The translations under genes were made by a program, and so were the position numbers. A stretch of 64,000 nt of DNA from Rhodospirillaceae bacterium SYSU D60007. GTDB lineage: Bacteria > Pseudomonadota > Alphaproteobacteria > Reyranellales > Reyranellaceae. A model generated the notes under the pieces. It was not told the DNA's origin. It did no database searches and worked only from the letters and a program-made list of their open reading frames with translations. Position 1 is the first letter of the stretch. Each line of letters opens with the position of its first letter. The stretch covers positions 62,001-126,000 of the forward strand of contig QOCQ01000002.1 of the NCBI GenBank assembly GCA_003574685.1, written 5' to 3'. Shown in pieces: positions 1 through 64,000 of this stretch.

Positions 1-41
1 CCACGTGGACGTATGCCGACCCTGCCATGTGCCTGAGGAGC

Positions 42-116
42 TGGCTGGGGCGCCAGGATTCGAACCTGGGAATGGCGGAATCAAAATCCGCTGCCTTACC
101 ACTTGGCTACGCCCCA
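42..116 (-). tRNA. tRNA-Gln (anticodon TTG)
   Basis: The minus strand folds as a complete cloverleaf. The acceptor arms are TGGGGCG and CGCCCCA, and the anticodon loop is TTTTGAT, which gives anticodon TTG. The T arm is CCAGG-TTCGAAT-CCTGG. The discriminator base is G and the 3' CCA is encoded in the DNA (positions 44-42). It would read CAA, and CAG by wobble. An 8-bp inverted repeat lies just upstream of its 5' end. Confidence 0.95.
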
Positions 117-122
117 TCGCGC

Positions 123-152
123 GGGCGGACACCTAACGTAGATCGTCCGCCC
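123..152. repeat. inverted repeat just upstream of tRNA-Gln
   Basis: The arms GGGCGGAC (123-130) and GTCCGCCC (145-152) are perfect complements around a 14-nt loop. The repeat ends seven bases before the mature tRNA 5' end on the minus strand. It could sit in the tRNA promoter or in a short 5' leader. No T-tract follows, so I do not call it a terminator. The rest of 153-361 holds only GC-rich sequence and the ribosome-binding site of the next gene. Confidence 0.4.
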
Positions 153-361
153 CCTCAAGGGCCACGGCTCCCCCGGCGCGCCGGCAGTTGACCGGTGTCG
201 GGTTTGCCGGCACCTTTGGCCGGCGGCACATCCCGGCCGACCCAACCGTTCCGGCCTTTGGCGGGCCGAAACGCGAATATCCAGCGGAGAGTTCAATCGG
301 GTAAACGCAAGCCCACATAGCCAGTTTCGGCCCAAACAACCATTACATGGGAGGCGACGTC

Positions 362-1984
362 ATGCACGACGAAGCAAAAAAGAAGGGCACCGAACAGACA
401 CGGCGTGAGTTCCTGGCGACAACCGCACTGGCAGGTGCGGCACTGGTCGCAGCGCCGGGCATTGCCCGGGCGGAGAAGAAACGGCATCCCAAACGCGCCG
501 GCACGGTGCGGTTCGGGACGCGCGATGATTCGCGCGGTCTGGATACCCATCGCAACTTCATTTACTTCGTCTCCCATCCGCTCGCCGGCATCACCGGAGG
601 GCTGCTCGATTTCGACGGCGAGACGAACGTGACCCCCGGCATCGCCAGCGAATGGGATGCCTCGAAGGATCTGAAGACCTGGACCTTCAAGCTCCGGCGC
701 GGGGCGGAGTTCCACAACGGCGAGACGATCGACGCCAACGCCGTCAAGTGGAACCTGGAGCGCATCCTGGACCCGAAGATCGGCCATTCCTTCACCCGCT
801 CGGCGCTGACCGACCTCGAGCGCGTCACGGTGGACGACAAGTACACCGTGCAATGCCATCTGAAGGAGCCGAGCGCCGCCTTCGACGCCAACGTCATATA
901 CTATCCGGTCAACCTCATGGCCCCCGGCGCAGTGGACAAGGCGGACACCCATCCGGTGAACTGCGGTCCCTTCAAGTTCAAGTCGTGGAAGCGCTTTGGC
1001 ACCACCGAGCTGGTGCGTTTCGAGAACTTCTGGGAGACCGACGCCGAAGGCAACACGCTGCCCTATCTGGACAGCATCATCGGCAAGCCGATGAAGGAGG
1101 ATCGCGTCCGGCTGACGGCGTTGCGCGCACACGAGGTGGACCTCATCGACAATATGGCCTACGCCGATGCGCCGAGCTTCGTGAAGGACTACGGCAAGGA
1201 GTTCCACACCTGGCCGGTGCCGCAGGGCGGCACCGCGTTCATCGCCTTCAACCTGAAGAACGGGCCTTTCTCCGAGAAGGACAATCCGGACGCCCGCATG
1301 TTGCGCACGGCGGCGGCGCATGCCATCGACCACGAAGGCATCCACCAGGCGGTGTTCAACGGACAGGGGAGCATCGCCAGGGGTTTCTACGGCGAGGCGA
1401 GCCCGTGGCACTCGAAGGATATCGTGTCGTGGCCGCAGTACGATCCCGACAAGGCCAGGGCGCTGCGCAAGAAGGCGAAGGACGGCGACGCCAGGCTCCT
1501 GCTCATCGCCAATGACAGCTACTCCTACATGCAGCAGTCGGGCGAGCTGGTGCACGCCATGCTGCAGGATGCCGGCTTCAACGTCGTCTTCGAGATCCAT
1601 CCGACGCCGGTGATACAGGACATGTACACCAAGGGCGCGTTCGACATCGATTCATCGGCCAACAGCTACCGCATCGATCCCGACGGCTGGTACTCCCGGT
1701 CCATCCTGTCTACGGCGCCAGAGACCAGGCGGCGCCACGGCTACGTGAACGAGAAGGTCGACCAGCTGATCCGCGCGGCCAAGGTCGAGCGCGACAGGGC
1801 GAAGCGGCTGCAGATGTACGGCGAGGTCGATTCGCTGATTAACCAGGACCTGCCGCTGGTTTACACACACTACATACCGTACGTGCAGGCGGGCATCAGG
1901 AAGGTGCACGGCTACACGCCGTCCTTTACTGGCCCCTGGAACTATACCGGCGGCGGCCTGCGCAGAGCCTGGATGGAAAACTAG
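362..1984 (+). CDS. ABC transporter substrate-binding protein, family 5 (peptide type), Tat-exported
   Basis: Periplasmic solute-binding component of a dipeptide/oligopeptide/nickel-type importer (SBP_bac_5 family), 540 aa. The N-terminus has a twin-arginine signal (TRREFLATTALAG, Arg14-Arg15) and a likely cleavage site after GIARA. The mature part carries family signatures such as WTFKLRRGAEFHNGE and a C-terminal DLPLVYTHY. I start at ATG 362, because GGGAGG lies seven bases upstream; an in-frame ATG at 347 overlaps that Shine-Dalgarno. Two permease genes follow on the same strand after an intergenic hairpin. The substrate cannot be told from sequence: peptides are usual for the family, but opines, sugars or glutathione are also known. 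Confidence 0.9.
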   Translation: MHDEAKKKGTEQTRREFLATTALAGAALVAAPGIARAEKKRHPKRAGTVRFGTRDDSRGLDTHRNFIYFVSHPLAGITGGLLDFDGETNVTPGIASEWDASKDLKTWTFKLRRGAEFHNGETIDANAVKWNLERILDPKIGHSFTRSALTDLERVTVDDKYTVQCHLKEPSAAFDANVIYYPVNLMAPGAVDKADTHPVNCGPFKFKSWKRFGTTELVRFENFWETDAEGNTLPYLDSIIGKPMKEDRVRLTALRAHEVDLIDNMAYADAPSFVKDYGKEFHTWPVPQGGTAFIAFNLKNGPFSEKDNPDARMLRTAAAHAIDHEGIHQAVFNGQGSIARGFYGEASPWHSKDIVSWPQYDPDKARALRKKAKDGDARLLLIANDSYSYMQQSGELVHAMLQDAGFNVVFEIHPTPVIQDMYTKGAFDIDSSANSYRIDPDGWYSRSILSTAPETRRRHGYVNEKVDQLIRAAKVERDRAKRLQMYGEVDSLINQDLPLVYTHYIPYVQAGIRKVHGYTPSFTGPWNYTGGGLRRAWMEN

Positions 1985-2002
1985 CGGCGGTTCGTCCCAA
2001 CG

Positions 2003-2036
2003 GGATCTCCTCCCCGCCTTGCGGGGGAGGAGATCC
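2003..2036 (+). terminator. intra-operon hairpin between binding protein and permease genes
   Basis: Two 15-16-nt arms (2003-2017 and 2021-2036) pair around a 3-nt loop with one bulged G. No U-tract follows. Strong hairpins here commonly stabilise the upstream mRNA or reduce read-through, so that binding protein exceeds permease. The CTCC/GGAG-rich arms also resemble dispersed intergenic repeats. Confidence 0.45.
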
Positions 2037-2049
2037 GGCAGGTCTTGCA

Positions 2050-3000
2050 ATGCTCGCCTACACGCTACGCCGAATCGCGCAACTCGTGCCGGTGCTCTTC
2101 GTGTTGACCGTAGTGGTCTTCGCGTTCGTCGAGATGTTGCCCGGCAACATCATCGACACGCTGATCGGCACCGAGGGTATCGAGGATCCTGAAATCAGGC
2201 AGGCACTGGAAAAGGAGTACGGCCTCGATCAGCCGGTCTATATCCGGTACGCGAAGTGGCTGGGCCGTACCCTGCAGGGCGACCTCGGCATTTCGCTGGT
2301 GACGCGCCGGCCGGTCACGCTGGAACTGATGTCGGGCATCCCCGCGACAGTGTACCTGGCGGTGGTCGGCATTTCGCTGTCGATGCTGATCGCGGTGCCG
2401 CTAGGCACGATTGCGGCGGTCCGGCGCAATTCGGGAATTGACTACACGGCGCAGGTCACGTCGCTGGCCGGCATTTCGATCCCCGAGTTCTGGTTCGCCA
2501 TCCTGTGCGTGCTGTTCTTCTCGCTCTGGCTCGGCTGGCTGCCCTCGTCGGGCTACATCAGCCCCTTCCAGGACTTCTGGGGCAGCCTGCAGTTCCTGAT
2601 CCTGCCGGCGGCCGCGATCGGCTTCCGGCAGGCGGCGTACACGACACGCCTGACGCGCTCCAGCATGCTCGACGAGATGAACAAGGAGTACGTCGACACG
2701 GCGCGCTCGCTGGGATTCCGTGAGCGGAAGGTGATCTTCAAGTACACCCTGCGCAACGCGATGATTCCCACCATCACGATCAGCGGCCTGCAACTCGCGA
2801 ATCTGCTGGGCGGCACCGTCGTGCTGGAGTCGATCTTCGCCTGGCCCGGCGTTGGCCGCGCCATCTTCGAAGCCATCCTTCAGCGCGACTACCCGCTGAT
2901 CCAGGCCGGCGTGCTGGTGCTGGGCGTCATTGTGGTGGTGATCAACCTGCTGGTCGACCTGACCTACAGGCTGCTCAACCCGCGCGTCAAACTGGGCTAG
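2050..3000 (+). CDS. ABC transporter permease, DppB/OppB-like
   Basis: Inner-membrane permease of the peptide-type importer, 316 aa, a normal length for DppB. It opens with MLAYTLRRIAQLVPVLFVLT, the N-terminal membrane helix typical of the family, followed by the periplasmic stretch EKEYGLDQPVYIRYAKWL. The cytoplasmic EAA loop is visible at about residues 215-245 (EYVDTARSLGF, then KYTLRNAMIPT), where the ATPase docks. It lies 65 bp after the binding protein and 6 bp before the second permease, so the three genes form an operon. Confidence 0.9.
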   Translation: MLAYTLRRIAQLVPVLFVLTVVVFAFVEMLPGNIIDTLIGTEGIEDPEIRQALEKEYGLDQPVYIRYAKWLGRTLQGDLGISLVTRRPVTLELMSGIPATVYLAVVGISLSMLIAVPLGTIAAVRRNSGIDYTAQVTSLAGISIPEFWFAILCVLFFSLWLGWLPSSGYISPFQDFWGSLQFLILPAAAIGFRQAAYTTRLTRSSMLDEMNKEYVDTARSLGFRERKVIFKYTLRNAMIPTITISGLQLANLLGGTVVLESIFAWPGVGRAIFEAILQRDYPLIQAGVLVLGVIVVVINLLVDLTYRLLNPRVKLG

Positions 3001-3006
3001 CGCATC

Positions 3007-3954
3007 ATGACCGAGATCGACGCCAGACGGATGACCTATCTCGACGTTGCGACCGCCCCGCCGTCGATCCCGCAGCGCATGAGCCGCTTGGTCTCGGCGG
3101 TCGGCAACGCCTGGCATGAGCTGCGCAAGAGCCGCACGGCGTTCATCGGCTTCATCATGCTGGTCGTCCTGTTCGCCGCGTGCATCGCAACACCGGTCAT
3201 TGCCACGCACGATCCGGTCAAGCAGAGCTACCGCGAGCGGCTGGTACCGCCCAGCAGTGAGCATTATCTCGGCACCGACCGCTTCGGCCGTGATGTCTAT
3301 TCACGCCTGCTTTGGGGCGGCCGGCGACTTGTCACGATCGCAATCCTGGCGGTGGCGTTCGGCCTGTTGCTGGGCGTGCCTTACGGGGTACTGGCGGGAT
3401 ACTTCGGCGGCAGGACCGATACGCTGGCGATGCGGCTGGTCGATGGCCTGCTGGCCTTCCCCGGCCTGCTGCTCTACCTGCTGTTCGTGACGCTGGCGCG
3501 CGAGTGGAAGCTGGAGGGAATCTACAACGACCTGATTCTGGTTACGGCGCTGGGATTCGCCTTCATGCCGGAAGTCGCCCGCCTTGCCCGTGGCTCGGTG
3601 CTGGCGGAGAAGCAGAAGGAATACGTTGAGGCCTCGCGCGCCATCGGCGACAGCCATCTCAGTATCGCGCTGCGCCAGATCCTGCCGAACATCATCTCGC
3701 CGTTGATCGTCAATGCCACGGTGCGGCTTGGCTATGTGATCCTGATCATCGCAGCCCTGTCGTTCCTCGGCCTGGGCACGCCGCCACCGACACCGGACTG
3801 GGGCTCCGACCTCAGCGCCGCGCGCGATTACATGGAGACGGCGCCGCTGATCGCCGCCTTCCCGGGGCTGGCGATTTGCTACACCGTGCTGGCCTTCAAC
3901 CTGTTCGGCGACGGCCTGCGCGACATCCTCGACCCCCGCCTGGCCGAGCGCTGA
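3007..3954 (+). CDS. ABC transporter permease, DppC/OppC-like
   Basis: Second permease of the same importer, 315 aa. Family marks are the N-terminal helix (AFIGFIMLVVLFAACIATPV), the segment HYLGTDRFGRDVYSRLLWGGR, and the EAA loop with EYVEASRAIG and LRQILPNIISPL. It starts six bases after the DppB-like stop; the ribosome-binding site is weak, which fits translational coupling. It ends seven bases from the stop of the convergently transcribed ATPase gene. Confidence 0.9.
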   Translation: MTEIDARRMTYLDVATAPPSIPQRMSRLVSAVGNAWHELRKSRTAFIGFIMLVVLFAACIATPVIATHDPVKQSYRERLVPPSSEHYLGTDRFGRDVYSRLLWGGRRLVTIAILAVAFGLLLGVPYGVLAGYFGGRTDTLAMRLVDGLLAFPGLLLYLLFVTLAREWKLEGIYNDLILVTALGFAFMPEVARLARGSVLAEKQKEYVEASRAIGDSHLSIALRQILPNIISPLIVNATVRLGYVILIIAALSFLGLGTPPPTPDWGSDLSAARDYMETAPLIAAFPGLAICYTVLAFNLFGDGLRDILDPRLAER

Positions 3955-3960
3955 TCAGGC

Positions 3961-4953
<993 letters not shown>

Positions 4954-4956
4954 GGC

Positions 4957-5931
4957 TCAGCCCCGGCCGTGCAGATGGCAGGCCGCGAAGTGACCCGGCG
5001 CGATCTCGCGCAGCTTCGGGATTTCTTCGCGGCACACATCCATGGCCTGCGTACAGCGTGGGTGGAACTTGCAGCCGCGTGGCGGCGCCATCATGTTGCA
5101 CACCGAGCCCTTGATCGGCACGAGGTACTTCGCCTGCGTGTCCAGTCGCGGAATGGAGTTCAGCAGCCCGATCGTGTAGGGGTGCTGGGGATTGCGGAAG
5201 ATCTCACGCTTGTCACCCATCTCCACCAGGTGCGAGGCGTATATCACGCCGATCACGTCGCAGGCATGCGCTACTACACCCAGATTGTGAGTGATGAAGA
5301 TCAGCGACATGCCAAGGCGCTCGATCATGCCGGTGATCAGCTCGAGGATGGTCGCCTGGATGGTGACGTCGAGCGCCGTCGTGGGTTCATCGGCAATCAG
5401 GAAGGTCGGGTTGCAACTCAGCGCCATGGCCAGCATGACGCGCTGGCGCATGCCGCCCGAGAATTCGTGCACGTAGCTGTCCAGCCGCCGCCGCGGCGAG
5501 GGAATGCCGACAAGAGAGAGCAATTCCACGACACGTTCGCGCGCCGCGCGCCGAGACAGCCCGAGATTGCTGCGCAGCGCATCCGAAATCTGGTCGCCCA
5601 CTGTGAAGACGGGGTTCAGCGCGCTCATCGGCTCCTGGAAGACCATGGCGATGCGCCGGCCGCGCAGGGCCCGCATTTCCTCGTCGTCCAGCTCCAGCAC
5701 GCTGCGGCCTTCGAAGAGGATGCGGCCGCGTGGAATCTCTCCGGGCGGTGTCGGCACCAGCCGCATGATGGCGCGCGCCGTCACCGACTTGCCGGAACCG
5801 GATTCACCCACCAGCCCGAAGGTCTGGCCGCGATTCACAACAAAGGACACGCCGTCCACGGCGGTCAGCTCGCCGCGCTTGAGGTGGAAGCGTACGGTCA
5901 GGTCGTCGAGCTCCAGCACCCGCTCAGCCAT
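4957..5931 (-). CDS. ABC transporter ATP-binding protein, DppD/OppD-like
   Basis: First ATPase of the importer, 324 aa. It shows Walker [12 protein letters not shown], signature [15 protein letters not shown], Walker [15 protein letters not shown] and a C-terminal Cys motif (GCKFHPRC). I start at ATG 5931, preceded by GGAAGAG; a longer frame to 5982 adds an Arg-rich tail with no family match. The 170 bp upstream (5932-6100) has no gene and probably holds its promoter. Confidence 0.88.
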
Positions 5932-6100
5932 GAAGCGTCTCTTCCGTCTCGATTGTAATGTCCGGCCGGCGCGCATACGCACGTTGGCAGACGTTTGCCT
6001 TGATTCGACGGGACGCGCGGAACGCGTCTCTTTCTCTCCCTGTTGGCAGGCAGCCTACAGGGACCGGCACGCAGCCTGCAACTGGCTTGCGTTGTGACGT

Positions 6101-6607
6101 CTAGGGCGCGGCTTTCAGCGTCTCGCCGGCCATAAACGCGCCCTCCGCGTAAAGCAGCGGCAGGTTTGCGGCATCGAGCGCCACATCGACGATCTCGCCG
6201 ATGACGATGGTGTGCGTGCCCGCCACCGTGGTATTGACGACACGGCAGTCGAAAGTGACCGGACAGCCAGCCAATACCGGCGCGCCCGTCACCAGCGTCC
6301 GCCAGTCGCCCAGATCGACGAAGCGTGCATCGCCTTCCACCCCGTCCATGCCGGCGAAGCGCTCGGCGATCGGCCGATGGCAGGGCGCCAGCACGTTCAC
6401 GGCAAAGATGCGGCTGGCGACAATCAGGGGATGAGCGCTGGCTTCCCGATTGACGCATACCAGCAACTGCGGGGGCTCCGCCGACACCGAGCACACGGCC
6501 GTCGCGGTCAGGCCGCCGCGCTCCTGCCCGTGGCGCGTGGTGATCAGGCAGACGCTGGCCGCGAGATGGCGCATGCCCTTCTTGAAGGCGCCGATATCGA
6601 TGCTCAT
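6101..6607 (-). CDS. flavin reductase-like domain protein
   Basis: 168-aa FMN-binding split-barrel protein of the flavin reductase family (HpaC/DszD type), which supplies reduced flavin to two-component monooxygenases. The N-terminus MSIDIGAFKKGMRHLAASVCL, then TATAVCSVSAEPPQLLVCVN and the late motif GTHTIVIGEIVDV are typical. ATG 6607 gives the usual 165-170 aa. A luciferase-like monooxygenase lies 1.2 kb away and could be a partner, but that is only inference. Confidence 0.85.
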   Translation of the reverse strand: MSIDIGAFKKGMRHLAASVCLITTRHGQERGGLTATAVCSVSAEPPQLLVCVNREASAHPLIVASRIFAVNVLAPCHRPIAERFAGMDGVEGDARFVDLGDWRTLVTGAPVLAGCPVTFDCRVVNTTVAGTHTIVIGEIVDVALDAANLPLLYAEGAFMAGETLKAAP

Positions 6608-6720
6608 GGCCCATGGAACCACGGACCGGGACCCGCTGTCACCGCCCGCAATGATCCCCCGTCGACAGGGATGACCGCGCAGTGCGAAAAGGCAACCACG
6701 CCAGTGATACCGGGAATCCA

Positions 6721-7326
6721 ATGAAGGTTCGCACCAGCCATAGCCATCCTCTCCAGATAGCGACGATCGGGGTTCCGGGCGGCACCGGCGCAATCGGCGT
6801 CACCTTCTGTCCGGGCAAGAGAGATTTCGCCGCACTGACCGGCGCCTGGGACCGGGACCCGCAGGAGGACATCGAGGCGATCCGCACATGGGGCGCTTCA
6901 GCAGTGGTCTGCCTGATGGAAAGCTGTGAGCTGCAGGAACTAAAGGTCAGCGACCTGGACAAGGCCGTCGAAAGGGCCGGGCTGGCGTGGTTCCATTTGC
7001 CCATCCGGGATGTTCAGACGCCAGACGCGACCTTCGAAGAGGCTTGGGCCGAAGCGGGTTTGAAACTGCGGGCCCTTCTTGGTGACGGCAAGCGCGTGCT
7101 GGTGCATTGCCGGGGCGGGCTGGGCCGCTCCGGCACGATCGCCGCCCGCCTGCTGGTGGAGCTCGGGATGGAGCCCGCTCACGCCATCGCGCTGGTCCGC
7201 AAGCACCGGCCCTGCGCCATCGAGACCACAGAGCAGGAGGCCTATGTCCACCGGCAGGTGCCAGTGAACCTGATGGCTGGGGGCGAGATTTCGCAAGCCA
7301 TGGCGCGAAAGGGGAGCAAGAAATGA
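6721..7326 (+). CDS. dual-specificity / CDKN3-like protein phosphatase
   Basis: 201-aa cysteine phosphatase. The catalytic P-loop VHCRGGLGRSG matches HCx5R(S/T), with a general-acid Asp candidate in LPIRDVQTPD upstream. Length and the N-terminal segment (VTFCPGKRD) fit the CDKN3-like group annotated in bacteria. I choose ATG 6721; a longer start at 6682 is possible. Its stop overlaps the next gene's start by ATGA, so the phosphatase and the CsrA-like protein are co-translated. Its substrate is unknown. Confidence 0.82.
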   Translation: MKVRTSHSHPLQIATIGVPGGTGAIGVTFCPGKRDFAALTGAWDRDPQEDIEAIRTWGASAVVCLMESCELQELKVSDLDKAVERAGLAWFHLPIRDVQTPDATFEEAWAEAGLKLRALLGDGKRVLVHCRGGLGRSGTIAARLLVELGMEPAHAIALVRKHRPCAIETTEQEAYVHRQVPVNLMAGGEISQAMARKGSKK

Positions 7327-7610
7327 GTCTTATTTTAGCGTTCAACCCGGGCGACGACTTCTATATCGATGACGAACGCTTCGTGGTCGCAAGTATCATC
7401 AGCTCAACGTCGTTTATCATTAGGCGAGAGCGGGACGGCGCTGAGTTCCAGGTAAGCGATCACGGAATCGGGCAAGAGATCATTCCCGGTGTCTTCGCGC
7501 GGGCTGGTCTCCGCGGACACGGAAATCTCGCGCGGATTGCACTAACGGCACCTCAATCGATCAAGATAGCCACGGGAAAGAACTACCGAACGGCTCGTCA
7601 GGCGGACTGA
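7323..7610 (+). CDS. small CsrA-like protein with an internal insertion
   Basis: 95-aa protein overlapping the phosphatase stop by 4 bp. I see a split resemblance to the carbon-storage regulator CsrA. Residues 3-25 (LILAFNPGDDFYIDDERF) align with the CsrA start LIL....G......D. Residues about 62-81 (GLRGHGNLARIALTAPQSIKI) align with CsrA GVKGNQVRIGVNAPKEVAV. About 40 extra residues lie between the two. The RNA-binding Arg that follows the AP motif in CsrA is not evident. The function is therefore uncertain: RNA regulator, or a CsrA fold used for something else. Confidence 0.6.
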   Translation: MSLILAFNPGDDFYIDDERFVVASIISSTSFIIRRERDGAEFQVSDHGIGQEIIPGVFARAGLRGHGNLARIALTAPQSIKIATGKNYRTARQAD

Positions 7611-7661
7611 GACACACCGCCGTCTCTTGTTCGGACGAGGCTATCGCATATGGCGATTTGC

Positions 7662-7787
7662 CGTCGTCCTGAGCGAAGCGAAGGACCTCGCGGCGGTCCA
7701 ACTGTGAACTCTGGTGGCGATGGATCACCGATTCTGCCAGTCTTCGGCCGACCCCCCGCAGGGTCCTTCGCTTCGCTCAGGACGACG
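7662..7787. repeat. inverted repeat pair (CGTCCTGAGCGAAGCGAAGG family)
   Basis: A 25-26-bp element at 7662-7686 recurs inverted at 7762-7787, with about 75 bp between. It fills most of the 205-bp gap between the CsrA-like gene and the convergent monooxygenase gene (7611-7815). Elements with this core are common between genes in alphaproteobacterial genomes. The transcript could fold into a long hairpin and act as a bidirectional terminator. Confidence 0.75.
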
Positions 7788-7815
7788 AGAATCCTAAGAG
7801 CACGAAACGTGATGG

Positions 7816-8868
7816 TCAGGCGAAATGCGGCATGACTTCGCGTGCGAAGAGGTCGACGGAGCGGCGGGCGTCGTCGAACGCCAGCGTGTTGAAGTTCACC
7901 TGCAGCGAGGCGATCTCGAAGCCGCCCACCAGCTTCTGATACTCAGCAATCTGAGCGCAGATATCCGCGGGCGTACCAATCCAGGCGGCGCCCTTCTCCA
8001 CCTGCGACTCGAATGTTTCCTTCGCGAGGCCGGCGATGATCTTGTCATAGCCGGGATAGTCAGCCGAGCTCGTGCCTTCGGTCCAGTCGCCGGCCGCCTC
8101 GACCAGCGAGCGCAGATAGCGTTCCAGCGGTGCGCGCGCGATCTGTGCCGCCGCCGCCCGGTCCTCGTGGCAGAACATGTGGAAGGCCAGCATGACCCGG
8201 CCATGGCCGGGGTGGCCCGCGCTTTTCCAGCCCTCGCGATAGAGCCCGATCAGCTCGGCCATCATGCCGCCGGCCATCGGGATCGCCATGATCGAATAGC
8301 CCTTGCGGCCGGCGTTGGCGAAGCTCTCCGGCGTCCCCAGCGCCGCCACCCAGAACGGCGGATGCGGCTGCTGCGTGGGGCGCGGCAAGGACGTTGTCTT
8401 CGGGAAGCTGTGGAACTGGCCCTGGCAGGCGACATCCTCCTCGCACAGCAGGCGGCGCACCTGCTCGATGCCCTCCTCGAAGCGGGCCTTGCTCTCGTCC
8501 AGCCGCACGCCAAAGCGGCTGAACTCGTGCGGCAGGAAAGCGCGCGCAAAGCCCACTTCCAGCCGGCCGCCGGAGATGGCATCGAGCATACCGATTTCGC
8601 CGGCAAGCTTCAGCGGATGGTTGAAGGCAGGCAGGACCGCGCCGGTGATCAGCCGCGCACGCGCGGTGCGCTGGGCCGCGGCACTCAGGAACACGATGGG
8701 GTTGGGCGAGTAGCCGCCGTAGGGATGGAAGTAGTGCTCGACGATGCGGATATGGCTGTAGCCCAGCGGATCGGCGAGCGACACCAGGTCCAGCGATTCG
8801 CGGAAATAGCGGTCGGCCGGCTTTTGCGCCGGGCCTAGGTCGGGAAAGAACTGCATGCCGAACTGCAC
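7816..8868 (-). CDS. LLM-class flavin-dependent monooxygenase
   Basis: 350-aa luciferase-like monooxygenase, a TIM-barrel FMNH2-dependent enzyme. Family marks include MQFFPDLGP at the start, IRIVEHYFHPYGGYSPNP, the segment GGRLEVGFARAFLPHEF and the late AAWIGTPADICAQI. I take GTG 8868, which has GGGAGGA just upstream; ATG 8856 is the alternative. The gene lies downstream of a MarR-family regulator on the same strand, 56 bp away. The substrate is unknown. Confidence 0.87.
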   Translation of the reverse strand: MQFGMQFFPDLGPAQKPADRYFRESLDLVSLADPLGYSHIRIVEHYFHPYGGYSPNPIVFLSAAAQRTARARLITGAVLPAFNHPLKLAGEIGMLDAISGGRLEVGFARAFLPHEFSRFGVRLDESKARFEEGIEQVRRLLCEEDVACQGQFHSFPKTTSLPRPTQQPHPPFWVAALGTPESFANAGRKGYSIMAIPMAGGMMAELIGLYREGWKSAGHPGHGRVMLAFHMFCHEDRAAAAQIARAPLERYLRSLVEAAGDWTEGTSSADYPGYDKIIAGLAKETFESQVEKGAAWIGTPADICAQIAEYQKLVGGFEIASLQVNFNTLAFDDARRSVDLFAREVMPHFA

Positions 8869-8902
8869 GGCTTCCTCCCTTCTCGCGATTCGGAAATTGA
8901 TA

Positions 8903-8928
8903 AGTATACGGTCTATTTCTCCTGTCAA
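8903..8928 (-). promoter_or_regulatory. possible promoter before the LLM monooxygenase gene
   Basis: On the minus strand TTGACA (8928-8923) overlaps the marR stop and TATACT (8908-8903) lies downstream. The spacing is only 14 bp, shorter than a normal sigma-70 promoter, and GTATAC at its centre is palindromic. It could be a weak or regulator-dependent promoter. Confidence 0.3.
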
Positions 8929-9371
8929 CGGCCTGGCCGCCGGGCGGTTTCGGCCTGCACCAGCTTTCCGAGCAGACGCATGAAGATGCGCCGGTCGGCG
9001 GGCGCCAGCGGCGCAAGTATTCTCTCCTGCGCCCGCTGAACCCGGGGCTCCACCCGCTCCAGCAACTGCAGCGCCCGCGGCGTGGCGCGCAGGACCTTGC
9101 TGCGACGGTCGCGCGGGTCGGGCTGGCGATTGATCAGGCCACGCTCAGCCAATCGCGCGACCAGTTCCCCGATGGTCGAGCGGTCCAGCGCTGCCAGCGC
9201 CGCCAGGGTGGCCTGATCGATGTCGGGTTTCGCCTTGAGGACCGACAGCACGGCGTACTGCACGGGCGTGAGGCCGAGACCGCGGCATTCGTCCATGAAG
9301 ATCGATACCGCGATCTGCTGACAGCGGCGGATCAGGTGGCCGGGCTTGGCATAGAGATCGTCATGACCCAT
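8925..9371 (-). CDS. MarR-family transcriptional regulator
   Basis: 148-aa winged-helix regulator. The recognition region LAALAALDRSTIGELVARLAERGLI and the wing DPRDRRSKVL (about residues 70-95) are typical of MarR. It is followed on the same strand by the LLM monooxygenase gene, which it probably controls. A 12-bp palindrome lies in its upstream region. The effector is unknown. Confidence 0.88.
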   Translation of the reverse strand: MGHDDLYAKPGHLIRRCQQIAVSIFMDECRGLGLTPVQYAVLSVLKAKPDIDQATLAALAALDRSTIGELVARLAERGLINRQPDPRDRRSKVLRATPRALQLLERVEPRVQRAQERILAPLAPADRRIFMRLLGKLVQAETARRPGR

Positions 9372-9444
9372 GGATGCACCACCAAGACCGTGCCGGAACG
9401 ATGGTCAATCCTACCATCTGTAGCGTTCAACGGAGCAATGAACG

Positions 9445-9456
9445 ACTGCATGCAGT
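9445..9456. promoter_or_regulatory. 12-bp palindrome upstream of marR, possible operator
   Basis: ACTGCATGCAGT is a perfect dyad in the 158-bp divergent gap between marR and the CHAD gene. MarR dimers bind such short dyads, commonly in their own promoters. The assignment is by position only. Confidence 0.35.
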
Positions 9457-9529
9457 ATTCTCCTAAGACCAGTAACGAAACAAAACCGTCATTTGTCTGT
9501 CACGGAGCCCCGTGCTGGGATGGGCGGCG

Positions 9530-10537
9530 ATGGACTTGAGTACTCATCGGACGGCCGTCGGCACACCGGCAATACCTGCGCTCGAACGCATGGCCCGCGA
9601 CGCGCTCGGCGCCTGCCACGCCGATCTGGAAGCCGCACGGCGGATTGTGCTCTCCTCGCGCGCACCGACCGGCATTCACGGCACGCGCGTGGCGCTGCGC
9701 CGTTTGCGGGCCGCCGCCACGCTGCTCGGCCGGCCGCTGGCAAACGAGCCCATTCTCGACCTGCGGGCTGACGCGAAGCGGCTCGCCGATGCGTGCGGGC
9801 CCACCCGTGACCTCGACGTCTTTCTGGCGGGCGTGCTCACCGAGATCGAGAAAGCATTCGCGGAGCATGCCGATCTGGCCGCCGAGCTGCGCAACCTCAG
9901 AGCCGTTGCGCTTCGCCTGCGACGCACCCGCCATGACGCGGTCCGCACGACGCTGTCGGGGGACACCTTTGCGGCCTTTGAAGCCCGCCTCGCCGCGTTG
10001 CTGGCGAGCCCGGAGCCCGGCACGGCCCTGCCGCAATTGCTGGCCAGCCCCGCGGCAGATCGCAGCGAACTCGCCGGCATTGCGGTAGTGCCGGATGCGC
10101 TTGAGTTTGCCCGCGACGTGCTGCGCCGGCGCGATCGCAAGCTGCGCAAGCTGCTCAAGAAATTCGACGAGCTCGATGGCGCGGCGCGCCACCAGGTCCG
10201 CCTGCGCGTCAAGAAGCAGCGCTATGCCGCCTCCTTCCTGGCCGGTCTCTTTGACCGCAAGCGCGCCGCCGCCTATATCCACGCGGCGGCGGGCCTGCAG
10301 GATGCGCTGGGTTTCGCCAACGACCGCGCAGTGGCGGCGCATGTCGTGTCGGACATCCGTGCGGCTGCCCGGCCGAAGGGACGGCTGGACTGGGTCGCCG
10401 GTGCCGTGACGGGCTGGCTGGAGATGCAGGCCCGTGCGGTGGACGAGGACCGTGCGATTGCCGCGGCGGCGAAGCGTTTCCGCCAGGCGCCGCGCTTCTG
10501 GCGGGGTGCAGTGCAGGAAGACGAGGGTACAGGATGA
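9530..10537 (+). CDS. CHAD domain-containing protein
   Basis: 335-aa protein made of a CHAD domain, an alpha-helical fold rich in conserved His/Arg/Lys that binds polyphosphate in characterised members. Visible signatures are GIHGTRVALRRLRAAATLL (about residues 50-70), HRVR-like RHQVRLRVKKQRYAASFL (about 220-240) and the late helix LQDALGFANDRAV. ATG 9530 is chosen; GTG 9512 with an upstream GGAG is a close alternative. The stop overlaps the CobW-family start by ATGA, so the two proteins are translationally coupled. Confidence 0.87.
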   Translation: MDLSTHRTAVGTPAIPALERMARDALGACHADLEAARRIVLSSRAPTGIHGTRVALRRLRAAATLLGRPLANEPILDLRADAKRLADACGPTRDLDVFLAGVLTEIEKAFAEHADLAAELRNLRAVALRLRRTRHDAVRTTLSGDTFAAFEARLAALLASPEPGTALPQLLASPAADRSELAGIAVVPDALEFARDVLRRRDRKLRKLLKKFDELDGAARHQVRLRVKKQRYAASFLAGLFDRKRAAAYIHAAAGLQDALGFANDRAVAAHVVSDIRAAARPKGRLDWVAGAVTGWLEMQARAVDEDRAIAAAAKRFRQAPRFWRGAVQEDEGTG

Positions 10538-11703
10538 GCGAGGCAGCGGAGGAACGGATACCGGTATCGGTGCTGACCGGCTTTCTTGGCAGCGGCAAGA
10601 CCACGGTGCTGCGCGAGCTGCTGCGCAAGCCGGAGATGGGCGATACGGCCGTCATCATCAACGAGTTCGGGGAAATCGGGCTTGACCATCAGCTCGTCGA
10701 GAAATCCGACGAGGACGGGCTGGTGACGCTCAACAGCGGCTGCCTGTGCTGCACCGTGCGCGGCGACCTCGTGCGCACCATGAGCGAGCTCTACCTGAAG
10801 CGCTCGCGCGGGGAGGTGACGCCGTTCAAGCGCATGGTCGTGGAGACAACCGGCCTGGCCGACCCGGCGCCGATCCTGCACACGCTGATGACGGATCCCC
10901 TGCTGGCGTCACGCTTTCGCATGGACGGGGTCGTCACCACCGTCGATGCCGTCAACGGGACGGGCACGCTCGACGGTCACGCCGAGTCGGTGAAGCAGGC
11001 GGCCGTCGCCGACCGGCTGCTGCTGACCAAGACCGATATCGCGACCGAGGCGCAGATCACGGCCTTGCGTACGCGCCTACACCAGCTCAACCCCGGCGCC
11101 CCCATCCTGCCGGTGCAGTTCGGCGAGGTCGCACCGGGCGATGTCATGAATGCCGGCCTGTACAATCCGGAGACCAAGACCGCCGACGTCAAGCGCTGGC
11201 TACGAGAGGAGGCCTACCTGGCCGACCACGAGGGCCATGGCCACCACCATCACGGTCACGATCATCACGCCGAAGAGCGCGAGGTCGGCACGCCGGACAA
11301 TCCTTTCGCCGGGCCGGGTCCAGACGAGGGTCATGCCCATCGGGACCAGGATCCGCACGACATCAACCGGCACGACGAGCACATCCGCTCGTTCTGCGTG
11401 GTCTTCGACCAGCCGCTGCAATGGGCGACCGTGGCCGCTGCCTTCGATGCGCTGGTGACCTATCGCGGGCCCGACCTGCTGCGCATCAAGGGCATCCTGA
11501 ACGTCGTCGACAGCGACCGGCCGGTGGTGGTGCACGGCGTGCAGCACGTCTTCCATCCGCCGGCGGTGCTGGAGAAGTGGCCGGACGAGGACCGCCGCAG
11601 CCGCATCGTGTTCATCACCCGGGACATCCCGGAGACCACGATCCGCAAGGTCTTCACCTCGTTCATCGAAACGGCGGACCAGTGGAAACAGGCCGGTAGC
11701 TAG
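10534..11703 (+). CDS. CobW/COG0523-family GTPase, metallochaperone-like
   Basis: 389-aa P-loop GTPase of the COG0523 family, whose members deliver zinc, cobalt or iron to enzymes. Walker A is GFLGSGKTT (16-24). The metal-binding CxCC motif is SGCLCCTV (Cys70, 72, 73). A His/Asp-rich loop occupies about residues 232-245 with a second one near 267-283, and the CobW C-terminal domain follows. The His-rich loop suggests zinc or nickel/cobalt storage. It is coupled to the CHAD gene. No Zur box was recognised. Confidence 0.9.
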   Translation: MSEAAEERIPVSVLTGFLGSGKTTVLRELLRKPEMGDTAVIINEFGEIGLDHQLVEKSDEDGLVTLNSGCLCCTVRGDLVRTMSELYLKRSRGEVTPFKRMVVETTGLADPAPILHTLMTDPLLASRFRMDGVVTTVDAVNGTGTLDGHAESVKQAAVADRLLLTKTDIATEAQITALRTRLHQLNPGAPILPVQFGEVAPGDVMNAGLYNPETKTADVKRWLREEAYLADHEGHGHHHHGHDHHAEEREVGTPDNPFAGPGPDEGHAHRDQDPHDINRHDEHIRSFCVVFDQPLQWATVAAAFDALVTYRGPDLLRIKGILNVVDSDRPVVVHGVQHVFHPPAVLEKWPDEDRRSRIVFITRDIPETTIRKVFTSFIETADQWKQAGS

Positions 11704-11718
11704 GACGCGGCGTCAATT

Positions 11719-12804
11719 TCAGCGTGTCCATGCTGCCAGCGTGCCGTTGGCGCGCACCAGCAGCAGGTCCTTGCGCCCGTTGCCGTCGAGGTCGCCTGCC
11801 ACCACGTCGAGGATCGGCGAGTCACCGCACGCGCGCCCGCTTTCGCGCAGCGCGTCGGTGGTGGCGCTGACGAAGGCGAGGCATTTCCAGTCAGTGGTCG
11901 GCACGGCGATGTCGGCAATGCCGTCTGCCGTCAGATCGAGCAGCGCACCGACGCCCTGGCGCGGCGTACCAGGGCGATGGCTGGAGTAGCCGTCCAGCGC
12001 GGCGCCGGGCTCGAAGCGGCGGTTGCGAATCTCGTTGAGCTGAAGGCGCCCCCGCCCGTGCGGCTCGACGATTTCGACGACACGCAGCCGCCCGTCGCCG
12101 ACCACGTCCGCTGCACCAATGACGTCGCGCCACAGCGCCGGCGCGTGCAGCGGCTCGGAAACCACCTGCGGCGTCAGCCCTGTCAGCGGCGCCAGGGCAT
12201 AGAGCACCAGCGCCGCGCCATCGCGGACGTGCGACTGGATGACGAGAAAGCCCACGCCGCATGCATCCGACGGCGCCGTGCCGGGTGCCACCACATGCCT
12301 GACGCTGCGGTCCTCGAAGAATTCATCAGCCGGTAGGTCGATCTTGTGATCCACCCAGCTCACGGCATCAACGCCGCTCAGCAGCCGCAGGCGCAGCGCG
12401 CTGTATTCCCACTGTTCGCCGAAGATACTGCGCCCCACCCGGCGCACCCGATCGGCCAGCCGGACGTCGACATAGGTGATAACCGGTGGCGTTCCGACGC
12501 TGCACTGCACGCTGGGACGTGCCGAGTCCGGCGGCTCGCACCTGCGCGCATCCAGTGTCACCGTGCGGCCTTCCAGCGCCGGGCGCGCTTCGATCACGCG
12601 GCGCCCCACCGCCACCCCGACGACGATGGCGCCGCCGGGCTGGTCGCAGAAAAGAAAGCCGGTCGGTTTCCCCTCAATCCGGACCGTACGCGCCGGCCGC
12701 GTATCCAGGTCCATATCGGCCAGGGCGGGCGCGGCGAATAGGCCTGCCGCTGCCGCGAGTGCAAAGCCAGCCCGTCGCGAACGAAGCCACACCTCCATCG
12801 CCAT
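11719..12804 (-). CDS. secreted FG-GAP/VCBS-repeat protein
   Basis: 361-aa exported protein with a clear Sec signal (SRRAGFALAAAAGLFAAPALA). The C-terminal half carries Asp-rich repeats of FG-GAP/VCBS type: DVVGDGRLRVVEI, DLTADGIADIAV and DLDGNGRKDLLLV. These form beta-propeller blades with calcium-binding loops. It starts one base after the glpK stop, so it is the last gene of the glycerol block. Its role there is unknown; extracellular or periplasmic binding is the most that can be said. Confidence 0.75.
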   Translation of the reverse strand: MAMEVWLRSRRAGFALAAAAGLFAAPALADMDLDTRPARTVRIEGKPTGFLFCDQPGGAIVVGVAVGRRVIEARPALEGRTVTLDARRCEPPDSARPSVQCSVGTPPVITYVDVRLADRVRRVGRSIFGEQWEYSALRLRLLSGVDAVSWVDHKIDLPADEFFEDRSVRHVVAPGTAPSDACGVGFLVIQSHVRDGAALVLYALAPLTGLTPQVVSEPLHAPALWRDVIGAADVVGDGRLRVVEIVEPHGRGRLQLNEIRNRRFEPGAALDGYSSHRPGTPRQGVGALLDLTADGIADIAVPTTDWKCLAFVSATTDALRESGRACGDSPILDVVAGDLDGNGRKDLLLVRANGTLAAWTR

Positions 12805-12805
12805 C

Positions 12806-14302
12806 TCAGGCCACGCTGCGCACCCGCCTGACGGCCGCCTGCCAGCCGGCATAGCGCCGGTCGCGCTGTGCCGCGGGTTCAGCGGGTGCAAAGGCGCGAT
12901 CGAGCTGCCAGAGGGCGGCAATACCCTCCAAGGAGGGAAACAGGCCGGCCTGGAGTCCGGCAAGCAGGGCGGCGCCCAGCGCGGTCGTTTCGGTGACCAC
13001 GGGACGTTCGACCGGCAGTCCCAGCGTGTCTGCCAGCCGCTGCATGAGCGCATTGTTGGCGACCATACCGCCGTCAACGCGCAGCGCCGCGATATTGGCG
13101 CCATCGGCCTTCATGGCTTCGCTCAGATCGCGTGTCTGGTAACAGACCGAATCGAGCGTGGCCTGCGCAATCTCGGCGGGGCCGGTGTCGCGCGTCAGTC
13201 CCAGCAGCGCGCCACGCGCATCCGGATCCCAGTAGGGGGCGCCCAGTCCGACAAAAGCCGGCACCATGACGACTCCGTGGTCCGGCCGCGCTTGTTCCGC
13301 CAGCGACTCGATCTCGGCGGAGCGCGCGATCAGCTTCAGCCCGTCGCGCAGCCATTGTACGGCGGCACCGGCAATGAAGATGCTGCCCTCCAGCGCATAG
13401 GTCGTCTGGCCGTTCAGCCGGTAGGCGATGGTCGTCAGCAGCCGGTGCTTCGAGCGCACGGCCGTGGTGCCGGTGTTGAGCAGCACAAAACAGCCCGTGC
13501 CGTAGGTGCTCTTCACCATGCCTGGCCTGATGCAGGCCTGCCCGACCGTGGCGGCCTGCTGGTCGCCCGCCATGCCCAGCACGGGGATCGGCTCGCCGAA
13601 CAGATCGGGCGTGGTGGTCCCGAAATCGCCGGCGCAGTCCACGACTTCAGGCAGCATCTCGTAGGGAATGCTCAGCACACGCAGCAGGTCGAGATCCCAG
13701 CGCTGGCTGCCGATGTTGTAGAGCAGCGTGCGCGAGGCATTGCTGGCATCGGACGCGTGTGTCTGGCCGCCGGTCAGGCGCCACAGCAGAAAGCACTCGA
13801 TGGTGCCGAAGGCCAGCTTGCCTGCCTCCGCGTCTGCCCGCGCACCGGGCATGTTGTCGAGAATCCAGGCCAGCTTGGTGGCGGAGAAATAGGGGTCCAG
13901 CACCAGCCCGGTGCGCTGCGCGAATTCCGGCTCCAGCTCGGCCGCCTTCAGCTCGGCACAGCGAGCAGCCGTCCGCCGGTCCTGCCACACGATGGCGTTG
14001 TGCACCGGTTTACCGGTTTCCCGGTTCCACACCACCGTGGTTTCGCGCTGGTTGGTGATACCGATACCGGCGACGTCCGACGACGCAAGCTGCGCCTTGG
14101 CCAGCGCCTCGCGGCACACCGCGACCGTCGCCTGCCAGATTTCCTCCGGATCGTGCTCGACCCAGCCCGGCGCCGGATAGATCTGCCGCAGCTCGCGTTG
14201 TGCCGCCGCCACCTGCCGCGCCTGGTCATCGAAAACAATGGCGCGCGTCGAGGTCGTGCCCTGGTCGATGGCAAGAACATGACGGGGGCCGGTGCTGCTC
14301 AC
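12806..14302 (-). CDS. glpK: glycerol kinase
   Basis: 498-aa FGGY-family kinase that converts glycerol and ATP to glycerol-3-phosphate in the cytoplasm. It begins with the phosphate-binding loop [15 protein letters not shown]. It contains [28 protein letters not shown] and the FGGY signature region [20 protein letters not shown]. Length matches E. coli GlpK. The start overlaps the glpD stop by 4 bp. Confidence 0.96.
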
Positions 14303-15849
14303 GCCGCGTTCCTCCTCTGGTCCTTCATCCAGGTGGCGAACGCCTGGCGCTGCGCTGCGGTCATGTGCAGGCCCTCCTTGGTCCGGCGCCAGAGGATGTC
14401 ATCCGGCTCCTGCGCCCATTCCTCGCGCATCAGGTACTCGGCCTCGATCTCGTAAAGATCGCCGCCGAAATGCCGGCCCAGGTCGGCCGGGCTTCGGGCT
14501 GAGCCGAGTACCTCGTCGCAAGCGGTACCGTGCCGGCGCGCGAGCCGACGCAACCAGACCGCCGGCACGCCGGGGAAAGCGCCCGCCAGGCCGCTGGCGA
14601 AGGCCTCGAAATCGGCGTGTGGTATCTCGCCGTCCGGCAGCGGCTCGCGATGCGTCCAGGGGCCGCCCATGGAGGGATAGTACGGCCCCAGATCGTCCAG
14701 CGCCTGTTCGGCGAGCTTGCGATAGGTCGTGATCTTGCCGCCGAACACGCTCAGCAGCGGCGCCTGCCCGCCGGCATTGTCGAGCTCCAGTACATAGTCG
14801 CGCGTCACCGCCGAGGGATCGTCGGTACCGTCATCAAAGAGCGGCCGCACCCCGGCATACGACCACACCACGTCCTGCGGCGTGATCTGCTTTTCCATGT
14901 AGTGGTTGGAGAGCGTACAGAGATAGGTGATCTCGTCGGACGAGATCGCCACCGGCCCCGGCGCCTGGTCCTCCAGCTCGATGTCGGTGGTGCCGATCAG
15001 CGAGAAGTCGCGCTCGTAGGGAATGACGAAAACGATGCGCCCGTCGCGGTTCTGCAGAATGAAGGCATGCGCGCCGTCATGCAGCTTTGGCACCACAATG
15101 TGGCTGCCCTTCACCAGGCGCACCCGCTTGCGGGTAGCGACATGGCCGACCTCCGTCAGCCACTGCTTCACCCAAGGGCCCGCGGCATTGACCAGCCCCC
15201 GGGCTCGCAGCTCCAAGCGCCGGCCCGTGCCGGTATCCTCAAGCTCGATCCGCCAGAGCTGGTCCGCCTGCCCGGCCGCAATGCGGCGTGCCGCAACGCA
15301 TCTGTGGCGCGCGAAGATGCTGGCGCCGCGATTGCGCGCCGACTTCAGATTGCCGATCACGAGGCGCGCGTCATCGACCCAACCATCGGAATAGGCAAAG
15401 CCGAAAGCGAAATCCGGTTTCAGGCCGGCACCGTAGGGGCTGCGGCGCAGGCGCACGCTTTCAGTCTTCGGCAGCTTCATGCGCCAGTTGAGGTGGTCGT
15501 AGATGAAGAGGCCCAGCCGCAGCATCCAGCGTGGCCGCAGATGCGGCTCGTGCGGTAGCACGAAACGCATCGGCCAGGCGATATGCGGCATCTTCGCCAG
15601 CAGCACCTCGCGCTCGATCAGCGCCTCGCGCACCAGCCTGAATTCGTAGTGCTCCAGATAGCGCAACCCGCCATGGATGAGCTTCGAGGAGGCCGAGCTG
15701 GTGGCGCTGGCGAAATCGTCCATCTCGCACAGACCGACCTTCAGCCCGCGCCCGGTCGCGTCGCAAGCGATCCCGGCGCCGTTGATGCCGCCACCCACGA
15801 CGAACAGATCAAGGACCTGGTCTGTTTGTGAAGAACCTGCCGAACTCAT
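14299..15849 (-). CDS. glpD: aerobic glycerol-3-phosphate dehydrogenase
   Basis: 516-aa FAD-dependent membrane-associated enzyme oxidising glycerol-3-phosphate to dihydroxyacetone phosphate and passing electrons to quinone. The N-terminal dinucleotide fold is [19 protein letters not shown]. Downstream are [17 protein letters not shown] and the FAD/substrate segment IIGTTD-like [11 protein letters not shown]. It overlaps glpK by 4 bp, a tight metabolic pair. Confidence 0.96.
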
Positions 15850-15880
15850 TGCGCCAATCTAGCCGGGAAGCGTGCCGCAA

Positions 15881-16732
15881 TCATTCCCCGATCTCGACGA
15901 AGAGCGGAAAATGGTCGGAGGCTGGCGTAGAATCATCGATCCATGCGCGGCGCACCTTGGGCACCAGGTCGGGAGTCACGAAGCAATGGTCGATGCGCCC
16001 CAGGCCGGGAAAGCTCTCGCGGTTCCCGGCGTTGCCGGCGGCGCTCCAGGCATCGGCCAGCCCGTCGCCCGGCAGGATGCGGCCGCGCCGGGGATGCACG
16101 TCGCCGCAGATGACCGGGTACTCCGGATCGTCCGGCGTGAAGTTGAAATCGCCCATCACCACCGCCGATGACGGCACGGCCGGTGCCGGCTCATCGAAGA
16201 CGAACAGTCCTGTTGCCCGGTTGTCCCAGGCACCGCCGCGCTGGCCGGCCGACCGCACGAGGTCCAGCACAAAGTCCACCTGCGGCAGGCGCTGGCGCGG
16301 CGTCTGGTGCGACAGGTGCAGGCTGTAGACACGCAGCGGCCCCGCCGGGGCATCCACCACGGCCTCAACGACACCGCGCTGAAGGTCGAATTGCGCCGCG
16401 AGCGCACTCTTGGGCAGGAGATGGCCGCGTGCCTCCCGGATCGGCCAGCGCGACAGGACGGCATTGCCGAAGGTGCGCCGCCGGTTGACGACCGTTCCGC
16501 CGTCGCCCACGGCACTGGCGTCGAGGTCAAAGGCGCCGTGGAACCAGACATAGCGGTTCAGCCGGGCGGCGATCTCGGCGGCCTGGTCGGCGAAGCCGTT
16601 GAGCGACCAGCCCTGCGCGACCTCCTGCAGGCAGATCACATCCGCCGCCGCCACGACGTCAGCAATGCGCGCTACGTCGTAGCGACCGTCGCGGCCCAGC
16701 CCGAAATGGATGTTGTAGGTGGCGAACAGCAT
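15881..16732 (-). CDS. endonuclease/exonuclease/phosphatase-family protein
   Basis: 283-aa EEP-fold metal-dependent phosphoesterase. Motifs in order: TYNIHFG at the N-terminus, VICLQEV (about residues 32-38), MGDFNFTPDDP and the C-terminal DDSTPASDHFPLFVE. No signal peptide is seen. It lies between ugpC and glpD on the same strand, which suggests hydrolysis of a glycerophosphodiester or other phospho-substrate, but nuclease activity cannot be excluded. Confidence 0.82.
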   Translation of the reverse strand: MLFATYNIHFGLGRDGRYDVARIADVVAAADVICLQEVAQGWSLNGFADQAAEIAARLNRYVWFHGAFDLDASAVGDGGTVVNRRRTFGNAVLSRWPIREARGHLLPKSALAAQFDLQRGVVEAVVDAPAGPLRVYSLHLSHQTPRQRLPQVDFVLDLVRSAGQRGGAWDNRATGLFVFDEPAPAVPSSAVVMGDFNFTPDDPEYPVICGDVHPRRGRILPGDGLADAWSAAGNAGNRESFPGLGRIDHCFVTPDLVPKVRRAWIDDSTPASDHFPLFVEIGE

Positions 16733-16747
16733 CTGAAGGCGCTGACT

Positions 16748-17842
<1,095 letters not shown>

Positions 17843-17866
17843 GTCACCCCCTCCGCGCCGCACCAC

Positions 17867-17952
17867 TTCATGGTGAGCCTGTCTAACCATGAAGCGGAGC
17901 GCACTGCCGCTCGTCGCGATGGGCTTTCATGGTTCGACAAGCTCACCATGAA
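17867..17952. repeat. inverted repeat pair (TTCATGGT...ACCATGAA family)
   Basis: A 27-bp element at 17867-17893 recurs inverted at 17926-17952 with a few mismatches, within the 142-bp gap between ugpE and ugpC. The same family occurs again at 54115-54197. Lying inside an operon, the hairpin may modulate ugpC expression relative to the permeases. Confidence 0.8.
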
Positions 17953-17984
17953 GGCATCCCCGAACGGGCTTACCGCAACTACCG

Positions 17985-18833
17985 TCACTTCTCCGTCTCC
18001 ACCAGGCCGCGCACGAACTGGCGCTGCATCAGCACGACCACCAGCATCGGCGGCAGCATCGCGAGGATGCCTACGGTCATGATCAGGTTCCATTGCGGTA
18101 CGCCGTCCACGACATTGGCCTGGCGCGAGACCGTCATGATCACGGTGTAGAATTCCTCCTCCGTGGTGATGAGCAGCGGCCAGAGGTACTGGTTCCAGCC
18201 GTAGATGAACTGGATCACGAACAGGGCAGCGATGCTGGTGCGGCTCATCGGCAGCAGGATGTCGCGGAAGAAGCGCAGCGGGCCCGCACCATCGACACGC
18301 GCTGCCTCGGTCAGCTCGTCCGGCACGCTGAGGAAGAACTGGCGGAACAGGAAGGTGGCGGTGGCCGAGGCGATCAGCGGGATGATCAGCCCGGCATAGC
18401 TGTTGAGCATGCCGAAATTGGCCACCACGTTGTACGTGGGCACTATACGTACTTCGACCGGCAGCATCAGGGTGATGAAAATCATCCAGAACGCCGTCAT
18501 GCGCAGCGGAAAGCGGAAATAGACGATGGCATAGGCCGCGATCAGCGAGATCACGATCTTGCCGATGCAGACCCCCAGCGCCATGATCAGGCTGTTGCTC
18601 AGCACCCGCCACAGCGGCGTGCGCGAGGCCTGGGCAAAGCCCTCGGTCAGCACCTTCGTGTAGTTCTCGATCATATGTCCGCCCGGCAGCAGCGGGACGG
18701 GCGGGCGCAGCATGGTGACCGAATCGTGCGTGGAAGCCACGAAGGCGACCCATACCGGAAAGGCGATCACGGCCACGCCGATGATCAGCACCATGTGGGC
18801 GAAGATCGTGAGCCAGGGACGGTTCTCGACCAT
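17985..18833 (-). CDS. ugpE: sn-glycerol-3-phosphate ABC transporter permease UgpE
   Basis: 282-aa inner-membrane permease, same length as E. coli UgpE. It opens with MVENRPWLTIFAHMVLIIGV and shows the EAA loop ELTEAARVDGAGPLRFFRDIL followed by PMSRTSIAALF. Seven bases separate it from ugpA. Confidence 0.93.
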   Translation of the reverse strand: MVENRPWLTIFAHMVLIIGVAVIAFPVWVAFVASTHDSVTMLRPPVPLLPGGHMIENYTKVLTEGFAQASRTPLWRVLSNSLIMALGVCIGKIVISLIAAYAIVYFRFPLRMTAFWMIFITLMLPVEVRIVPTYNVVANFGMLNSYAGLIIPLIASATATFLFRQFFLSVPDELTEAARVDGAGPLRFFRDILLPMSRTSIAALFVIQFIYGWNQYLWPLLITTEEEFYTVIMTVSRQANVVDGVPQWNLIMTVGILAMLPPMLVVVLMQRQFVRGLVETEK

Positions 18834-18840
18834 CGGCGCC

Positions 18841-19770
18841 TCAGTAGTGAACCCGCCGCTCGATGAAGCGGAACTGCACGACGGTGAGCGCGATCATGAC
18901 CATCATCAGAATGGTGGACTGCGCGGCCGAGCCGCCGAAATCCTGGCCGCGGAAGCCATCCTTGTAGACCTTGAACACGAGGATCTCGGTCGCCTGCCCC
19001 GGCCCGCCCTGGGTCAGCGCGTCGATGATGCCGAAGGTGCCGATGAAGACGTAGATGATGTTGACCACCAGCAGGAAAAAGCCGGTCGGCGAGAGCAGCG
19101 GAAAGACGATGGTCCAGAACCGCCGGCCCGGCCCGGCGCCGTCGATTGCTGCCGCCTCGATCAGCGATTTCGGAATCGACTGGAGCCCCGCAAGGAAGAA
19201 CAGAAAATTGTAGCTGATCTGGTTCCAGCAGGCGGCCAGGATCACCAGCCACAGCGCCTGGTTGCCGTTAAGTTGATGATTCCAGTCAAAGCCCAGCGCG
19301 CTCAACGTATAGGCCAGCGTGCCGACCCGCGGATTGAACATAAAGCCGAACAGCACGCCGGCCACGGCCGAGGCCACTGCATAGGGCCAGATCAGGAAGG
19401 TCTTGTAGACCGTACCGCCGCGGATGGTGCGGTCGGCCATGACAGCCAGCAGCAGAGACAGGGCGAGGCCAATGGCGGCGACCATCAGGCTGAAAAAGAG
19501 CGTGACGCGCACCGAGTGCCAGTAACCGGAATCGCTCAGGAGGCGATCGAAATGCCGGAAGCAGCGCTGCCAGGTATCGCCGGCGAGCGGATCGGTCAGC
19601 AGGCCTGAACACAGGAACTGCGTTCTGCCGCCGAACGCATCCTCCAGAAGGAACGACTGCCAGACGGCCTGCGCGGAGGGCCAGATAAAGAATGCGATGG
19701 TGACAAAGATCTGCGGCAGCAGCAGCAGATAGGGCAACAGCTTGGTATCGAAGGTGACGCGCTTGTGCAT
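18841..19770 (-). CDS. ugpA: sn-glycerol-3-phosphate ABC transporter permease UgpA
   Basis: 309-aa permease with the first helix [20 protein letters not shown], the family motif FLLEDAFGG, and the EAA loop [20 protein letters not shown]. It lies between ugpB and ugpE in the usual B-A-E-C order. Confidence 0.93.
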
Positions 19771-19831
19771 GCGAGCGGTCCGCCGTGGGCCGGCCAGGCG
19801 CTGAAGCGCTGGCCGGCCGGCGACCCTGGCC

Positions 19832-21151
19832 CTACTTGTTCGCCGCCTCGAAGTCCTTCAGCAGCTTGTTGCCGCGCGCCACCGCGTCATCCAGCGCCTG
19901 CTTGGCAGTCTTCTTGCCGGACCAGACGGACTCGAGTTCCTCGTCCATCACGTCGCGAATCTGCACGAAGTTGCCGATCCGCAAGCCCTTGGAATTCTCT
20001 GTCGGCGGATTGAGCGTAAGCTGTTTCACGGCGACTTCGCGGCCAGGGAACTTCTTGTAGAACCCGGACTCTTCCGTCAGCTCAGCCGCGGCCAGCGTGA
20101 TCGGCACGTAGCCCGTCTCCTGGTGCCACTTGGCCTGGATTTCCGGCTTCGAGAGGAACGCGAAGAACTTTGCGACGCCCGGATACTCGTCCTTGGGCTT
20201 GCCCTGCAGCACCCAGAGCGTGGCGCCGCCGATGATGGAGTTCTGAGGCTTGGCAATCACGTCCGGCCAGTATGGCATCATGGCGATGCCGACCTTCTCC
20301 GCGCCCAACGCCTTCTGGATGCCGGCCGCCGAAGCGGACGAAGCGATATGCATGGCGCAATCGCCGCTGTTGAACAGCGGCGTCGATTTTCCCTCGCGGC
20401 CGCCATACACAAACACCTTCTCCTTGCCCCAGTCGGCGAGCGTCTGGATGTGCTTGACGTGAGCCGGACTGTTGAACTTCAGCTCGATATCGATGCCACC
20501 GAAGCCGTTCTGCTTGGTGGCGAACGGCAGGTTATGCCAGGCGCCGAAGTTCTCGATCATGGTCCAGGTCTGCCACTGGGGCGTGAACCCGCACTTGGCG
20601 CCCGCCGCGACCAGCTTCTTGCCCATCTCGCCCAGCTCGGGCCAGGTCTTCGGCGGCTTCTCGGGATCGAGGCCGGCCTTCTGGAACAGCTCCTTGTTCC
20701 AGTAGAGCACCGGGGTCGAGGAATTGAACGGCATCGACAGCAGCTTGCCGTCAGTCGTCGAGTAGTAGCCGTACACAGGCCCGATATAGGCCTTCGGATC
20801 GAACGGCTCCTTCGCATCGGCCATGAGCTGGTGCACGGGATAGATCGCGCCCTTGGCTGCCATCATGGTGGCGGTGCCGACCTCGAACACCTGCACGATA
20901 TGCGGGTGCGCGTTCTGTCGTGCGCGGAAGGCGGCGATCGCGGCCGTCAGGGTCTCGGTATACGAGCCCTTGTAGACGGGCACGACCTTGAAGGCGGTCT
21001 GCGACTTGTTGAACTCGGCCGCGAGCTGGTTGACCGTCTCCCCGAGGTTGCCGCCCATCGCGTGCCACCACTGGATTTCCTTCTGGGCGTGAGCCGGCAG
21101 GGCGGCCAGCAGCGTGGCAAAACTGGCGGAAACGAACAGGCTGGTGCGCAT
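19832..21151 (-). CDS. ugpB: sn-glycerol-3-phosphate ABC transporter substrate-binding protein
   Basis: 439-aa periplasmic binding protein, essentially the length of E. coli UgpB. A Sec signal ([17 protein letters not shown]) precedes the mature start [11 protein letters not shown], characteristic of UgpB. WYWNKELF-like [19 protein letters not shown] is also present. ATG 21151 has GGGGAGG upstream. It is preceded by a Pho-box-like site. Confidence 0.95.
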
Positions 21152-21202
21152 ATGATCGCGCCTCCCCTCAAGAGTTGAACCCACGGGCCCGATAGGGCCG
21201 CC

Positions 21203-21233
21203 GTGTCACCGCTTGATTGCGGTTTTGTGACAG
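21203..21233 (-). promoter_or_regulatory. candidate Pho box upstream of ugpB
   Basis: Reading the minus strand from 21233, three 7-mers are spaced at 11 bp: CTGTCAC, CCGCAAT and CGGTGAC, separated by AAAA and CAAG. The first matches the PhoB half-site CTGTCAT at six of seven bases; the others match at about four. ugp genes are Pho-regulated in enteric bacteria and rhizobia. The 21152-21310 gap holds no gene. Confidence 0.5.
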
Positions 21234-21310
21234 CGACGTTACTCCGATGCCGGCCTGTGCGAAAAGAGGAGAAATCGGCAGGGCGCCTGCTGCGACTCCG
21301 GCGACCGGGC

Positions 21311-22060
21311 TCAGGCCCGGATGGCGGCGTCGATCAGGTCAGGCGAATCCGTGATGATGCAGTCGACGCCCATGGCAAGGAGGGCCTGGGCCAGTGGCGG
21401 ATCATTGATCGTGTAGGCGCTCAGCAGGTAGCCGGCCGCCTTGACCTCCGCTGCCCGGCTGGCGGCGAGCTTCTTGCCATTGGTGTTGATGCCAACCGCG
21501 TCCACAGCCTCGGCGCGCGCCTGCCAGCGATCCGCCAGGGCGTCGATGAGAAGGGCCCGCGGAAGCTCGGGTGCTGCATCGCGGCAGGCCGTCAGGGCCT
21601 TGTCCTTGAAGCTGGAGAGCAGCGGCGTGGGCAGTTCCGGCGGCCATTGACGGCGCAGTACGCTGACGACCGCCATGGCCGTCTCCACCTCGCGCCCGGG
21701 GCAGGGCTTGATCTCGACGTTGGCGCCCAGCCCCTCCTCGGCGAGGCAGGCAATGGCGGCCTCGAAGGAGGGAACGCGCTCCCCGGCAAATGCCGCTCTC
21801 TTCCAGCCGCCCGCGTCGAGCTGCTGGATTTCCGCCCAAGACGTTTGGGCGACCGCGCGGGCGAGGCCTGTGGTGCGCTTCAGCGACTCGTCGTGCATCA
21901 GGATGGGCACGCCATCGCCCGACAGCTTGACATCGAACTCCACCCAGGTCGCACCGCGCCGCCGTGCCTCGTGCAGCGAAGCGAGCGTGTTCTCGGGCGC
22001 ATAAGTTGCCGCCCCGCGGTGAGCGATCAGGCGCGGCAAGGCAAGAGGCGCAACAGGCAT
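21311..22060 (-). CDS. ugpQ: glycerophosphodiester phosphodiesterase
   Basis: 249-aa GDPD TIM-barrel enzyme hydrolysing glycerophosphodiesters to glycerol-3-phosphate and an alcohol. The catalytic start LIAHRGAATYAPENTLASL has His and the ENT motif. EFDVKLSGDGVPILMHDESLKRTT has the metal-binding Glu-x-Asp and the second His. No signal peptide, so it is cytoplasmic, like UgpQ. I choose ATG 22060; the longer frame adds an unrelated 28-aa tail. It is first in the minus-strand ugp/glp block. Confidence 0.92.
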   Translation of the reverse strand: MPVAPLALPRLIAHRGAATYAPENTLASLHEARRRGATWVEFDVKLSGDGVPILMHDESLKRTTGLARAVAQTSWAEIQQLDAGGWKRAAFAGERVPSFEAAIACLAEEGLGANVEIKPCPGREVETAMAVVSVLRRQWPPELPTPLLSSFKDKALTACRDAAPELPRALLIDALADRWQARAEAVDAVGINTNGKKLAASRAAEVKAAGYLLSAYTINDPPLAQALLAMGVDCIITDSPDLIDAAIRA

Positions 22061-22162
22061 CGGATCACGATAAGGCCCGCACCGCGCCCCTTCAACCATT
22101 CGCCGCAAGCGGGCCGGATTTGCGCTTTCAAGCCGGTGACGCACCGTCTATGACCCCTGAGC

Positions 22163-22936
22163 ATGTCGATTCTCGCTTCCTTTCGGCTGGAGGGGCGCGT
22201 GGCCCTCGTCACCGGCTCAGCCCGCGGCCTGGGCTGGGAGATGGCGCGCGCACTGGCCGAGGCTGGCGCGCACGTCCTGCTCAACGGCCGTTCGGCAGAG
22301 CGCCTCGAACCGCGCATCAAGGAACTGCACGCCGCCGGGCTGAAGGCCGGCATGGCGGTGTTCGACATGGCTGACCGTGCCGGTATGGAGCGAGAGGTCG
22401 GTGCCCTGCTGGCGGCCGGCCGCATCGACGTGCTGATCAACAATGTCGGCGAACGCGATCGCCGTGCTCTCAATGCACTCTCGACGACGGATTTCGAGCG
22501 ACTGATTGACGTCGACCTCAATGCCGCCTTTGCGCTGGCCAAGCTGGTGCTGCCAGGAATGATCGAGCGGCGCTATGGGCGCATCATCATGGTGACGTCG
22601 ATTGCCGCCGAGCTCGCCGTGCCCGGTTCGGCATCCTATATCGCGGCCAAGGGTGGGCTGGGTGCGCTGGTGCGCGCCTTGGCGGCTGAAACGGCCGTGC
22701 ACGGCATTACCTGCAATGCCATTGCACCGGGCTTCTTCCATACCGAAGCCAACGACAGAATGTTCAGTTCGCCGGCGGGCGAACGCTGGCAGGCGCGCGT
22801 GCCCATGCGCCGCTTCGCCCAGCCGCGAGAGATCGCCGGCGCAGCATTGTTTCTCGCGTCGGACGCGGCCTCCTACGTCAACGGTCACACGCTGACTGTC
22901 GATGGCGGTGTTTCGGCCACCTTCCTGATGCCATGA
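22163..22936 (+). CDS. short-chain dehydrogenase/reductase (gluconate 5-dehydrogenase-like)
   Basis: 257-aa classical SDR. The cofactor loop is TGSARGLG (about residues 17-24), followed by NNVGERDR in the NNAG position. The catalytic residues are Ser in VTSIAAE and Tyr/Lys in SYIAAKGG. The C-terminus NGHTLTVDGGVSAT is standard. Best overall likeness is to gluconate 5-dehydrogenases, but the substrate is not determinable. It is immediately followed by an antiporter gene. Confidence 0.87.
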   Translation: MSILASFRLEGRVALVTGSARGLGWEMARALAEAGAHVLLNGRSAERLEPRIKELHAAGLKAGMAVFDMADRAGMEREVGALLAAGRIDVLINNVGERDRRALNALSTTDFERLIDVDLNAAFALAKLVLPGMIERRYGRIIMVTSIAAELAVPGSASYIAAKGGLGALVRALAAETAVHGITCNAIAPGFFHTEANDRMFSSPAGERWQARVPMRRFAQPREIAGAALFLASDAASYVNGHTLTVDGGVSATFLMP

Positions 22937-22971
22937 CAGGGCCAACGTTCATAGCAATGAGGATCTCGGGA

Positions 22972-24393
22972 ATGCGGTGTCTTTTGAGCGCGATGCTGAT
23001 GGCGCTGGCAGGGATGGCGGGCGCGGGCGACGCCGCCGCGGCAGGCGAGGCGCCGCATATCGATGGCGCGCAGCTTGGTCTGGTCTGGATCCTGCCCTTC
23101 GTCGGCATCCTGCTGTCGATTGCGATCATGCCACTGGCGGCGCCATCCTTCTGGCATCACCATTTCGGCAAGGTTTCGGCTGCGTGGACGCTGATTTTCC
23201 TGGCGCCGTTTGCGGCACTGTTCGGCCTGCCGACAGCAATCTACGAGGTCATGCACACGCTAATCCTCGAGTACATCCCCTTCATCATCCTGCTGCTGGC
23301 GCTGTTCACCGTGACCGGCGGCATTGGCGTCAGCGGCAATCTCCATGGCTCGCCGACGATGAACACCGCGCTGCTGACGATCGGCACGGTGCTGGCCGGC
23401 TGGATGGGCACGACCGGTGCGGCCATGCTGCTGATCCGGCCGCTGATCCGCGCCAACGACGACCGCAAGCACAAGGTTCACGTTTTCGTCTTCTTCATTT
23501 TCCTGGTGGCCAATATCGGCGGCGCCTTGACGCCGCTGGGCGATCCGCCGCTCTTCCTTGGCTTCCTGAAGGGCGTCGATTTCTTCTGGCCCACCTCGCA
23601 CCTCTTCATGGAGATGCTGGTCTGCGCCATCGTGCTGCTGGTCATCTTCTACGCGCTGGACAGCTACTGGTATGGCAAGGAGGGCCACCTGCAACGCGAC
23701 CCCACGCCCGACAGTCCGGTGGCAATCCATGGCGGCCTCAATATCCTGTTGCTGTTGGGCATCATCGGCGCCGTGCTGATGAGCGGGACCTGGAAGCCAG
23801 GCATTGCCTGGTCCATTAACCACGTCGAAGTCGGGCTGCAGAACCTCGTACGCGACATCCTGCTGGTAGCCATCACCCTTGTCTCGATCCGGTTCACCTC
23901 GGCGGAGATCCGCAAGGCAAACGACTTCACCTGGGCACCGATTGCAGAGGTCGCCAAGCTGTTCGCGGGAATCTTCCTTACGATCATTCCCGCCATCGCT
24001 ATCCTGAAGGCCGGCAAGGCCGGGGCCATGGAACCGCTGGTCAGCCTCGTCAACCGTGCCGACGGCACCCCCATCGACGCCTGGTATTTCTGGCTGACCG
24101 GGGCGCTGTCGAGCTTCCTCGACAACGCACCGACGTACCTGGTGTTCTTCAACCTCGCCGGCGGAGACGCCGTGATGCTCATGGGCACGATGGCGGGTAC
24201 GCTGGCAGCGATCTCCTGCGGCGCGGTTTTCATGGGCGCCAACACCTATATCGGCAACGCGCCCAACTTCATGGTGAAGTCCATCGTCGAATCGGCCGGG
24301 ATCCGTATGCCCAGCTTCTTTGGCTACATGGCCTGGTCGTGCGGGATCCTTCTGCCGCTGTTCGTCATTGTGACACTGATCTTCTTCGGTTAG
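22972..24393 (+). CDS. NhaD-type Na+/H+ antiporter (ion transporter superfamily)
   Basis: About 473 aa with some 12 membrane segments. It starts with a signal-like LLSAMLMALAGMAGAGDAAAA, as in NhaD proteins. Family stretches include GGIGVSGNLHGSPTMNTALL and FFIFLVANIGGALTPLGDPP, and the C-terminal SSFLDNAPTYLVFFNLA. ATG 22972 has GAGG at good spacing; ATG 22933, overlapping the SDR stop, is an alternative. Sodium/proton exchange is inferred from family; some relatives are annotated as citrate transporters. Confidence 0.8.
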   Translation: MRCLLSAMLMALAGMAGAGDAAAAGEAPHIDGAQLGLVWILPFVGILLSIAIMPLAAPSFWHHHFGKVSAAWTLIFLAPFAALFGLPTAIYEVMHTLILEYIPFIILLLALFTVTGGIGVSGNLHGSPTMNTALLTIGTVLAGWMGTTGAAMLLIRPLIRANDDRKHKVHVFVFFIFLVANIGGALTPLGDPPLFLGFLKGVDFFWPTSHLFMEMLVCAIVLLVIFYALDSYWYGKEGHLQRDPTPDSPVAIHGGLNILLLLGIIGAVLMSGTWKPGIAWSINHVEVGLQNLVRDILLVAITLVSIRFTSAEIRKANDFTWAPIAEVAKLFAGIFLTIIPAIAILKAGKAGAMEPLVSLVNRADGTPIDAWYFWLTGALSSFLDNAPTYLVFFNLAGGDAVMLMGTMAGTLAAISCGAVFMGANTYIGNAPNFMVKSIVESAGIRMPSFFGYMAWSCGILLPLFVIVTLIFFG

Positions 24394-24411
24394 CCAGCGG
24401 CGTCGCGCACA

Positions 24412-25215
24412 CTAGAACGTCATCTTCTCCTTGACGACGCTGGCGATGGGCATCAGCTCGGCGCGCTCGAGGTTGCCGGTGAGCGCATAGCCCAGCGGCC
24501 CTTCCAGCCAGTAGAACGAACGTACGCCGTTGTGCTCGCGGAACTGGATGGTCGTGCCCTCGTTGTCGGCATTGGACACCAGGTAGACCATCACCCGCCG
24601 GCCCGCCTTGTCGTCGTAAATGAACAGGCATGCCGGCCCCTCGCGGCTGGGCAGCAGGCGACCGCCGATCAGCGTCCAGCCCAGCGGCGCCAGGTCGGGC
24701 GGCCGTACTTTCGTCTTCATCTTGTTCGACAGCCACTGCGTCAGGTGGTCGACCTCGGCCGCCGCCACTTCGACTGCGTGGCGCTTTTCGCTGACGTAGA
24801 CCTTGAAGGCCTGCTGCGCCTCGGTGGGCAACGTCGCCTGCAGGGGCGGCTGCGTATCGCCGCCGGCATAACGCGCCGCGCCGAAGCCCAGAACCGCACC
24901 GATTGCCAGGATGGCGAAGGAAGCTGCGGCCCGCATCGCCCAGCCGGAAGACGGCCAGGCCGGCGTGACCCGTTTGCTGGCCCTCGCGATGGCAGCGGTG
25001 AGCTGCGGCGGGATCGGCTCGTCCAGTACCGGATCGAACAGGGCCGACAGCCGCCGGTTTTGCTCGGCCCAATCCGCCACGCGTGCTGCCGCCTCGCGGT
25101 CCGAACGCAGATAAGCCTCGACGACCCGCCGGCGCTCGCTGTCGAGATAGCCGTCAACATAGGCGTGGAGATCCTCGTCCCGCACGGGGCCGTTGTCGGC
25201 GCCCAGCGTACTCAT
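24412..25215 (-). CDS. membrane anti-sigma factor
   Basis: 267-aa protein with an N-terminal anti-sigma domain (DEDLHAYVDGYLDSERRRVVE, about residues 13-33) and one transmembrane helix (AAASFAILAIGAVLGFGAARY). A C-terminal periplasmic domain of about 150 aa follows. No CxxC zinc motif is seen, so it is not a classic ZAS protein. It overlaps the sigma factor stop by 4 bp and is probably its inhibitor. Confidence 0.85.
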   Translation of the reverse strand: MSTLGADNGPVRDEDLHAYVDGYLDSERRRVVEAYLRSDREAAARVADWAEQNRRLSALFDPVLDEPIPPQLTAAIARASKRVTPAWPSSGWAMRAAASFAILAIGAVLGFGAARYAGGDTQPPLQATLPTEAQQAFKVYVSEKRHAVEVAAAEVDHLTQWLSNKMKTKVRPPDLAPLGWTLIGGRLLPSREGPACLFIYDDKAGRRVMVYLVSNADNEGTTIQFREHNGVRSFYWLEGPLGYALTGNLERAELMPIASVVKEKMTF

Positions 25216-25721
25216 GTCACGCTCCTTGGCTGGGGGGCAGCGCGCTCGCCACTTGAGAGCTGCATCAGACGGTCACGGGCCCTCGACAGCCGCGACATGA
25301 CCGTGCCAACGGGCACACCCAGCACTTCAGCCACCTCCGAATATTGTAAGCCTTCCAGCGCCACCAGCAGCAGCACCTGCCGATGCTCGACGGACAGCAG
25401 CTTCAACGCTGCCAGGGTCTCGCTGGCCATCAGCTTTTCGACCTGCGACGCAGGGCGTGCAGGCTCCGGCACGTCTTCAATGGCGGCCAGGCGGGGCCGC
25501 GACGCCGCGCGGCGTTTCTCGTTGGCATTGAGATTATGCATGATCGTGAACAGCCAGGCCCGCAGATTGCCGGGCTGCCGCCAGAGGTGGGCACGCGTGA
25601 GTGCCCGTTCCACACAATCCTGCACAAGGTCGTCCGCCGATGCCGCATCGCCGGTCAGCGCGCGCGCGTAGCGCCGCAAGGCGGGTACGTGCTGGGGCAG
25701 CAGATCGGCAACTTCGCTCAA
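25212..25721 (-). CDS. ECF-type RNA polymerase sigma factor
   Basis: About 169 aa with region 2 (ALTGDAASADDLVQDCVERAL, LRAWLFTIMHNLNANEKRR) and region 4 (LLSVEHRQVLLLVALEGLQYSEVAEVLGVPVGTVMSRLSRARDRL). The frame is open to GTG 25832, but similarity begins near LLPQHVPALRRYARAL, so I choose TTG 25721; neither start has a good ribosome-binding site. It is coupled to its anti-sigma gene. Its target promoters are not evident here. Confidence 0.85.
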   Translation of the reverse strand: MSEVADLLPQHVPALRRYARALTGDAASADDLVQDCVERALTRAHLWRQPGNLRAWLFTIMHNLNANEKRRAASRPRLAAIEDVPEPARPASQVEKLMASETLAALKLLSVEHRQVLLLVALEGLQYSEVAEVLGVPVGTVMSRLSRARDRLMQLSSGERAAPQPRSVT

Positions 25722-25874
25722 AGCCCATTCGACCGGCCGCGGGCGGTTAAACCCGCGGCCTGTCGCCTCCCATGAACACCCGCCATTCTGCGCTATTCCC
25801 TCGCCGCTGCAAAACGCAAGGCGAGCCGCCACAGCAGAGGGTGAGCGGCTACTCTGCGTACCCCATAGTAACCC

Positions 25875-27371
25875 CTAGGAGACGCGAAAATTCCCGAACT
25901 GCCAGGGATCGTCGCGGTCGAGGTCCTCGGGGAACATCAGCCCGCGGCCCTGCAGCGGCGTCCAGTCGGAGTAGCGGCCCACCACCGGGCCGAGATAGGG
26001 CATGCAGATTTCGAGATTGCGCTCGAAATCGATCTCGTCCGCTTCCACGACACCGGCCTGCGGGTTTTCCAGCGCCCAGACGATGCCGCTCAGCACTGGC
26101 GCACAGACCTGCAGCGAGGTCGCGTTGTTGTAGGGCGCCAGCCGTCGGGCCTCGCCGATGGAAAGCTGCGAGCCGTACCAGTAGGCACCCTTCTGGTGGC
26201 CCATCAGCAGCACGCCGAGCTCGTCGATGCCGCTGGTGATCTCATCGACAATCAGGCGCTCGCGCTTCTGCTGCACCAGATTCTTTCCGGCCAGCTCGTG
26301 CATGGACATGATTGCCTGGTCGCAGGGATGGTAGGCGTAGTGCACCGTTGGACGGTACGCGACCGCCTCGCCATGCCGCACGGTCAGGAAGTCAGCGATC
26401 GAGATCGCCTCGTTGTGCGTGATGATGAAGCCGTGGAAGGGGCCTTCCTTGGGCGTCCAGGTGCGCACCCGGGTCAACAGCCCCGGCCGGTTGAGGTAGA
26501 TCGCCGCGTCGCAGCCGAATTCATGCCGCGCGCCGTCGGGCGGCGTGGTCTTCTCGTGCGTGCCCCAGCCCATCTCGGCAGGCTGACCGCCCTCCGAGAC
26601 GAAGCCCTCGATCGACCAGGTATTGACGAACTCGCCAACCTCCTTTGGCCGCGCCGAAACCTGAGTGTCGCGCTCGGCGATGTGGATCACCTTGATGCCA
26701 AGGTCGCGCGCCAGCTCGGCCCACGCCTGTCGGGTCGTCGGCTTGGCGACCGTGTGGCCGGTATCACGCGCGATGTTCAGCAGCGCCCTCTTGACGAAAT
26801 GCGACACCAGGCCGGGATTGGCGCCATGCGCGATCACCGCCGTGGGACCGCCATTGAACTTGCCGCGCAGGGCCAGTGCGCGTTCCCGCAGCGCGTAGTT
26901 CGAGCGCAGCGAGACAGGCAGGTCCGGGTCCGAGTAACCGCCGGGCCACGGCTCGATGCAGGTGTCGATATAGAACGCCCCCTTCTCCTGGCAAAGCTCG
27001 ATGAGGGCCGTCGAGGAGACTTCCACCGACAAATTGACCAGGAAGTCGCCCTTACCGATGCGCTTGTCGAGCACCTGCCGGAAGTTGTCGTGCGTCAGAC
27101 GTTTGCGCACGAAGGCGACGCCGAAGCGCGCAAGCTCCGCACCGCCGCCGCGGTCCTCGGGCGAGATGACAGTAATCTGGGACGATTTCATCTCGATGTG
27201 CCGCAGGATCAACGGCAACACCCCCTGGCCGATCGATCCGAAGCCGATCATGACCATGCGGCCGCCAAAGGTGACGTGCTTGCGATACGCCGCCTTTGCC
27301 GCGCCGGCCGCCTTGCCGGCAACCTTGCGGCGCGCGGGGGCCGCGGCCTTTTTCGCCGTCCTTGCCATCAT
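25875..27371 (-). CDS. hss: homospermidine synthase
   Basis: 498-aa NAD-dependent enzyme of the saccharopine dehydrogenase-like fold, making homospermidine from putrescine (or spermidine plus putrescine). It contains GRMVMIGFGSIGQGVLPLIL as the Rossmann loop, followed by YIDTCIEPWPGGY and the typical HNEAISIADFLTVR. ATG 27371 has AGGAGA upstream. The first 35 residues are Lys/Ala/Arg-rich (ARTAKKAAAPARRKVAGKAA), resembling a histone H1-like tail, and precede the normal enzyme start. It follows the ornithine decarboxylase gene by 85 bp. Confidence 0.92.
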   Translation of the reverse strand: MMARTAKKAAAPARRKVAGKAAGAAKAAYRKHVTFGGRMVMIGFGSIGQGVLPLILRHIEMKSSQITVISPEDRGGGAELARFGVAFVRKRLTHDNFRQVLDKRIGKGDFLVNLSVEVSSTALIELCQEKGAFYIDTCIEPWPGGYSDPDLPVSLRSNYALRERALALRGKFNGGPTAVIAHGANPGLVSHFVKRALLNIARDTGHTVAKPTTRQAWAELARDLGIKVIHIAERDTQVSARPKEVGEFVNTWSIEGFVSEGGQPAEMGWGTHEKTTPPDGARHEFGCDAAIYLNRPGLLTRVRTWTPKEGPFHGFIITHNEAISIADFLTVRHGEAVAYRPTVHYAYHPCDQAIMSMHELAGKNLVQQKRERLIVDEITSGIDELGVLLMGHQKGAYWYGSQLSIGEARRLAPYNNATSLQVCAPVLSGIVWALENPQAGVVEADEIDFERNLEICMPYLGPVVGRYSDWTPLQGRGLMFPEDLDRDDPWQFGNFRVS

Positions 27372-27456
27372 GTTCTCCTGGAAACCGGAAACGGAACACC
27401 GCAACGAGAACGGGGCCTGGACAGGCCCCGTTCGCTCCCGCACGAGGACGCGCCGA

Positions 27457-28587
27457 TCAGATACAATAGGCTTTCAGCGGCGCAAAGCCGTTGAAGTTCA
27501 CCGCCGAGTAGGTGGTGGTGTAGGCGCCCGTCGCCTGGATCTCCACCTTGTCGCCCACCTTCAGCGCCAGCGGCAGGCGGTACTCGGTCTTCTCGTAGAG
27601 GATGTCGGCGCTGTCGCAGGTCGGCCCGGCAAGCACCACGGGGCCGGTGCGCCCGCCGTCGCGCGGCGTCGTCAGCCGGTACTTGATGCTCTCGTCCATG
27701 GTTTCCGCGAGGCCGCCGAACTTGCCGACGTCGAGATAGACCCAGCGCTTGCGGTCGTTCGACGACTTGCGGGAAATCAGCACCACCTCGCTCTGGATCA
27801 CGCCGGCGTCGCCGACCATCGAGCGGCCCGGCTCGATGATCACCTCGGGCATGTGGTTGCCGAAATGCCGCACCAGCGCCCGCTGCACTGCCTCGCAGTA
27901 GGCCTCGATCGGCTGCACGTCCGCCCGGTAGCGCGCCGGAAAGCCGCCGCCGAGATTGACCATCTTCAGGTCGATGCCCGTCTCCGCCAAAGCGAAGAAC
28001 ATCTGCGACACCTGCGCCAGCGCACGGTCCCACTGCTCCAGATCGGTCTGCTGCGAGCCGACATGGAAGGAAACGCCGTAGGGGTCGAGGCCCAGCTCGG
28101 CCGCCTTGCGCAGCAGGTCGCGTGCCATCTCCGGCGCGCAGCCGAACTTGCGCGACAGCGGCCATTCGGCACCGCCGCAATCCACCAGCACACGGCAGAA
28201 CACGCGCGCGCCCGGTGCAGAGCGGGCGAGCTTCTGCATCTCCGCCTCGCTGTCGAAGGCGAACAGGCGCACACCCTGATCGAACGCCCAGGCGATGTCG
28301 CGCTCCTTCTTGATCGTGTTGCCGAAGGAAATACGTGCAGCATCGACGCCGACGGCCATGCACTGCTCGATCTCGCCGCGGCTGGCGGTATCGAAGTTCG
28401 AGCCGAGCTTGCCCAGCCGCTGGAGAACGTCCTGCGCCGGGTTGGCCTTCATGGCGTAGAAGATCTTCGCATGCGGCAGCAACTCGCGCATGCGCTTGTA
28501 GTTGTACTCGACCACATCAAGGTCGATCACAAGGCAGGGCGTTTCGGGCTGCTTCTCGCGAAGAAAACGTCGGATGCGCTCGGTCAT
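27457..28587 (-). CDS. ornithine decarboxylase (fold III, alanine-racemase type)
   Basis: 376-aa PLP enzyme converting ornithine to putrescine. The PLP lysine lies in FYAMKANP (Lys47) and the His-containing SFHVGSQQ, GGGFP and EPGRSMV motifs follow in order. The C-terminal GPTCDSADILYE (Cys324, Asp325) contributes to the active site across the dimer. CDSAD is shared with lysine/ornithine decarboxylases, so some lysine activity is possible. Pairing with homospermidine synthase supports ornithine. Confidence 0.92.
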   Translation of the reverse strand: MTERIRRFLREKQPETPCLVIDLDVVEYNYKRMRELLPHAKIFYAMKANPAQDVLQRLGKLGSNFDTASRGEIEQCMAVGVDAARISFGNTIKKERDIAWAFDQGVRLFAFDSEAEMQKLARSAPGARVFCRVLVDCGGAEWPLSRKFGCAPEMARDLLRKAAELGLDPYGVSFHVGSQQTDLEQWDRALAQVSQMFFALAETGIDLKMVNLGGGFPARYRADVQPIEAYCEAVQRALVRHFGNHMPEVIIEPGRSMVGDAGVIQSEVVLISRKSSNDRKRWVYLDVGKFGGLAETMDESIKYRLTTPRDGGRTGPVVLAGPTCDSADILYEKTEYRLPLALKVGDKVEIQATGAYTTTYSAVNFNGFAPLKAYCI

Positions 28588-29012
28588 TTCGAAGAATCCG
28601 TGTCGTCAGAAATTGCGCCGGAGCCGGCCGCGCAACGCGACGGCCAGCACATGACTTTCTCCCGCTGCGCTCAGTGCTCAGCAGGAGGCGCAAATACTGG
28701 AGAGCGGATTTTTCCGGCCGATCAGGCTGCCGTAGGACGCCGGCCTGGCATCATGCGGCGGAGAAACGAGAACACGGGGCACGCGCCCCGCACGGAGAGT
28801 ATGCATGACAAAGGTCCCTTTCGGCGCCGGTCTGGGCCGGCATTTCCAAGAAGGACGCTTTCCGTCGTTGCATAACCACTATGGGCCATAGGCACGTGCG
28901 TGGGCGTCTGGTAACGGTAGATACGCCGAATTGTGTCTTTCGCAAGTGCAAACCGCACCATTAGATGAGCCCGACCGGATTTTTTCGGGATAACGTGTCT
29001 TCGCGGCAACAC
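28588..29012 (-). other. 425-bp leader/intergenic region upstream of ornithine decarboxylase
   Basis: No sizeable gene lies here. The minus strand carries a weak promoter-like pair (TTGCGA at 28945-28940, 16 bp, TATCTA at 28923-28918). It also has GC hairpins (GCCGG arms near 28826-28843; GGGGC arms near 28776-28790) and a possible 42-aa leader ORF. Alphaproteobacterial ornithine decarboxylase genes can carry the speF RNA motif in this position. I could not confirm that structure by eye. Confidence 0.45.
28678..28806 (-). CDS. possible leader peptide of ornithine decarboxylase
   Basis: A 42-codon reading frame, ATG 28806 to TGA 28678, has AAAGGGA about nine bases upstream and ends 90 bp before the decarboxylase start. 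The peptide is basic and begins MHTLRAGRVPRVLVSPP. Arrest peptides that sense ornithine control speF in enterobacteria. No sequence match to those is evident, so this is a candidate by position only. Confidence 0.35.
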   Translation of the reverse strand: MHTLRAGRVPRVLVSPPHDARPASYGSLIGRKNPLSSICASC

Positions 29013-30284
29013 TCAGTCGGCGCCGGCACGCAAGGTCGGCGCCGGCAACGGAATCGATGCCGCCAGGAAGGCCATCGGCACCAGCAGCGCCGCCGCGCAG
29101 CCCATGGTCCAGGAAATGCCGATTCTGTCGGCAACCACGCCCCACAGCGCCTGCCCCACGGTGAGGCTGCCGAAGAAGACGATCTGGTGGACCGCCATGC
29201 CGCGCGCCCGCACCCATGACGGCAGCAGGTTCTGGGTGGCGACATTGTTGTTGGCGATCACCACCATCCAGCAGGCGCCGCACACGGCAAGCCCGGCGCC
29301 GACTGCGACAACATGCGGCACCGAGGCGCCCAGCGCGGTAGCGGCGGCGGTGGTGAGCATGGCGGCGATGTGGGCGCGGTCGGGACCCAGCCAGGCATTG
29401 AAGCGCGGCAGCATCATTGTGCCCGCCACGGCTCCCACGCCGAAGCTTGAGAACAGAAAGCCGTACTCGGCGTCGCCCAGCCCCAGCTTGCGACCCATCA
29501 GCGGCAGCAGCGTGGCGTAGGCGATGGCCGGCGCAAAGAAGCAGGTGGCGCGTCCCCACACGCGCCACAGCGCCGGCGTGTCGCGAATGAAGGCAAGGCC
29601 GCTTGCGAAGCCTTGCCACAGCCCTTCGCGCCGCTGCTGGGCGTGCGCCTCGGCGGGCCGCCGCCAGCCGGCAATGGCCGCGATCAACGCCAGGAAGGTG
29701 ACCGTATTGGTGGCGAACAGCGCAAAGATGCCGGCCAGGCCCTGCAGCACCTGGCCGATCACGGGGCCAACGGTGCGCGCCAGATTGAAGCCGGCGCTGT
29801 TGAGGGCGATCGCCTGTGGCAAATAGCGGCGGCCCACGATCTCGGGCACGACGGCATGCCAGGCCGGCCCGTTCATGGCGTTGCCGATGCCGACGCAGAA
29901 GATGAGCCCGAGCAGGTTCCAATGAGTCAGTCGGCCGGTGAAGGCCAGCACTGCCAGCGCCAGCGCCGCCAGCATCATCCATATCTGGCAGGCGAGAATA
30001 TAGCGGCGGCGGTCGAAGCGGTCGGCGAGCACGCCGGCCGGAAACCCGAACAGAAACACCGGGCAGGTGGTCGCGATGGCCATGGCCGCAACGAACAGCG
30101 CCCTGTCCTCTGCCGGCGCGATCTCGGTCATGATCCAGCCGGCACCCGCCGTCTGCATCCAGCCGCCGATGTTCGAGACGATGTTGGCGATCCAAAGCCG
30201 CCGGAAGGCGGGAATGCCGAGCGGCCCCCAGAATGATGCCGATGGCGGCGGCGCGACATCAGGGGTTGGCGTGAGAGCAGACAT
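29013..30284 (-). CDS. MFS transporter (MFS_3 / EntS-like)
   Basis: 423-aa major facilitator with 12 predicted helices. The N-terminal FRRLWIANIVSNIGGWMQTAGAGWIMTE-type start (residues about 28-55) and the cytoplasmic loop GVLADRFDRRRYIL between helices 2 and 3 are typical of the EntS/MFS_3 group. NSAGFNLARTVGPVIGQVLQG is the characteristic helix 5 region. The group exports siderophores and drugs; the substrate is unknown. It is divergent from the nucleotidyltransferase gene at 30436. Confidence 0.87.
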   Translation of the reverse strand: MSALTPTPDVAPPPSASFWGPLGIPAFRRLWIANIVSNIGGWMQTAGAGWIMTEIAPAEDRALFVAAMAIATTCPVFLFGFPAGVLADRFDRRRYILACQIWMMLAALALAVLAFTGRLTHWNLLGLIFCVGIGNAMNGPAWHAVVPEIVGRRYLPQAIALNSAGFNLARTVGPVIGQVLQGLAGIFALFATNTVTFLALIAAIAGWRRPAEAHAQQRREGLWQGFASGLAFIRDTPALWRVWGRATCFFAPAIAYATLLPLMGRKLGLGDAEYGFLFSSFGVGAVAGTMMLPRFNAWLGPDRAHIAAMLTTAAATALGASVPHVVAVGAGLAVCGACWMVVIANNNVATQNLLPSWVRARGMAVHQIVFFGSLTVGQALWGVVADRIGISWTMGCAAALLVPMAFLAASIPLPAPTLRAGAD

Positions 30285-30435
30285 TGCAGGGAGAGAGCGG
30301 CTTCTGGCTTTGCGGGGATTTTGTCCATGCTAGGCCTCACTTGCGGCACTGTCATGGCGCAGCCACGCATGGCCGTCCTGATTTCGGCGGCGCCGGCCCG
30401 CATGCTATAGGCAGCGCCGGAAAGGACACTTGCCA

Positions 30436-31170
30436 ATGAAAGCCATCCTGCTCAGCGCCGGTCAGGGCTCCCGCCTGGCACCGCTGACGGTTGACCGTCC
30501 GAAGTGCCTGCTGGAGGTCGGACCGAAGACGCTGCTCGACTGGCAGCTCGATACGTTGCGCCTGTGCGGCATCAGCGAGGTCGCGGTCGTGATCGGCTTC
30601 CAGCCCGAGATGATGGAGAAGCACCTGGCGCGCCACGATGGGCCCGGTTTCCGGGTGCGGCCGTTGTTCAACCCTTTCTACAAGGTGGCCGACAATCTCG
30701 GCTCCTGCTGGATGGCGCGCGCCGAGATGGAGCGCGACTTTTTGATCGTCAACGGCGACACGCTGTTCGAGGCGGCGATTCCGCGCAAGGTGCTGGCCAG
30801 CCCGCCCGCACCAATCACCATCACCATCGACCGCAAGCCGGCCTATGACGAGGACGATATGAAGATCGTCGAGGAGGACGGCCGCCTGAAGGCGGTAGGC
30901 AAGAGGCTGCCGCTGGAAACGGTCAACGGCGAATCCATCGGCATGCTGCTGTTCCGCGGCGAGGGGCCGAGGCTGTTCGTTGACACGGTCGAGGCCATGA
31001 TGCGCACGCCGGAAGGCGCAAAGGTCTGGTATCTGCAAGCCATCGACCGGCTGGCGCGCACCGGCGTCGTTCGAACCTGCCTGATCCATGGCCTGCGCTG
31101 GGGTGAGGTCGACTTCCCTCCGGACCTCGACCGCGCCCGCGCCATGGTCGCGGCCTGGCAGCCGGCGTAG
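30436..31170 (+). CDS. NTP transferase, phosphocholine cytidylyltransferase (LicC)-like
   Basis: 244-aa nucleotidyltransferase with the intact signature SAGQGSRLAPLTVDRPKCLL at residues 7-26 (GxGxRL...PK). It also has the metal-binding VNGDTLF near residue 110. LicC-type enzymes make CDP-choline or similar CDP-alcohols; sugar-phosphate nucleotidyltransferase is the alternative. ATG 30436 has AAGGA upstream. It stands at the left edge of the sphingolipid region and may activate a headgroup alcohol for the CDP-alcohol phosphotransferases. Confidence 0.8.
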   Translation: MKAILLSAGQGSRLAPLTVDRPKCLLEVGPKTLLDWQLDTLRLCGISEVAVVIGFQPEMMEKHLARHDGPGFRVRPLFNPFYKVADNLGSCWMARAEMERDFLIVNGDTLFEAAIPRKVLASPPAPITITIDRKPAYDEDDMKIVEEDGRLKAVGKRLPLETVNGESIGMLLFRGEGPRLFVDTVEAMMRTPEGAKVWYLQAIDRLARTGVVRTCLIHGLRWGEVDFPPDLDRARAMVAAWQPA

Positions 31171-31178
31171 GTGCCGGT

Positions 31179-31961
31179 CTACTTCAGGCCGCGCAGGAAG
31201 GCCGCACGGCTGCGGGCCATTTCCATCAGGAAGCTGAAATCGCTGCCGGCGAGGACCATGCGCGCGCCCATGCCGATGTACTTCTCCATCAGCGGCGGCA
31301 CGTAGACGCCGCCCATGCCCGGCCACTTCCCGTGCTTGCGGCAGGCGGCGATCACCGTCTCGTAGGCATTGACCACTTCCGGTTTGTCGAGCTGGCCGGG
31401 CATGCCCATTTCAGTAGTCAGGTCGTTGGTGCCGATCAGCAGCACGTCAATGCCGGGCACGGCGGCGATGGCCTCGGCATTGGCGATTGCCTTGGGCGTT
31501 TCCAGCATCACCACGACCAGCAGCGCCTCGTTGACCGCCCGCGTGGCTTCCGCCGGTGGCACGGCCTGAAAGGCAAGCTGCGGCATGGCGCCGGCCACCG
31601 AGCGGTGGCCAACCGGCGGATAGCGCAGGCGGTCGGCCACGATCTTCGCCTCCTCGGCGGTATCCACATGCGGGATGACAATGCCGATGGCACCACCGTC
31701 CAGCACGCGGGTGGCCATGTCGTATTGGCCGTGGGGCACGCGCACGATGGGTGCGATGCCGGTGGCATTGGCGGCCACGGCGATCTGCACGGCAAGGTCC
31801 AGGTCCATCGAATTGTGTTCGAGGTCGATGAAGAGCCAGTCGAAGCCGGCCGTCTTCATGGCCGGCGCAACATCGACGGTGCGTGCCTGCCGCAGGCCGA
31901 CGCCCAGCGCGACTTCGCCTTTCTTCAGCCGCTCGCGCGCCGGATTGATCAGCTCGACCAT
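31179..31961 (-). CDS. HpcH/HpaI aldolase-family protein
   Basis: 260-aa class II pyruvate-dependent aldolase. It shows GFDWLFIDLEHNSMDL (metal/His region), IVRVPHGQYDMATRVLDGGAIGIVIPHV, LETPKAIANAEAIAAVPGIDVLLIGTNDLT and the C-terminal GSDFSFL. Such enzymes cleave 2-oxo-3-deoxy acids. GGGAGG precedes its ATG. A link to the neighbouring lipid genes is not obvious. Confidence 0.87.
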   Translation of the reverse strand: MVELINPARERLKKGEVALGVGLRQARTVDVAPAMKTAGFDWLFIDLEHNSMDLDLAVQIAVAANATGIAPIVRVPHGQYDMATRVLDGGAIGIVIPHVDTAEEAKIVADRLRYPPVGHRSVAGAMPQLAFQAVPPAEATRAVNEALLVVVMLETPKAIANAEAIAAVPGIDVLLIGTNDLTTEMGMPGQLDKPEVVNAYETVIAACRKHGKWPGMGGVYVPPLMEKYIGMGARMVLAGSDFSFLMEMARSRAAFLRGLK

Positions 31962-32071
31962 CGTTCCCTCCCGTTGTGATCGCTACCCACTAGTCTTCCG
32001 GGCTACAGCGCGCGAGGCAACCGGCATCTCGGTGCCGGCGCACAACCCTGCCCGACGCCGCGGGCATCGGT

Positions 32072-32872
32072 TCAGCGCCGGCTGGCGAGAATGCGCTCGG
32101 CTTGCGCCAGATCCGAAGGCTTGTCCACGTCAATGGCCGCTTCGGGCTGTGGCAGCACCACGGGGACCGCACGCACGCCGGCCATCCGGGACAACTCGGC
32201 GAAGGCTGCGTTGAGATCGAGCCGTCCCGTGGCGTAGCGCAGCAGCGCGCCCATGCCGATGCGCGCGGCAATCTTCCATGGCGTCTTGCGGTAGCCTTCC
32301 ATTTGCACCCAGAACGCCACCGCCTTGACGGCGTGCGGCCCAGCGAAGGCGAACAGGTTGCAGCCGGAGTAGCCTTCACCGCCCAGCCGGATGAAGGTGC
32401 GGACCGACTCGGGATATCTGCCGAGAATGGCCGTGCGCGTCGTCAGCCCGACCGCGACATCAGTTTCCCGCGGCACACAGGCCGTGAAGCTTTCGACGAT
32501 CTCAGGCGTCAGCAGCGCGTGGTCGCTGGTGGTGACCAGCAGCGGAAAGGCATCCGGGAGCGAACAGATCGCAGCCTCCACCGTCAGTGCGGGCGAGGCT
32601 GCGGTGGACACGAGGCTGACGTCACCGCCGTCCACTGCCCGTGCCAGCTCCGGCAGTGTGTCGACAAGCCCGCGACCCTGGGCCGCCAGCGCAATGCGGC
32701 CGACGGAAGGACTCTGGCGCAGGGCATCGAGCACACGCAGCAGCATCGGCCGGCCGGCGACCAGTGCCAGCGCCTTGTGCGCCACGCCGGCCGCCTGCGC
32801 CACCGGATCGGCCGTGCCTCGGCTGCCCGCCAGCACCAGCGCGGTAAAGCGGTCCGCAGTGCCTGCAGTCAC
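32072..32872 (-). CDS. MobA-like NTP transferase, coupled to ceramide synthase
   Basis: 266-aa nucleotidyltransferase fold. It has ALVLAGSRGTADPVAQAAG at the start and HKALALVAGRPMLLRVLDAL as the PK..L equivalent (His-Lys-Ala). LLVTTSDHALLTPEIVESF is the metal-binding stretch. GTG 32872 overlaps the ceramide synthase stop as GTGA, so it is translationally coupled. The glycine-rich loop is unusual compared with LicC. It likely makes an NDP-activated precursor for the sphingolipid headgroup; the substrate is unknown. Confidence 0.75.
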   Translation of the reverse strand: MTAGTADRFTALVLAGSRGTADPVAQAAGVAHKALALVAGRPMLLRVLDALRQSPSVGRIALAAQGRGLVDTLPELARAVDGGDVSLVSTAASPALTVEAAICSLPDAFPLLVTTSDHALLTPEIVESFTACVPRETDVAVGLTTRTAILGRYPESVRTFIRLGGEGYSGCNLFAFAGPHAVKAVAFWVQMEGYRKTPWKIAARIGMGALLRYATGRLDLNAAFAELSRMAGVRAVPVVLPQPEAAIDVDKPSDLAQAERILASRR

Positions 32873-34014
32873 CGCAATCCCTTCTCGTAGATGCGGTGGG
32901 TCTTGTAGCGCCGGCCGCCGACGGTGCGGATGATGTTGTTGGTCGGCTTGTTGTCTTCCAGGATCCAGCCCAGCTCGGCGTTGGTCATGCCCAGCCGCTT
33001 GCCGTTCTCGCGTAGCGCGTCGATCGCCATCATCGCCAGCCCCGCGCCCAGCAGGGGGTGGTTGCGGAACTTGTGGCGCACGCCCATCAGCGGCACGCGG
33101 GCGGTGCGGGGCTTGTCCACCAGCAGCCGCCACGCCAGCTTCGCCCATCCCAGCGGCAGCAGACGGCCGTTGAGCCCGCGCAAGGCCTCGTTGAGATTGG
33201 CCAGCGCCACGATGAAGGCGACGCTCTCGCCGTCAACGTCGACGAAGATCGCGAGATCGCGGATCACCACCGGCTTCAGCGTTTTGGCGGCAACAGCGAT
33301 TTCCGCCTCGGTGAAGGGCACATAGCCCCAGTTGTCCGACCAGGCGTCGTTGAAGATATCGAGCAGCGTGCGCACCTCGGCATCAAAGCGCTTCATGTCC
33401 ACGGTGCGTACCTTCACGCGGCCGGCCAGTCCGCCGCGCTCGATCAGCTTGCGGCCGATGGTGGGTGGCGCGTTCTGCACATCGTAGTCGTAGCACCAGA
33501 CGTCGCGGATCTTCGTGTAACCCTGCGCCTCGACCCGCGGGCCGGCATAGGGCGGATGCCAGGGCACCAGCAGCATCGAACGGCTGTCGAATCCCTCGAC
33601 CTGCAGGCCCACCTCCTCGTTGATCGACAGCGACAGCGGCCCACGCGCACGGGTCATGCCCTTGTCGTGCAGCCAGGATTCGGCGGTGGTGAACAGCCTG
33701 GCATAGATGTCGGCATCGTCTTCGACGTCGAGGCAGCCGAAAAATCCCGTTCCATCCTGATAGCGTTCAAGATGTGCTCGATCGACCTGCGCCGAAATGC
33801 GCCCGACCACCCGATCGCCCGCCCGCGCCAGCCAGAAGCGCGCCTCGGCATGTTGGAAATACGGGTTCTTCTTCGGGTTGAAGGTGTCGCGCCGCTCCAT
33901 GTCGAGATGCGGCACATAACCCGCCTGAGCGCGATACAGCCGCTTGGGCAGATTGATGAAGTCCCGCAGGTCGCGGGCCGTCTCAACCGGCGTGATGCTG
34001 AACGTGCGCAACAC
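32869..34014 (-). CDS. cerS: bacterial ceramide synthase (GNAT-type N-acyltransferase)
   Basis: 381-aa protein of the GNAT-related group that includes Caulobacter bacterial ceramide synthase, which acylates the long-chain base using acyl-CoA. Characteristic stretches are FINLPKRLYRAQAGYVPHL near the N-terminus, YFQHAEARFWLARAGDRVVG, RARGPLSLSINEEVGL and the C-terminal LGWILEDNKPTNNIIRTVGG. Length matches the family. It starts with GTG, lies 38 bp after the hydroxylase gene and is coupled to the NTP transferase. Identification relies on family resemblance plus the Spt, ACP and CerR genes nearby. Confidence 0.8.
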   Translation of the reverse strand: MLRTFSITPVETARDLRDFINLPKRLYRAQAGYVPHLDMERRDTFNPKKNPYFQHAEARFWLARAGDRVVGRISAQVDRAHLERYQDGTGFFGCLDVEDDADIYARLFTTAESWLHDKGMTRARGPLSLSINEEVGLQVEGFDSRSMLLVPWHPPYAGPRVEAQGYTKIRDVWCYDYDVQNAPPTIGRKLIERGGLAGRVKVRTVDMKRFDAEVRTLLDIFNDAWSDNWGYVPFTEAEIAVAAKTLKPVVIRDLAIFVDVDGESVAFIVALANLNEALRGLNGRLLPLGWAKLAWRLLVDKPRTARVPLMGVRHKFRNHPLLGAGLAMMAIDALRENGKRLGMTNAELGWILEDNKPTNNIIRTVGGRRYKTHRIYEKGLR

Positions 34015-34052
34015 GACTCATCCGCACGCCGCGGCGTGCTTGCGGCGGTGCT

Positions 34053-34898
34053 TCACGCGGCCTTGTCGCGCTTGGCGGAATAGCCGAGATCAGCGCCCAC
34101 GGCGTCGGCATTGGCGTGCGGCGTGTGCGGTCGCCAGCGCCGGCCGTCTGCGCCCACCCGGATGCCACCGGCCGACATGGCGGCCACCCACGGATATTTC
34201 TGGGCCATGGCTTCGTCGTAACCGAGATTGAACACCGTGGCGCTCTTGGGCCGTTCGCGGGCAGCATCGAAATCGGTCCCCAACAGGCGGTCGACCACGA
34301 AGTTGGTAATGCCGTAATTGCCGTTCTCGTTGTGAAAGTGATGCAGCAGGTGCAAGCGCTTGATCTCCTGCATCCACTTCCAGCGCGGGCGATAGTTCAG
34401 ATGCTGGGCGCTGTGGCAGAACTCGTAGAAGCACGTGGTCAGCAAGGCGCCCGCCACGCAGGCCGCCGCGCCGGCGGCACCGCCGATCAGCCAGCCCAGC
34501 GGCAGGGTGACCAGCGCAATCGTCGGCAGGGTCGTGTAGAGGGCGCCAAACAGCACGCCGAGATCGTGCGGGTCCTGGTGGTGATCGAAATGCGTGCGCT
34601 TCCAGACCTTGGCCAGCAAGGGCGTGCGGTAACCAAGGCGGCTGTGAAGCACCCAGCGATGCAGGCTGTACCAGACCAGCGGGTAAACGAGGACGGCTGC
34701 CAGGCCCGCGGCGGCAACACGCAGGATTTCCGATACGGTCCATGCCGGCATCCAGGCGATGGCCAGTCCCACGCACACGGCGGCCAGCGCGAAATAGGCC
34801 GCCACCGCGTAATGGGTGAGATAGGCCCGCACCAGGTCGCGCATCGTCATGCGCGCCAGGTTGTATTTGCGGCCGGCCCAGAAGCCGATACGGATCAC
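34053..34898 (-). CDS. fatty acid hydroxylase / sterol desaturase family membrane protein
   Basis: 281-aa integral membrane di-iron oxygenase with about four helices. His clusters in order: HRWVLH, HFDHHQDPHD, HSAQHL and HLLHHFHNENGNYG. This is the complete ligand set of the superfamily. It starts at GTG 34898 with GGAG upstream and leads the operon containing ceramide synthase. Hydroxylation of the sphingoid base or of the amide-linked acyl chain is the natural inference. Confidence 0.85.
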   Translation of the reverse strand: MIRIGFWAGRKYNLARMTMRDLVRAYLTHYAVAAYFALAAVCVGLAIAWMPAWTVSEILRVAAAGLAAVLVYPLVWYSLHRWVLHSRLGYRTPLLAKVWKRTHFDHHQDPHDLGVLFGALYTTLPTIALVTLPLGWLIGGAAGAAACVAGALLTTCFYEFCHSAQHLNYRPRWKWMQEIKRLHLLHHFHNENGNYGITNFVVDRLLGTDFDAARERPKSATVFNLGYDEAMAQKYPWVAAMSAGGIRVGADGRRWRPHTPHANADAVGADLGYSAKRDKAA

Positions 34899-35026
34899 GC
34901 GTGTCTCCTCCTGCGGGTGTGGGCCCCGTGAGAACGCTTCAATTTAGGCGCCGGCAAGAGGCGTCTCAAGCTTATGCGGCTGCAAATGCCTGTAACACAC
35001 TGTCATTGTTGGTGATCCAACGGTTG

Positions 35027-36334
35027 TCAGGCCGTTTGAATGCCGCGTGGAGCTTCCTTCCGGGCTAGAATCCACATCGTGCGGACGGCATGCCAGGCGA
35101 CCGTCGCCGCCTGCCAGGCCACGATCAGCCAGAAGGTTTCGGGGCCCAGCCCAAGAAGCACGCCGACCAGGAACAGCGGCAGGAAGATGTTGCGTCGAGC
35201 GATCACGGCCCGCACGGTGGCGTCGATCGGCGCATGGGCATGCAGGCCCCTGCCCTTGTAGCGCCACTTGTAGACCGCCAGCACCAGCCGGTCGGCGACG
35301 TAGAGCAGCACCAGTACGATGGCTGCCGTGAACAGAGGGTTGCCCTGTGCCAGTGCCGGTGGCCACGCGCCGGCGAGGCCGATCGCCCAGCCAGCGTACC
35401 AGAATGGCGGATGCACAATGTCGAGCCCATGGTCGAGCACGTTGCCCAGCGCCGAGGATGTGAAAGTGAGCCGCGCCACCTTGCCGTCCACTGAATCCAG
35501 CACGCTCATCACATAGGCCAGAAGAAAGCCCCATGCCCACCATCCCAGGGCAAAACAGGGGACCGCGGCGAAGGCAGCGACGATGCCGATCCAGGTGATG
35601 GTGTTCGGATGCACGCGCCAGCGCGTTGCCAAACGGGTCAGCGGCCAGACCAGATAAGGATAGACATAGCGCGTGAAGACATCCGTCGAGCCCTTGTAGC
35701 TGGCATCGAACAGGAAGCGCTCTGTGGCGGCGCGCGCATGCGCATCGCTCACACGGCGGACCCAGAACGGAACATCGCGGCGCTGTAGTGCAACGTGAGA
35801 CTCGAAGCCTTCGGCCGTGAGCTTCCGTGCCGAACCGTCAGCCAACAGGGTGGCGCCCAGCGCATGCACGTCCGCTGCAGCGGGTATCGCAGTGCCGGGA
35901 GCCAGCAACACGGCCCTGTCAGCGGCGCTGCCTTTTTCCGTCCAATCGCCGAACACCGCCGACCAAGCGGCAGCAAGGGCGCGCGGCACGCGGGTATCGC
36001 CGCTCACGACCAGCGTTTGATGCTGCGGCGCCAGATGTACGAACAGCCGCGGATCGACCACACTGTCGCCGGAAACGGCGAAGACGGTATCGCCGAGCTC
36101 CGCCGCGCAGGCCTTGAGCCTTTCGGCAGCCGTACCGCTGCCGCTGACGATACGCAGGCCGGCAGCAGCGAGATCGGGCGGCAGGGAGAGTATGGACCCG
36201 CTGCCGTAGTCGGCGATGATGCGTGCCGCCGGCACGCCGGCCTTGAGTGCTGCCCGGATATGACGCTCTACAGGCGTCATGCCGAACACAGTCAGTTCCG
36301 GCACGTCAGCGGCAGCATCGATCCAGACATGCAT
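35027..36334 (-). CDS. CDP-alcohol phosphatidyltransferase with degenerate nucleotidyltransferase-like N-domain
   Basis: 435 aa. The C-terminal half is a polytopic CDP-alcohol phosphotransferase with the full motif D280-x2-DG-x2-AR-x8-G297-x3-D301-x3-D305. The first 200 residues look like an NTP-transferase fold (FGMTPVERHIRAALKAGVP, AVSGDSVVDPRLF) but lack the GxGxR loop. The layout recalls the fused inositol-phosphate cytidylyltransferase/DIPP synthase of hyperthermophiles. It begins 22 bp after lptG. It probably forms a phosphodiester-linked headgroup on a lipid; the alcohol is unknown. Confidence 0.85.
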   Translation of the reverse strand: MHVWIDAAADVPELTVFGMTPVERHIRAALKAGVPAARIIADYGSGSILSLPPDLAAAGLRIVSGSGTAAERLKACAAELGDTVFAVSGDSVVDPRLFVHLAPQHQTLVVSGDTRVPRALAAAWSAVFGDWTEKGSAADRAVLLAPGTAIPAAADVHALGATLLADGSARKLTAEGFESHVALQRRDVPFWVRRVSDAHARAATERFLFDASYKGSTDVFTRYVYPYLVWPLTRLATRWRVHPNTITWIGIVAAFAAVPCFALGWWAWGFLLAYVMSVLDSVDGKVARLTFTSSALGNVLDHGLDIVHPPFWYAGWAIGLAGAWPPALAQGNPLFTAAIVLVLLYVADRLVLAVYKWRYKGRGLHAHAPIDATVRAVIARRNIFLPLFLVGVLLGLGPETFWLIVAWQAATVAWHAVRTMWILARKEAPRGIQTA

Positions 36335-36356
36335 GATGGCGTTCCTGATGCGGCCG

Positions 36357-37430
36357 CTACACGCCCTCGATCCGCAGCAGGATGCTGCCGGCGACGCTGG
36401 CAAAAACAACGGGCGGCGCCCAGGCGGCGATCAGCGGCACGATCGCGCCGGACTCGCCCAGCGCCTGGGCCACGCCGTCGGTGATGAAGAACAGAAAGCC
36501 CAGCGCCACGCCGGCCGCCAGCCTCGCGCCCAGGCTCGACATGCGCACGCGCGCCTGCGCCACGGGCGCCGCCAGCAACAGCATGACGAATATGACGGCC
36601 GGAGACGCAATTCGCCGCTGCAGCCACGTGTCGTAGGTATAGCTGGGGCGTGTACCCACCGCGACGCCGGTGCGCAACTGAAGCAGCTCGCGCGCCGTGA
36701 ACTGGTTAGCGGTGGCGGCCAGATTGAAAAAATCCGCCGGCCGAAGCGGCGACCGCCAGGTCCACTCGGGCACATGCACCGTGCGTGGCCCCAGCGGGTC
36801 GATCGTCTGCATCACGACCTGGTCAAGCTTCCATTGCCCCTGGCGGTACTGCGCGCTTCTGGCGTGAATGCGCTCGACCACGTTCGCCGAGCTGTCGCGG
36901 CGCAGCAGGGTGACGTTGCCGAGGGAGCGCCCTTCGCGCTGCACGTTGGCGACATTGACGATATACGCCGGATCGCGCAGCCACACGCCCCTCGCCTGAT
37001 TGCGCTGGTCGTCGCCCGGCCTTTCCAGCTCATGGCGCGCCAGCCGCTTCTTGGCCCAGGGCGTGACCTGGTCGGCGATCGCCAGATGCGCCAGGGCCAC
37101 CAGCGCGGTCGCCGGCATCATCAGCAGCAGCATGCGGTAGAACGACATGCCGGCTGCCTTGAACGCCAGCACCTCGTTCTGCTGCGCAAGGCCCAGCAGC
37201 GTCAGCAGCGCTGCCAGCAGCGTCGCGAACGGGATGACGAGGGCCGTGATCTCGGGCAGGCGAAAGAGCATATAGCGGGGAATGACGAGGATGCCCTCGC
37301 CATAGCGCTTCTCGATGGCGTCGGCATTGTTGAGAACGTCGAACAGCAGCGCCATCAGCGCGAAGCCGAAGACGATCAGCGCCAGCCGTTGCAGGAAGAT
37401 TCGGGAGAGGTAGCGGCCGGAGACGCCCAT
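36357..37430 (-). CDS. lptG: LptG/YjgQ-family permease
   Basis: 357-aa permease of the YjgP/YjgQ family, three N-terminal and three C-terminal helices around a periplasmic beta-jellyroll. It starts GRYLSRIFLQRLALIVFGF and carries [20 protein letters not shown], the coupling-helix region LLGLAQQNEVLAFKAAGMS, and the C-terminal RMSSLGARLAAGVALGFLFF. It follows lptF by nine bases. LptFG normally extracts lipopolysaccharide from the inner membrane. Here the pair sits inside a sphingolipid locus, so a sphingolipid substrate should be considered. Confidence 0.88.
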   Translation of the reverse strand: MGVSGRYLSRIFLQRLALIVFGFALMALLFDVLNNADAIEKRYGEGILVIPRYMLFRLPEITALVIPFATLLAALLTLLGLAQQNEVLAFKAAGMSFYRMLLLMMPATALVALAHLAIADQVTPWAKKRLARHELERPGDDQRNQARGVWLRDPAYIVNVANVQREGRSLGNVTLLRRDSSANVVERIHARSAQYRQGQWKLDQVVMQTIDPLGPRTVHVPEWTWRSPLRPADFFNLAATANQFTARELLQLRTGVAVGTRPSYTYDTWLQRRIASPAVIFVMLLLAAPVAQARVRMSSLGARLAAGVALGFLFFITDGVAQALGESGAIVPLIAAWAPPVVFASVAGSILLRIEGV

Positions 37431-37439
37431 GCGATCCCC

Positions 37440-38714
37440 CTAGCTGCGCACGAAGGCACGGCGGACGGCCGCCACCACGCCGCTGCGGCCCCGTTCCAGC
37501 GCCTCGAACATGGTTTCGACCGGATTGTCGCGCGGCCGTTCCTTGACCAGCCAGAACAGGAGCAGGCTGAACAGCATCATCGCCAGCCACGGCCCCCACA
37601 GGCCCAGCCAGGGCGAGATGTCTCCGTAGTCCGCGCCCTTCTCTCCGAACTGCAGCAGGTAGTTGAACAGCGCCAGCAGCATGACACCGACCACAAGACC
37701 CGCCGCCTTCTGGCTGCGGCGCGAGGACAGGCCCAGCGGTATGGACATGAAGGGCAGGAACAGCATGGAGAGCACACGCACCATCCGGGCATGCGCCTCC
37801 GATTGCAGACGGTTGCCCTTGAACGTCAGGGGTTGCGCATCGTCGGCGCACGGCCAGGGCGGCGTCGCGGGCGGCTGGGCCGCGGCATGCAGGCGAAGCT
37901 GACAGAAGAGCTCGGGGAAGGTCAGCTCGCGCTCGCCGCTGCGGTCGCGAAACGGGTCGGTGGCCGCCACTTCCATCGGCAACTCGAAGCTCTCGAAGGA
38001 GAGCACCGTCACCCTGTCCGAGCCCCGCTCCGCTTCGACGCGCCGGCCGTTGTAGAGCTTGAGCAGGATCTGGCCGCTTTCGGGCAGGCGTGCCGCCTCG
38101 CCGGTTTCGGCAGTCATGGTCACCGTGCCGCCGTCCGGCCTGCGCTGCTGCACGAAAACGCCCTTCAGCGTACGGCCGTTATTGCCCATGTCGTCGATCA
38201 GCACAGTGTAGTTGCCGATGCCATTGAAGAACGAGCCCTTCTCCACCGCCAGATCCCAGGCCGAATTGGTGGCGGCCCACATCAGGGCGCGAAACTGATA
38301 GCGCGTCAGCGGCTGCAGCCAGCCGATCAGCAGCACCATCACCAGGGTCATAACCAGCGTCAGCCACAGCACCGGGCGCAGCAGCCGTGTCAGACCCACA
38401 CCGGCTGACTGCAGCGCATCCAGCTCACTGTCGACGCTCAATCGCGTGGCGCTCAGGGTAATGCCGAGGAACAGCGCCAGCGGCAGGGCGAGCCCGAGAT
38501 AATGCGGCACCAGGTTGGCGAGCAGCTTCAACACCAGCAGGATGGGCCCGCCCTGGTTCACCAGCAGCTCCATCAGCCGCACCATGCGCTCCAGCAGCAG
38601 CGCTACCAGGGCGATGCCGATCGACGCCGTGAGCGGCACCAGCGCCCGCTCCAGCACGTAGCGGTCGATGCGGGTGATGCCGAAGGGCTGTGCGCGGAAA
38701 GCGGAACTGGCCAT
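37440..38714 (-). CDS. lptF: LptF/YjgP-family permease
   Basis: 424-aa partner of LptG, longer than the usual 360-380 aa; the extra length appears to be in the periplasmic domain and C-terminus. It starts ITRIDRYVLERALVPLTASIG, with the coupling region SATRLSVDSELDALQSAGVGL and the late FNYLLQFGEKGADYG. lptD is not present here, although in many proteobacteria lptFG and lptD are neighbours. Confidence 0.87.
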   Translation of the reverse strand: MASSAFRAQPFGITRIDRYVLERALVPLTASIGIALVALLLERMVRLMELLVNQGGPILLVLKLLANLVPHYLGLALPLALFLGITLSATRLSVDSELDALQSAGVGLTRLLRPVLWLTLVMTLVMVLLIGWLQPLTRYQFRALMWAATNSAWDLAVEKGSFFNGIGNYTVLIDDMGNNGRTLKGVFVQQRRPDGGTVTMTAETGEAARLPESGQILLKLYNGRRVEAERGSDRVTVLSFESFELPMEVAATDPFRDRSGERELTFPELFCQLRLHAAAQPPATPPWPCADDAQPLTFKGNRLQSEAHARMVRVLSMLFLPFMSIPLGLSSRRSQKAAGLVVGVMLLALFNYLLQFGEKGADYGDISPWLGLWGPWLAMMLFSLLLFWLVKERPRDNPVETMFEALERGRSGVVAAVRRAFVRS

Positions 38715-38760
38715 TGCCGGCGTGGTAGGCCAGGCGCCGCGAAATTACAACGCCGGCAGG

Positions 38761-39675
38761 TCAGGCCGCGCGCGAGGACAAGACGGCGGGCCGGGGCGCC
38801 AATAGCCGGAAGCGCTGCGCGGGGATGCAGCCGGTCAAATCGTCGCGGATGGCGCGCACCTCGACATCCAGCGCCCAGCCGCCCTCGGTGGTACTAACCC
38901 GGATCAGATTGTAGCCTCCGGGCACGACCGTGCCCGGTGCCGCCGAGGCCGAAGCGGCGCCCAGCACCGGAACGGGGCCGTCCGGCGTCTCGATGCGCGC
39001 CAGCAGGGTGCGATGGTTGTGGCCATGCAGTACCAGCTCGGCGCCGACCCGCGCCACGGTGGCGCGGAATGCTTCGGCATCGCTCAGCCCCTTGCGACGG
39101 GAGGCGCCGCCCTTTTGCGGCGGATGGTGGATCAGCACCACCCGGCACAGCCCCTCGCCCGCCAGCGCTCGCATCGCCTTCTCGAACCGGGCGATCTGCG
39201 CGTCACCCAGCCGGCCGGCCGCGACGAAAACCGGTGTCGGCACCGCCGTGCTCAGGCTCACGAACGCCACTGGACCGCGCCGGCGGACGGCCGGAAAGCC
39301 GGCCGCCGCGCCATCGCCCGCCATGTAGCTGCCCCAGTGCTCCCGGCAGTCCTCCAGTCCACCTGCGACATAGGCGTCATGGTTCCCCGGTGCCACGGTC
39401 ACATCTGCTGGCGGCCCCAGCTTCCCGAGCCAATCCGCCGCCTGCCGGAACTCGGCAAGGGTGGAGATATTGGCGATATCCCCCGTCACCACGATGTGAT
39501 CGGGCCGGGCTGCGCGCAGGTCGGCAAGCGCTGCCGCCAGCGCCTCTGGCCGATGGATGAACTGCCGTCGCTGTCGCCACGACAGCCACCCTGTCGCCCG
39601 CTTGGACAACAACTCGCGCCATCGCACCGCCGGCAGCGGCAAATGCGGATCCGAGAGGTGGGCAAAGGTGAACAC
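38761..39675 (-). CDS. calcineurin-like metallophosphoesterase
   Basis: 304-aa dinuclear metal phosphoesterase with all motifs: HLSDPHL, VVTGDIANI, APGNHDAY, VLIHHPPQ and LHGHNHRT. No signal peptide or membrane segment is seen, so it is cytoplasmic. It lies 46 bp upstream of lptF on the same strand. Neighbours suggest a phospholipid or CDP-lipid substrate (LpxH and related enzymes share the fold), but cyclic nucleotides are possible. Confidence 0.87.
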   Translation of the reverse strand: MFTFAHLSDPHLPLPAVRWRELLSKRATGWLSWRQRRQFIHRPEALAAALADLRAARPDHIVVTGDIANISTLAEFRQAADWLGKLGPPADVTVAPGNHDAYVAGGLEDCREHWGSYMAGDGAAAGFPAVRRRGPVAFVSLSTAVPTPVFVAAGRLGDAQIARFEKAMRALAGEGLCRVVLIHHPPQKGGASRRKGLSDAEAFRATVARVGAELVLHGHNHRTLLARIETPDGPVPVLGAASASAAPGTVVPGGYNLIRVSTTEGGWALDVEVRAIRDDLTGCIPAQRFRLLAPRPAVLSSRAA

Positions 39676-39835
39676 AGACCACTCCGAAACTGCCTTGCCC
39701 TTCCGGGGAGCACATAAACCACTCTGCCACGCCCCGCGCCTGGGGGCGAGGTGGGTTGCGGGGGCGAGAGTTCTTGCCTAAACCTCCGGCCAAGGCCGCA
39801 CCCACGACGGCTGACGCAGCCCCCGACCCGCGACC

Positions 39836-41020
39836 GTGACCGATCACCGACTCGAAGCCTCGTCCCGCCTGCCGGTGCTCTGCATTGTCGGCAGCTCGCC
39901 GGCGCGGCCGTTCTCGCAGTCCTCTGCTGAACGGCTGCGCCGCATGTTCGGTCGTCTCGGCATCAGCGACATTCGTGCCGATGGCGAACCCTGGCCGGAC
40001 CAGGGTCGCGTGCTGCTGCTGCGCGCTGATCACGTGTTCGATGACGCGCTGGCGCGTCCCCTGATCGCGCGCGAGGATATTGTCCTGCTTGCACCCGGTT
40101 CGGGCCGGCCGGTCGCCGCCAGCGCCGGCGCCGACAAGGCCGACGCTGTCCGTGCGCTGCTGTCGCAGGAAACTTGCGACAAGGATGCGGTCGCCACCCT
40201 GGGCCTGCGCACCGTCACGCCTGATTCGCTGGGTGTTTCCTATCGCAAGAATCTGCGCAATTTCGTGCCGCCCTACGTGCTTTCGATGGCGAATATGGAC
40301 GTTGCGGCCATCGAGCGTCACATGTTTATGGCGTCGTACAAGGGCCTGACCGACATCGTGACCAAGTATGTCTGGCCGGCGCCGGCGCTGGTCGCCACCC
40401 GCTGGTGCGCCGCGCGCGGAATATCGCCCAATGCGGTGACGCTCGCGAGCTTTCTGTGCGTGGTGGCCGCGACGCTGCTGTTCTGGTTCGGCTGGTTCGT
40501 CACAGGACTGATGTTTGCCTGGGCCATGTGCTTCCTCGATACGGTAGACGGCAAGCTCGCGCGCGTGACGCTCACCTCTTCGAAATGGGGCAACGTCTTC
40601 GATCACGGGACGGATCTGATTCATCCACCGTTCTGGTGGTTTGCCTGGTACTGGGGGCTGGGTACGCTACCCTTTGCGCCCCTGCCCGGCGCCGAGACGG
40701 CGATGTGGATCGTGCTGGCGGGCTATGTACTTGGGCGCGTTGAGGAAGGCATCTTCCTGTGGGCGTTCAAATTCGAGATGTTCACCTGGCGGCCGATCGA
40801 CGCCGCCTCGCGGCTGATCACGGCGCGGCGCAACCCGAACCTGATCATCCTCTCGGCCTTCGCGCTGGCGGGCCGGCCGGACGCGGGGCTGATCGCCGTT
40901 GCGATATGGACGGTGCTGTGCATCGGCTTTCATGCGGTGCGTATCGCGCAGGCCTTCGCGCAACGCGCGCGGGGTCGGCCGGTGGCGTCCTACCTCGCCG
41001 GCTCCGGCGCGGCGGCGTGA
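39836..41020 (+). CDS. second CDP-alcohol phosphatidyltransferase with N-terminal extra domain
   Basis: 394 aa, a paralogue of the gene at 35027. The motif is complete: D235-x2-DG-x2-AR-x8-G252-x3-D256-x3-D260. The segments just before the membrane domain also match (FMASYKGLTDIVTKYVWP here; FDASYKGSTDVFTRYVYP there). The first 160 residues have Rossmann-like strands (LPVLCIVGSS, QGRVLLLRAD, DIVLLAPGSG) but no catalytic nucleotidyltransferase loop. It starts with GTG without a clear ribosome-binding site. It is followed after 4 bp by the TAM41-like gene. Confidence 0.83.
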   Translation: MTDHRLEASSRLPVLCIVGSSPARPFSQSSAERLRRMFGRLGISDIRADGEPWPDQGRVLLLRADHVFDDALARPLIAREDIVLLAPGSGRPVAASAGADKADAVRALLSQETCDKDAVATLGLRTVTPDSLGVSYRKNLRNFVPPYVLSMANMDVAAIERHMFMASYKGLTDIVTKYVWPAPALVATRWCAARGISPNAVTLASFLCVVAATLLFWFGWFVTGLMFAWAMCFLDTVDGKLARVTLTSSKWGNVFDHGTDLIHPPFWWFAWYWGLGTLPFAPLPGAETAMWIVLAGYVLGRVEEGIFLWAFKFEMFTWRPIDAASRLITARRNPNLIILSAFALAGRPDAGLIAVAIWTVLCIGFHAVRIAQAFAQRARGRPVASYLAGSGAAA

Positions 41021-41024
41021 CGCG

Positions 41025-42011
41025 ATGACCGCGCCCGGCGCCGCAAGAGCCGCACTGGTCGCCCTGCTGGCGCGCGAGGCCAATCGGACCGTGGCGGCGC
41101 CCGCCCGCGCCATGAGCGACGCCATCGTGGCGCGTCACAAGAACTGCCTGATTGCGACGCTCTTCTACGGCTCCTGCCTGCGCCCGGCCGGCGACACTCC
41201 GGACTCGGTAGGCCCAGGAGCCGCGGGCGAGCAGCTCATGGATTTCTACGCCGTGGTGGACAATCTGCGGCGAGCCAATGGCGGCGCGCTGGCGGCGGCC
41301 GGCAACCGCCTGCTGCCGCCCAACGTCTTCTACCTCGAGGTGCCCTACGACGGCACCCGCCTGCGCTGCAAATATGCCGTGGTGACGCTGGCGCAGCTCG
41401 GCCGCCTCGTGCGCGCCGACACGCTGCAGAACTACTTCTGGGGCCGCTTCTGCCAGCCGACAGCCGTGCCCTTTGCCCGCGGCGCCGGTACGCGCGACAA
41501 GCTGGCCGAATTGCTGGCCGATGCTGTAACGGCGATGGTCGCCGCGACGGCACCCCTGTTCGAGGCGCCCTTCACGGCACGCGACTTGTGGGTGCGCGCC
41601 CTTGCCGAAAGCTACGGTGCGGAACTGCGTCCCGAATCGGCACAGCGCCCGGCGCAGGTCCACGACGCCAATGCCGCGCGCTATGCCGCGCTGACGGGGC
41701 CGGCCCTCGCAGCAGCCAACTTCACCAATGTCGCCGACTCCGACGGCCGTTTCGTGCCCGTGGCCGGGCCGCGGGCACGGCGGCGGGCAAGGCGCGCCTG
41801 GATGATGCGCCGGGTGCTCGGCAAGACGTTCAACGTGCTGCGCCTGCTGAAGGCGGTTTTCACCTTCGAAGGCGGGGCCGACTATGTTGCCTGGAAGATC
41901 CAGCGCCACTCCGGCGTGCGCCTCGACCTCAGCGACTGGCAGCGTCGTCACCCACTGCTTGCCTCCCCCATCCTCGCGCTGCGCTACTGGCGCAAAGGCG
42001 CCTTCCGGTAG
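41025..42011 (+). CDS. TAM41-like phosphatidate cytidylyltransferase (CDP-DAG synthase)
   Basis: 328-aa protein resembling mitochondrial Tam41/Mmp37, a nucleotidyltransferase-fold enzyme making CDP-diacylglycerol from phosphatidic acid and CTP. Correspondences: ATLFYGSCL (44-52) to Tam41 YGSGVF; LMDFYAVVD (71-79) to MIDFIFAVD with the metal-binding Asp; VFYLEVPYDG (101-110); LRCKYAVVTLAQL (113-125) to IKYGVIST; and YFWGRFCQP (137-145) to YVAGRLHKP. The C-terminus (about 220-328) also looks like the family. It has no membrane helices, unlike CdsA. Adjacency to a CDP-alcohol phosphatidyltransferase supports a lipid-activating role. Whether it uses phosphatidate or ceramide-phosphate is open. 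Confidence 0.72.
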   Translation: MTAPGAARAALVALLAREANRTVAAPARAMSDAIVARHKNCLIATLFYGSCLRPAGDTPDSVGPGAAGEQLMDFYAVVDNLRRANGGALAAAGNRLLPPNVFYLEVPYDGTRLRCKYAVVTLAQLGRLVRADTLQNYFWGRFCQPTAVPFARGAGTRDKLAELLADAVTAMVAATAPLFEAPFTARDLWVRALAESYGAELRPESAQRPAQVHDANAARYAALTGPALAAANFTNVADSDGRFVPVAGPRARRRARRAWMMRRVLGKTFNVLRLLKAVFTFEGGADYVAWKIQRHSGVRLDLSDWQRRHPLLASPILALRYWRKGAFR

Positions 42012-42174
42012 AGATGTGCGCCCGGCGCGCGCAGGCATGCTCGCCCGCATCGCTCATTCGTCTGGCCAGTATGTCGCGAGACCAAATGTGGCTAAGCCTT
42101 GTGCCCCAGCCTATTCGTTTGTCACGCGGCTGTCCGCCCCATAGCGTGCCGGCACAAGACAAGGGAGAGCGACG
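42012..42174. other. intergenic gap between TAM41-like and GST-like genes
   Basis: No gene-like frame. The right end carries GGGAGA six bases before GTG 42175. I see no clear terminator or promoter. Confidence 0.4.
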
Positions 42175-42780
42175 GTGCCGACGCTGCACGACAATGCTGA
42201 CTCGGGGAACTGCTACAAGGTGCGGCTGGCGATGGCGCAGCTTGGCCGGCCCTGCACGCGCATCGAATACGATACCAACCACGGCGCCACGCGCGCGCCG
42301 GCGTTTCTCGCTAAAAATCCCAACGGCCGCGTGCCGGTGCTGGAGCTGGATGACGGCACGTGTCTGGCCGAATCCAATGCGATCCTTTGGTTCCTGGCCG
42401 AGGATACCGATCTGCTACCGACGGGGCGGCTGGAGCGCGCCCGCGTGCTGCAGTGGATGTTCTTCGAGCAGTACAGCCACGAGCCCTACATCGCCGTCGT
42501 GCGGCACTGGATCAAGCACAACGTGCTGGATGCTGCCCGTGAGGCGCAGCTCCCCCAGCGCTGCGCCGCGGGCTACGCGGCACTGGATGTGATGGAGCAG
42601 CACCTCTCGACGCAACCCTTCTTCGTCGCAGGGCGCTACTCGATCGCCGACATCGCGCTCTATGCCTACACCCATGTCGCAGGCGACGGTGGCTTCGAGC
42701 TGGCGCGCTACCCCGCGATCCGCGCCTGGCTCGACCGTGTCCGCGCCCAGCCCGGGCACGTCGCGATGCACGCTGCGTGA
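42175..42780 (+). CDS. glutathione S-transferase family protein
   Basis: 201-aa GST with an N-terminal thioredoxin fold (DNADSGNCYKVRLAMAQLGRP), the cis-Pro region NGRVPVLELDDG and the Glu-Ser ESNAILWFLAE motif. The C-terminal helical domain contains YSIADIALYAYTHVA, the folding N-cap motif. Starts at GTG 42175 with GGGAGA. Its relation to the surrounding lipid genes is unclear. Confidence 0.87.
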   Translation: MPTLHDNADSGNCYKVRLAMAQLGRPCTRIEYDTNHGATRAPAFLAKNPNGRVPVLELDDGTCLAESNAILWFLAEDTDLLPTGRLERARVLQWMFFEQYSHEPYIAVVRHWIKHNVLDAAREAQLPQRCAAGYAALDVMEQHLSTQPFFVAGRYSIADIALYAYTHVAGDGGFELARYPAIRAWLDRVRAQPGHVAMHAA

Positions 42781-42804
42781 CGAACCTTCCTCTTTTGAGG
42801 ACGC

Positions 42805-44025
42805 TCAGCCAGCGATGGCGCGTTTGCGGGCGGTCTCGAGCACGCCGAAGCGTTGAGCGACCTCGCTCAGCGTCTCGACAACGTGCTGCAACTGACCGCG
42901 GGAATGCGCAGCCGAGAGCGAGCAGCGCAGCAGGCACAGCCCGCCCGGGGTTGCCGGCGGCACCGCGACGTTGACGTAGATGCCGGCCTCCAGCAGCGCG
43001 TGCCAGATCGCAATCGTTGTGGTCTGGTCCGGCATCAGGACGGCGACCACCGGTCCGTGCTCGGGCCCCAGGCGGAAGCCGGCTGCGGCCAGTCCGTCAT
43101 AGAGTGTCGCGACATTCTCCCACAGCCGGGCACGCAGTGCGGCACCATCGCGGCGCACGACTTTCAGCGCGGCGCGGACGGAAGCCACCACCGCCGGCGG
43201 CAACGAAGCCGTGAACATGTAGGCCCGCGTGGCGACGCGCAGCGCCTCAAAGCCGTCATGGCTGGAGACACAGAAGCCGCCGACGGCGCCCAGGGTCTTC
43301 GAGAAGGTGCCGACCACGAAGTCCACCTGCTCCAGAACGCCTGCCTCCTCGACAAGGCCGCGGCCGTGTTCGCCCAGTGCGCCCAGCGAATGCGCCTCAT
43401 CGACGAGGATGTAGCCGCCATAGCGCTTGGTAATGTCCACAAACGCCTTCAGCGGGGCGGTGTCGCCCAGCATCGAATAGATGCCTTCGACCACCACCAG
43501 CTTGTTGCCCGGCTGGTCCTTCAGGCGGCGCAAGCGCGCCTCAAGGCTGGCGGGATCGTTGTGCTTGAAGCGGATGATGGTGGCCTGGGTCTGCTTGCAG
43601 GCGTCGTAGATCGAGGCATGGCTGTCGGCATCGATGACGAGGTAGTCACCTTCGCCCACCAGCGTCGAGATGATGCCGAGATTGGCCTGGTAACCGGTGG
43701 TGGTCACCATGCAGTGCTTCATACCGTAGAAATCGGCGAGCTCCCTTTCCAGCGCCGCATGCTGGGCGTACGTCCCGTTCAGCATGCGCGAGCCGGTGGT
43801 GCCGGTACCCTCGGCGCGTGTCGCCTCGACGGCAGCCTCGATGCACTCCTGGTCAAAGGTCAGCCCAAAATAGTTGTTGGTGCCGACCAGCAGGGTCTTG
43901 CGCCCGTTGATGATGGCCTCAGTGGGTGAAAGCACCCGCTCCATCGTGACCAGCGGATCAATGCCGGTCGCCCGCATCGCCTGGTAGGAATCCAGCAGCG
44001 GGCGGTAGCGGTCAAAAATTCCCAT
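42805..44025 (-). CDS. spt: serine palmitoyltransferase
   Basis: 406-aa PLP enzyme of the alpha-oxoamine synthase family, condensing serine with a fatty acyl thioester to 3-oxosphinganine, the first step of sphingolipid synthesis. PLP lysine is Lys243 in GTFSKTLGAVGG, with DEAHS at 209-213 and GTGTTGSRMLNGTY at 73-86. It could be mistaken for KBL or BioF. The gene for a dedicated acyl carrier protein lies two bases upstream and CerR beyond it, as in Caulobacter and Sphingomonas, so Spt is the best call. No membrane anchor: soluble like other bacterial Spt. Confidence 0.9.
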   Translation of the reverse strand: MGIFDRYRPLLDSYQAMRATGIDPLVTMERVLSPTEAIINGRKTLLVGTNNYFGLTFDQECIEAAVEATRAEGTGTTGSRMLNGTYAQHAALERELADFYGMKHCMVTTTGYQANLGIISTLVGEGDYLVIDADSHASIYDACKQTQATIIRFKHNDPASLEARLRRLKDQPGNKLVVVEGIYSMLGDTAPLKAFVDITKRYGGYILVDEAHSLGALGEHGRGLVEEAGVLEQVDFVVGTFSKTLGAVGGFCVSSHDGFEALRVATRAYMFTASLPPAVVASVRAALKVVRRDGAALRARLWENVATLYDGLAAAGFRLGPEHGPVVAVLMPDQTTTIAIWHALLEAGIYVNVAVPPATPGGLCLLRCSLSAAHSRGQLQHVVETLSEVAQRFGVLETARKRAIAG

Positions 44026-44027
44026 GG

Positions 44028-44339
44028 TCAGCGGCCCCCGACCTTGCGCAGCACCGCTTCGGCCAGCTCGTCCACGGTGTGGATCTCGGCCACGTCGTTG
44101 AGCGGGATCGAGATGTCGAAGCGATCCTCCAGCTCCATGACCATGTCCATGACAGCAAGCGAGTCGATGTTCAGGTCCTTGGTGATGACGGTCGCACCCG
44201 TAATCGGCCGCGCGTCCACCCGGAAGGGCTCCAGACGCTGCACGATCTCGGCGACCACCTGTTCACGCGGTGGCAAATCGGTGTCGCTCGTGACCGGATC
44301 GGTGAAGTCGTAAACCTTGAATTTGTGTGCGCTGCGCAT
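44028..44339 (-). CDS. acyl carrier protein of the sphingolipid locus
   Basis: 103-aa ACP with the phosphopantetheine serine in LNIDSLAVMD (Ser60). It has an N-terminal extension of about 25 residues relative to housekeeping AcpP (about 78 aa). ATG 44339 is preferred; a TTG 13 codons upstream is possible. In Caulobacter an ACP beside spt is required for ceramide formation and presumably presents the acyl chain to Spt. Confidence 0.88.
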   Translation of the reverse strand: MRSAHKFKVYDFTDPVTSDTDLPPREQVVAEIVQRLEPFRVDARPITGATVITKDLNIDSLAVMDMVMELEDRFDISIPLNDVAEIHTVDELAEAVLRKVGGR

Positions 44340-44399
44340 GACTCGGATTCCGCCGGAGGGGTTGGCCGCATTGGACAAAACCCCGGCAGATCAAGCCAT

Positions 44400-44412
44400 T
44401 AACAATTTGTTA
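44400..44412. promoter_or_regulatory. AT-rich 13-bp dyad between cerR and the ACP gene
   Basis: TAACAA-T-TTGTTA is a perfect dyad in an AT-rich island that stands out in this GC-rich sequence. It lies in the only long gap (90 bp) of the cerR-ACP-spt run. It could be an operator for an internal promoter or a short hairpin. Confidence 0.35.
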
Positions 44413-44429
44413 CGCTGTATTACGTCGGA

Positions 44430-45356
44430 CTACAGCCAATGGTGGCGGCGGTACCAGGCGATGGTGTCGGCAAAGCCGCCCACCAGGTCGAAACCGGGGC
44501 GGAATCCCAGGAACTCGGCAAGACGACGATCGGTGACGGTCCAGTCGTGGTGGAAGATTTCGCGCACCTTGCCCGGGCTAAGGATCGCCGGCCGGCCGCG
44601 CACCCGGGCCAGGATCTGCTGCATGGCCGCCACACCGCTCATGAGTGGCCGCGGCACGCCGATGACGCGGGTGCGGCGGCCAAGGATCGCGGCCGCCGCC
44701 TCCACCATTTCGACAAGGCTGTAGCCATCCGCCGCACCATCGTCGATTTCATAGACGCCGCTGGCCGGCGGACGCACCAAGGCGGCGGCCAGCACCGCAC
44801 AGAGATCGGCGACATGGATCAGCGACACGCGGCCGGGCCGGCCGGCGGGAACAGCCGCCAAACCCAGTTTCACGGTGCGGAAGAAAGGCAGCGTCTCCCG
44901 ATCCCCAGGGCCATAGACAGCGGGCGCACGGATCGCCACCCAGCGGCCGGACGGCGCAGCGGCGGCAAGCGCGTCCTCGCCGGCGCGCTTGCTGGCCGCA
45001 TAATCGGAGAGCTGCGGCTCGCGCGCCGCCAGTGAGGACAACAGGATGACCCGCGCCTGGCCGCCGGCAGCATCCAGCAAATCCTGCACGGCCCGTGCAT
45101 TATATCGGAAGAAATCACGGCGTTGCCGGGCCTTGATAGCGCCGGCGAGATGGATGACCGCGTCGGCGCCCTGCACGAGGCGGCGCAGGGCGGCCTTGTC
45201 CGCCAGTTCGCCGGGCACCAGCTCGAAACTGCCCGCCGGCAGCACTGGCAGGCGGCGGACCAGCAGGCGCTGGGGGATACCTTCGCGAGCCAGGGTCGCA
45301 ATCAGGTGCTGGCCGATGAAGCCGGTGGCGCCGGTGACGGCCACGACCCCGTTCAT
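44430..45356 (-). CDS. cerR: NAD-dependent epimerase/reductase, CerR-like
   Basis: 308-aa extended SDR with TGATGFIGQ (8-16) and the catalytic DYAASK (Tyr119, Lys123). In Caulobacter a gene of this family next to spt reduces the 3-oxo group of the sphingoid base or ceramide. The C-terminal part (DLVGGFADTIAWYRRHHWL) resembles nucleoside-sugar epimerases, so automatic annotation would not reveal its role. It overlaps the acyl-AMP ligase stop by 4 bp. Confidence 0.82.
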   Translation of the reverse strand: MNGVVAVTGATGFIGQHLIATLAREGIPQRLLVRRLPVLPAGSFELVPGELADKAALRRLVQGADAVIHLAGAIKARQRRDFFRYNARAVQDLLDAAGGQARVILLSSLAAREPQLSDYAASKRAGEDALAAAAPSGRWVAIRAPAVYGPGDRETLPFFRTVKLGLAAVPAGRPGRVSLIHVADLCAVLAAALVRPPASGVYEIDDGAADGYSLVEMVEAAAAILGRRTRVIGVPRPLMSGVAAMQQILARVRGRPAILSPGKVREIFHHDWTVTDRRLAEFLGFRPGFDLVGGFADTIAWYRRHHWL

Positions 45357-47113
45357 GGCCGGGCAGCCGCCTCCACTGCCACGACGTCGGGGCGCTGGCC
45401 GCCATCCTTGTAGACACCGGCCAGCCAGTTGGTTCGTGCGCGCGAGCGGCTGAGCTTGCCCGAGGACGTGAGTGGCAGTCCGACCGAAGGGCGGATGAGC
45501 TGCACGGTGCCATCCACGCCCACCGTCTCCTTGACCATTTGCGCGATGGCTGCGCGCAGCGCCTCGCGTTCGGCCGCGTCAGCGGGCCAGGCCTGCACGA
45601 CGACCACGATACGTTCCGCACCGTCATCGTCCTGCAGCGAGAAGGCGCATGCATCGCCGCGGCGCAGCGGCGTAATGGTCTCGACCGCCCATTCGATGTC
45701 CTGCGGCCAGATGTTTCTTCCGTTGACGATGATGAGGTCCTTGGCCCGGCCGGTCACCACGATCTCGCCGTCCCGCCAGTAGCCAAGATCGCCGGTATCG
45801 AGCCAACCGTCCTTCAGCACGGCGGCGCTGGCTTCCGGTTCACCGAAGTAGCCCGGCATCATGCTGGGCCCGCGCGCGAAGATACGCCCCACGCGGCGCT
45901 CGCCGACAGGTTTGCCGGCATCGTCGCGAATCTCTACGGAATGGCCCGGCAAGGGCTTGCCACAAACCACAAACTCGCGGGCATTCGTACCGCTTGCCGG
46001 CGCCGCCACATGACGGTCGGTCAACTGGCCGCGATCGACGATATCGAGCGCAAAGCCCGTATTGATCGTCGAAAAGGACAGGGCAACGCACATCTCGGCC
46101 ATGCCGTAGCAGGGCAGAAAAGCGCGGGCATCGAATCCAGCCGGCGCAAAAGTGTCGATGAAGCGTCTCAGCACCGGTGCCTGGATCATGTCGCCGCCGA
46201 TGCCGGCCGCGCGCAGGCTCGACAGATCCAGACCCTCCAGCGATTGCCTCTGGGCCCGACGTGCGGCGAGATCGTAGCCGAAGCTCGGACTATAGGTGAT
46301 GGTGGCGCGCTGCCGCGCAGCGAGGGCCAGCCATTGCAGCGGCCGTCGCGCGAAATCGGCAGGCGACATGACGTCGATGGAGCGCTGGCTGCACACCGCC
46401 GCCAGCAGTATCCCGACCAACCCCATATCGTGGTACCACGGCAGCCAGCTCACGGCGCGATCATCGGCGCGCAAGTCGATGCCGCGCTCCGAAAACGAGG
46501 CGTCGATGTTGGCCATCAGTTGATCCTGACGGATATCGACGCCCAGCGGAAAGCGCGTGCTGCCGGAAGAGAACTGCAGGTAGCAGCGTTCCCCCGGCCC
46601 CAGCGGCCGCAGGTCGGCGGCTTTCTCCGGCAAGGCCTCGAATGCGGCCATGGCGCCGACCAGACGTACTGACGTCCCCTCGGCGGCGGTTGCGACGTAG
46701 CCGGCAAGCGAATCGGTGGCCAGCGCAACCACAGCCCCCGAAGCCGCGAGCTGGCGGCGAAGCTGCGCTATATAGGCTTCGCGCGCGCCCAGGCCGGCGG
46801 GCAGCGAAACCGGCACCGGCAGCAATCCCGCGTATTGCGCCCCGAAAAACGCCGTCACAAATCCCGGCCAGGTGTCGGCGGTGATCAGCAGCCTGTCGCC
46901 GACGGAAAACCCCCCGCCGATCAGCCGGCGTGCGAATACATGAGCCTGCTCGCGCGCGTCGCGCCAGGACAAGGCTGCGGTCAGCCTTCCGCGGGAATCG
47001 TGGAAATTAACGCCAGCCTCGCCACGTGCAGCGTAGTCCAGCGCCTCCGCAAGGCAGCGAAACCCGCCGCGCCGAAACGGCAAATCGGCATTTCGCGTCG
47101 GCGTTGGTGTCAT
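45353..47113 (-). CDS. fatty acyl-AMP ligase (sphingolipid acyl-activating enzyme)
   Basis: 586-aa adenylate-forming enzyme. Motifs: YLQFSSGSTRFPLGV (P-loop), WLPWYHDMGLVGILLA (typical FAAL/FACL), LPCYGMAEMCVAL, DGWLDTGDLGYWRDGEIVVTGR and the C-terminal LTSSGKLSRSRARTNWLAG with the catalytic Lys. It probably loads a fatty acid onto the locus ACP. An acyl-ACP synthetase of this kind is among the genes needed for ceramide in Caulobacter. It is first in the minus-strand ligase-cerR-ACP-spt unit. Confidence 0.87.
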   Translation of the reverse strand: MTPTPTRNADLPFRRGGFRCLAEALDYAARGEAGVNFHDSRGRLTAALSWRDAREQAHVFARRLIGGGFSVGDRLLITADTWPGFVTAFFGAQYAGLLPVPVSLPAGLGAREAYIAQLRRQLAASGAVVALATDSLAGYVATAAEGTSVRLVGAMAAFEALPEKAADLRPLGPGERCYLQFSSGSTRFPLGVDIRQDQLMANIDASFSERGIDLRADDRAVSWLPWYHDMGLVGILLAAVCSQRSIDVMSPADFARRPLQWLALAARQRATITYSPSFGYDLAARRAQRQSLEGLDLSSLRAAGIGGDMIQAPVLRRFIDTFAPAGFDARAFLPCYGMAEMCVALSFSTINTGFALDIVDRGQLTDRHVAAPASGTNAREFVVCGKPLPGHSVEIRDDAGKPVGERRVGRIFARGPSMMPGYFGEPEASAAVLKDGWLDTGDLGYWRDGEIVVTGRAKDLIIVNGRNIWPQDIEWAVETITPLRRGDACAFSLQDDDGAERIVVVVQAWPADAAEREALRAAIAQMVKETVGVDGTVQLIRPSVGLPLTSSGKLSRSRARTNWLAGVYKDGGQRPDVVAVEAAARP

Positions 47114-47240
47114 CGGATGCAGGGAGAATATGGTGGGGGGCGGCGGTCCTCTACCAAAAGGCGTCCCCTCTCACAAGCCAGGCCGGGGCAAGGCCGCCGC
47201 CGTTGACACGGCCGGCGGTGTATGATGAGCCGTTCCCGCA

Positions 47241-48692
47241 ATGTCTTCCCCTGCACCCTCCATGCAGCCACAGCCGCCGGCCGCGCGCCGTCGCTGGCTG
47301 GCGCGTGTATGGGCGTGGCGCCGTGACGCCACGCTGGGCAGGCTGTACGTCAACGCTGGCAAGCTGTTCACCGGCCAGGCATCCGGCGCCCTGCTGGGTC
47401 TCGCGGCAATCTGGTTCACGACGGCCAGCCTGGGCCTGACGCTGTTTGGAGTCCTGGTTGCCATCCAGAGCTTTACGAAGCTGGTCGGCAACACGCTCAA
47501 GTTTTCCACCTGGGAGGCGATCGTCAAGTATGGCGCCGACGATCTGTCGCGCGATGACCGTGACGCTTTCCGCCGTCTGGTGGCGTTCAACACGTTGCTC
47601 GATATCGGCACCGCTTTCGCGGCCTTCGCCGTCTGCCTGGGCATCGCCTGGCTTGTGCTTCCCCTGATCAACGTGTCGCGGGAGCATTTCTGGTTCGCCG
47701 CCTTCATGTGCCTCGGCGCTTTCTTCACGGTCAGTGCGACGCCGGTAGGTGTGCTGCGGCTGTTCGACCGCTTCGGCCTGCTCGCGCTGGCCGAGCCGGT
47801 CGGTCCGCTGGTGCGGCTCTGCCTCTGTGCGCTCTTTTACTACACCGGCTCGCACGATCTCTGGGTGTTCGGCGCAGCGTTCCTTGCATCATCCGCGCTG
47901 GATCGCGCCATTACAGTGTGTCTGGGCTGGCGCGAACTTCGACGACGTGGTCTGGCACCTCGATGGCGGGACCTGCGATCACCCACGAGCAGTGGCCATC
48001 CCGGTCTGTGGAAGTTCGTGCTGGCGAACAATGCGCGTACCTCGCTGGGCGTGCTCACCAAGGAATCGGATGACTTGATCGTAGCGGCCTTCGCCGGCCC
48101 CACGGGCGTGGCATTGTGGAAGATCGCCAAGCGGGTGTCCTCCGCGCTGTCGGTGCCTGCAAGACTGTTCGTCTTTGCGGTGTTCCCCCAGCTGGCGCGG
48201 CTGTGGAGTACGCGCGACTATCGTGCGTTCCGCCGACTGGTGGTGCGGAGCAGCATCACGTCGACAGCCGGCGCGGTGGCGATCGTCGTTCTGTTCGCTG
48301 TCTTCGGGCCTTTCCTGTTGCAGCTCTTCTTTTTCAAGGCAACGCAGCAAGGTTTCGTGGCAGCGTTCGAGCCCGGATTGCTGCTGCTCAGCTCCCGCGT
48401 CGTCACCATGCTGATGTCGCCCTTCCTGCCGGCGCTGACGGCGATGGGCCACGTCGTGCGCAATCTGAAGCTGGCCCTCGTCCTGGCGGCCGTCACTGTG
48501 CCGACAATGCTGCTGATGACATGGCAGTTCGGTCTGACGGGCGCCGGCATTTCGCGCATCCTTGCCGAGGTGCTGACCGCTTCGGTGTTCGGCTGGACCG
48601 TCATGCACGCGATCAACAATCGCATCCGCAAATCGGCCATGGCGCCGCCGGGGCCGCCCGCCAGCTCCGCGCCCGCACCGGCCGGAGTCTAG
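47241..48692 (+). CDS. oligosaccharide/lipid flippase (MATE/MOP superfamily)
   Basis: 483-aa polytopic protein with 12-14 predicted helices, beginning GRLYVNAGKLFTGQASGALLGLA. It contains DRFGLLALAEPVGPLVRLCL and NARTSLGVLTKESDDLIVAAF, typical of Wzx-type flippases. It is divergent from the acyl-AMP ligase gene across a 127-bp gap and may move the finished sphingolipid or a lipid-linked glycan across the inner membrane. Its stop overlaps the convergent gene's stop. Confidence 0.8.
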   Translation: MSSPAPSMQPQPPAARRRWLARVWAWRRDATLGRLYVNAGKLFTGQASGALLGLAAIWFTTASLGLTLFGVLVAIQSFTKLVGNTLKFSTWEAIVKYGADDLSRDDRDAFRRLVAFNTLLDIGTAFAAFAVCLGIAWLVLPLINVSREHFWFAAFMCLGAFFTVSATPVGVLRLFDRFGLLALAEPVGPLVRLCLCALFYYTGSHDLWVFGAAFLASSALDRAITVCLGWRELRRRGLAPRWRDLRSPTSSGHPGLWKFVLANNARTSLGVLTKESDDLIVAAFAGPTGVALWKIAKRVSSALSVPARLFVFAVFPQLARLWSTRDYRAFRRLVVRSSITSTAGAVAIVVLFAVFGPFLLQLFFFKATQQGFVAAFEPGLLLLSSRVVTMLMSPFLPALTAMGHVVRNLKLALVLAAVTVPTMLLMTWQFGLTGAGISRILAEVLTASVFGWTVMHAINNRIRKSAMAPPGPPASSAPAPAGV

Positions 48693-49753
48693 CCAAGAAG
48701 ACGGCGGATGCGCTGCACTGCGACAGGCAGATCATCTGGCGGTGGGCTCGTGGGCATGATCGGCTCCCCCAGCACGTGCAGATGGTCCTCGGCGACGAGG
48801 GGTTCCCATACAGCCGAAATGTCCCGCGGCAGCACGATCCAGCCGCCGGCGTGCAGGCGATCGATGAGGCCCCGTGGTGCATGATCCAGGACGACGCGCG
48901 GCAGCCGTTCGCGCCAGGCGTTGTCCAGCGGCACCGGCGCTACGGAGACGGGCTTGCCGCTGTGGCAGGCCTCGGCCAGCATCGAGGCGCTGTCGCCCGT
49001 CACGACGATTCGTTGCGCCAGCCCGATGAAGCCTGCATAGGCGTTCGAGGTGTCACCCGCCTGCCAGCGGTGAACGAGCGACGGCACGCTGATTGCGGCG
49101 GCCAGGGCATTCGCGGCATCGACAGGCGTGCGGCGGCTGGTGATCACCAGCACGCACGCATCAAGTTCGCAGGCGAGGGCGTCGATCTCGTTGCCGAGAT
49201 CGGCCCCGAAGGTGCTGTCGAAGCGCAGCGGGCGTGCCCGGCCACCCACCAGCACCACGAGCCAGGGTGGTTTCAGGCCCTCCAGACGCGTTTGCCACGC
49301 GGCCGCCGCGCGATTCACGACGTCCGGGTCAATCCGGTTGAACGGCAGGCGCACCGTCAGGACGTTGGCGCGTTCCGGAATGCCGTATTGCGGCGTTGCA
49401 ATCACCAGGTCGAAGGCAGCGACCGGCCCCCAGGGCCGACCGATATTGACCAGCTTCGTGCGGCCGCCACTGCGGGCGCGAATCCAAAGCGCTGCGGGCG
49501 TGGCGCGCCGGCCGGCGCACAGCACGAGGTCCGGCCATGGGGGCACAAGGAGAGCCCGCGCCGCGCCGGATAGCGACCACAGCGACGCCCCCAGCAGACG
49601 GTTGGGAAGGCGGTAGAGATTGTTGAAACGCAACGGCTTCTCGACACAGGACCAGCCCAGCGCGCGCGCCACCACGCGGAGCTGGGCCGTATCGCCGCCC
49701 TTGTCGCCGGTCAGCAGCCATATCAGGGGCGCTGCGCGCGCTTCGCCGCTCAT
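48689..49753 (-). CDS. ELM1/GtrOC1-family putative nucleoside-diphosphate-sugar epimerase
   Basis: 354-aa protein of the mitochondrial fission ELM1 family. It starts IWLLTGDKGGDTAQLRVVARALGW and has FNNLYRLPNRLLG, LVNIGRPWGP, FNRIDPDVV and VVTGDSASMLAEA. The fold is GT-B-like and family annotation is uncertain. ATG 49753 is chosen over an upstream start. Next to a flippase and lipid genes, a glycosyltransferase-like role is plausible. Confidence 0.75.
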   Translation of the reverse strand: MSGEARAAPLIWLLTGDKGGDTAQLRVVARALGWSCVEKPLRFNNLYRLPNRLLGASLWSLSGAARALLVPPWPDLVLCAGRRATPAALWIRARSGGRTKLVNIGRPWGPVAAFDLVIATPQYGIPERANVLTVRLPFNRIDPDVVNRAAAAWQTRLEGLKPPWLVVLVGGRARPLRFDSTFGADLGNEIDALACELDACVLVITSRRTPVDAANALAAAISVPSLVHRWQAGDTSNAYAGFIGLAQRIVVTGDSASMLAEACHSGKPVSVAPVPLDNAWRERLPRVVLDHAPRGLIDRLHAGGWIVLPRDISAVWEPLVAEDHLHVLGEPIMPTSPPPDDLPVAVQRIRRLLG

Positions 49754-49929
49754 GGGCCGGCGTCGCAGGGAAAGGACCACAGTCCGGACAGCAGACGCCG
49801 GTCGGGGCCGTCCTGCGGTTGACAGCACCGGGAGCGGCCCGGATAGTGGTTCGGCGCGGCGTCTTCCGGCGGTCGGCAGGTCCGAGGGTCGGAGCGCCGC
49901 GTGTTTGTTTCGCAGCCAGGGAGAGTGTC

Positions 49930-51141
49930 GTGATTCCGGCCGTGATGCCGACGTACGACCGCAAGGACGTCGCCTTCGAGCGTGGTGAGGGTTCCTGGCT
50001 CCATGCGACCGACGGCCGACGATTCCTTGATTTCACGTCGGGCATCGCTGTCAACAATCTCGGCCATTGCCATCCCTACCTGGTAAAGGCGCTGCAGGAG
50101 CAGGCGGCCAAACTCTGGCACACCTCCAACCTCTACCGCATTGCTCACGGCGAGCGCTTGGCGCAACGCCTCGTGGAAAACTCTTTCGCCGACACGATGT
50201 TCTTCACCAACTCCGGCGCCGAAGCCATCGAAGGCGGCATCAAGCTGGTCCGCAAGTATCAGTACGTGAACGGCCGGCCGCAGCGCTACAAGATCATCTG
50301 CTTCGAACAGGCGTTCCACGGGCGTACCGGTGCGGCGCTGGCCGCCACCGGCAACGAAAAGTACCTTCAGGGGTTCGGCCCCAAAGCCCCCGGCTTCGTG
50401 CATGTGCCGCTCAACAACACCAACGTGGTACGCGACGCCATCGACGACGAGACGGCTGCGATCCTCGTGGAACCGGTCCAGGGCGAGGGCGGGGTACGCA
50501 GCGGCACCGGCGAGTTCCTGCGCGCGCTGCGCCAGATCTGCGACGAGTTCGGGCTGCTGCTGTTCTTCGACGAGATCCAGTGCGGCTTCGGCCGTACCGG
50601 CCGGCTGTGGGCGCACGAATGGTTCGACGTGAAGCCCGATGTCATGGCGGTCGCCAAGGGCATCGGCAATGGTTTCCCCGTCGGCGCCTTCCTTGCCACG
50701 GAAAAGGCGGCCGCCGGCATGGTCTTCGGAACGCACGGCTCCACCTACGGCGGCAACCCGCTGGCGATGGCCGCCGCCAATGCCGTGCTCGATGTCATGC
50801 TGGCGCCCGGTTTCCTTGAGGGTGTACGCGAGCGCGCCGCGTGGTTCCATCCCCGCCTGGAAGCGCTGGTCGCCAAATATCCCCGAGTGCTGGCCGAGAT
50901 GCGGGGAACAGGCTTCATCACCGGCCTGCGCTGCGTTGTGCCCAGTGCCGATCTGGTGAACGCCCTCTTCGAGCGGCAGATGCTGACGGTGGGCGCCGGC
51001 GACAATGTCGTGCGCATCTATCCGTCGCTGGTGGCCCCGCTTGCGGATCTGGAGCAGGGCCTTGCCATCATCGATGACGCCTGCAAGGCACTGACTGCCC
51101 GGCTTGCGACAGCCACCGCCGCGGGAGCCGGCAATGGCTGA
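49930..51141 (+). CDS. argD: acetylornithine aminotransferase
   Basis: 403-aa class III PLP aminotransferase of arginine synthesis. Marks: [61 protein letters not shown] and the PLP lysine in [16 protein letters not shown] 49930 has AGGGAG six bases upstream. Its 3' end overlaps argF by 8 bp. Confidence 0.93.
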
Positions 51142-52060
51142 GCTGCGGCACTTTCTCGATCTGGACAGGCTCGATCCGGCACTTCTGCGGCGCATCCTCG
51201 ACCGCAGCCACGACTACAAGCGGGCCCGCGCCAATGGCGGCCACGATCAACCGCTGGCCGGCAAGACGCTGGCGATGATCTTCGAGAAGCCTTCGACCCG
51301 CACACGCGTGTCGTTCGAGGTCGGCATGCGCGATCTCGGCGGCCGCACCATCATGCTGGGCACCACCGACACCCAGCTCGGCCGCGGCGAAACGATAGCC
51401 GATACGGCCCGGGTGCTGTCGCGCTACGTCGACGTGATCATGCTGCGCACAACCGTCGAGGAGAAGCTGCTGGAGATGGCGAAGTACGCCACCGTGCCGG
51501 TGATCAACGGGCTGACAGACAGGACCCACCCCTGTCAGTTGATGGCCGACGTGATGACCTTCGAGGAGCATCGCGGCCCGATCAGGGGGAAGGTCGTCGC
51601 ATGGTCGGGCGACGGCAACAACATGGCGACAAGCTGGATCCATGCCGCAGTCCAGTTCGACTTCGAACTGCGTATCGCCTGCCCGCCCGAGCTCAGGCCG
51701 CCGGCCGACGTGCTGGAATGGGCCACACGGCAGGGTGCGCGTGTTCGCGTGGTGCATGACCCCGCCGACGCGTTGAAGGATGCTGACTGCGTCGTCACCG
51801 ACACATGGGTTTCGATGGGCGACGAAGACGAGGCAAGCTTCGGCCGCCGCCATAACATGCTGCGCGCCTACCAGGTGGACGAGCGCATGATGAAGCTGGC
51901 GCGCCCGGATGCCGTCTTCATGCATTGCTTGCCGGCACATCGCGGCGAGGAGGTTACGGCCGACGTTATTGACGGACCGCAATCGGTGGTGTGGGACGAG
52001 GCCGAGAACCGCCTGCACGCGCAGAAGGGAATCCTCGCCTGGTGCCTGGGTCACGTCTGA
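51134..52060 (+). CDS. argF: ornithine carbamoyltransferase
   Basis: 308-aa trimeric enzyme making citrulline. It has the carbamoyl-phosphate loop [34 protein letters not shown], ornithine loop [11 protein letters not shown] and [15 protein letters not shown] 51134 lies within the end of argD, indicating coupling. Confidence 0.96.
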
Positions 52061-52156
52061 GAGTCTGGCGGGACGCTCGCGCAACGCCTATATGGCTGCG
52101 GTATATGATGCGCGTAGCAAGGCTTGCTGATGGCGTACGCAACGCAGGTACCTGGT

Positions 52157-53089
52157 ATGGCTGATCGCGGCGATTTCGTGCTGCCCCTGCAGCTTGCCGC
52201 GCTGGGTGTACGCGGCCGGGCCGTCCGGCTGGACCGGGTCATCAATGCCATATTGTCGCGGCACGACTATCCGGCACCGGTCGCCGCGCTGCTCGGCGAG
52301 ACACTGGTGCTCGGCAGCGCGCTGGCTTCGTCGCTCAAGTACGATGGCATATTCACCCTGCAACTGCGGGGTGACGGACCGGTCCGGCTGATAGTGGTCG
52401 ATCTAACATCGGACGGTGCCCTGCGCGGCTATGCCCAGTTTGACGCACGCGCCGTCGAGGCAGCGCTCGCCACTGTAGCGCTCGATCCGGTTTCCAGACT
52501 GCCTGAAAACCCGGTACCGCGCCTGCTGGGCGCGGGGAACATGGCGTTCACCGTCGACCAGGGGCCCGATACCCGCCGCTACCAGGGGGTCGTCGCGCTG
52601 GACGGCGCGACGCTCGCAGACTGCGCGCACCACTATTTCCGTCAATCCGAGCAACTCGCCACCGGACTGAAGCTCGCCGTTGGCCGTGTCGGCAGTGGAT
52701 GGCGCGGTGCAGCCCTGATGCTGCAGGCGCTGCCCTCGGCCGAGCTGATCGCGGAAGTCGATGCCGACGAGCGCGACGATCGCTGGCGCAAGGCTGTGAT
52801 CCTGTTGGGCAGCGCCACCACGGCCGAAATGCTCGATGCATCCCTTCCCGTCGAGGCTTTGCTGCTGCGGTTGTTCCATGAGGATGGCGTGCGTGCCTTC
52901 GAACGCCGGCCGTTGCGCGACCAGTGCCGCTGCTCGCGCGAGCGGATTGACCGGGTGCTGCGCACCATCCGCCGCAGCGAACTCGACGAGCTGCGTGATG
53001 CCGGCGGTCGCGTGGTCGTCACCTGCGAGTTCTGCTCAACGACCTACCGTTACGCAGATGCGGACCTTGACGCGCTGGAAACGGCCTGA
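52157..53089 (+). CDS. hslO: Hsp33 redox-regulated chaperone
   Basis: About 310 aa. N-terminal DFVLPLQLAALGVRGRAVRLD is the alphaproteobacterial Hsp33 start. The C-terminal zinc switch is complete: CRC (about residues 261-263) and CEFC (about 293-296). It unfolds on oxidation and prevents aggregation. ATG 52157 gives a normal start; ATG 52130 is possible. It follows argF by about 95 bp. Confidence 0.92.
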   Translation: MADRGDFVLPLQLAALGVRGRAVRLDRVINAILSRHDYPAPVAALLGETLVLGSALASSLKYDGIFTLQLRGDGPVRLIVVDLTSDGALRGYAQFDARAVEAALATVALDPVSRLPENPVPRLLGAGNMAFTVDQGPDTRRYQGVVALDGATLADCAHHYFRQSEQLATGLKLAVGRVGSGWRGAALMLQALPSAELIAEVDADERDDRWRKAVILLGSATTAEMLDASLPVEALLLRLFHEDGVRAFERRPLRDQCRCSRERIDRVLRTIRRSELDELRDAGGRVVVTCEFCSTTYRYADADLDALETA

Positions 53090-53202
53090 ACTCTTTCGCA
53101 CACAACTTGCACCTGCAAGCTGAAATGCCGCGCCACCGCGCCTGAGCCACGCGATTGCTGGCGGCCTCCTGCCGCAAAGCCGCCGTAAAGCGGCTTACAG
53201 TG

Positions 53203-53931
53203 ATGGCTATGGTGATCGGCTTGGTTCGCCTGATGGGCCTCGGGTGCCGGGTTGCGCCTGCGGTCGCAGGCACGGTGGTGGCGTTATGCGCCCAGCCGGC
53301 GTTGGCGCAGGCCCCTGCCCCACAGGCTGTGGAACCGCCGCAAAATGCCGCGGTACCGGGCGAACCGGCCCCTCCGCATAATCCCGCAGGATCCCCGCCT
53401 GCGAAGCGTCGTTCGTTTGATTTCTCCGTCCCGGATTTCGGTGGCGCGCCGCTGCGGATTGACGTGGCGCGGATCGAAGTCGTGCAGGCCTATGGTCCGC
53501 CGCAACGGCCGCCCTACGTCGAACACCGGATGATCGTATCGCCGCTGGCTACACTCGATGACTGGGCCCGGCGACATCTCGAGCCGGCAGCAGCCGGGCG
53601 GGACGATTCGGCGGCGGTATTCGTCATCGAGGACGCCAGCCTGGTGACCGAGAAGATCCGCATCCGCAAGGGCCTTCTCGATTCGCTGATCCGTGAGGAT
53701 TCCGACAAGTACACGCTGCGCCTCGCCGTCACATTGCAGGTACGGGACCGGCTCGGCGCCACGGTCGGCAGCACCAGCGCCGAGGCCCTCGCGTGGCGCA
53801 CCGTGCCCGAAAGTACGAAGGACTCTGCCCGTTCGGCGGTGTGGCACGAACTGCTGATCGCGGCGATGGACAACCTGATCCCGTTGTTCGAGGCCAACAC
53901 CCGGTCCTATCTCGCACGGTTCCTGAAGTAG
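53203..53931 (+). CDS. exported protein of unknown function
   Basis: 242-aa protein with a signal peptide (VAPAVAGTVVALCAQPALA) followed by a Pro-rich stretch to about residue 75. A globular domain then begins near FDFSVPDFGGAPLRIDVARIEVV. Not recognised. Periplasmic location is the only safe inference. The start could be ATG 53203 or 53209. Confidence 0.65.
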   Translation: MAMVIGLVRLMGLGCRVAPAVAGTVVALCAQPALAQAPAPQAVEPPQNAAVPGEPAPPHNPAGSPPAKRRSFDFSVPDFGGAPLRIDVARIEVVQAYGPPQRPPYVEHRMIVSPLATLDDWARRHLEPAAAGRDDSAAVFVIEDASLVTEKIRIRKGLLDSLIREDSDKYTLRLAVTLQVRDRLGATVGSTSAEALAWRTVPESTKDSARSAVWHELLIAAMDNLIPLFEANTRSYLARFLK

Positions 53932-54434
53932 ACCGCGCCGCAGTTCGTTCCCGTCATCCCGAGCGCAGCGAGGGATTTCCCGCGAAATGACGCCGTGCAT
54001 CCGACCGCAGGAGATCCCTCGCTGCGCTCGGGATGACGGCCAAGGCATTCACATACCTGATTACCTGGTTCGCTCCGCTTACGCATACGGGTCGAGGCAT
54101 GGTGCTGAAAAGCCTTCATGGTGAGCCTGTCGAACCATGAAGGCGTCGCAGGGCCGACCGTGCGAGCCGCTTCATGGTTCGACAGGCTCACCATGAAGCG
54201 TGTTGCTACCGGCGACGGCAGCTCGGCGGAGCAAGCCGTTGTCAAACTCCAACGCATCAATCCTCGCTGTGAGCGCGCCACTCCAGTGGCGCCTCGCCCG
54301 CAGCGAAGCGCAGGGCGACCAACGTGGTGTGCGCAAGCGCGCGTGATGGCGGCGTTAGCACGCCGCGGGCGCCACTGGAGTGGCGCGCTCCCAGCAGGAG
54401 AGGCGCTTGATAAATGCGGGCTAGGGGCACGACG
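53932..54434. repeat. intergenic block of three inverted-repeat families
   Basis: This 503-bp gap has no gene. It holds three separate inverted repeats: 53953-53976 with 54014-54037 (core ATCCCGAGCGCAGCGAGGGAT); 54115-54141 with 54171-54197 (TTCATGGT...ACCATGAA family, perfect 27-bp arms); and 54275-54292 with 54369-54386 (GCGCCACTCCAGTGGCGC and its complement). All could form hairpins between the convergent exported-protein and argE genes. They look like nested REP/MITE-like insertions. Confidence 0.85.
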
Positions 54435-55610
54435 CTACCGTTCTGCCCATTCGATCATGCGGTTGAGGAACGCATCGCAGGCGGCCAACTGCGATTTCAG
54501 GACGAATTCGTTGGGCTGGTGCGCCTGGGCGATGTCGCCCGGGCCGCAGACGATGGTCGGCACGCCGGTACCCTGAAAAATGCCGGCTTCGGTGGCGTAA
54601 GCGACCAGAGACGAGTCATTGGCACCGCTCCAGGCGCGTGCAAGCTGTTCGGCCTCGCTGCGCTCCTCGCCCTTGAACGCGGGGACCACGAAGCGCGGCG
54701 TCATGACGATGCTGGCCGATGGGTGGCGTCGTTTCATCGCCGGCAGCAGGACCTCGTCGATGTGGGTCTGCACGCGCCGGCGCGCTTCGTCGGCATCGTC
54801 GCCCGGCACTTGCCGGTATTCCCAAATCAGGCGGCATTCGCGCGCCAGAATGTTGCCCGCGGTTCCGCCGGCAACGATCCCGACGTTCATGGTGCCGAAT
54901 GGCGGCACGTAGCCGTTGGCGGTGGCGCGGGCGGCAAACTCGTCCTGCAGCCGGTTGATGAAATGAATCAGCTCGCCGGCGAAATGAATTGCGCTGACGC
55001 CCAGATGGGTCATCGAAGAGTGCGCCTCGAAGCCGGTGAACACCACCTCGTAGCTGTTCTGCCCTTTGTGTCCCTTCACCGTGCCCATCATGGTGGGCTC
55101 GCCGATGATGACTGCTCGCGGACGCGGCACGTCGCCCATCAGCCGCTCGGCCAAGGAATGCGCGCCGAGACAGCCAACCTCCTCGTCGTAGCTGAAGGCG
55201 AAGTGCACCGGACGCTTGAGCGCTGCGGACTTCAGCCCCGGCAGCGCGGCCAGCGCACACGCGACAAAGCCCTTCATGTCGCAGCTTCCGCGTCCGTACA
55301 GCTTGCCGTCCTTCTCGGTCAGGGTCCACGGATCGGTGTCCCACGGCTGGCCGTCCACCGGCACGACGTCAGTGTGGCCCGACAGCACGATGCCATCCTC
55401 GACGGCGGGACCGATCGAAGCGTAGAGATTCGCCTTGCTTCCCGATGCGTCCGGCACAAGCGTCGCGGTCACGCCATAACGGGCGAAATAGCCCAGCACC
55501 CAGTCGACCAGCGCCCGGTTGGATTTCGCCGATGTGGTATCGAAGCTGACCAGCCGTTGCAGCACCTCGGCCGACGCGGAACTCGCTTCGGGTGCCATCG
55601 TTGCCTCCAT
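54435..55610 (-). CDS. argE: acetylornithine deacetylase (ArgE), first copy
   Basis: 391-aa M20-family zinc deacylase. Motifs: LSGHTDVVPVDGQPW (His ligand), YGRGSCDMKGF (bridging Asp), SYDEEVGCLGAHSL (catalytic Glu-Glu) and GFEAHSSMTHLGVSAI (dimer-domain His). It removes acetate from N-acetylornithine. It is very similar to the copy at 56069, including the C-terminal GPGDIAQAHQPNEF. Confidence 0.88.
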   Translation of the reverse strand: MEATMAPEASSASAEVLQRLVSFDTTSAKSNRALVDWVLGYFARYGVTATLVPDASGSKANLYASIGPAVEDGIVLSGHTDVVPVDGQPWDTDPWTLTEKDGKLYGRGSCDMKGFVACALAALPGLKSAALKRPVHFAFSYDEEVGCLGAHSLAERLMGDVPRPRAVIIGEPTMMGTVKGHKGQNSYEVVFTGFEAHSSMTHLGVSAIHFAGELIHFINRLQDEFAARATANGYVPPFGTMNVGIVAGGTAGNILARECRLIWEYRQVPGDDADEARRRVQTHIDEVLLPAMKRRHPSASIVMTPRFVVPAFKGEERSEAEQLARAWSGANDSSLVAYATEAGIFQGTGVPTIVCGPGDIAQAHQPNEFVLKSQLAACDAFLNRMIEWAER

Positions 55611-55654
55611 GTCAAAGAGCGCGGGTCCGCCTCGCCGGACGGAGGGATGTGTCC

Positions 55655-56059
55655 ATGCCCGACATCAACATCGAAAAGGCGTGCTTCATTGCCGTCAAGG
55701 CCCGTGAATTCGATGCCAAGGTGGCCGTCGATGATCCTGACTCCGGCTCCAACCCCAGTGACGACCGGCAGATCGACGTGCTGGAGAACAGGCGTAGCGA
55801 CCCTGTCCTGGAAGAGCTGCGTGGCGCCATCCAGGCCCTGAACGAGGACGAGAGCCGCGACATCATCGCCCTGGCCTGGATTGGCCGTGGCGACTACGCC
55901 GCCGGGCAATGGAACGAGGCCTGCGCGCAGGCGAACAGCATCCCCTTTGGCGATCGACCGCGCTACCTCGTCGGCACGCCCATGCTGGCCGACTACCTTG
56001 AGCAGGGTCTCGCCGAGTTCGGACTGTCCTGCGAGGAGGTGGAGATCGGGCGCATGTAG
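55655..56059 (+). CDS. DUF3775 family protein
   Basis: 134-aa small acidic protein matching the DUF3775 family: it begins MPDINIEKACFIAVKAREFD and contains IIALAWIGRGDY and LVGTPMLADYLEQGL. ATG 55655 has GGAGG upstream. Function is unknown. It lies between two argE copies on the opposite strand. Confidence 0.8.
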   Translation: MPDINIEKACFIAVKAREFDAKVAVDDPDSGSNPSDDRQIDVLENRRSDPVLEELRGAIQALNEDESRDIIALAWIGRGDYAAGQWNEACAQANSIPFGDRPRYLVGTPMLADYLEQGLAEFGLSCEEVEIGRM

Positions 56060-56068
56060 GCGGCAGCG

Positions 56069-57238
56069 CTATTGCCGCTCGGCCCACTCCAGCATGCGGT
56101 TCATGAAGGTTTCGCAGGCATCGATCTGCGATTTCAGGAGGAACTCGTTGGGCTGGTGCGCCTGGGCGATGTCGCCCGGGCCGCAGACCACCGTCGGCAC
56201 GCCGAAGGTGCGGCGGAAGATGCCGGCCTCGGTGCCGTAGGGCACGCTGCCCACGACATTGGAGCCCGACCACGCCCGCGCCAGCGCCTTGGCTTCGTCG
56301 TTACCCTCGGGCGAGAACGGCGGCGTCGAGGAGCGCATTTCGGTGACGATGTTGGCGTCAGGATGCTTGCGGCGCATGGCCGGCAGCAGCGTGTTCTGCA
56401 GATAATCGAGCGCGCGTCGCTCGATCTCCTCCTGGTCGTCGTCAGGCAGCAGGCGCGATATCCACAACAGCCGGCATTCCCGCGCCAGGATATTGCCCGC
56501 CGTACCGCCCTGGATGGTGCCGACGTTGATGGTCGACATCGGCGGCATGAACTCGCTGTCTTTGGGCGCGCGTGTTTCCAGCTCGGCCTCGAGCCGATTG
56601 AGGAAGGCGATGAACTCGCCGGCGAAGTGGATGGCGCTCACGCCCAGATGGGTCATCGAGGAGTGCGCTTCGAAGCCGGTGAAGGTGGTGTTGTAGGCGC
56701 GCGCACCCTTGTGGGCATGCACCACGGTCATCATCGTCGGCTCGCCGATCACGATCACCCGCGGCCGCGGCACGGCACCCATCAGCCGCTCGGCCAGCGA
56801 ATGCGCACCGATGCAGCCGACTTCCTCGTCATAGCTGAGGGCGAAATGGATCGGCACTTTCAGCCGCGCACGCAGGAATTTCGGCACCATGGCCAGCCCG
56901 ATGGCGGAAAACGCCTTCATGTCGCAGGTACCGCGTCCATAAAGCTTCCCGTCCTTCTCGGTCAGCGTCCATGGATCGGTATTCCACGGCTGGCCATCGA
57001 CCGGCACCACGTCGGTATGCCCCGACAGGACCACACCGCCCTCCTTCATCGGCCCGACGGTGGCGTAAAGGTTGGCCTTCGTCCCCTCCTCGTTGGGCAC
57101 AAGCGTGGAGTCGATGCCGTGCCCTTTCAGGTAGTCCCGAACGTAGTGGATCAGCGCCAGATTGGAGTCGCGCGAGGTGGTGTCGAACGCCACCAGCCGG
57201 CGCAACATCTCAACAGAGCCCACGATCTCGCCCGACAT
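56069..57238 (-). CDS. argE: acetylornithine deacetylase (ArgE), second copy
   Basis: 389-aa M20-family enzyme with the same motifs as its neighbour: LSGHTDVVPVDGQPW, YGRGTCDMKAF, SYDEEVGCIGAHSL and FEAHSSMTHLGVSAI. ATG 57238 has GGAG upstream. One copy may have a different N-acyl substrate. The 204 bp to the next gene hold a TTGACA on + at about 57295 and a TGCTAGCA palindrome (57309-57316), with no gene. Confidence 0.87.
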   Translation of the reverse strand: MSGEIVGSVEMLRRLVAFDTTSRDSNLALIHYVRDYLKGHGIDSTLVPNEEGTKANLYATVGPMKEGGVVLSGHTDVVPVDGQPWNTDPWTLTEKDGKLYGRGTCDMKAFSAIGLAMVPKFLRARLKVPIHFALSYDEEVGCIGAHSLAERLMGAVPRPRVIVIGEPTMMTVVHAHKGARAYNTTFTGFEAHSSMTHLGVSAIHFAGEFIAFLNRLEAELETRAPKDSEFMPPMSTINVGTIQGGTAGNILARECRLLWISRLLPDDDQEEIERRALDYLQNTLLPAMRRKHPDANIVTEMRSSTPPFSPEGNDEAKALARAWSGSNVVGSVPYGTEAGIFRRTFGVPTVVCGPGDIAQAHQPNEFLLKSQIDACETFMNRMLEWAERQ

Positions 57239-57442
57239 CCGAAACTCCATCCTCACCGCGCGCGATCTGTTGTTGGTAAAGCGCGCGCGGATGTTGACAA
57301 GAAGCTACTGCTAGCAACTATCGTCGGGTATGCCTAGCCGGCCGTCACGGCCCCAGAAAACCGAAGTTGTTGCGTTGATGATCACCCCCTCACCGAACTA
57401 CAGGAGCAGGCGCCCCGGCGCATCGGGTCCGGAATTGCCCAC

Positions 57443-58075
57443 ATGAGGATCCAGAGCAGCCACCACCATGAGGCGCGTGGCCTCGATGCCTATTTCAGCC
57501 CGCCCGAGGCTGTCGTCAGCCTGCTGCGCATCGAGGCAGCGCACCTGCCGGCGGTCATCTGGGAGCCCGCGGCCGGGGATGGTGCGATTGTCCGGCCGCT
57601 GCAGGCGGCAGGCTACAAGGTTTTTGCGTCGGATATTGCCAGCTACGGGCTGAAGGGTTGCACCACGGGCGTCAACTATCTCAAGGCGCCGCTACCGCCT
57701 GGCGTGCAGGGCATAGTGACGAACCCGCCCTATCGGCTGGCCAGCGCCTTCGCGGAAAAGGCGTCGCGCGAGGTGCCCTACCTGGCCCTGCTGCTGCGAA
57801 CGAATTTCCTGGAAAGCACATCGCGGCTGCCGTTCTTTCGCAAGCACGAGCCGGCGCGGATCTGGATTTCCTCCCGCCGCCTGCCGATGATGCACCGTTA
57901 CGGCTGGGAGGGACCGCGCGCGCCCAGCAATACCTGCTTCGCCTGGTTCGTCTGGGACAGCCGCGCCAGCCAGAAGCGCGTGCTGGACTGGTTCGACTGG
58001 AAGGACCACACGGACGAAGCCGCCAGCCTGTCCGAGCCGTCGCTGCCGGGCTTGTCTGCCGTGGCGGCTTGCTAG
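57443..58075 (+). CDS. orphan adenine-specific methyltransferase-like protein
   Basis: 210 aa. It has an SAM-binding-like [14 protein letters not shown] (about residues 40-53), the acidic strand [10 protein letters not shown] and the catalytic [11 protein letters not shown] (NPPY), the N6-adenine order of motifs. The total length is short and no target-recognition domain or restriction gene is adjacent, which suggests an orphan or phage-derived MTase. The stop overlaps the convergent folE stop by 4 bp. Confidence 0.72.
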
Positions 58076-58716
58076 GCGTAGCCCGTACCGCCGTTCTTGC
58101 CGATCATCGCGAGGAACTCGCGCCGCGTCGAGGGATCGTCGCGGAACGCGCCCAGCATGCGGCTGGTGACCATGGCCACACCCGGCTTGCGCACGCCGCG
58201 CGTGGTCATGCACTGGTGCGCCGCTTCGATCACGACACCCACGCCGCGCGGCTCGAGCACCTCCTGGATGCAATTGGCGATCTGCGCCGTCATCTTCTCC
58301 TGGATCTGCAGCCGCTTGGCGTAGACCTCGACGATGCGCGCGAGCTTGCTGATGCCGACCACGCGATGGCCCGGCAGGTAGCCCACATGCGCCTTGCCAA
58401 TGATCGGCACCATGTGGTGCTCACAATATGACTCCAGGCGGATGTCGCGCAACACGACCATCTCGTCGTAGCCGTCGGTTTCCTCGAAAGTGCGGGCCAG
58501 GATCTCGCGCGGTTCCTCGCCATAGCCGGCAAAGAATTCCTCGTAGGAGCGCACGACGCGGTCAGGCGTGCCGATGAGGCCTTCGCGGTCGGGATCATCG
58601 CCTGCCCAGCGGATCAGGGTACGCACCGCTTCCTCGGCCTCGGCTCGCGACGGCTTCGCCTGCGAGATATCAGATCGCGCCAGGCCCAGATCGGGCCGCT
58701 TCAGTGCCTTGTTCAT
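58072..58716 (-). CDS. folE: GTP cyclohydrolase I
   Basis: 214-aa enzyme making dihydroneopterin triphosphate from GTP, the first step of folate synthesis. Zinc ligands are in [19 protein letters not shown], with [16 protein letters not shown] and the late [15 protein letters not shown]. The last Cys is present, so the enzyme is of the zinc (FolE1) type. Confidence 0.95.
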
Positions 58717-58747
58717 TCCATTCCCCTTCCGTCGGGCCGCGACCCGT

Positions 58748-59164
58748 TCAGTTCAGCGTGCGATGTTCCTGCGACAGATCCGAGCGGTATTCCCGCGGCA
58801 GATCCAGCGAGAAGGTCGGGATGCGGATATCGAACCGCTCGCCGCTCTCGGCAACCATCTGATACGTGCCCGTCATGAAGCCGGACGGCGTGTCCAGCGG
58901 ACAGCCGCTGGTGTATTCGAATGACTTGCCCGGTTCGATGGTCGGCGTCTTGCCGACGACACCAGGACCGCGCACCTCTTCCCGCCGGCCACGGGCGTTG
59001 GTGATCATCCAGTGCCGGCTCACGAGCTGCACCTTCTCGGAACCGCGGTTCTCGATGCGCACCGTATAGGCCCAGACCCAGCGCCCCTCGTCCGGGTCGG
59101 ACTGGTCCTGCAGATAAGCCGGCGCCACCGTTACGCGGATCGCGCGTGTCTCCTCGCTGAACAT
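58748..59164 (-). CDS. apaG: ApaG-domain protein
   Basis: 138-aa FnIII-like ApaG fold. [20 protein letters not shown] near the N-terminus, [20 protein letters not shown], and the glycine-rich [21 protein letters not shown] are diagnostic. ATG 59164 has GGAG. ApaG affects cobalt/magnesium efflux in Salmonella and may bind nucleotides. It usually sits near metZ in alphaproteobacteria. Confidence 0.93.
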
Positions 59165-59327
59165 CGTCTGCTCCGTACCCGCGTCGATTCGAATCCCACT
59201 CTATCGCCGGCAGGCGCCCATCACCAGACGACGGATAGGCACTGCAAGCCTGCCAGACGCAATACATGGGGCATTACAAGACCTGTTCAACCCATTCACA
59301 GCAGCGCCACCACGATACGGCGGGTCT

Positions 59328-59810
59328 TCAGATATCAAAAATCAGGCAGGTCGTTGTGCCGTGCGCGAGAAGCTTGCCCGCGGCGTCGGTGAGGCGCCCG
59401 TCGGCTGTGGCAATCCGGCTGCCGGCACTCAGCACCTTGCCTTCGGCACGCACGCTCCCGGTCTGTTGCGTCAGCCCTCGCACGAAGTTCACCTTTACCT
59501 CCAGCGAGGTGTAGCCCTTGCCAGCGGGCAGGACGCTTTGCACAGCACTGCCCAGACAGGAATCCAGCAGTGTGGCAATGTAGCCTCCATGGACCTGCGA
59601 CATGAGATTGTAGTGGGCCTCCGCGGGATTTCCGCCAAACACCACGCGGCCGAAATCGGCTTCGATGAGAGCAAAGTCCAGCGCGCGACAAATGGGCGCC
59701 GTGGGCAACCGGCCGTCGCGCACGGCCTGCAGGAACTCAACACCGGACATGGCGCGGGTTTGCTCCGGCGACACTGTTCCGTAGCGGACGGGCGGGACTG
59801 AATCGGGCAT
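59328..59810 (-). CDS. PaaI-family hotdog thioesterase
   Basis: 160-aa hotdog-fold acyl-CoA thioesterase. It has NLMSQVHGGYIATLLDSCLGSAVQ as the catalytic HGG helix (about residues 68-92) and YTSLEVKVNFVRGL as the central strand. AGGAGG precedes ATG by four bases, a strong ribosome-binding site. It is divergent from a MarR-type gene, which may regulate it. Confidence 0.87.
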   Translation of the reverse strand: MPDSVPPVRYGTVSPEQTRAMSGVEFLQAVRDGRLPTAPICRALDFALIEADFGRVVFGGNPAEAHYNLMSQVHGGYIATLLDSCLGSAVQSVLPAGKGYTSLEVKVNFVRGLTQQTGSVRAEGKVLSAGSRIATADGRLTDAAGKLLAHGTTTCLIFDI

Positions 59811-59901
59811 GGAACCTCCTGCGATTTAACGTGCATATACACTTTGATGTTTGAACGGCTCAAGGCGCTGCGGTATCTTGCATGTCTGAGAATTGACCGG
59901 C
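59811..59901. promoter_or_regulatory. divergent promoter region, thioesterase/MarR
   Basis: On the minus strand TTGAGC and TATATG are separated by 18 bp, a plausible sigma-70 promoter for the thioesterase. The short dyad TTGA-acggc-TCAA overlaps it and could be a MarR operator. Assigned by pattern only. Confidence 0.35.
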
Positions 59902-60363
59902 ATGAGCGACGCACCTAAAGGCGACATCGCCCGCGACCTGCAGCCGCCGCAGTGCACGCTGTTTCGCCTGCGCCGCACGACCCGACGGATCACTCAGATT
60001 TACGACCGGCACCTGGCGCCGCTGGGCCTGCGGGTGACGCAGTATTCATTGCTGGGCAGCCTCATGGGCCAGCCGCCGCTGCCGATCGGCGCCTTTGCCG
60101 ACATCATGGCCATGGACCGCACGACGCTGACGCGCAACATCCGCCCGCTGATCCGCGCCGGCTGGATCGAGCTTTCCGCCGGCGACGACCGGCGGCAGCG
60201 TACGATTGCGCTCACGGCCGAAGGCAAGGCGATGTTCCGCCGCGCCGTACCCCTGTGGCGACAGGCCGAGAGCGAGCTGCGCACCGCCGTCGGCACCGAT
60301 GCCGTCGGTCAGCTCCAGCGGCTGCTCGACCTTTCGCTCGAACGGATCACGGTCCAGACGTAA
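59902..60363 (+). CDS. MarR-family transcriptional regulator
   Basis: 153-aa winged-helix protein. FADIMAMDRTTLTRNIRPLIRAGWI is the recognition region and DDRRQRTIALT the wing. It starts at ATG 59902 and probably controls the divergent thioesterase gene. Confidence 0.87.
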   Translation: MSDAPKGDIARDLQPPQCTLFRLRRTTRRITQIYDRHLAPLGLRVTQYSLLGSLMGQPPLPIGAFADIMAMDRTTLTRNIRPLIRAGWIELSAGDDRRQRTIALTAEGKAMFRRAVPLWRQAESELRTAVGTDAVGQLQRLLDLSLERITVQT

Positions 60364-60378
60364 GCCGCGTGCTGTCGC

Positions 60379-60990
60379 TCACAGGTTCGCGTCGAAGAAG
60401 CCGTATTCGAGCTCCATCGCGCGCCGATACGCATTGCGTACTGCAGGCGTGTCGGTGGCATGCCAGTCCAGCAGGCCCTCCAGCGTTGCCGCCAGCGCCT
60501 CGAACTCAGGGGCGGCATAGGTGCGCACCCATTCCGCATAGAGGGGTGCAACCTCGCCACGCGCCAGCTCCCGGCCAAGAAACGCATAGAGCCGCATGCA
60601 GGGGGTCATGGCTGCCGTCGTCACGCCGATGCCGCCCAGCCGCGCCACTTCGATGAGGAAATCCGTGTAGGCCCGGGTGGCAGGCGAAGGCGTCACGCCG
60701 CTGAGATCGGCATTCCATCGCTCGGCATAGCCAGCATGCAGCTTCAGCTCGTCCATGACGCCCGCGATGAGGCCGGCGAAGGCATGCAGATCCGGCCGCG
60801 CCGTCGATTGCGCCAGGCAGTAGGCATAGGCGCGTGCGAAGGCCTCGAGAAAATACGCATCCTGCGCCACGTAGCGACGGAAGCTTTCCGGCGGCAGGCT
60901 GCCATCGCCAAGACCGCGCACGAAGGGATGCGCCAGGATGCGCTGCGCCCAGTCGGCGTTGTCGGCCCAGAGCTTGCGCGCCAGAGACAT
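60379..60990 (-). CDS. tenA: TenA-family thiaminase II / aminopyrimidine aminohydrolase
   Basis: 203-aa helical enzyme salvaging thiamine breakdown pyrimidines. Candidate active-site residues are Asp44 in QDAYFLE, Cys131 in MTPCMRLYAFLG, and Glu near the end in MELEYGFFD. Length is slightly below the 220-240 aa usual. It is eight bases downstream of metZ on the same strand. Confidence 0.85.
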   Translation of the reverse strand: MSLARKLWADNADWAQRILAHPFVRGLGDGSLPPESFRRYVAQDAYFLEAFARAYAYCLAQSTARPDLHAFAGLIAGVMDELKLHAGYAERWNADLSGVTPSPATRAYTDFLIEVARLGGIGVTTAAMTPCMRLYAFLGRELARGEVAPLYAEWVRTYAAPEFEALAATLEGLLDWHATDTPAVRNAYRRAMELEYGFFDANL

Positions 60991-60998
60991 GGTCGGCG

Positions 60999-62222
60999 TC
61001 AGCCCGCCAGCGCCTGCATGAGATCGTCGATAATGTCCTGGGGATCTTCCAGGCCCACCGAGAGCCGCACCAGCCCGTCGCCGAGGCCGAGCCTGGCGCG
61101 TTCAGCCTCGCCGATACGCTTGTGCGTGGTGGTGGCGGGATGCGTCACCAGGCTCTTGGCATCGCCGAGATTGTTTGAGATGTCGATCAGCTTCAGCCGG
61201 TTGAGCGTCTGGAAGGCCGCCCACTTGCCGGCCTTCAGCTCGAAGCCGACGACGCCACCGCCGGCCGGCATCTGGCGCATCGCAAGTTCGTGCTGCGGAT
61301 GATCCTTGCGCGCGGGATAGAGCACGCGCGCCACGGCCGGGTGGCCGGCAAGCGCATCGGCGACGCGTGCAGCGTTGGCGCTGTGGCGCTCGATGCGCAG
61401 CGCCAGTGTCTCAAGTCCCTTCAACAGCACCCAGGCGTTGAACGGGCTGAGTGACGGTCCCGTGTTGCGCGTCACGGGCTGCAACTGGTCAACGATATAC
61501 GATTTCGGCCCCAGCACGGCGCCGCCCAGCGTGCGACCCTGACCGTCGATGTACTTGGTGGCGGAGTGGACGACGATGTCGACGCCGAACTCGATCGGCC
61601 GCTGCAGGACCGGCGTCGCGAAGGCATTGTCGAGCACCACCTTCGCGCCCGCGGCATGCGCCAGGTCACAGACAGCGCGGATATTAACGATGTCGAGCAT
61701 GGGGTTCGAGGGCGTTTCGAACAGCACCGCCTTGGCAGGCCGCGACAGCGCCTGCTGCCACTGCTTGATGTCCTTGCCGTCGACCAGCTCGCTTTCAATG
61801 CCGTAGCGCGGCAGCAATTCGGTGACGATGAAATGACAGGAGCCGAAGAGCTGCCGCGCCGCCACGACGCGATCACCCGCCCGCAGCAGGGCGAGCAGCG
61901 CATAGAACACCGCCGACATGCCGGTGGCGGTGGCGCGGCAGGCCTCGGCGCCTTCCAGCGCGGCAAGGCGGTCCTCGAACATCGAGACCGTGGGATTGCT
62001 GAAGCGCGAGTACTGGAAGCGGTCGAGCGTGCCGGTGAACGCGGCCTCGGCTTCCTCGGCACTGCGGTAGACGTAACCGGACGTCAGGAACAGCGCTTCC
62101 GATGTTTCCTCGAAGTCGCTGCGGCGCAGGCCGCCGCGTACCGCGCGGGTCTGCGCCCGCCAGCCCGCGATCCCCTCGTCCTGCCGGGTTTCGATACGCC
62201 GCCCGCGGAAATCGCCGTCCAT
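60999..62222 (-). CDS. metZ: O-succinylhomoserine sulfhydrylase
   Basis: 407-aa Cys/Met-metabolism PLP enzyme making homocysteine from O-succinylhomoserine and sulfide. It has FQYSRFSNPTVSMFEDRLAALEGAE, the PLP lysine in VVHSATKYIDGQGRTLGG, and the late LVTHPATTTHKRI. The N-terminus TRAVRGGLRRSDFEETSEAL is typical of alphaproteobacterial MetZ. ATG 62222 has a strong GGGAGGGAG. A SAM-II riboswitch and terminator precede it. Confidence 0.94.
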   Translation of the reverse strand: MDGDFRGRRIETRQDEGIAGWRAQTRAVRGGLRRSDFEETSEALFLTSGYVYRSAEEAEAAFTGTLDRFQYSRFSNPTVSMFEDRLAALEGAEACRATATGMSAVFYALLALLRAGDRVVAARQLFGSCHFIVTELLPRYGIESELVDGKDIKQWQQALSRPAKAVLFETPSNPMLDIVNIRAVCDLAHAAGAKVVLDNAFATPVLQRPIEFGVDIVVHSATKYIDGQGRTLGGAVLGPKSYIVDQLQPVTRNTGPSLSPFNAWVLLKGLETLALRIERHSANAARVADALAGHPAVARVLYPARKDHPQHELAMRQMPAGGGVVGFELKAGKWAAFQTLNRLKLIDISNNLGDAKSLVTHPATTTHKRIGEAERARLGLGDGLVRLSVGLEDPQDIIDDLMQALAG

Positions 62223-62263
62223 CACTCCCTCCCAAATGGCGCGACGCCAGGCGCACGCGCAAC

Positions 62264-62297
62264 GAAAAAGCCCCGACCGGTGAAGGACGGGGCTTTT
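62264..62297 (-). terminator. intrinsic terminator in the metZ leader
   Basis: Minus-strand stem GCCCCG (62275-62270 pairing region) with CGGGGC, loop of 12 nt, followed by five Ts (62269-62265) and preceded by AAAA. It starts about 13 nt after the riboswitch, so SAM binding probably causes early termination. Confidence 0.85.
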
Positions 62298-62307
62298 CGG
62301 AGCGCTC

Positions 62308-62368
62308 CCGACCTTTTAGCGGTTTTTAACGTGGCCGCAAGCCGGTCGGCTTCAAATCCCACGCAGGC
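62308..62368 (-). ncRNA. SAM-II riboswitch upstream of metZ
   Basis: The minus strand carries the invariant SAM-II elements in order: CGTGG (P1), GATTTGA, a GC hairpin, CCACG (P1'), TTAAAAA and CGCTAAAAGG. Spacing matches the metA-type motif of alphaproteobacteria, found before metA, metX and metZ. It senses S-adenosylmethionine. The element most often blocks ribosome binding; here an intrinsic terminator follows, which indicates transcriptional control. Confidence 0.9.
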
Positions 62369-62479
62369 AGCGGTCATACATGCCGACAGGCGCGAAGGCA
62401 AGCGCCAAGCGCCTTCTCGAAAGCTGCGCACGGGGTTAGTCTTTGTCGGATCAGCAGGGATGAAACGACCGAGGCGAGC

Positions 62480-63538
62480 ATGGCCACCTATGTTTACGTG
62501 GGCGCGGCGCCGGCTTTCGGCACTGACGCAAGGATTCCGATGGGAGGGCTCTACAGGCTTGATGTCGCGGCCGGCCAGTGGGAATCGCTGAGCCACGGTC
62601 TGCCCGACAAGCCGGAAGTCCGCTGCCTGGTCACCCATCCGGATGCACCGCATGTCATCTATGCGGGCACGCAAGCCGGCCCGTACCGCAGCGACGACGG
62701 CGGCGATACATGGACGGCCCTGACGCTGCCGGGAAAGGAACGGCTTGTCTGGTCGCTGCTGCTGCACCCGCGCGATCCGCAGGTTATCTATGCCGGCACC
62801 CAGGGGACGACGATCTACCGCAGCCGCGATGGCGGGAGGACATGGCATGAACTCTCGCCGCCCGAACCGCGCGGCATGGTGAAGATGAGCTTCCCCTGCC
62901 GGGTCATCCGGCTGGCCGTTGATCCGGCTCGCCCCGACGACCTCTATGCCGCGCTGGAAGTCGGCGGCGTCATGCGCAGCCCCGATGGCGGCGAGAGCTG
63001 GGAAAGCTGCAATGACAGCCTGCTGGAATATGCCGAGCAGCCACGGCTGAAGAGCCGCATCGTCAGCGACACCGAAACCGAGGGCATGATGGATTCGCAT
63101 GCGCTGGCCGTCAGCCCGGCGCGGCCGGGCACGGTGTTCCTCGCCAACAGGATGGGGCTGTTCCGCAGCGAGGATGGCGGCCGGCGCTGGACGGAAATGG
63201 AGATCGGCCGTTTCTCGCCGCTGACCTATGCCCGCGACGTGCGCGTCTCCCCGCACGCGCCCGACACCATGTACGCCGCGCTCAGCGTGGCGGCCGTGAG
63301 CGATGCCGGCTCGCTCTACCGCAGCCAGGATCTGGGCGAGACATGGCAGCGCTTCGATCATGACGTGTCGATCGAGAGCACCCTGATGATCGTGGCACCC
63401 AGCGCCTCCAGCCCCGACCGCATCTGGTGCGCCGCCCGGCGGGGCCAGGTTTTCGGCACCGAGGATGGCGGCAGGACCTGGCAGCAGCATCGCCTGCCGG
63501 GCGGCGTCGAAGGCGTCTACGCGCTCGCCACAACATAG
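62480..63538 (+). CDS. Asp-box (BNR/YCF48-like) beta-propeller protein
   Basis: 352-aa protein with six Asp-box-like repeats: YRSDDGGDTW, YRSRDGGRTW, MRSPDGGESW, FRSEDGGRRW, YRSQDLGETW and FGTEDGGRTW. This predicts a sialidase/VPS10-like propeller. No signal peptide is seen, so it is probably cytoplasmic. No catalytic Arg triad for sialidase is obvious. Function unknown; similar proteins are annotated as exo-alpha-sialidase or WD40/YVTN. Confidence 0.8.
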   Translation: MATYVYVGAAPAFGTDARIPMGGLYRLDVAAGQWESLSHGLPDKPEVRCLVTHPDAPHVIYAGTQAGPYRSDDGGDTWTALTLPGKERLVWSLLLHPRDPQVIYAGTQGTTIYRSRDGGRTWHELSPPEPRGMVKMSFPCRVIRLAVDPARPDDLYAALEVGGVMRSPDGGESWESCNDSLLEYAEQPRLKSRIVSDTETEGMMDSHALAVSPARPGTVFLANRMGLFRSEDGGRRWTEMEIGRFSPLTYARDVRVSPHAPDTMYAALSVAAVSDAGSLYRSQDLGETWQRFDHDVSIESTLMIVAPSASSPDRIWCAARRGQVFGTEDGGRTWQQHRLPGGVEGVYALATT

Positions 63539-63617
63539 GACCGACACGACCTGCATCCTCGGCGAATTGGTCCGAAGGCCCCTCCGTCTGTTGCCTGATG
63601 CCGCCTCACCCTGCATA

Positions 63618-63633
63618 ATGCACACGAGTGCAT
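63618..63633. promoter_or_regulatory. 16-bp dyad upstream of the right-edge gene
   Basis: ATGCAC-ACGA-GTGCAT is a perfect 6-bp dyad with a 4-bp spacer, 25 bp before the start of the next gene. A third TGCAT lies just left of it. It is a candidate operator. Confidence 0.35.
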
Positions 63634-63658
63634 AAACAGGTAGCGAGGGTTGATTGAA

Positions 63659-64000
63659 ATGGCGACGCCGGGGGCTCCGCTTATTTGTTATGACCTGCCG
63701 ACGGTCAGCCGCTTCTTCCGTTCGGTCGCGCTGGCCATTGCGTTCCAGAAGCACACATCGATCGAGTGGGTGACCTACAGGGACAGCAAGGTTCTGAATG
63801 CGGTCTATGCGGTGCTGTTCTGGAAGGAGCCGCCCGGCACCGCGGAAGTGAAGATGGCCAGCCGCCAGTCGATCGAGCGCACGACGGACGAACTTCATCA
63901 GCAATTCCTGTTCGCCTGGATCGACAAGCTGCACCAGGGTGGGCCGACGGCCGGCAACGACTACGTGAACCAGATGGCCAGGCTGCGCGACTATGCGCGG
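63659..64000 (+). CDS. unknown protein, truncated by the window edge
   Basis: An open frame of 114 codons starts at ATG 63659 with GAGGG upstream and runs off the window. It begins MATPGAPLICYDLPTVSRFF and contains SIEWVTYRDSKVLNAVYAVLF. Not recognised. Codon use is like the neighbours, so it is probably a real gene. Confidence 0.65.
   Translation, partial: MATPGAPLICYDLPTVSRFFRSVALAIAFQKHTSIEWVTYRDSKVLNAVYAVLFWKEPPGTAEVKMASRQSIERTTDELHQQFLFAWIDKLHQGGPTAGNDYVNQMARLRDYAR

Follow-up and report, generated by a model that had tools for sequence, protein, structure and literature searches.

A putative ceramide phosphoglycerate synthesis and export locus in a Reyranellaceae bacterium without an LpxC match

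Positions 30436 to 48692 of the window, by which we mean the whole analysed stretch of 64,000 nucleotides, carry a ceramide core (Spt, ACP, CerR, AasR, CerS and a hydroxylase) together with headgroup and export genes. In gene content and order, this locus matches the cluster of Caulobacter crescentus for ceramide mono- and diphosphoglycerate (CPG and CPG2; CC_1152–CC_1168, including CpgA–D and LptF2/G2; PMC11324152), a counterpart that was not named in the preceding sequence-only reading. We consider it likely that the locus serves to make an anionic phosphosphingolipid of the CPG family and to deliver this lipid to the outer membrane in a host that appears to be free of lipopolysaccharide. 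Every gene type named in the sequence-only reading is present, as indicated by family or model matches, by position for CerS and by the predicted structure for the Tam41-like enzyme (Table 1). The interpretation of the additional genes as a headgroup and export module is also supported and has a precedent in Caulobacter, where the headgroup part was established by experiment and export was only proposed (PMC11324152).

Results

Table 1. Genes between positions 30436 and 48692 of the window, with the evidence for their assignment.
Feature	Coordinates	Strand	Evidence or remark
CpgD-like CTP:phosphoglycerate cytidylyltransferase, CC_1152 position	30436..31170	+	PF00483 46 bits; contact residues
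HpcH/HpaI aldolase	31179-31961		not a conserved part of the locus
MobA-like nucleotidyltransferase, CC_1153 position	32072..32872	-	PF12804 39.5 bits
CerS, GNAT-type ceramide synthase, CC_1154 position	32869..34014	-	position and identity
Fatty acid hydroxylase	34053..34898	-	PF04116 72 bits
CDPOH_1, second CDP-alcohol phosphotransferase with N-terminal nucleotidyltransferase-like domain	35027..36334	-	PF01066 33 bits
LptG2 permease	36357..37430	-	TIGR04408 256 bits, cut-off 240; tree
LptF2 permease	37440..38714	-	TIGR04407 242 bits, cut-off 230; tree
Calcineurin-like phosphoesterase	38761..39675	-	PF00149 46 bits
CpgA-like CDP-alcohol phosphotransferase, CC_1159 position	39836..41020	+	PF01066 38 bits; active-site motif
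CpgC, Tam41-fold enzyme (predicted), CC_1161 position	41025..42011	+	predicted structure; co-occurrence with CpgB
GST	42175-42780		not a conserved part of the locus
Spt, serine palmitoyltransferase	42805..44025	-	NF047599 631 bits, cut-off 500
AcpR, dedicated acyl carrier protein	44028..44378	-	PF00550 40 bits; 2 bp from spt
CerR reductase	44430..45356	-	PF01370 79 bits; conserved neighbour
AasR, acyl-AMP ligase / acyl-ACP synthetase	45353..47113	-	NF006624 731 bits, cut-off 600
Wzx-like flippase, CC_1166-like	47241..48692	+	NF041503 weak, E=6e-4, 18.9 bits of cut-off 300

A better match of Spt to KBL or BioF would, by the sequence-only reading, have marked the genes as chance neighbours, and the serine palmitoyltransferase model NF047599 fitted far better than BioF (321 bits) or the glycine C-acetyltransferase models (at most 303 bits). 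The best PDB match was a serine palmitoyltransferase as well, with 453 bits compared to 216 for KBL. Spt remained below the cut-offs of the other two SPT models, the alphaproteobacterial one among them, with 498 bits against 670 and 345 against 640. CerS (381 aa) gave no Pfam match at E ≤ 5 and is named by its gene position and by 41–83% identity to genes in like places of other loci; it had no match in the stretches of three g5 relatives (L018–L020). The GTG start of the MobA-like nucleotidyltransferase gene overlaps the stop codon of CerS, and many of the 80 named loci likewise have the two genes side by side. Among solved structures, SCS7, the ceramide fatty-acid hydroxylase of yeast, comes closest to the hydroxylase (E=8e-6). 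The phosphoesterase is also found in most small ceramide-only clusters of Reyranella-type genomes, and the flippase has counterparts with 66–67% identity in two loci of the same genus. More distant counterparts, which align along most of the protein with 26–34% identity, lie near AasR in loci of Caulobacteraceae, Azospirillum and others.

Minus-strand ORFs at 39377-40624 and 40845-42050 were rejected as genes because they had no family match and because the codon-position G+C pattern places the true genes on the plus strand. A role of the HpcH/HpaI aldolase as dedicated supplier of glycerate found no support, the gene having no match in 20 loci (E ≤ 1e-5) or 80 loci (E ≤ 1e-4), many of which end short of the place of this gene. 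Scans for promoters (2, shuffled mean 1.9) and terminators (13, shuffled 10.1, sd 2.9) gave little above shuffled sequence.

The locus shares with the Caulobacter cluster the five ceramide genes (aasR, cerR, acpR, spt, cerS), CpgC, CpgA, CpgD, the CC_1153-like nucleotidyltransferase, LptF2/LptG2, the phosphoesterase and the flippase; gene order was compared through Caulobacter sp. AP07 (L081) and other named loci, not through the C. crescentus sequence. CpgC and CpgA lie beside spt. In contrast to the Caulobacter cluster, the hydroxylase is located inside the locus, the flippase is on the opposite strand, cpgB is found elsewhere beside a recG-like gene, CDPOH_1 is present in addition (the AP07 locus has no separate copy), and the host has neither an LpxC match nor another LptFG pair. 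The set of genes beyond the core pathway that had been recognized earlier exists, but it is mostly the known CPG2 set, with one CDP-alcohol phosphotransferase exceeding the Caulobacter complement. The idea of a single locus holds for nearly all genes but not for the ceramide kinase CpgB, and LptF2 and LptG2 are the only parts of an Lpt machine recognized in the locus. In Dongia mobilis (L062) and the loci L057, L058, L079 and L088, CDPOH_1 is situated as it is here, with LptG on one side and the hydroxylase or CerS on the other, whereas these clusters still have cpgB between cpgC and cpgA. For S. wittichii, of the LPS-free sphingolipid bacteria in the Sphingomonadales, 16 of the 17 genes of Caulobacter were reported to have orthologs (PMC11324152). 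There the genes are spread over 6 regions, whereas those of the locus, which belongs to another order of the class and has CDPOH_1 added, are nearly all together.

The kinase gene cpgB, expected from Caulobacter, is absent from positions 30436-48692. A full-length CpgB is encoded elsewhere in the same genome, unlinked to the locus (G000:C23:261891-262829, 239 bits), beside recG/mfd-like genes, a setting shared by all 5 further Reyranellales genomes that were inspected. Among 387 genomes of the class, CpgB and CpgC are confined to one and the same set of 45, and 44 of these also contain Spt; these and the other genome counts are raw and include shared descent. The two genes are adjacent in 40 of the 45 genomes. 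Of the 44 genomes with both CpgC and spt, 28 have them no more than 1 kb apart, and 31 have them on one contig at a distance of up to 20 kb.

CpgC from the window matched no Pfam family at E ≤ 1, and a profile search against PDB sequences did not retrieve Tam41. Its AF2 model (pLDDT 90.5), however, is predicted to have the fold of the CDP-diacylglycerol synthase Tam41 (7ecd, 6ig2, 6ig4), with Z 18.6 over 231 aligned residues (rmsd 3.2, 13% identity) for the bacterial enzyme with CTP-Mg, compared to Z 8.9 for the next unrelated family. Foldseek gave TM-scores of 0.47–0.50 of the query, which together with the missing sequence-level match to Tam41 in Pfam and the PDB profile search leaves the substrate uncertain. 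Given the missing Pfam match, we class CpgC as an enzyme that presumably works like Tam41, not as a member of that family. Based on the predicted fold, we propose that it is a CTP:ceramide-1-phosphate cytidylyltransferase that would convert ceramide-1-phosphate and CTP to CDP-ceramide.

In the CpgD-like protein, G9, R13, K23, N87 and S90 align to G12, R16, K26, N90 and T93 of the published CpgD. Beyond position 93, the numbering drifts by 1–2 residues, and N106, D108, M142, K156, S167 and W198 were matched by motif to N110, D112, M147, K161, S170 and W201. The residues contacting CTP and glycerate are thus kept, with serine in place of T93 and alanine in place of T88, which makes a backbone contact. 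A sequence search of the PDB gave 33 matches, none of them a CpgD structure from a 2026 preprint.

Both the CpgA-like protein and CDPOH_1 contain the complete motif DxxDGxxAR(x7-8)GxxxDxxxD, which we take to be the signature of CDP-alcohol phosphotransferases. CpgA was found in 29 of 62 genomes searched, a sample from which genomes without Spt and CpgC were left out, and CpgB/CpgC are present in all 29. Among 45 genomes with CpgC, CDPOH_1 occurred exclusively alongside CpgA (8 of 24 genomes with CpgA, 0 of 21 without), and 21 of the 45 genomes with CpgB/CpgC had neither protein at E ≤ 1e-25. In one family (f33), all 5 genomes have two copies of CDPOH_1. Its AF2 model (pLDDT 89.3) had the IPCT-DIPPS of Archaeoglobus fulgidus (4mnd) as best structural match by E-value, tied near Z 24 with AF2299 (4o6m). 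These proteins combine a nucleotidyltransferase-like domain with a CDP-alcohol phosphotransferase in the same layout as CDPOH_1, for which, in contrast to them, a membrane lipid acceptor is expected. The N-terminal half gave no Pfam nucleotidyltransferase match.

A role of CDPOH_1 as substitute for the kinase, forming CPG from ceramide and CDP-glycerate, was rejected because CpgB is present elsewhere in the genome and because loci with CDPOH_1, such as L057, L058 and that of Dongia mobilis (L062), hold cpgB. Its presence in only 8 of 45 CpgC genomes likewise eliminates a function as general CDP-ceramide:glycerate transferase. As a second CDP-alcohol phosphotransferase, which among the 62 genomes searched accompanies CpgA only, CDPOH_1 suggests that the headgroup is longer or of another kind.

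LptF and LptG both exceed their equivalog cut-offs, and they are the sole LptF/LptG pair of the genome. LpxC had no match in this genome, which is 99.8% complete, or in any of the 16 Reyranellales genomes searched; a control search of 14 named genomes returned LpxC in 4, including Caulobacter vibrioides and E. coli. Judged by LpxC alone among the lpx genes, the organism appears to make no lipopolysaccharide. Nine of the 16 genomes have CpgC, and 8 of these also hold the LptF/LptG pair, which is absent from all 7 genomes without CpgC. G025, a genome that is 81% complete, contains CpgB/CpgC without an LptFG match. In trees of LptF and LptG, 11 rows on the LPS side, which are pairs of LpxC-bearing genomes located away from spt, split from the rest, and the window pair falls with the rest, on the spt-linked side. 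The split received support of 99/97 (LptF) and 100/100 (LptG) with G323_SL, for which the tree program issued a long-branch warning, and 100/100 in both trees rebuilt without it, in which G106_LPS was still flagged.

Discussion

The reactions in this organism, including CDP-ceramide formation and the role of CDPOH_1, we infer from genomes, using the orthology, gene order, co-occurrence, predicted folds, missing LpxC match and single Lpt permease pair computed here; experiments in Caulobacter, and only there, demonstrated the kinase, the activity of CpgD and which genes are needed. AasR would load a fatty acid onto AcpR, and Spt would condense it with serine. CerS and CerR would complete dihydroceramide, which the hydroxylase may then oxidize. 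CpgB, encoded outside the locus, would phosphorylate the ceramide, and CpgC would use CTP to turn the resulting ceramide-1-phosphate into an activated form, CDP-ceramide, en route to CPG. CpgD would provide CDP-glycerate, CpgA would attach a second phosphoglycerate, and CDPOH_1 may extend or vary the headgroup. Finally, LptF2/LptG2 with other Lpt parts would pull the lipid out of the inner membrane. Since Caulobacter forms CPG without CpgA (PMC11324152), there is no known enzyme for joining CDP-ceramide and glycerate.

As its only full-fold matches are CDP-diacylglycerol synthases of the Tam41 family, CpgC might be a second enzyme of this kind that supports the sphingolipid pathway only indirectly. 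We regard this as unlikely, because CpgC shares its genomes with the ceramide kinase and, with one exception, with Spt, and because the Caulobacter mutant lacks both CPG and CPG2 (PMC11324152). The headgroup chemistry leaves somewhat more room for doubt. Inositol-phosphate enzymes (IPCT-DIPPS and PIP synthases) are among the closest solved relatives of CDPOH_1, and its NCBIfam matches are inositol-phosphate synthases, all below cut-off, so that CDPOH_1 might transfer another alcohol phosphate such as inositol or glycerol phosphate, and the lipid might be mixed or not a phosphoglycerate at all. The presence of CpgA and of a CpgD with glycerate-contacting residues, and the strict association of CDPOH_1 with CpgA, make this the less probable reading.

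Both permease proteins pass the ordinary LptF/LptG models for LPS, and it is conceivable that they carry another envelope lipid, or residual LPS made without a recognizable LpxC, with the neighbourhood of spt reflecting history only. The missing LpxC match makes the pair an unlikely LPS exporter, and the tree position and the co-occurrence with CpgC in Reyranellales further reduce this alternative to a low probability. Together with the status of the pair as the only one in the genome, they point to the sphingolipid as the most likely cargo that the Lpt permease carries to the cell surface in this lineage; the lipid transported by LptF2/LptG2 would be anionic. A chance assembly of a ceramide core and unrelated phospholipid genes, a concern raised in the sequence-only reading, could at best invoke the non-conserved aldolase and GST within the stretch. 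It is practically dismissed by the recurrence of the same neighbours in many families, and the linkage of CpgC to spt in relatives already refutes it.

Beyond the published cluster, the CPG-family reading advanced here adds the predicted Tam41 fold of CpgC with the proposed CDP-ceramide, a second CDP-alcohol phosphotransferase and an LptFG pair that is the only one in a genome without an LpxC match. The step from ceramide-1-phosphate to CPG was called 'yet unidentified' (PMC12275187), and the predicted fold gives it a concrete candidate reaction via CDP-ceramide. For LPS-free Sphingomonadales, a sphingolipid takes the place of LPS, as we likewise propose for the present host. More tentatively, Reyranellaceae of this kind may have no LPS and may reserve LptF2/LptG2, a second Lpt permease of ancient origin, for an anionic sphingolipid only. 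Their outer leaflet may consist of a ceramide poly-phosphoglycerate made via a Tam41-like CDP-ceramide route, with two CDP-alcohol phosphotransferases extending it beyond two phosphoglycerate units. The route of bacterial sphingolipids to the outer membrane was stated to be unknown, and LptF2/G2/C2 were proposed without being tested (PMC11324152). In bacteria that make LPS, tests of sphingolipid export are blurred by the LPS machinery. As the genome lacks an LpxC match and its one Lpt permease pair resides in the sphingolipid cluster, this lineage would offer a natural clean system in which to study the export.

Organization of the locus

The locus at 30436-48692 is real and corresponds mostly to the known system for synthesis of ceramide diphosphoglycerate (CPG2), present here in another family. 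It encodes about 15 linked genes and two genes that are not conserved parts of it, the aldolase and the glutathione-S-transferase-like gene (Table). The gaps between the AasR, CerR, AcpR and Spt genes are -4, 51 and 2 bp. Spt scored 631 bits against the SPT model NF047599 (cut-off 500), far exceeding BioF/KBL, and had SPT as its best PDB match; the cut-offs of two other SPT models were not reached.

Table. Features in and around the sphingolipid locus (window coordinates)
Feature	Position	Strand	Remark
Sigma factor	25212-25832		PhyR-type sigma2 domain match
Decarboxylase, MFS	27457-30284		flank
CpgD-like nucleotidyltransferase	30436-31170	plus	locus end
HpcH/HpaI-type aldolase	31179-31961		PF03328, 118 bits; between two nucleotidyltransferase genes
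CDPOH_1	35027-36334	minus	second CDP-alcohol phosphotransferase; between the LptG and hydroxylase genes
Phosphoesterase, LptF, LptG, hydroxylase, CerS, MobA-like nucleotidyltransferase		minus
CpgA-like CDP-alcohol phosphotransferase	39836-41020	plus
CpgC	41025-42011	plus
Glutathione-S-transferase-like	42175-42780		between cpgC and spt
AasR, CerR, AcpR, Spt	from 47113 downward	minus	in this order, nearly contiguous
Wzx-like flippase	47241-48692	plus	locus end
ELM1-like	48689-49828		PF06258; overlaps flippase gene end
ArgD-ArgF	49819-52060		flank

For Caulobacter, PMC11324152 assigns ceramide synthesis to CC_1162 (spt), CC_1163-1165 and CC_1154, names CC_1159 (CpgA), CC_1153 and CC_1152 (CpgD, CDP-glycerate synthesis) as required for CPG2, and puts forward LptF2/LptG2 (among CC_1168, CC_1156 and CC_1155) as exporters, as a proposal only. 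In the available sections of PMC11324152 and PMC12275187, CC_1160 (CpgB) is the ceramide kinase and CC_1161 (CpgC) is required for ceramide monophosphoglycerate (CPG) by a mechanism left open. The locus of Caulobacter sp. AP07 has the order spt, TAM41-like (CpgC), GGDG kinase, CDP-alcohol phosphotransferase, phosphoesterase, LptF, LptG, CerS and MobA-like. The window lacks the kinase gene between CpgC and CpgA and contains CDPOH_1 and the hydroxylase in addition, whereas its gene order is otherwise identical. Among the literature matches listed, no report of a CPG2 system in Reyranellaceae was found.

The host genome comprises 5.34 Mb and is 99.8% complete. Its Spt shares 67-70% identity with the nearest named records, from Reyranella and Enhydrobacter, and up to 76% with MAGs. 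Most Reyranella-type loci also have their cluster between these two flanks, so that it appears to have expanded or contracted at a fixed site. A small CerS-phosphoesterase-Spt-ACP-CerR-AasR cluster was present in most of the genomes G005, G008, G010, G014 and G022 (Reyranella-type), G004 and G006, none of which gave a match for LpxC, LptF/LptG, CpgC or full-length CpgB. G022 has a second spt (67% identity, locus L027), distant from the main cluster.

No counterpart of the aldolase was detected in the loci of relatives used for comparison; many of these loci stop short of its position. The glutathione-S-transferase-like gene is present in two same-genus loci (L014, L015) and absent from L016. 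In g5 relatives, the ELM1-like gene adjoins AasR, with no flippase match at that place. Relatives carry a HIT-like gene between phosphoesterase and LptF (L016:10309-10755, L069:15439-15921, L140:11694-12140) that is absent in the window; the L016 copy matches PF01230 with 21.2 bits, slightly below the cut-off. The sigma factor at 25212-25832 recalls the alphaproteobacterial general stress response.

Enzymes of headgroup synthesis

In a sample of 387 genomes of the class, CpgC and CpgB were each detected in 45 (E<=1e-20 and E<=1e-25, respectively), and these were the identical 45, belonging to many families, with counts uncorrected for shared descent. Spt (E<=1e-110) was found in 44 of them, the exception being G306, and occurred without CpgB and CpgC in 12 of the 387 genomes. 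CpgB lies no more than 200 bp from CpgC in 40 of the 45 (exceptions: the host genome G000, G049, G131, G195 and G216). The distance of CpgC from spt is at most 1 kb in 28/44; allowing up to 20 kb on a single contig raises this to 31/44.

The kinase of the Caulobacter sp. AP07 locus was taken as CpgB on the basis of its position, GGDG motif, DAGK_cat match and a C-terminal end resembling the one to be expected from a published primer (PMC10331486); its start did not agree with the second primer of that study. In the host genome, a full-length match to a profile of 16 CpgB proteins (239 bits) is located on contig C23 at 261891-262829 (L135:7850-8842). It adjoins genes that we take to be recG and mfd, apart from the other cpg genes, and the same arrangement with recG-/mfd-like genes was seen in all five other Reyranellales genomes examined. 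Across 41 relatives, full-length CpgB (at least 200 bits) and CpgC occurred in the same nine; the remaining profile matches did not exceed 50 bits and were interpreted as lipid kinases of other kinds.

The AlphaFold2 model of CpgC, built from an alignment of 34 proteins, reached a mean pLDDT of 90.5. Each of its top five Foldseek matches was a Tam41 structure, with TM-scores of 0.47-0.50 of the query and E-values between 1.4e-7 and 1.0e-5. VIA-align gave Z 18.6 over 231 residues with bacterial Tam41 bound to CTP-Mg, 15.7 and 15.2 with mitochondrial Tam41, and 8.9 with the next family; sequence-profile searches with CpgC yielded no Tam41 match. Tam41 converts phosphatidic acid to CDP-diacylglycerol. 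Considering the predicted fold and the ceramide kinase in all 45 genomes, formation of CDP-ceramide from ceramide-1-phosphate would be the simplest parallel for the reaction of CpgC. The term CDP-ceramide occurs in none of the 5.39 million non-subscription papers searched. Eight of them mention Tam41, ceramide and bacteria together, none with a title that points to this question, and the accessible literature naming CCNA_01219 leaves its reaction open.

The window CpgD keeps the published CTP- and glycerate-contacting residues (PMC13228409): Gly12, Arg16, Lys26, Asn90 and Thr93, aligned by number, correspond to G9, R13, K23, N87 and S90, and Thr88, a backbone contact, to A85. Past position 93, the numbering of the stand-in L085 is off by one or two residues, and the later contacts were assigned by motif, with Asn110, Asp112, Met147, Lys161, Ser170 and Trp201 read as N106, D108, M142, K156, S167 and W198. 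Both the serine and the tryptophan contact are altered in L018-L020, the loci of the g5 relatives, whose CpgD may therefore differ.

CDPOH_1 carries a complete CDP-alcohol phosphotransferase motif, and its model (pLDDT 89.3) was closest to AF2299 (Z 23.9) and IPCT-DIPPS (Z 23.6), which are tied. CDPOH_1 and CpgA were separated by CDPOH_1-profile score (at least 428 bits vs at most 235) in 62 genomes having Spt or CpgC, made up of the 45 CpgC genomes, the 12 Spt-only genomes and five relatives with CpgC. CpgA was found in 24 of the 45 and CDPOH_1 in eight, all of which also have CpgA; both were absent from all 12 Spt-only genomes. Such a nested distribution points to CDPOH_1 working beside CpgA or following it, on a headgroup that is longer or varied. 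In each of five genomes of family f33 (G056, G165, G245, G312, G373), CDPOH_1 is present twice, with about 21 kb between the copies, which brings the CDP-alcohol phosphotransferases around a single spt cluster to three.

The Lpt permease in genomes without an LpxC match

LpxC and LptF/LptG were searched in 35 hand-chosen genomes, comprising 19 others and 16 of 26 Reyranellales, the other ten being Reyranella-type (g3). LpxC was detected in 11 of the 35 and in none of the 16 Reyranellales; a control search was positive in 4 of 14 named genomes, including Caulobacter vibrioides and E. coli. Above the cut-off, LptF/LptG matches numbered two in each genome with LpxC and without Spt (5/5) and four in each with both (6/6). 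The 24 genomes without LpxC, all with Spt, had two matches in 15 cases, three in one (G232) and none in eight, indicating that lack of LpxC with one Lpt pair is a pattern also seen in other families (f14, f33, f35 and f81). Among the 16 Reyranellales, the pair was present in 8/9 genomes with CpgC, the exception being G025 (81% complete), and in 0/7 without. Both matches of the host genome lie within the locus.

In trees of 32 LptF and 32 LptG rows, the 11 rows that we defined as LPS-side (pairs of LpxC genomes away from spt and cpgC) were united at 99/97 and 100/100, respectively, with the window outside. The 20 rows remaining besides G323_SL, a long branch of uncertain position, were united at only 80/98 for LptF. 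Without G323_SL (31 rows each), the 11 LPS-side rows and the 20 others were split at 100/100 in both trees, in which a program warning remains for the long branch G106_LPS. Apart from the window, these 20 are 15 pairs adjacent to spt or cpgC and four not seen near either (G002, G013, G232, G300).

New points are the nested second transferase CDPOH_1, the Tam41 fold of CpgC in the predicted structure and, as the strongest, an Lpt permease that is linked to spt and is the only one in a genome where LpxC gave no match. With this last point, the most parsimonious interpretation would be that Lpt exports sphingolipid, and the lineage offers a place to test it.
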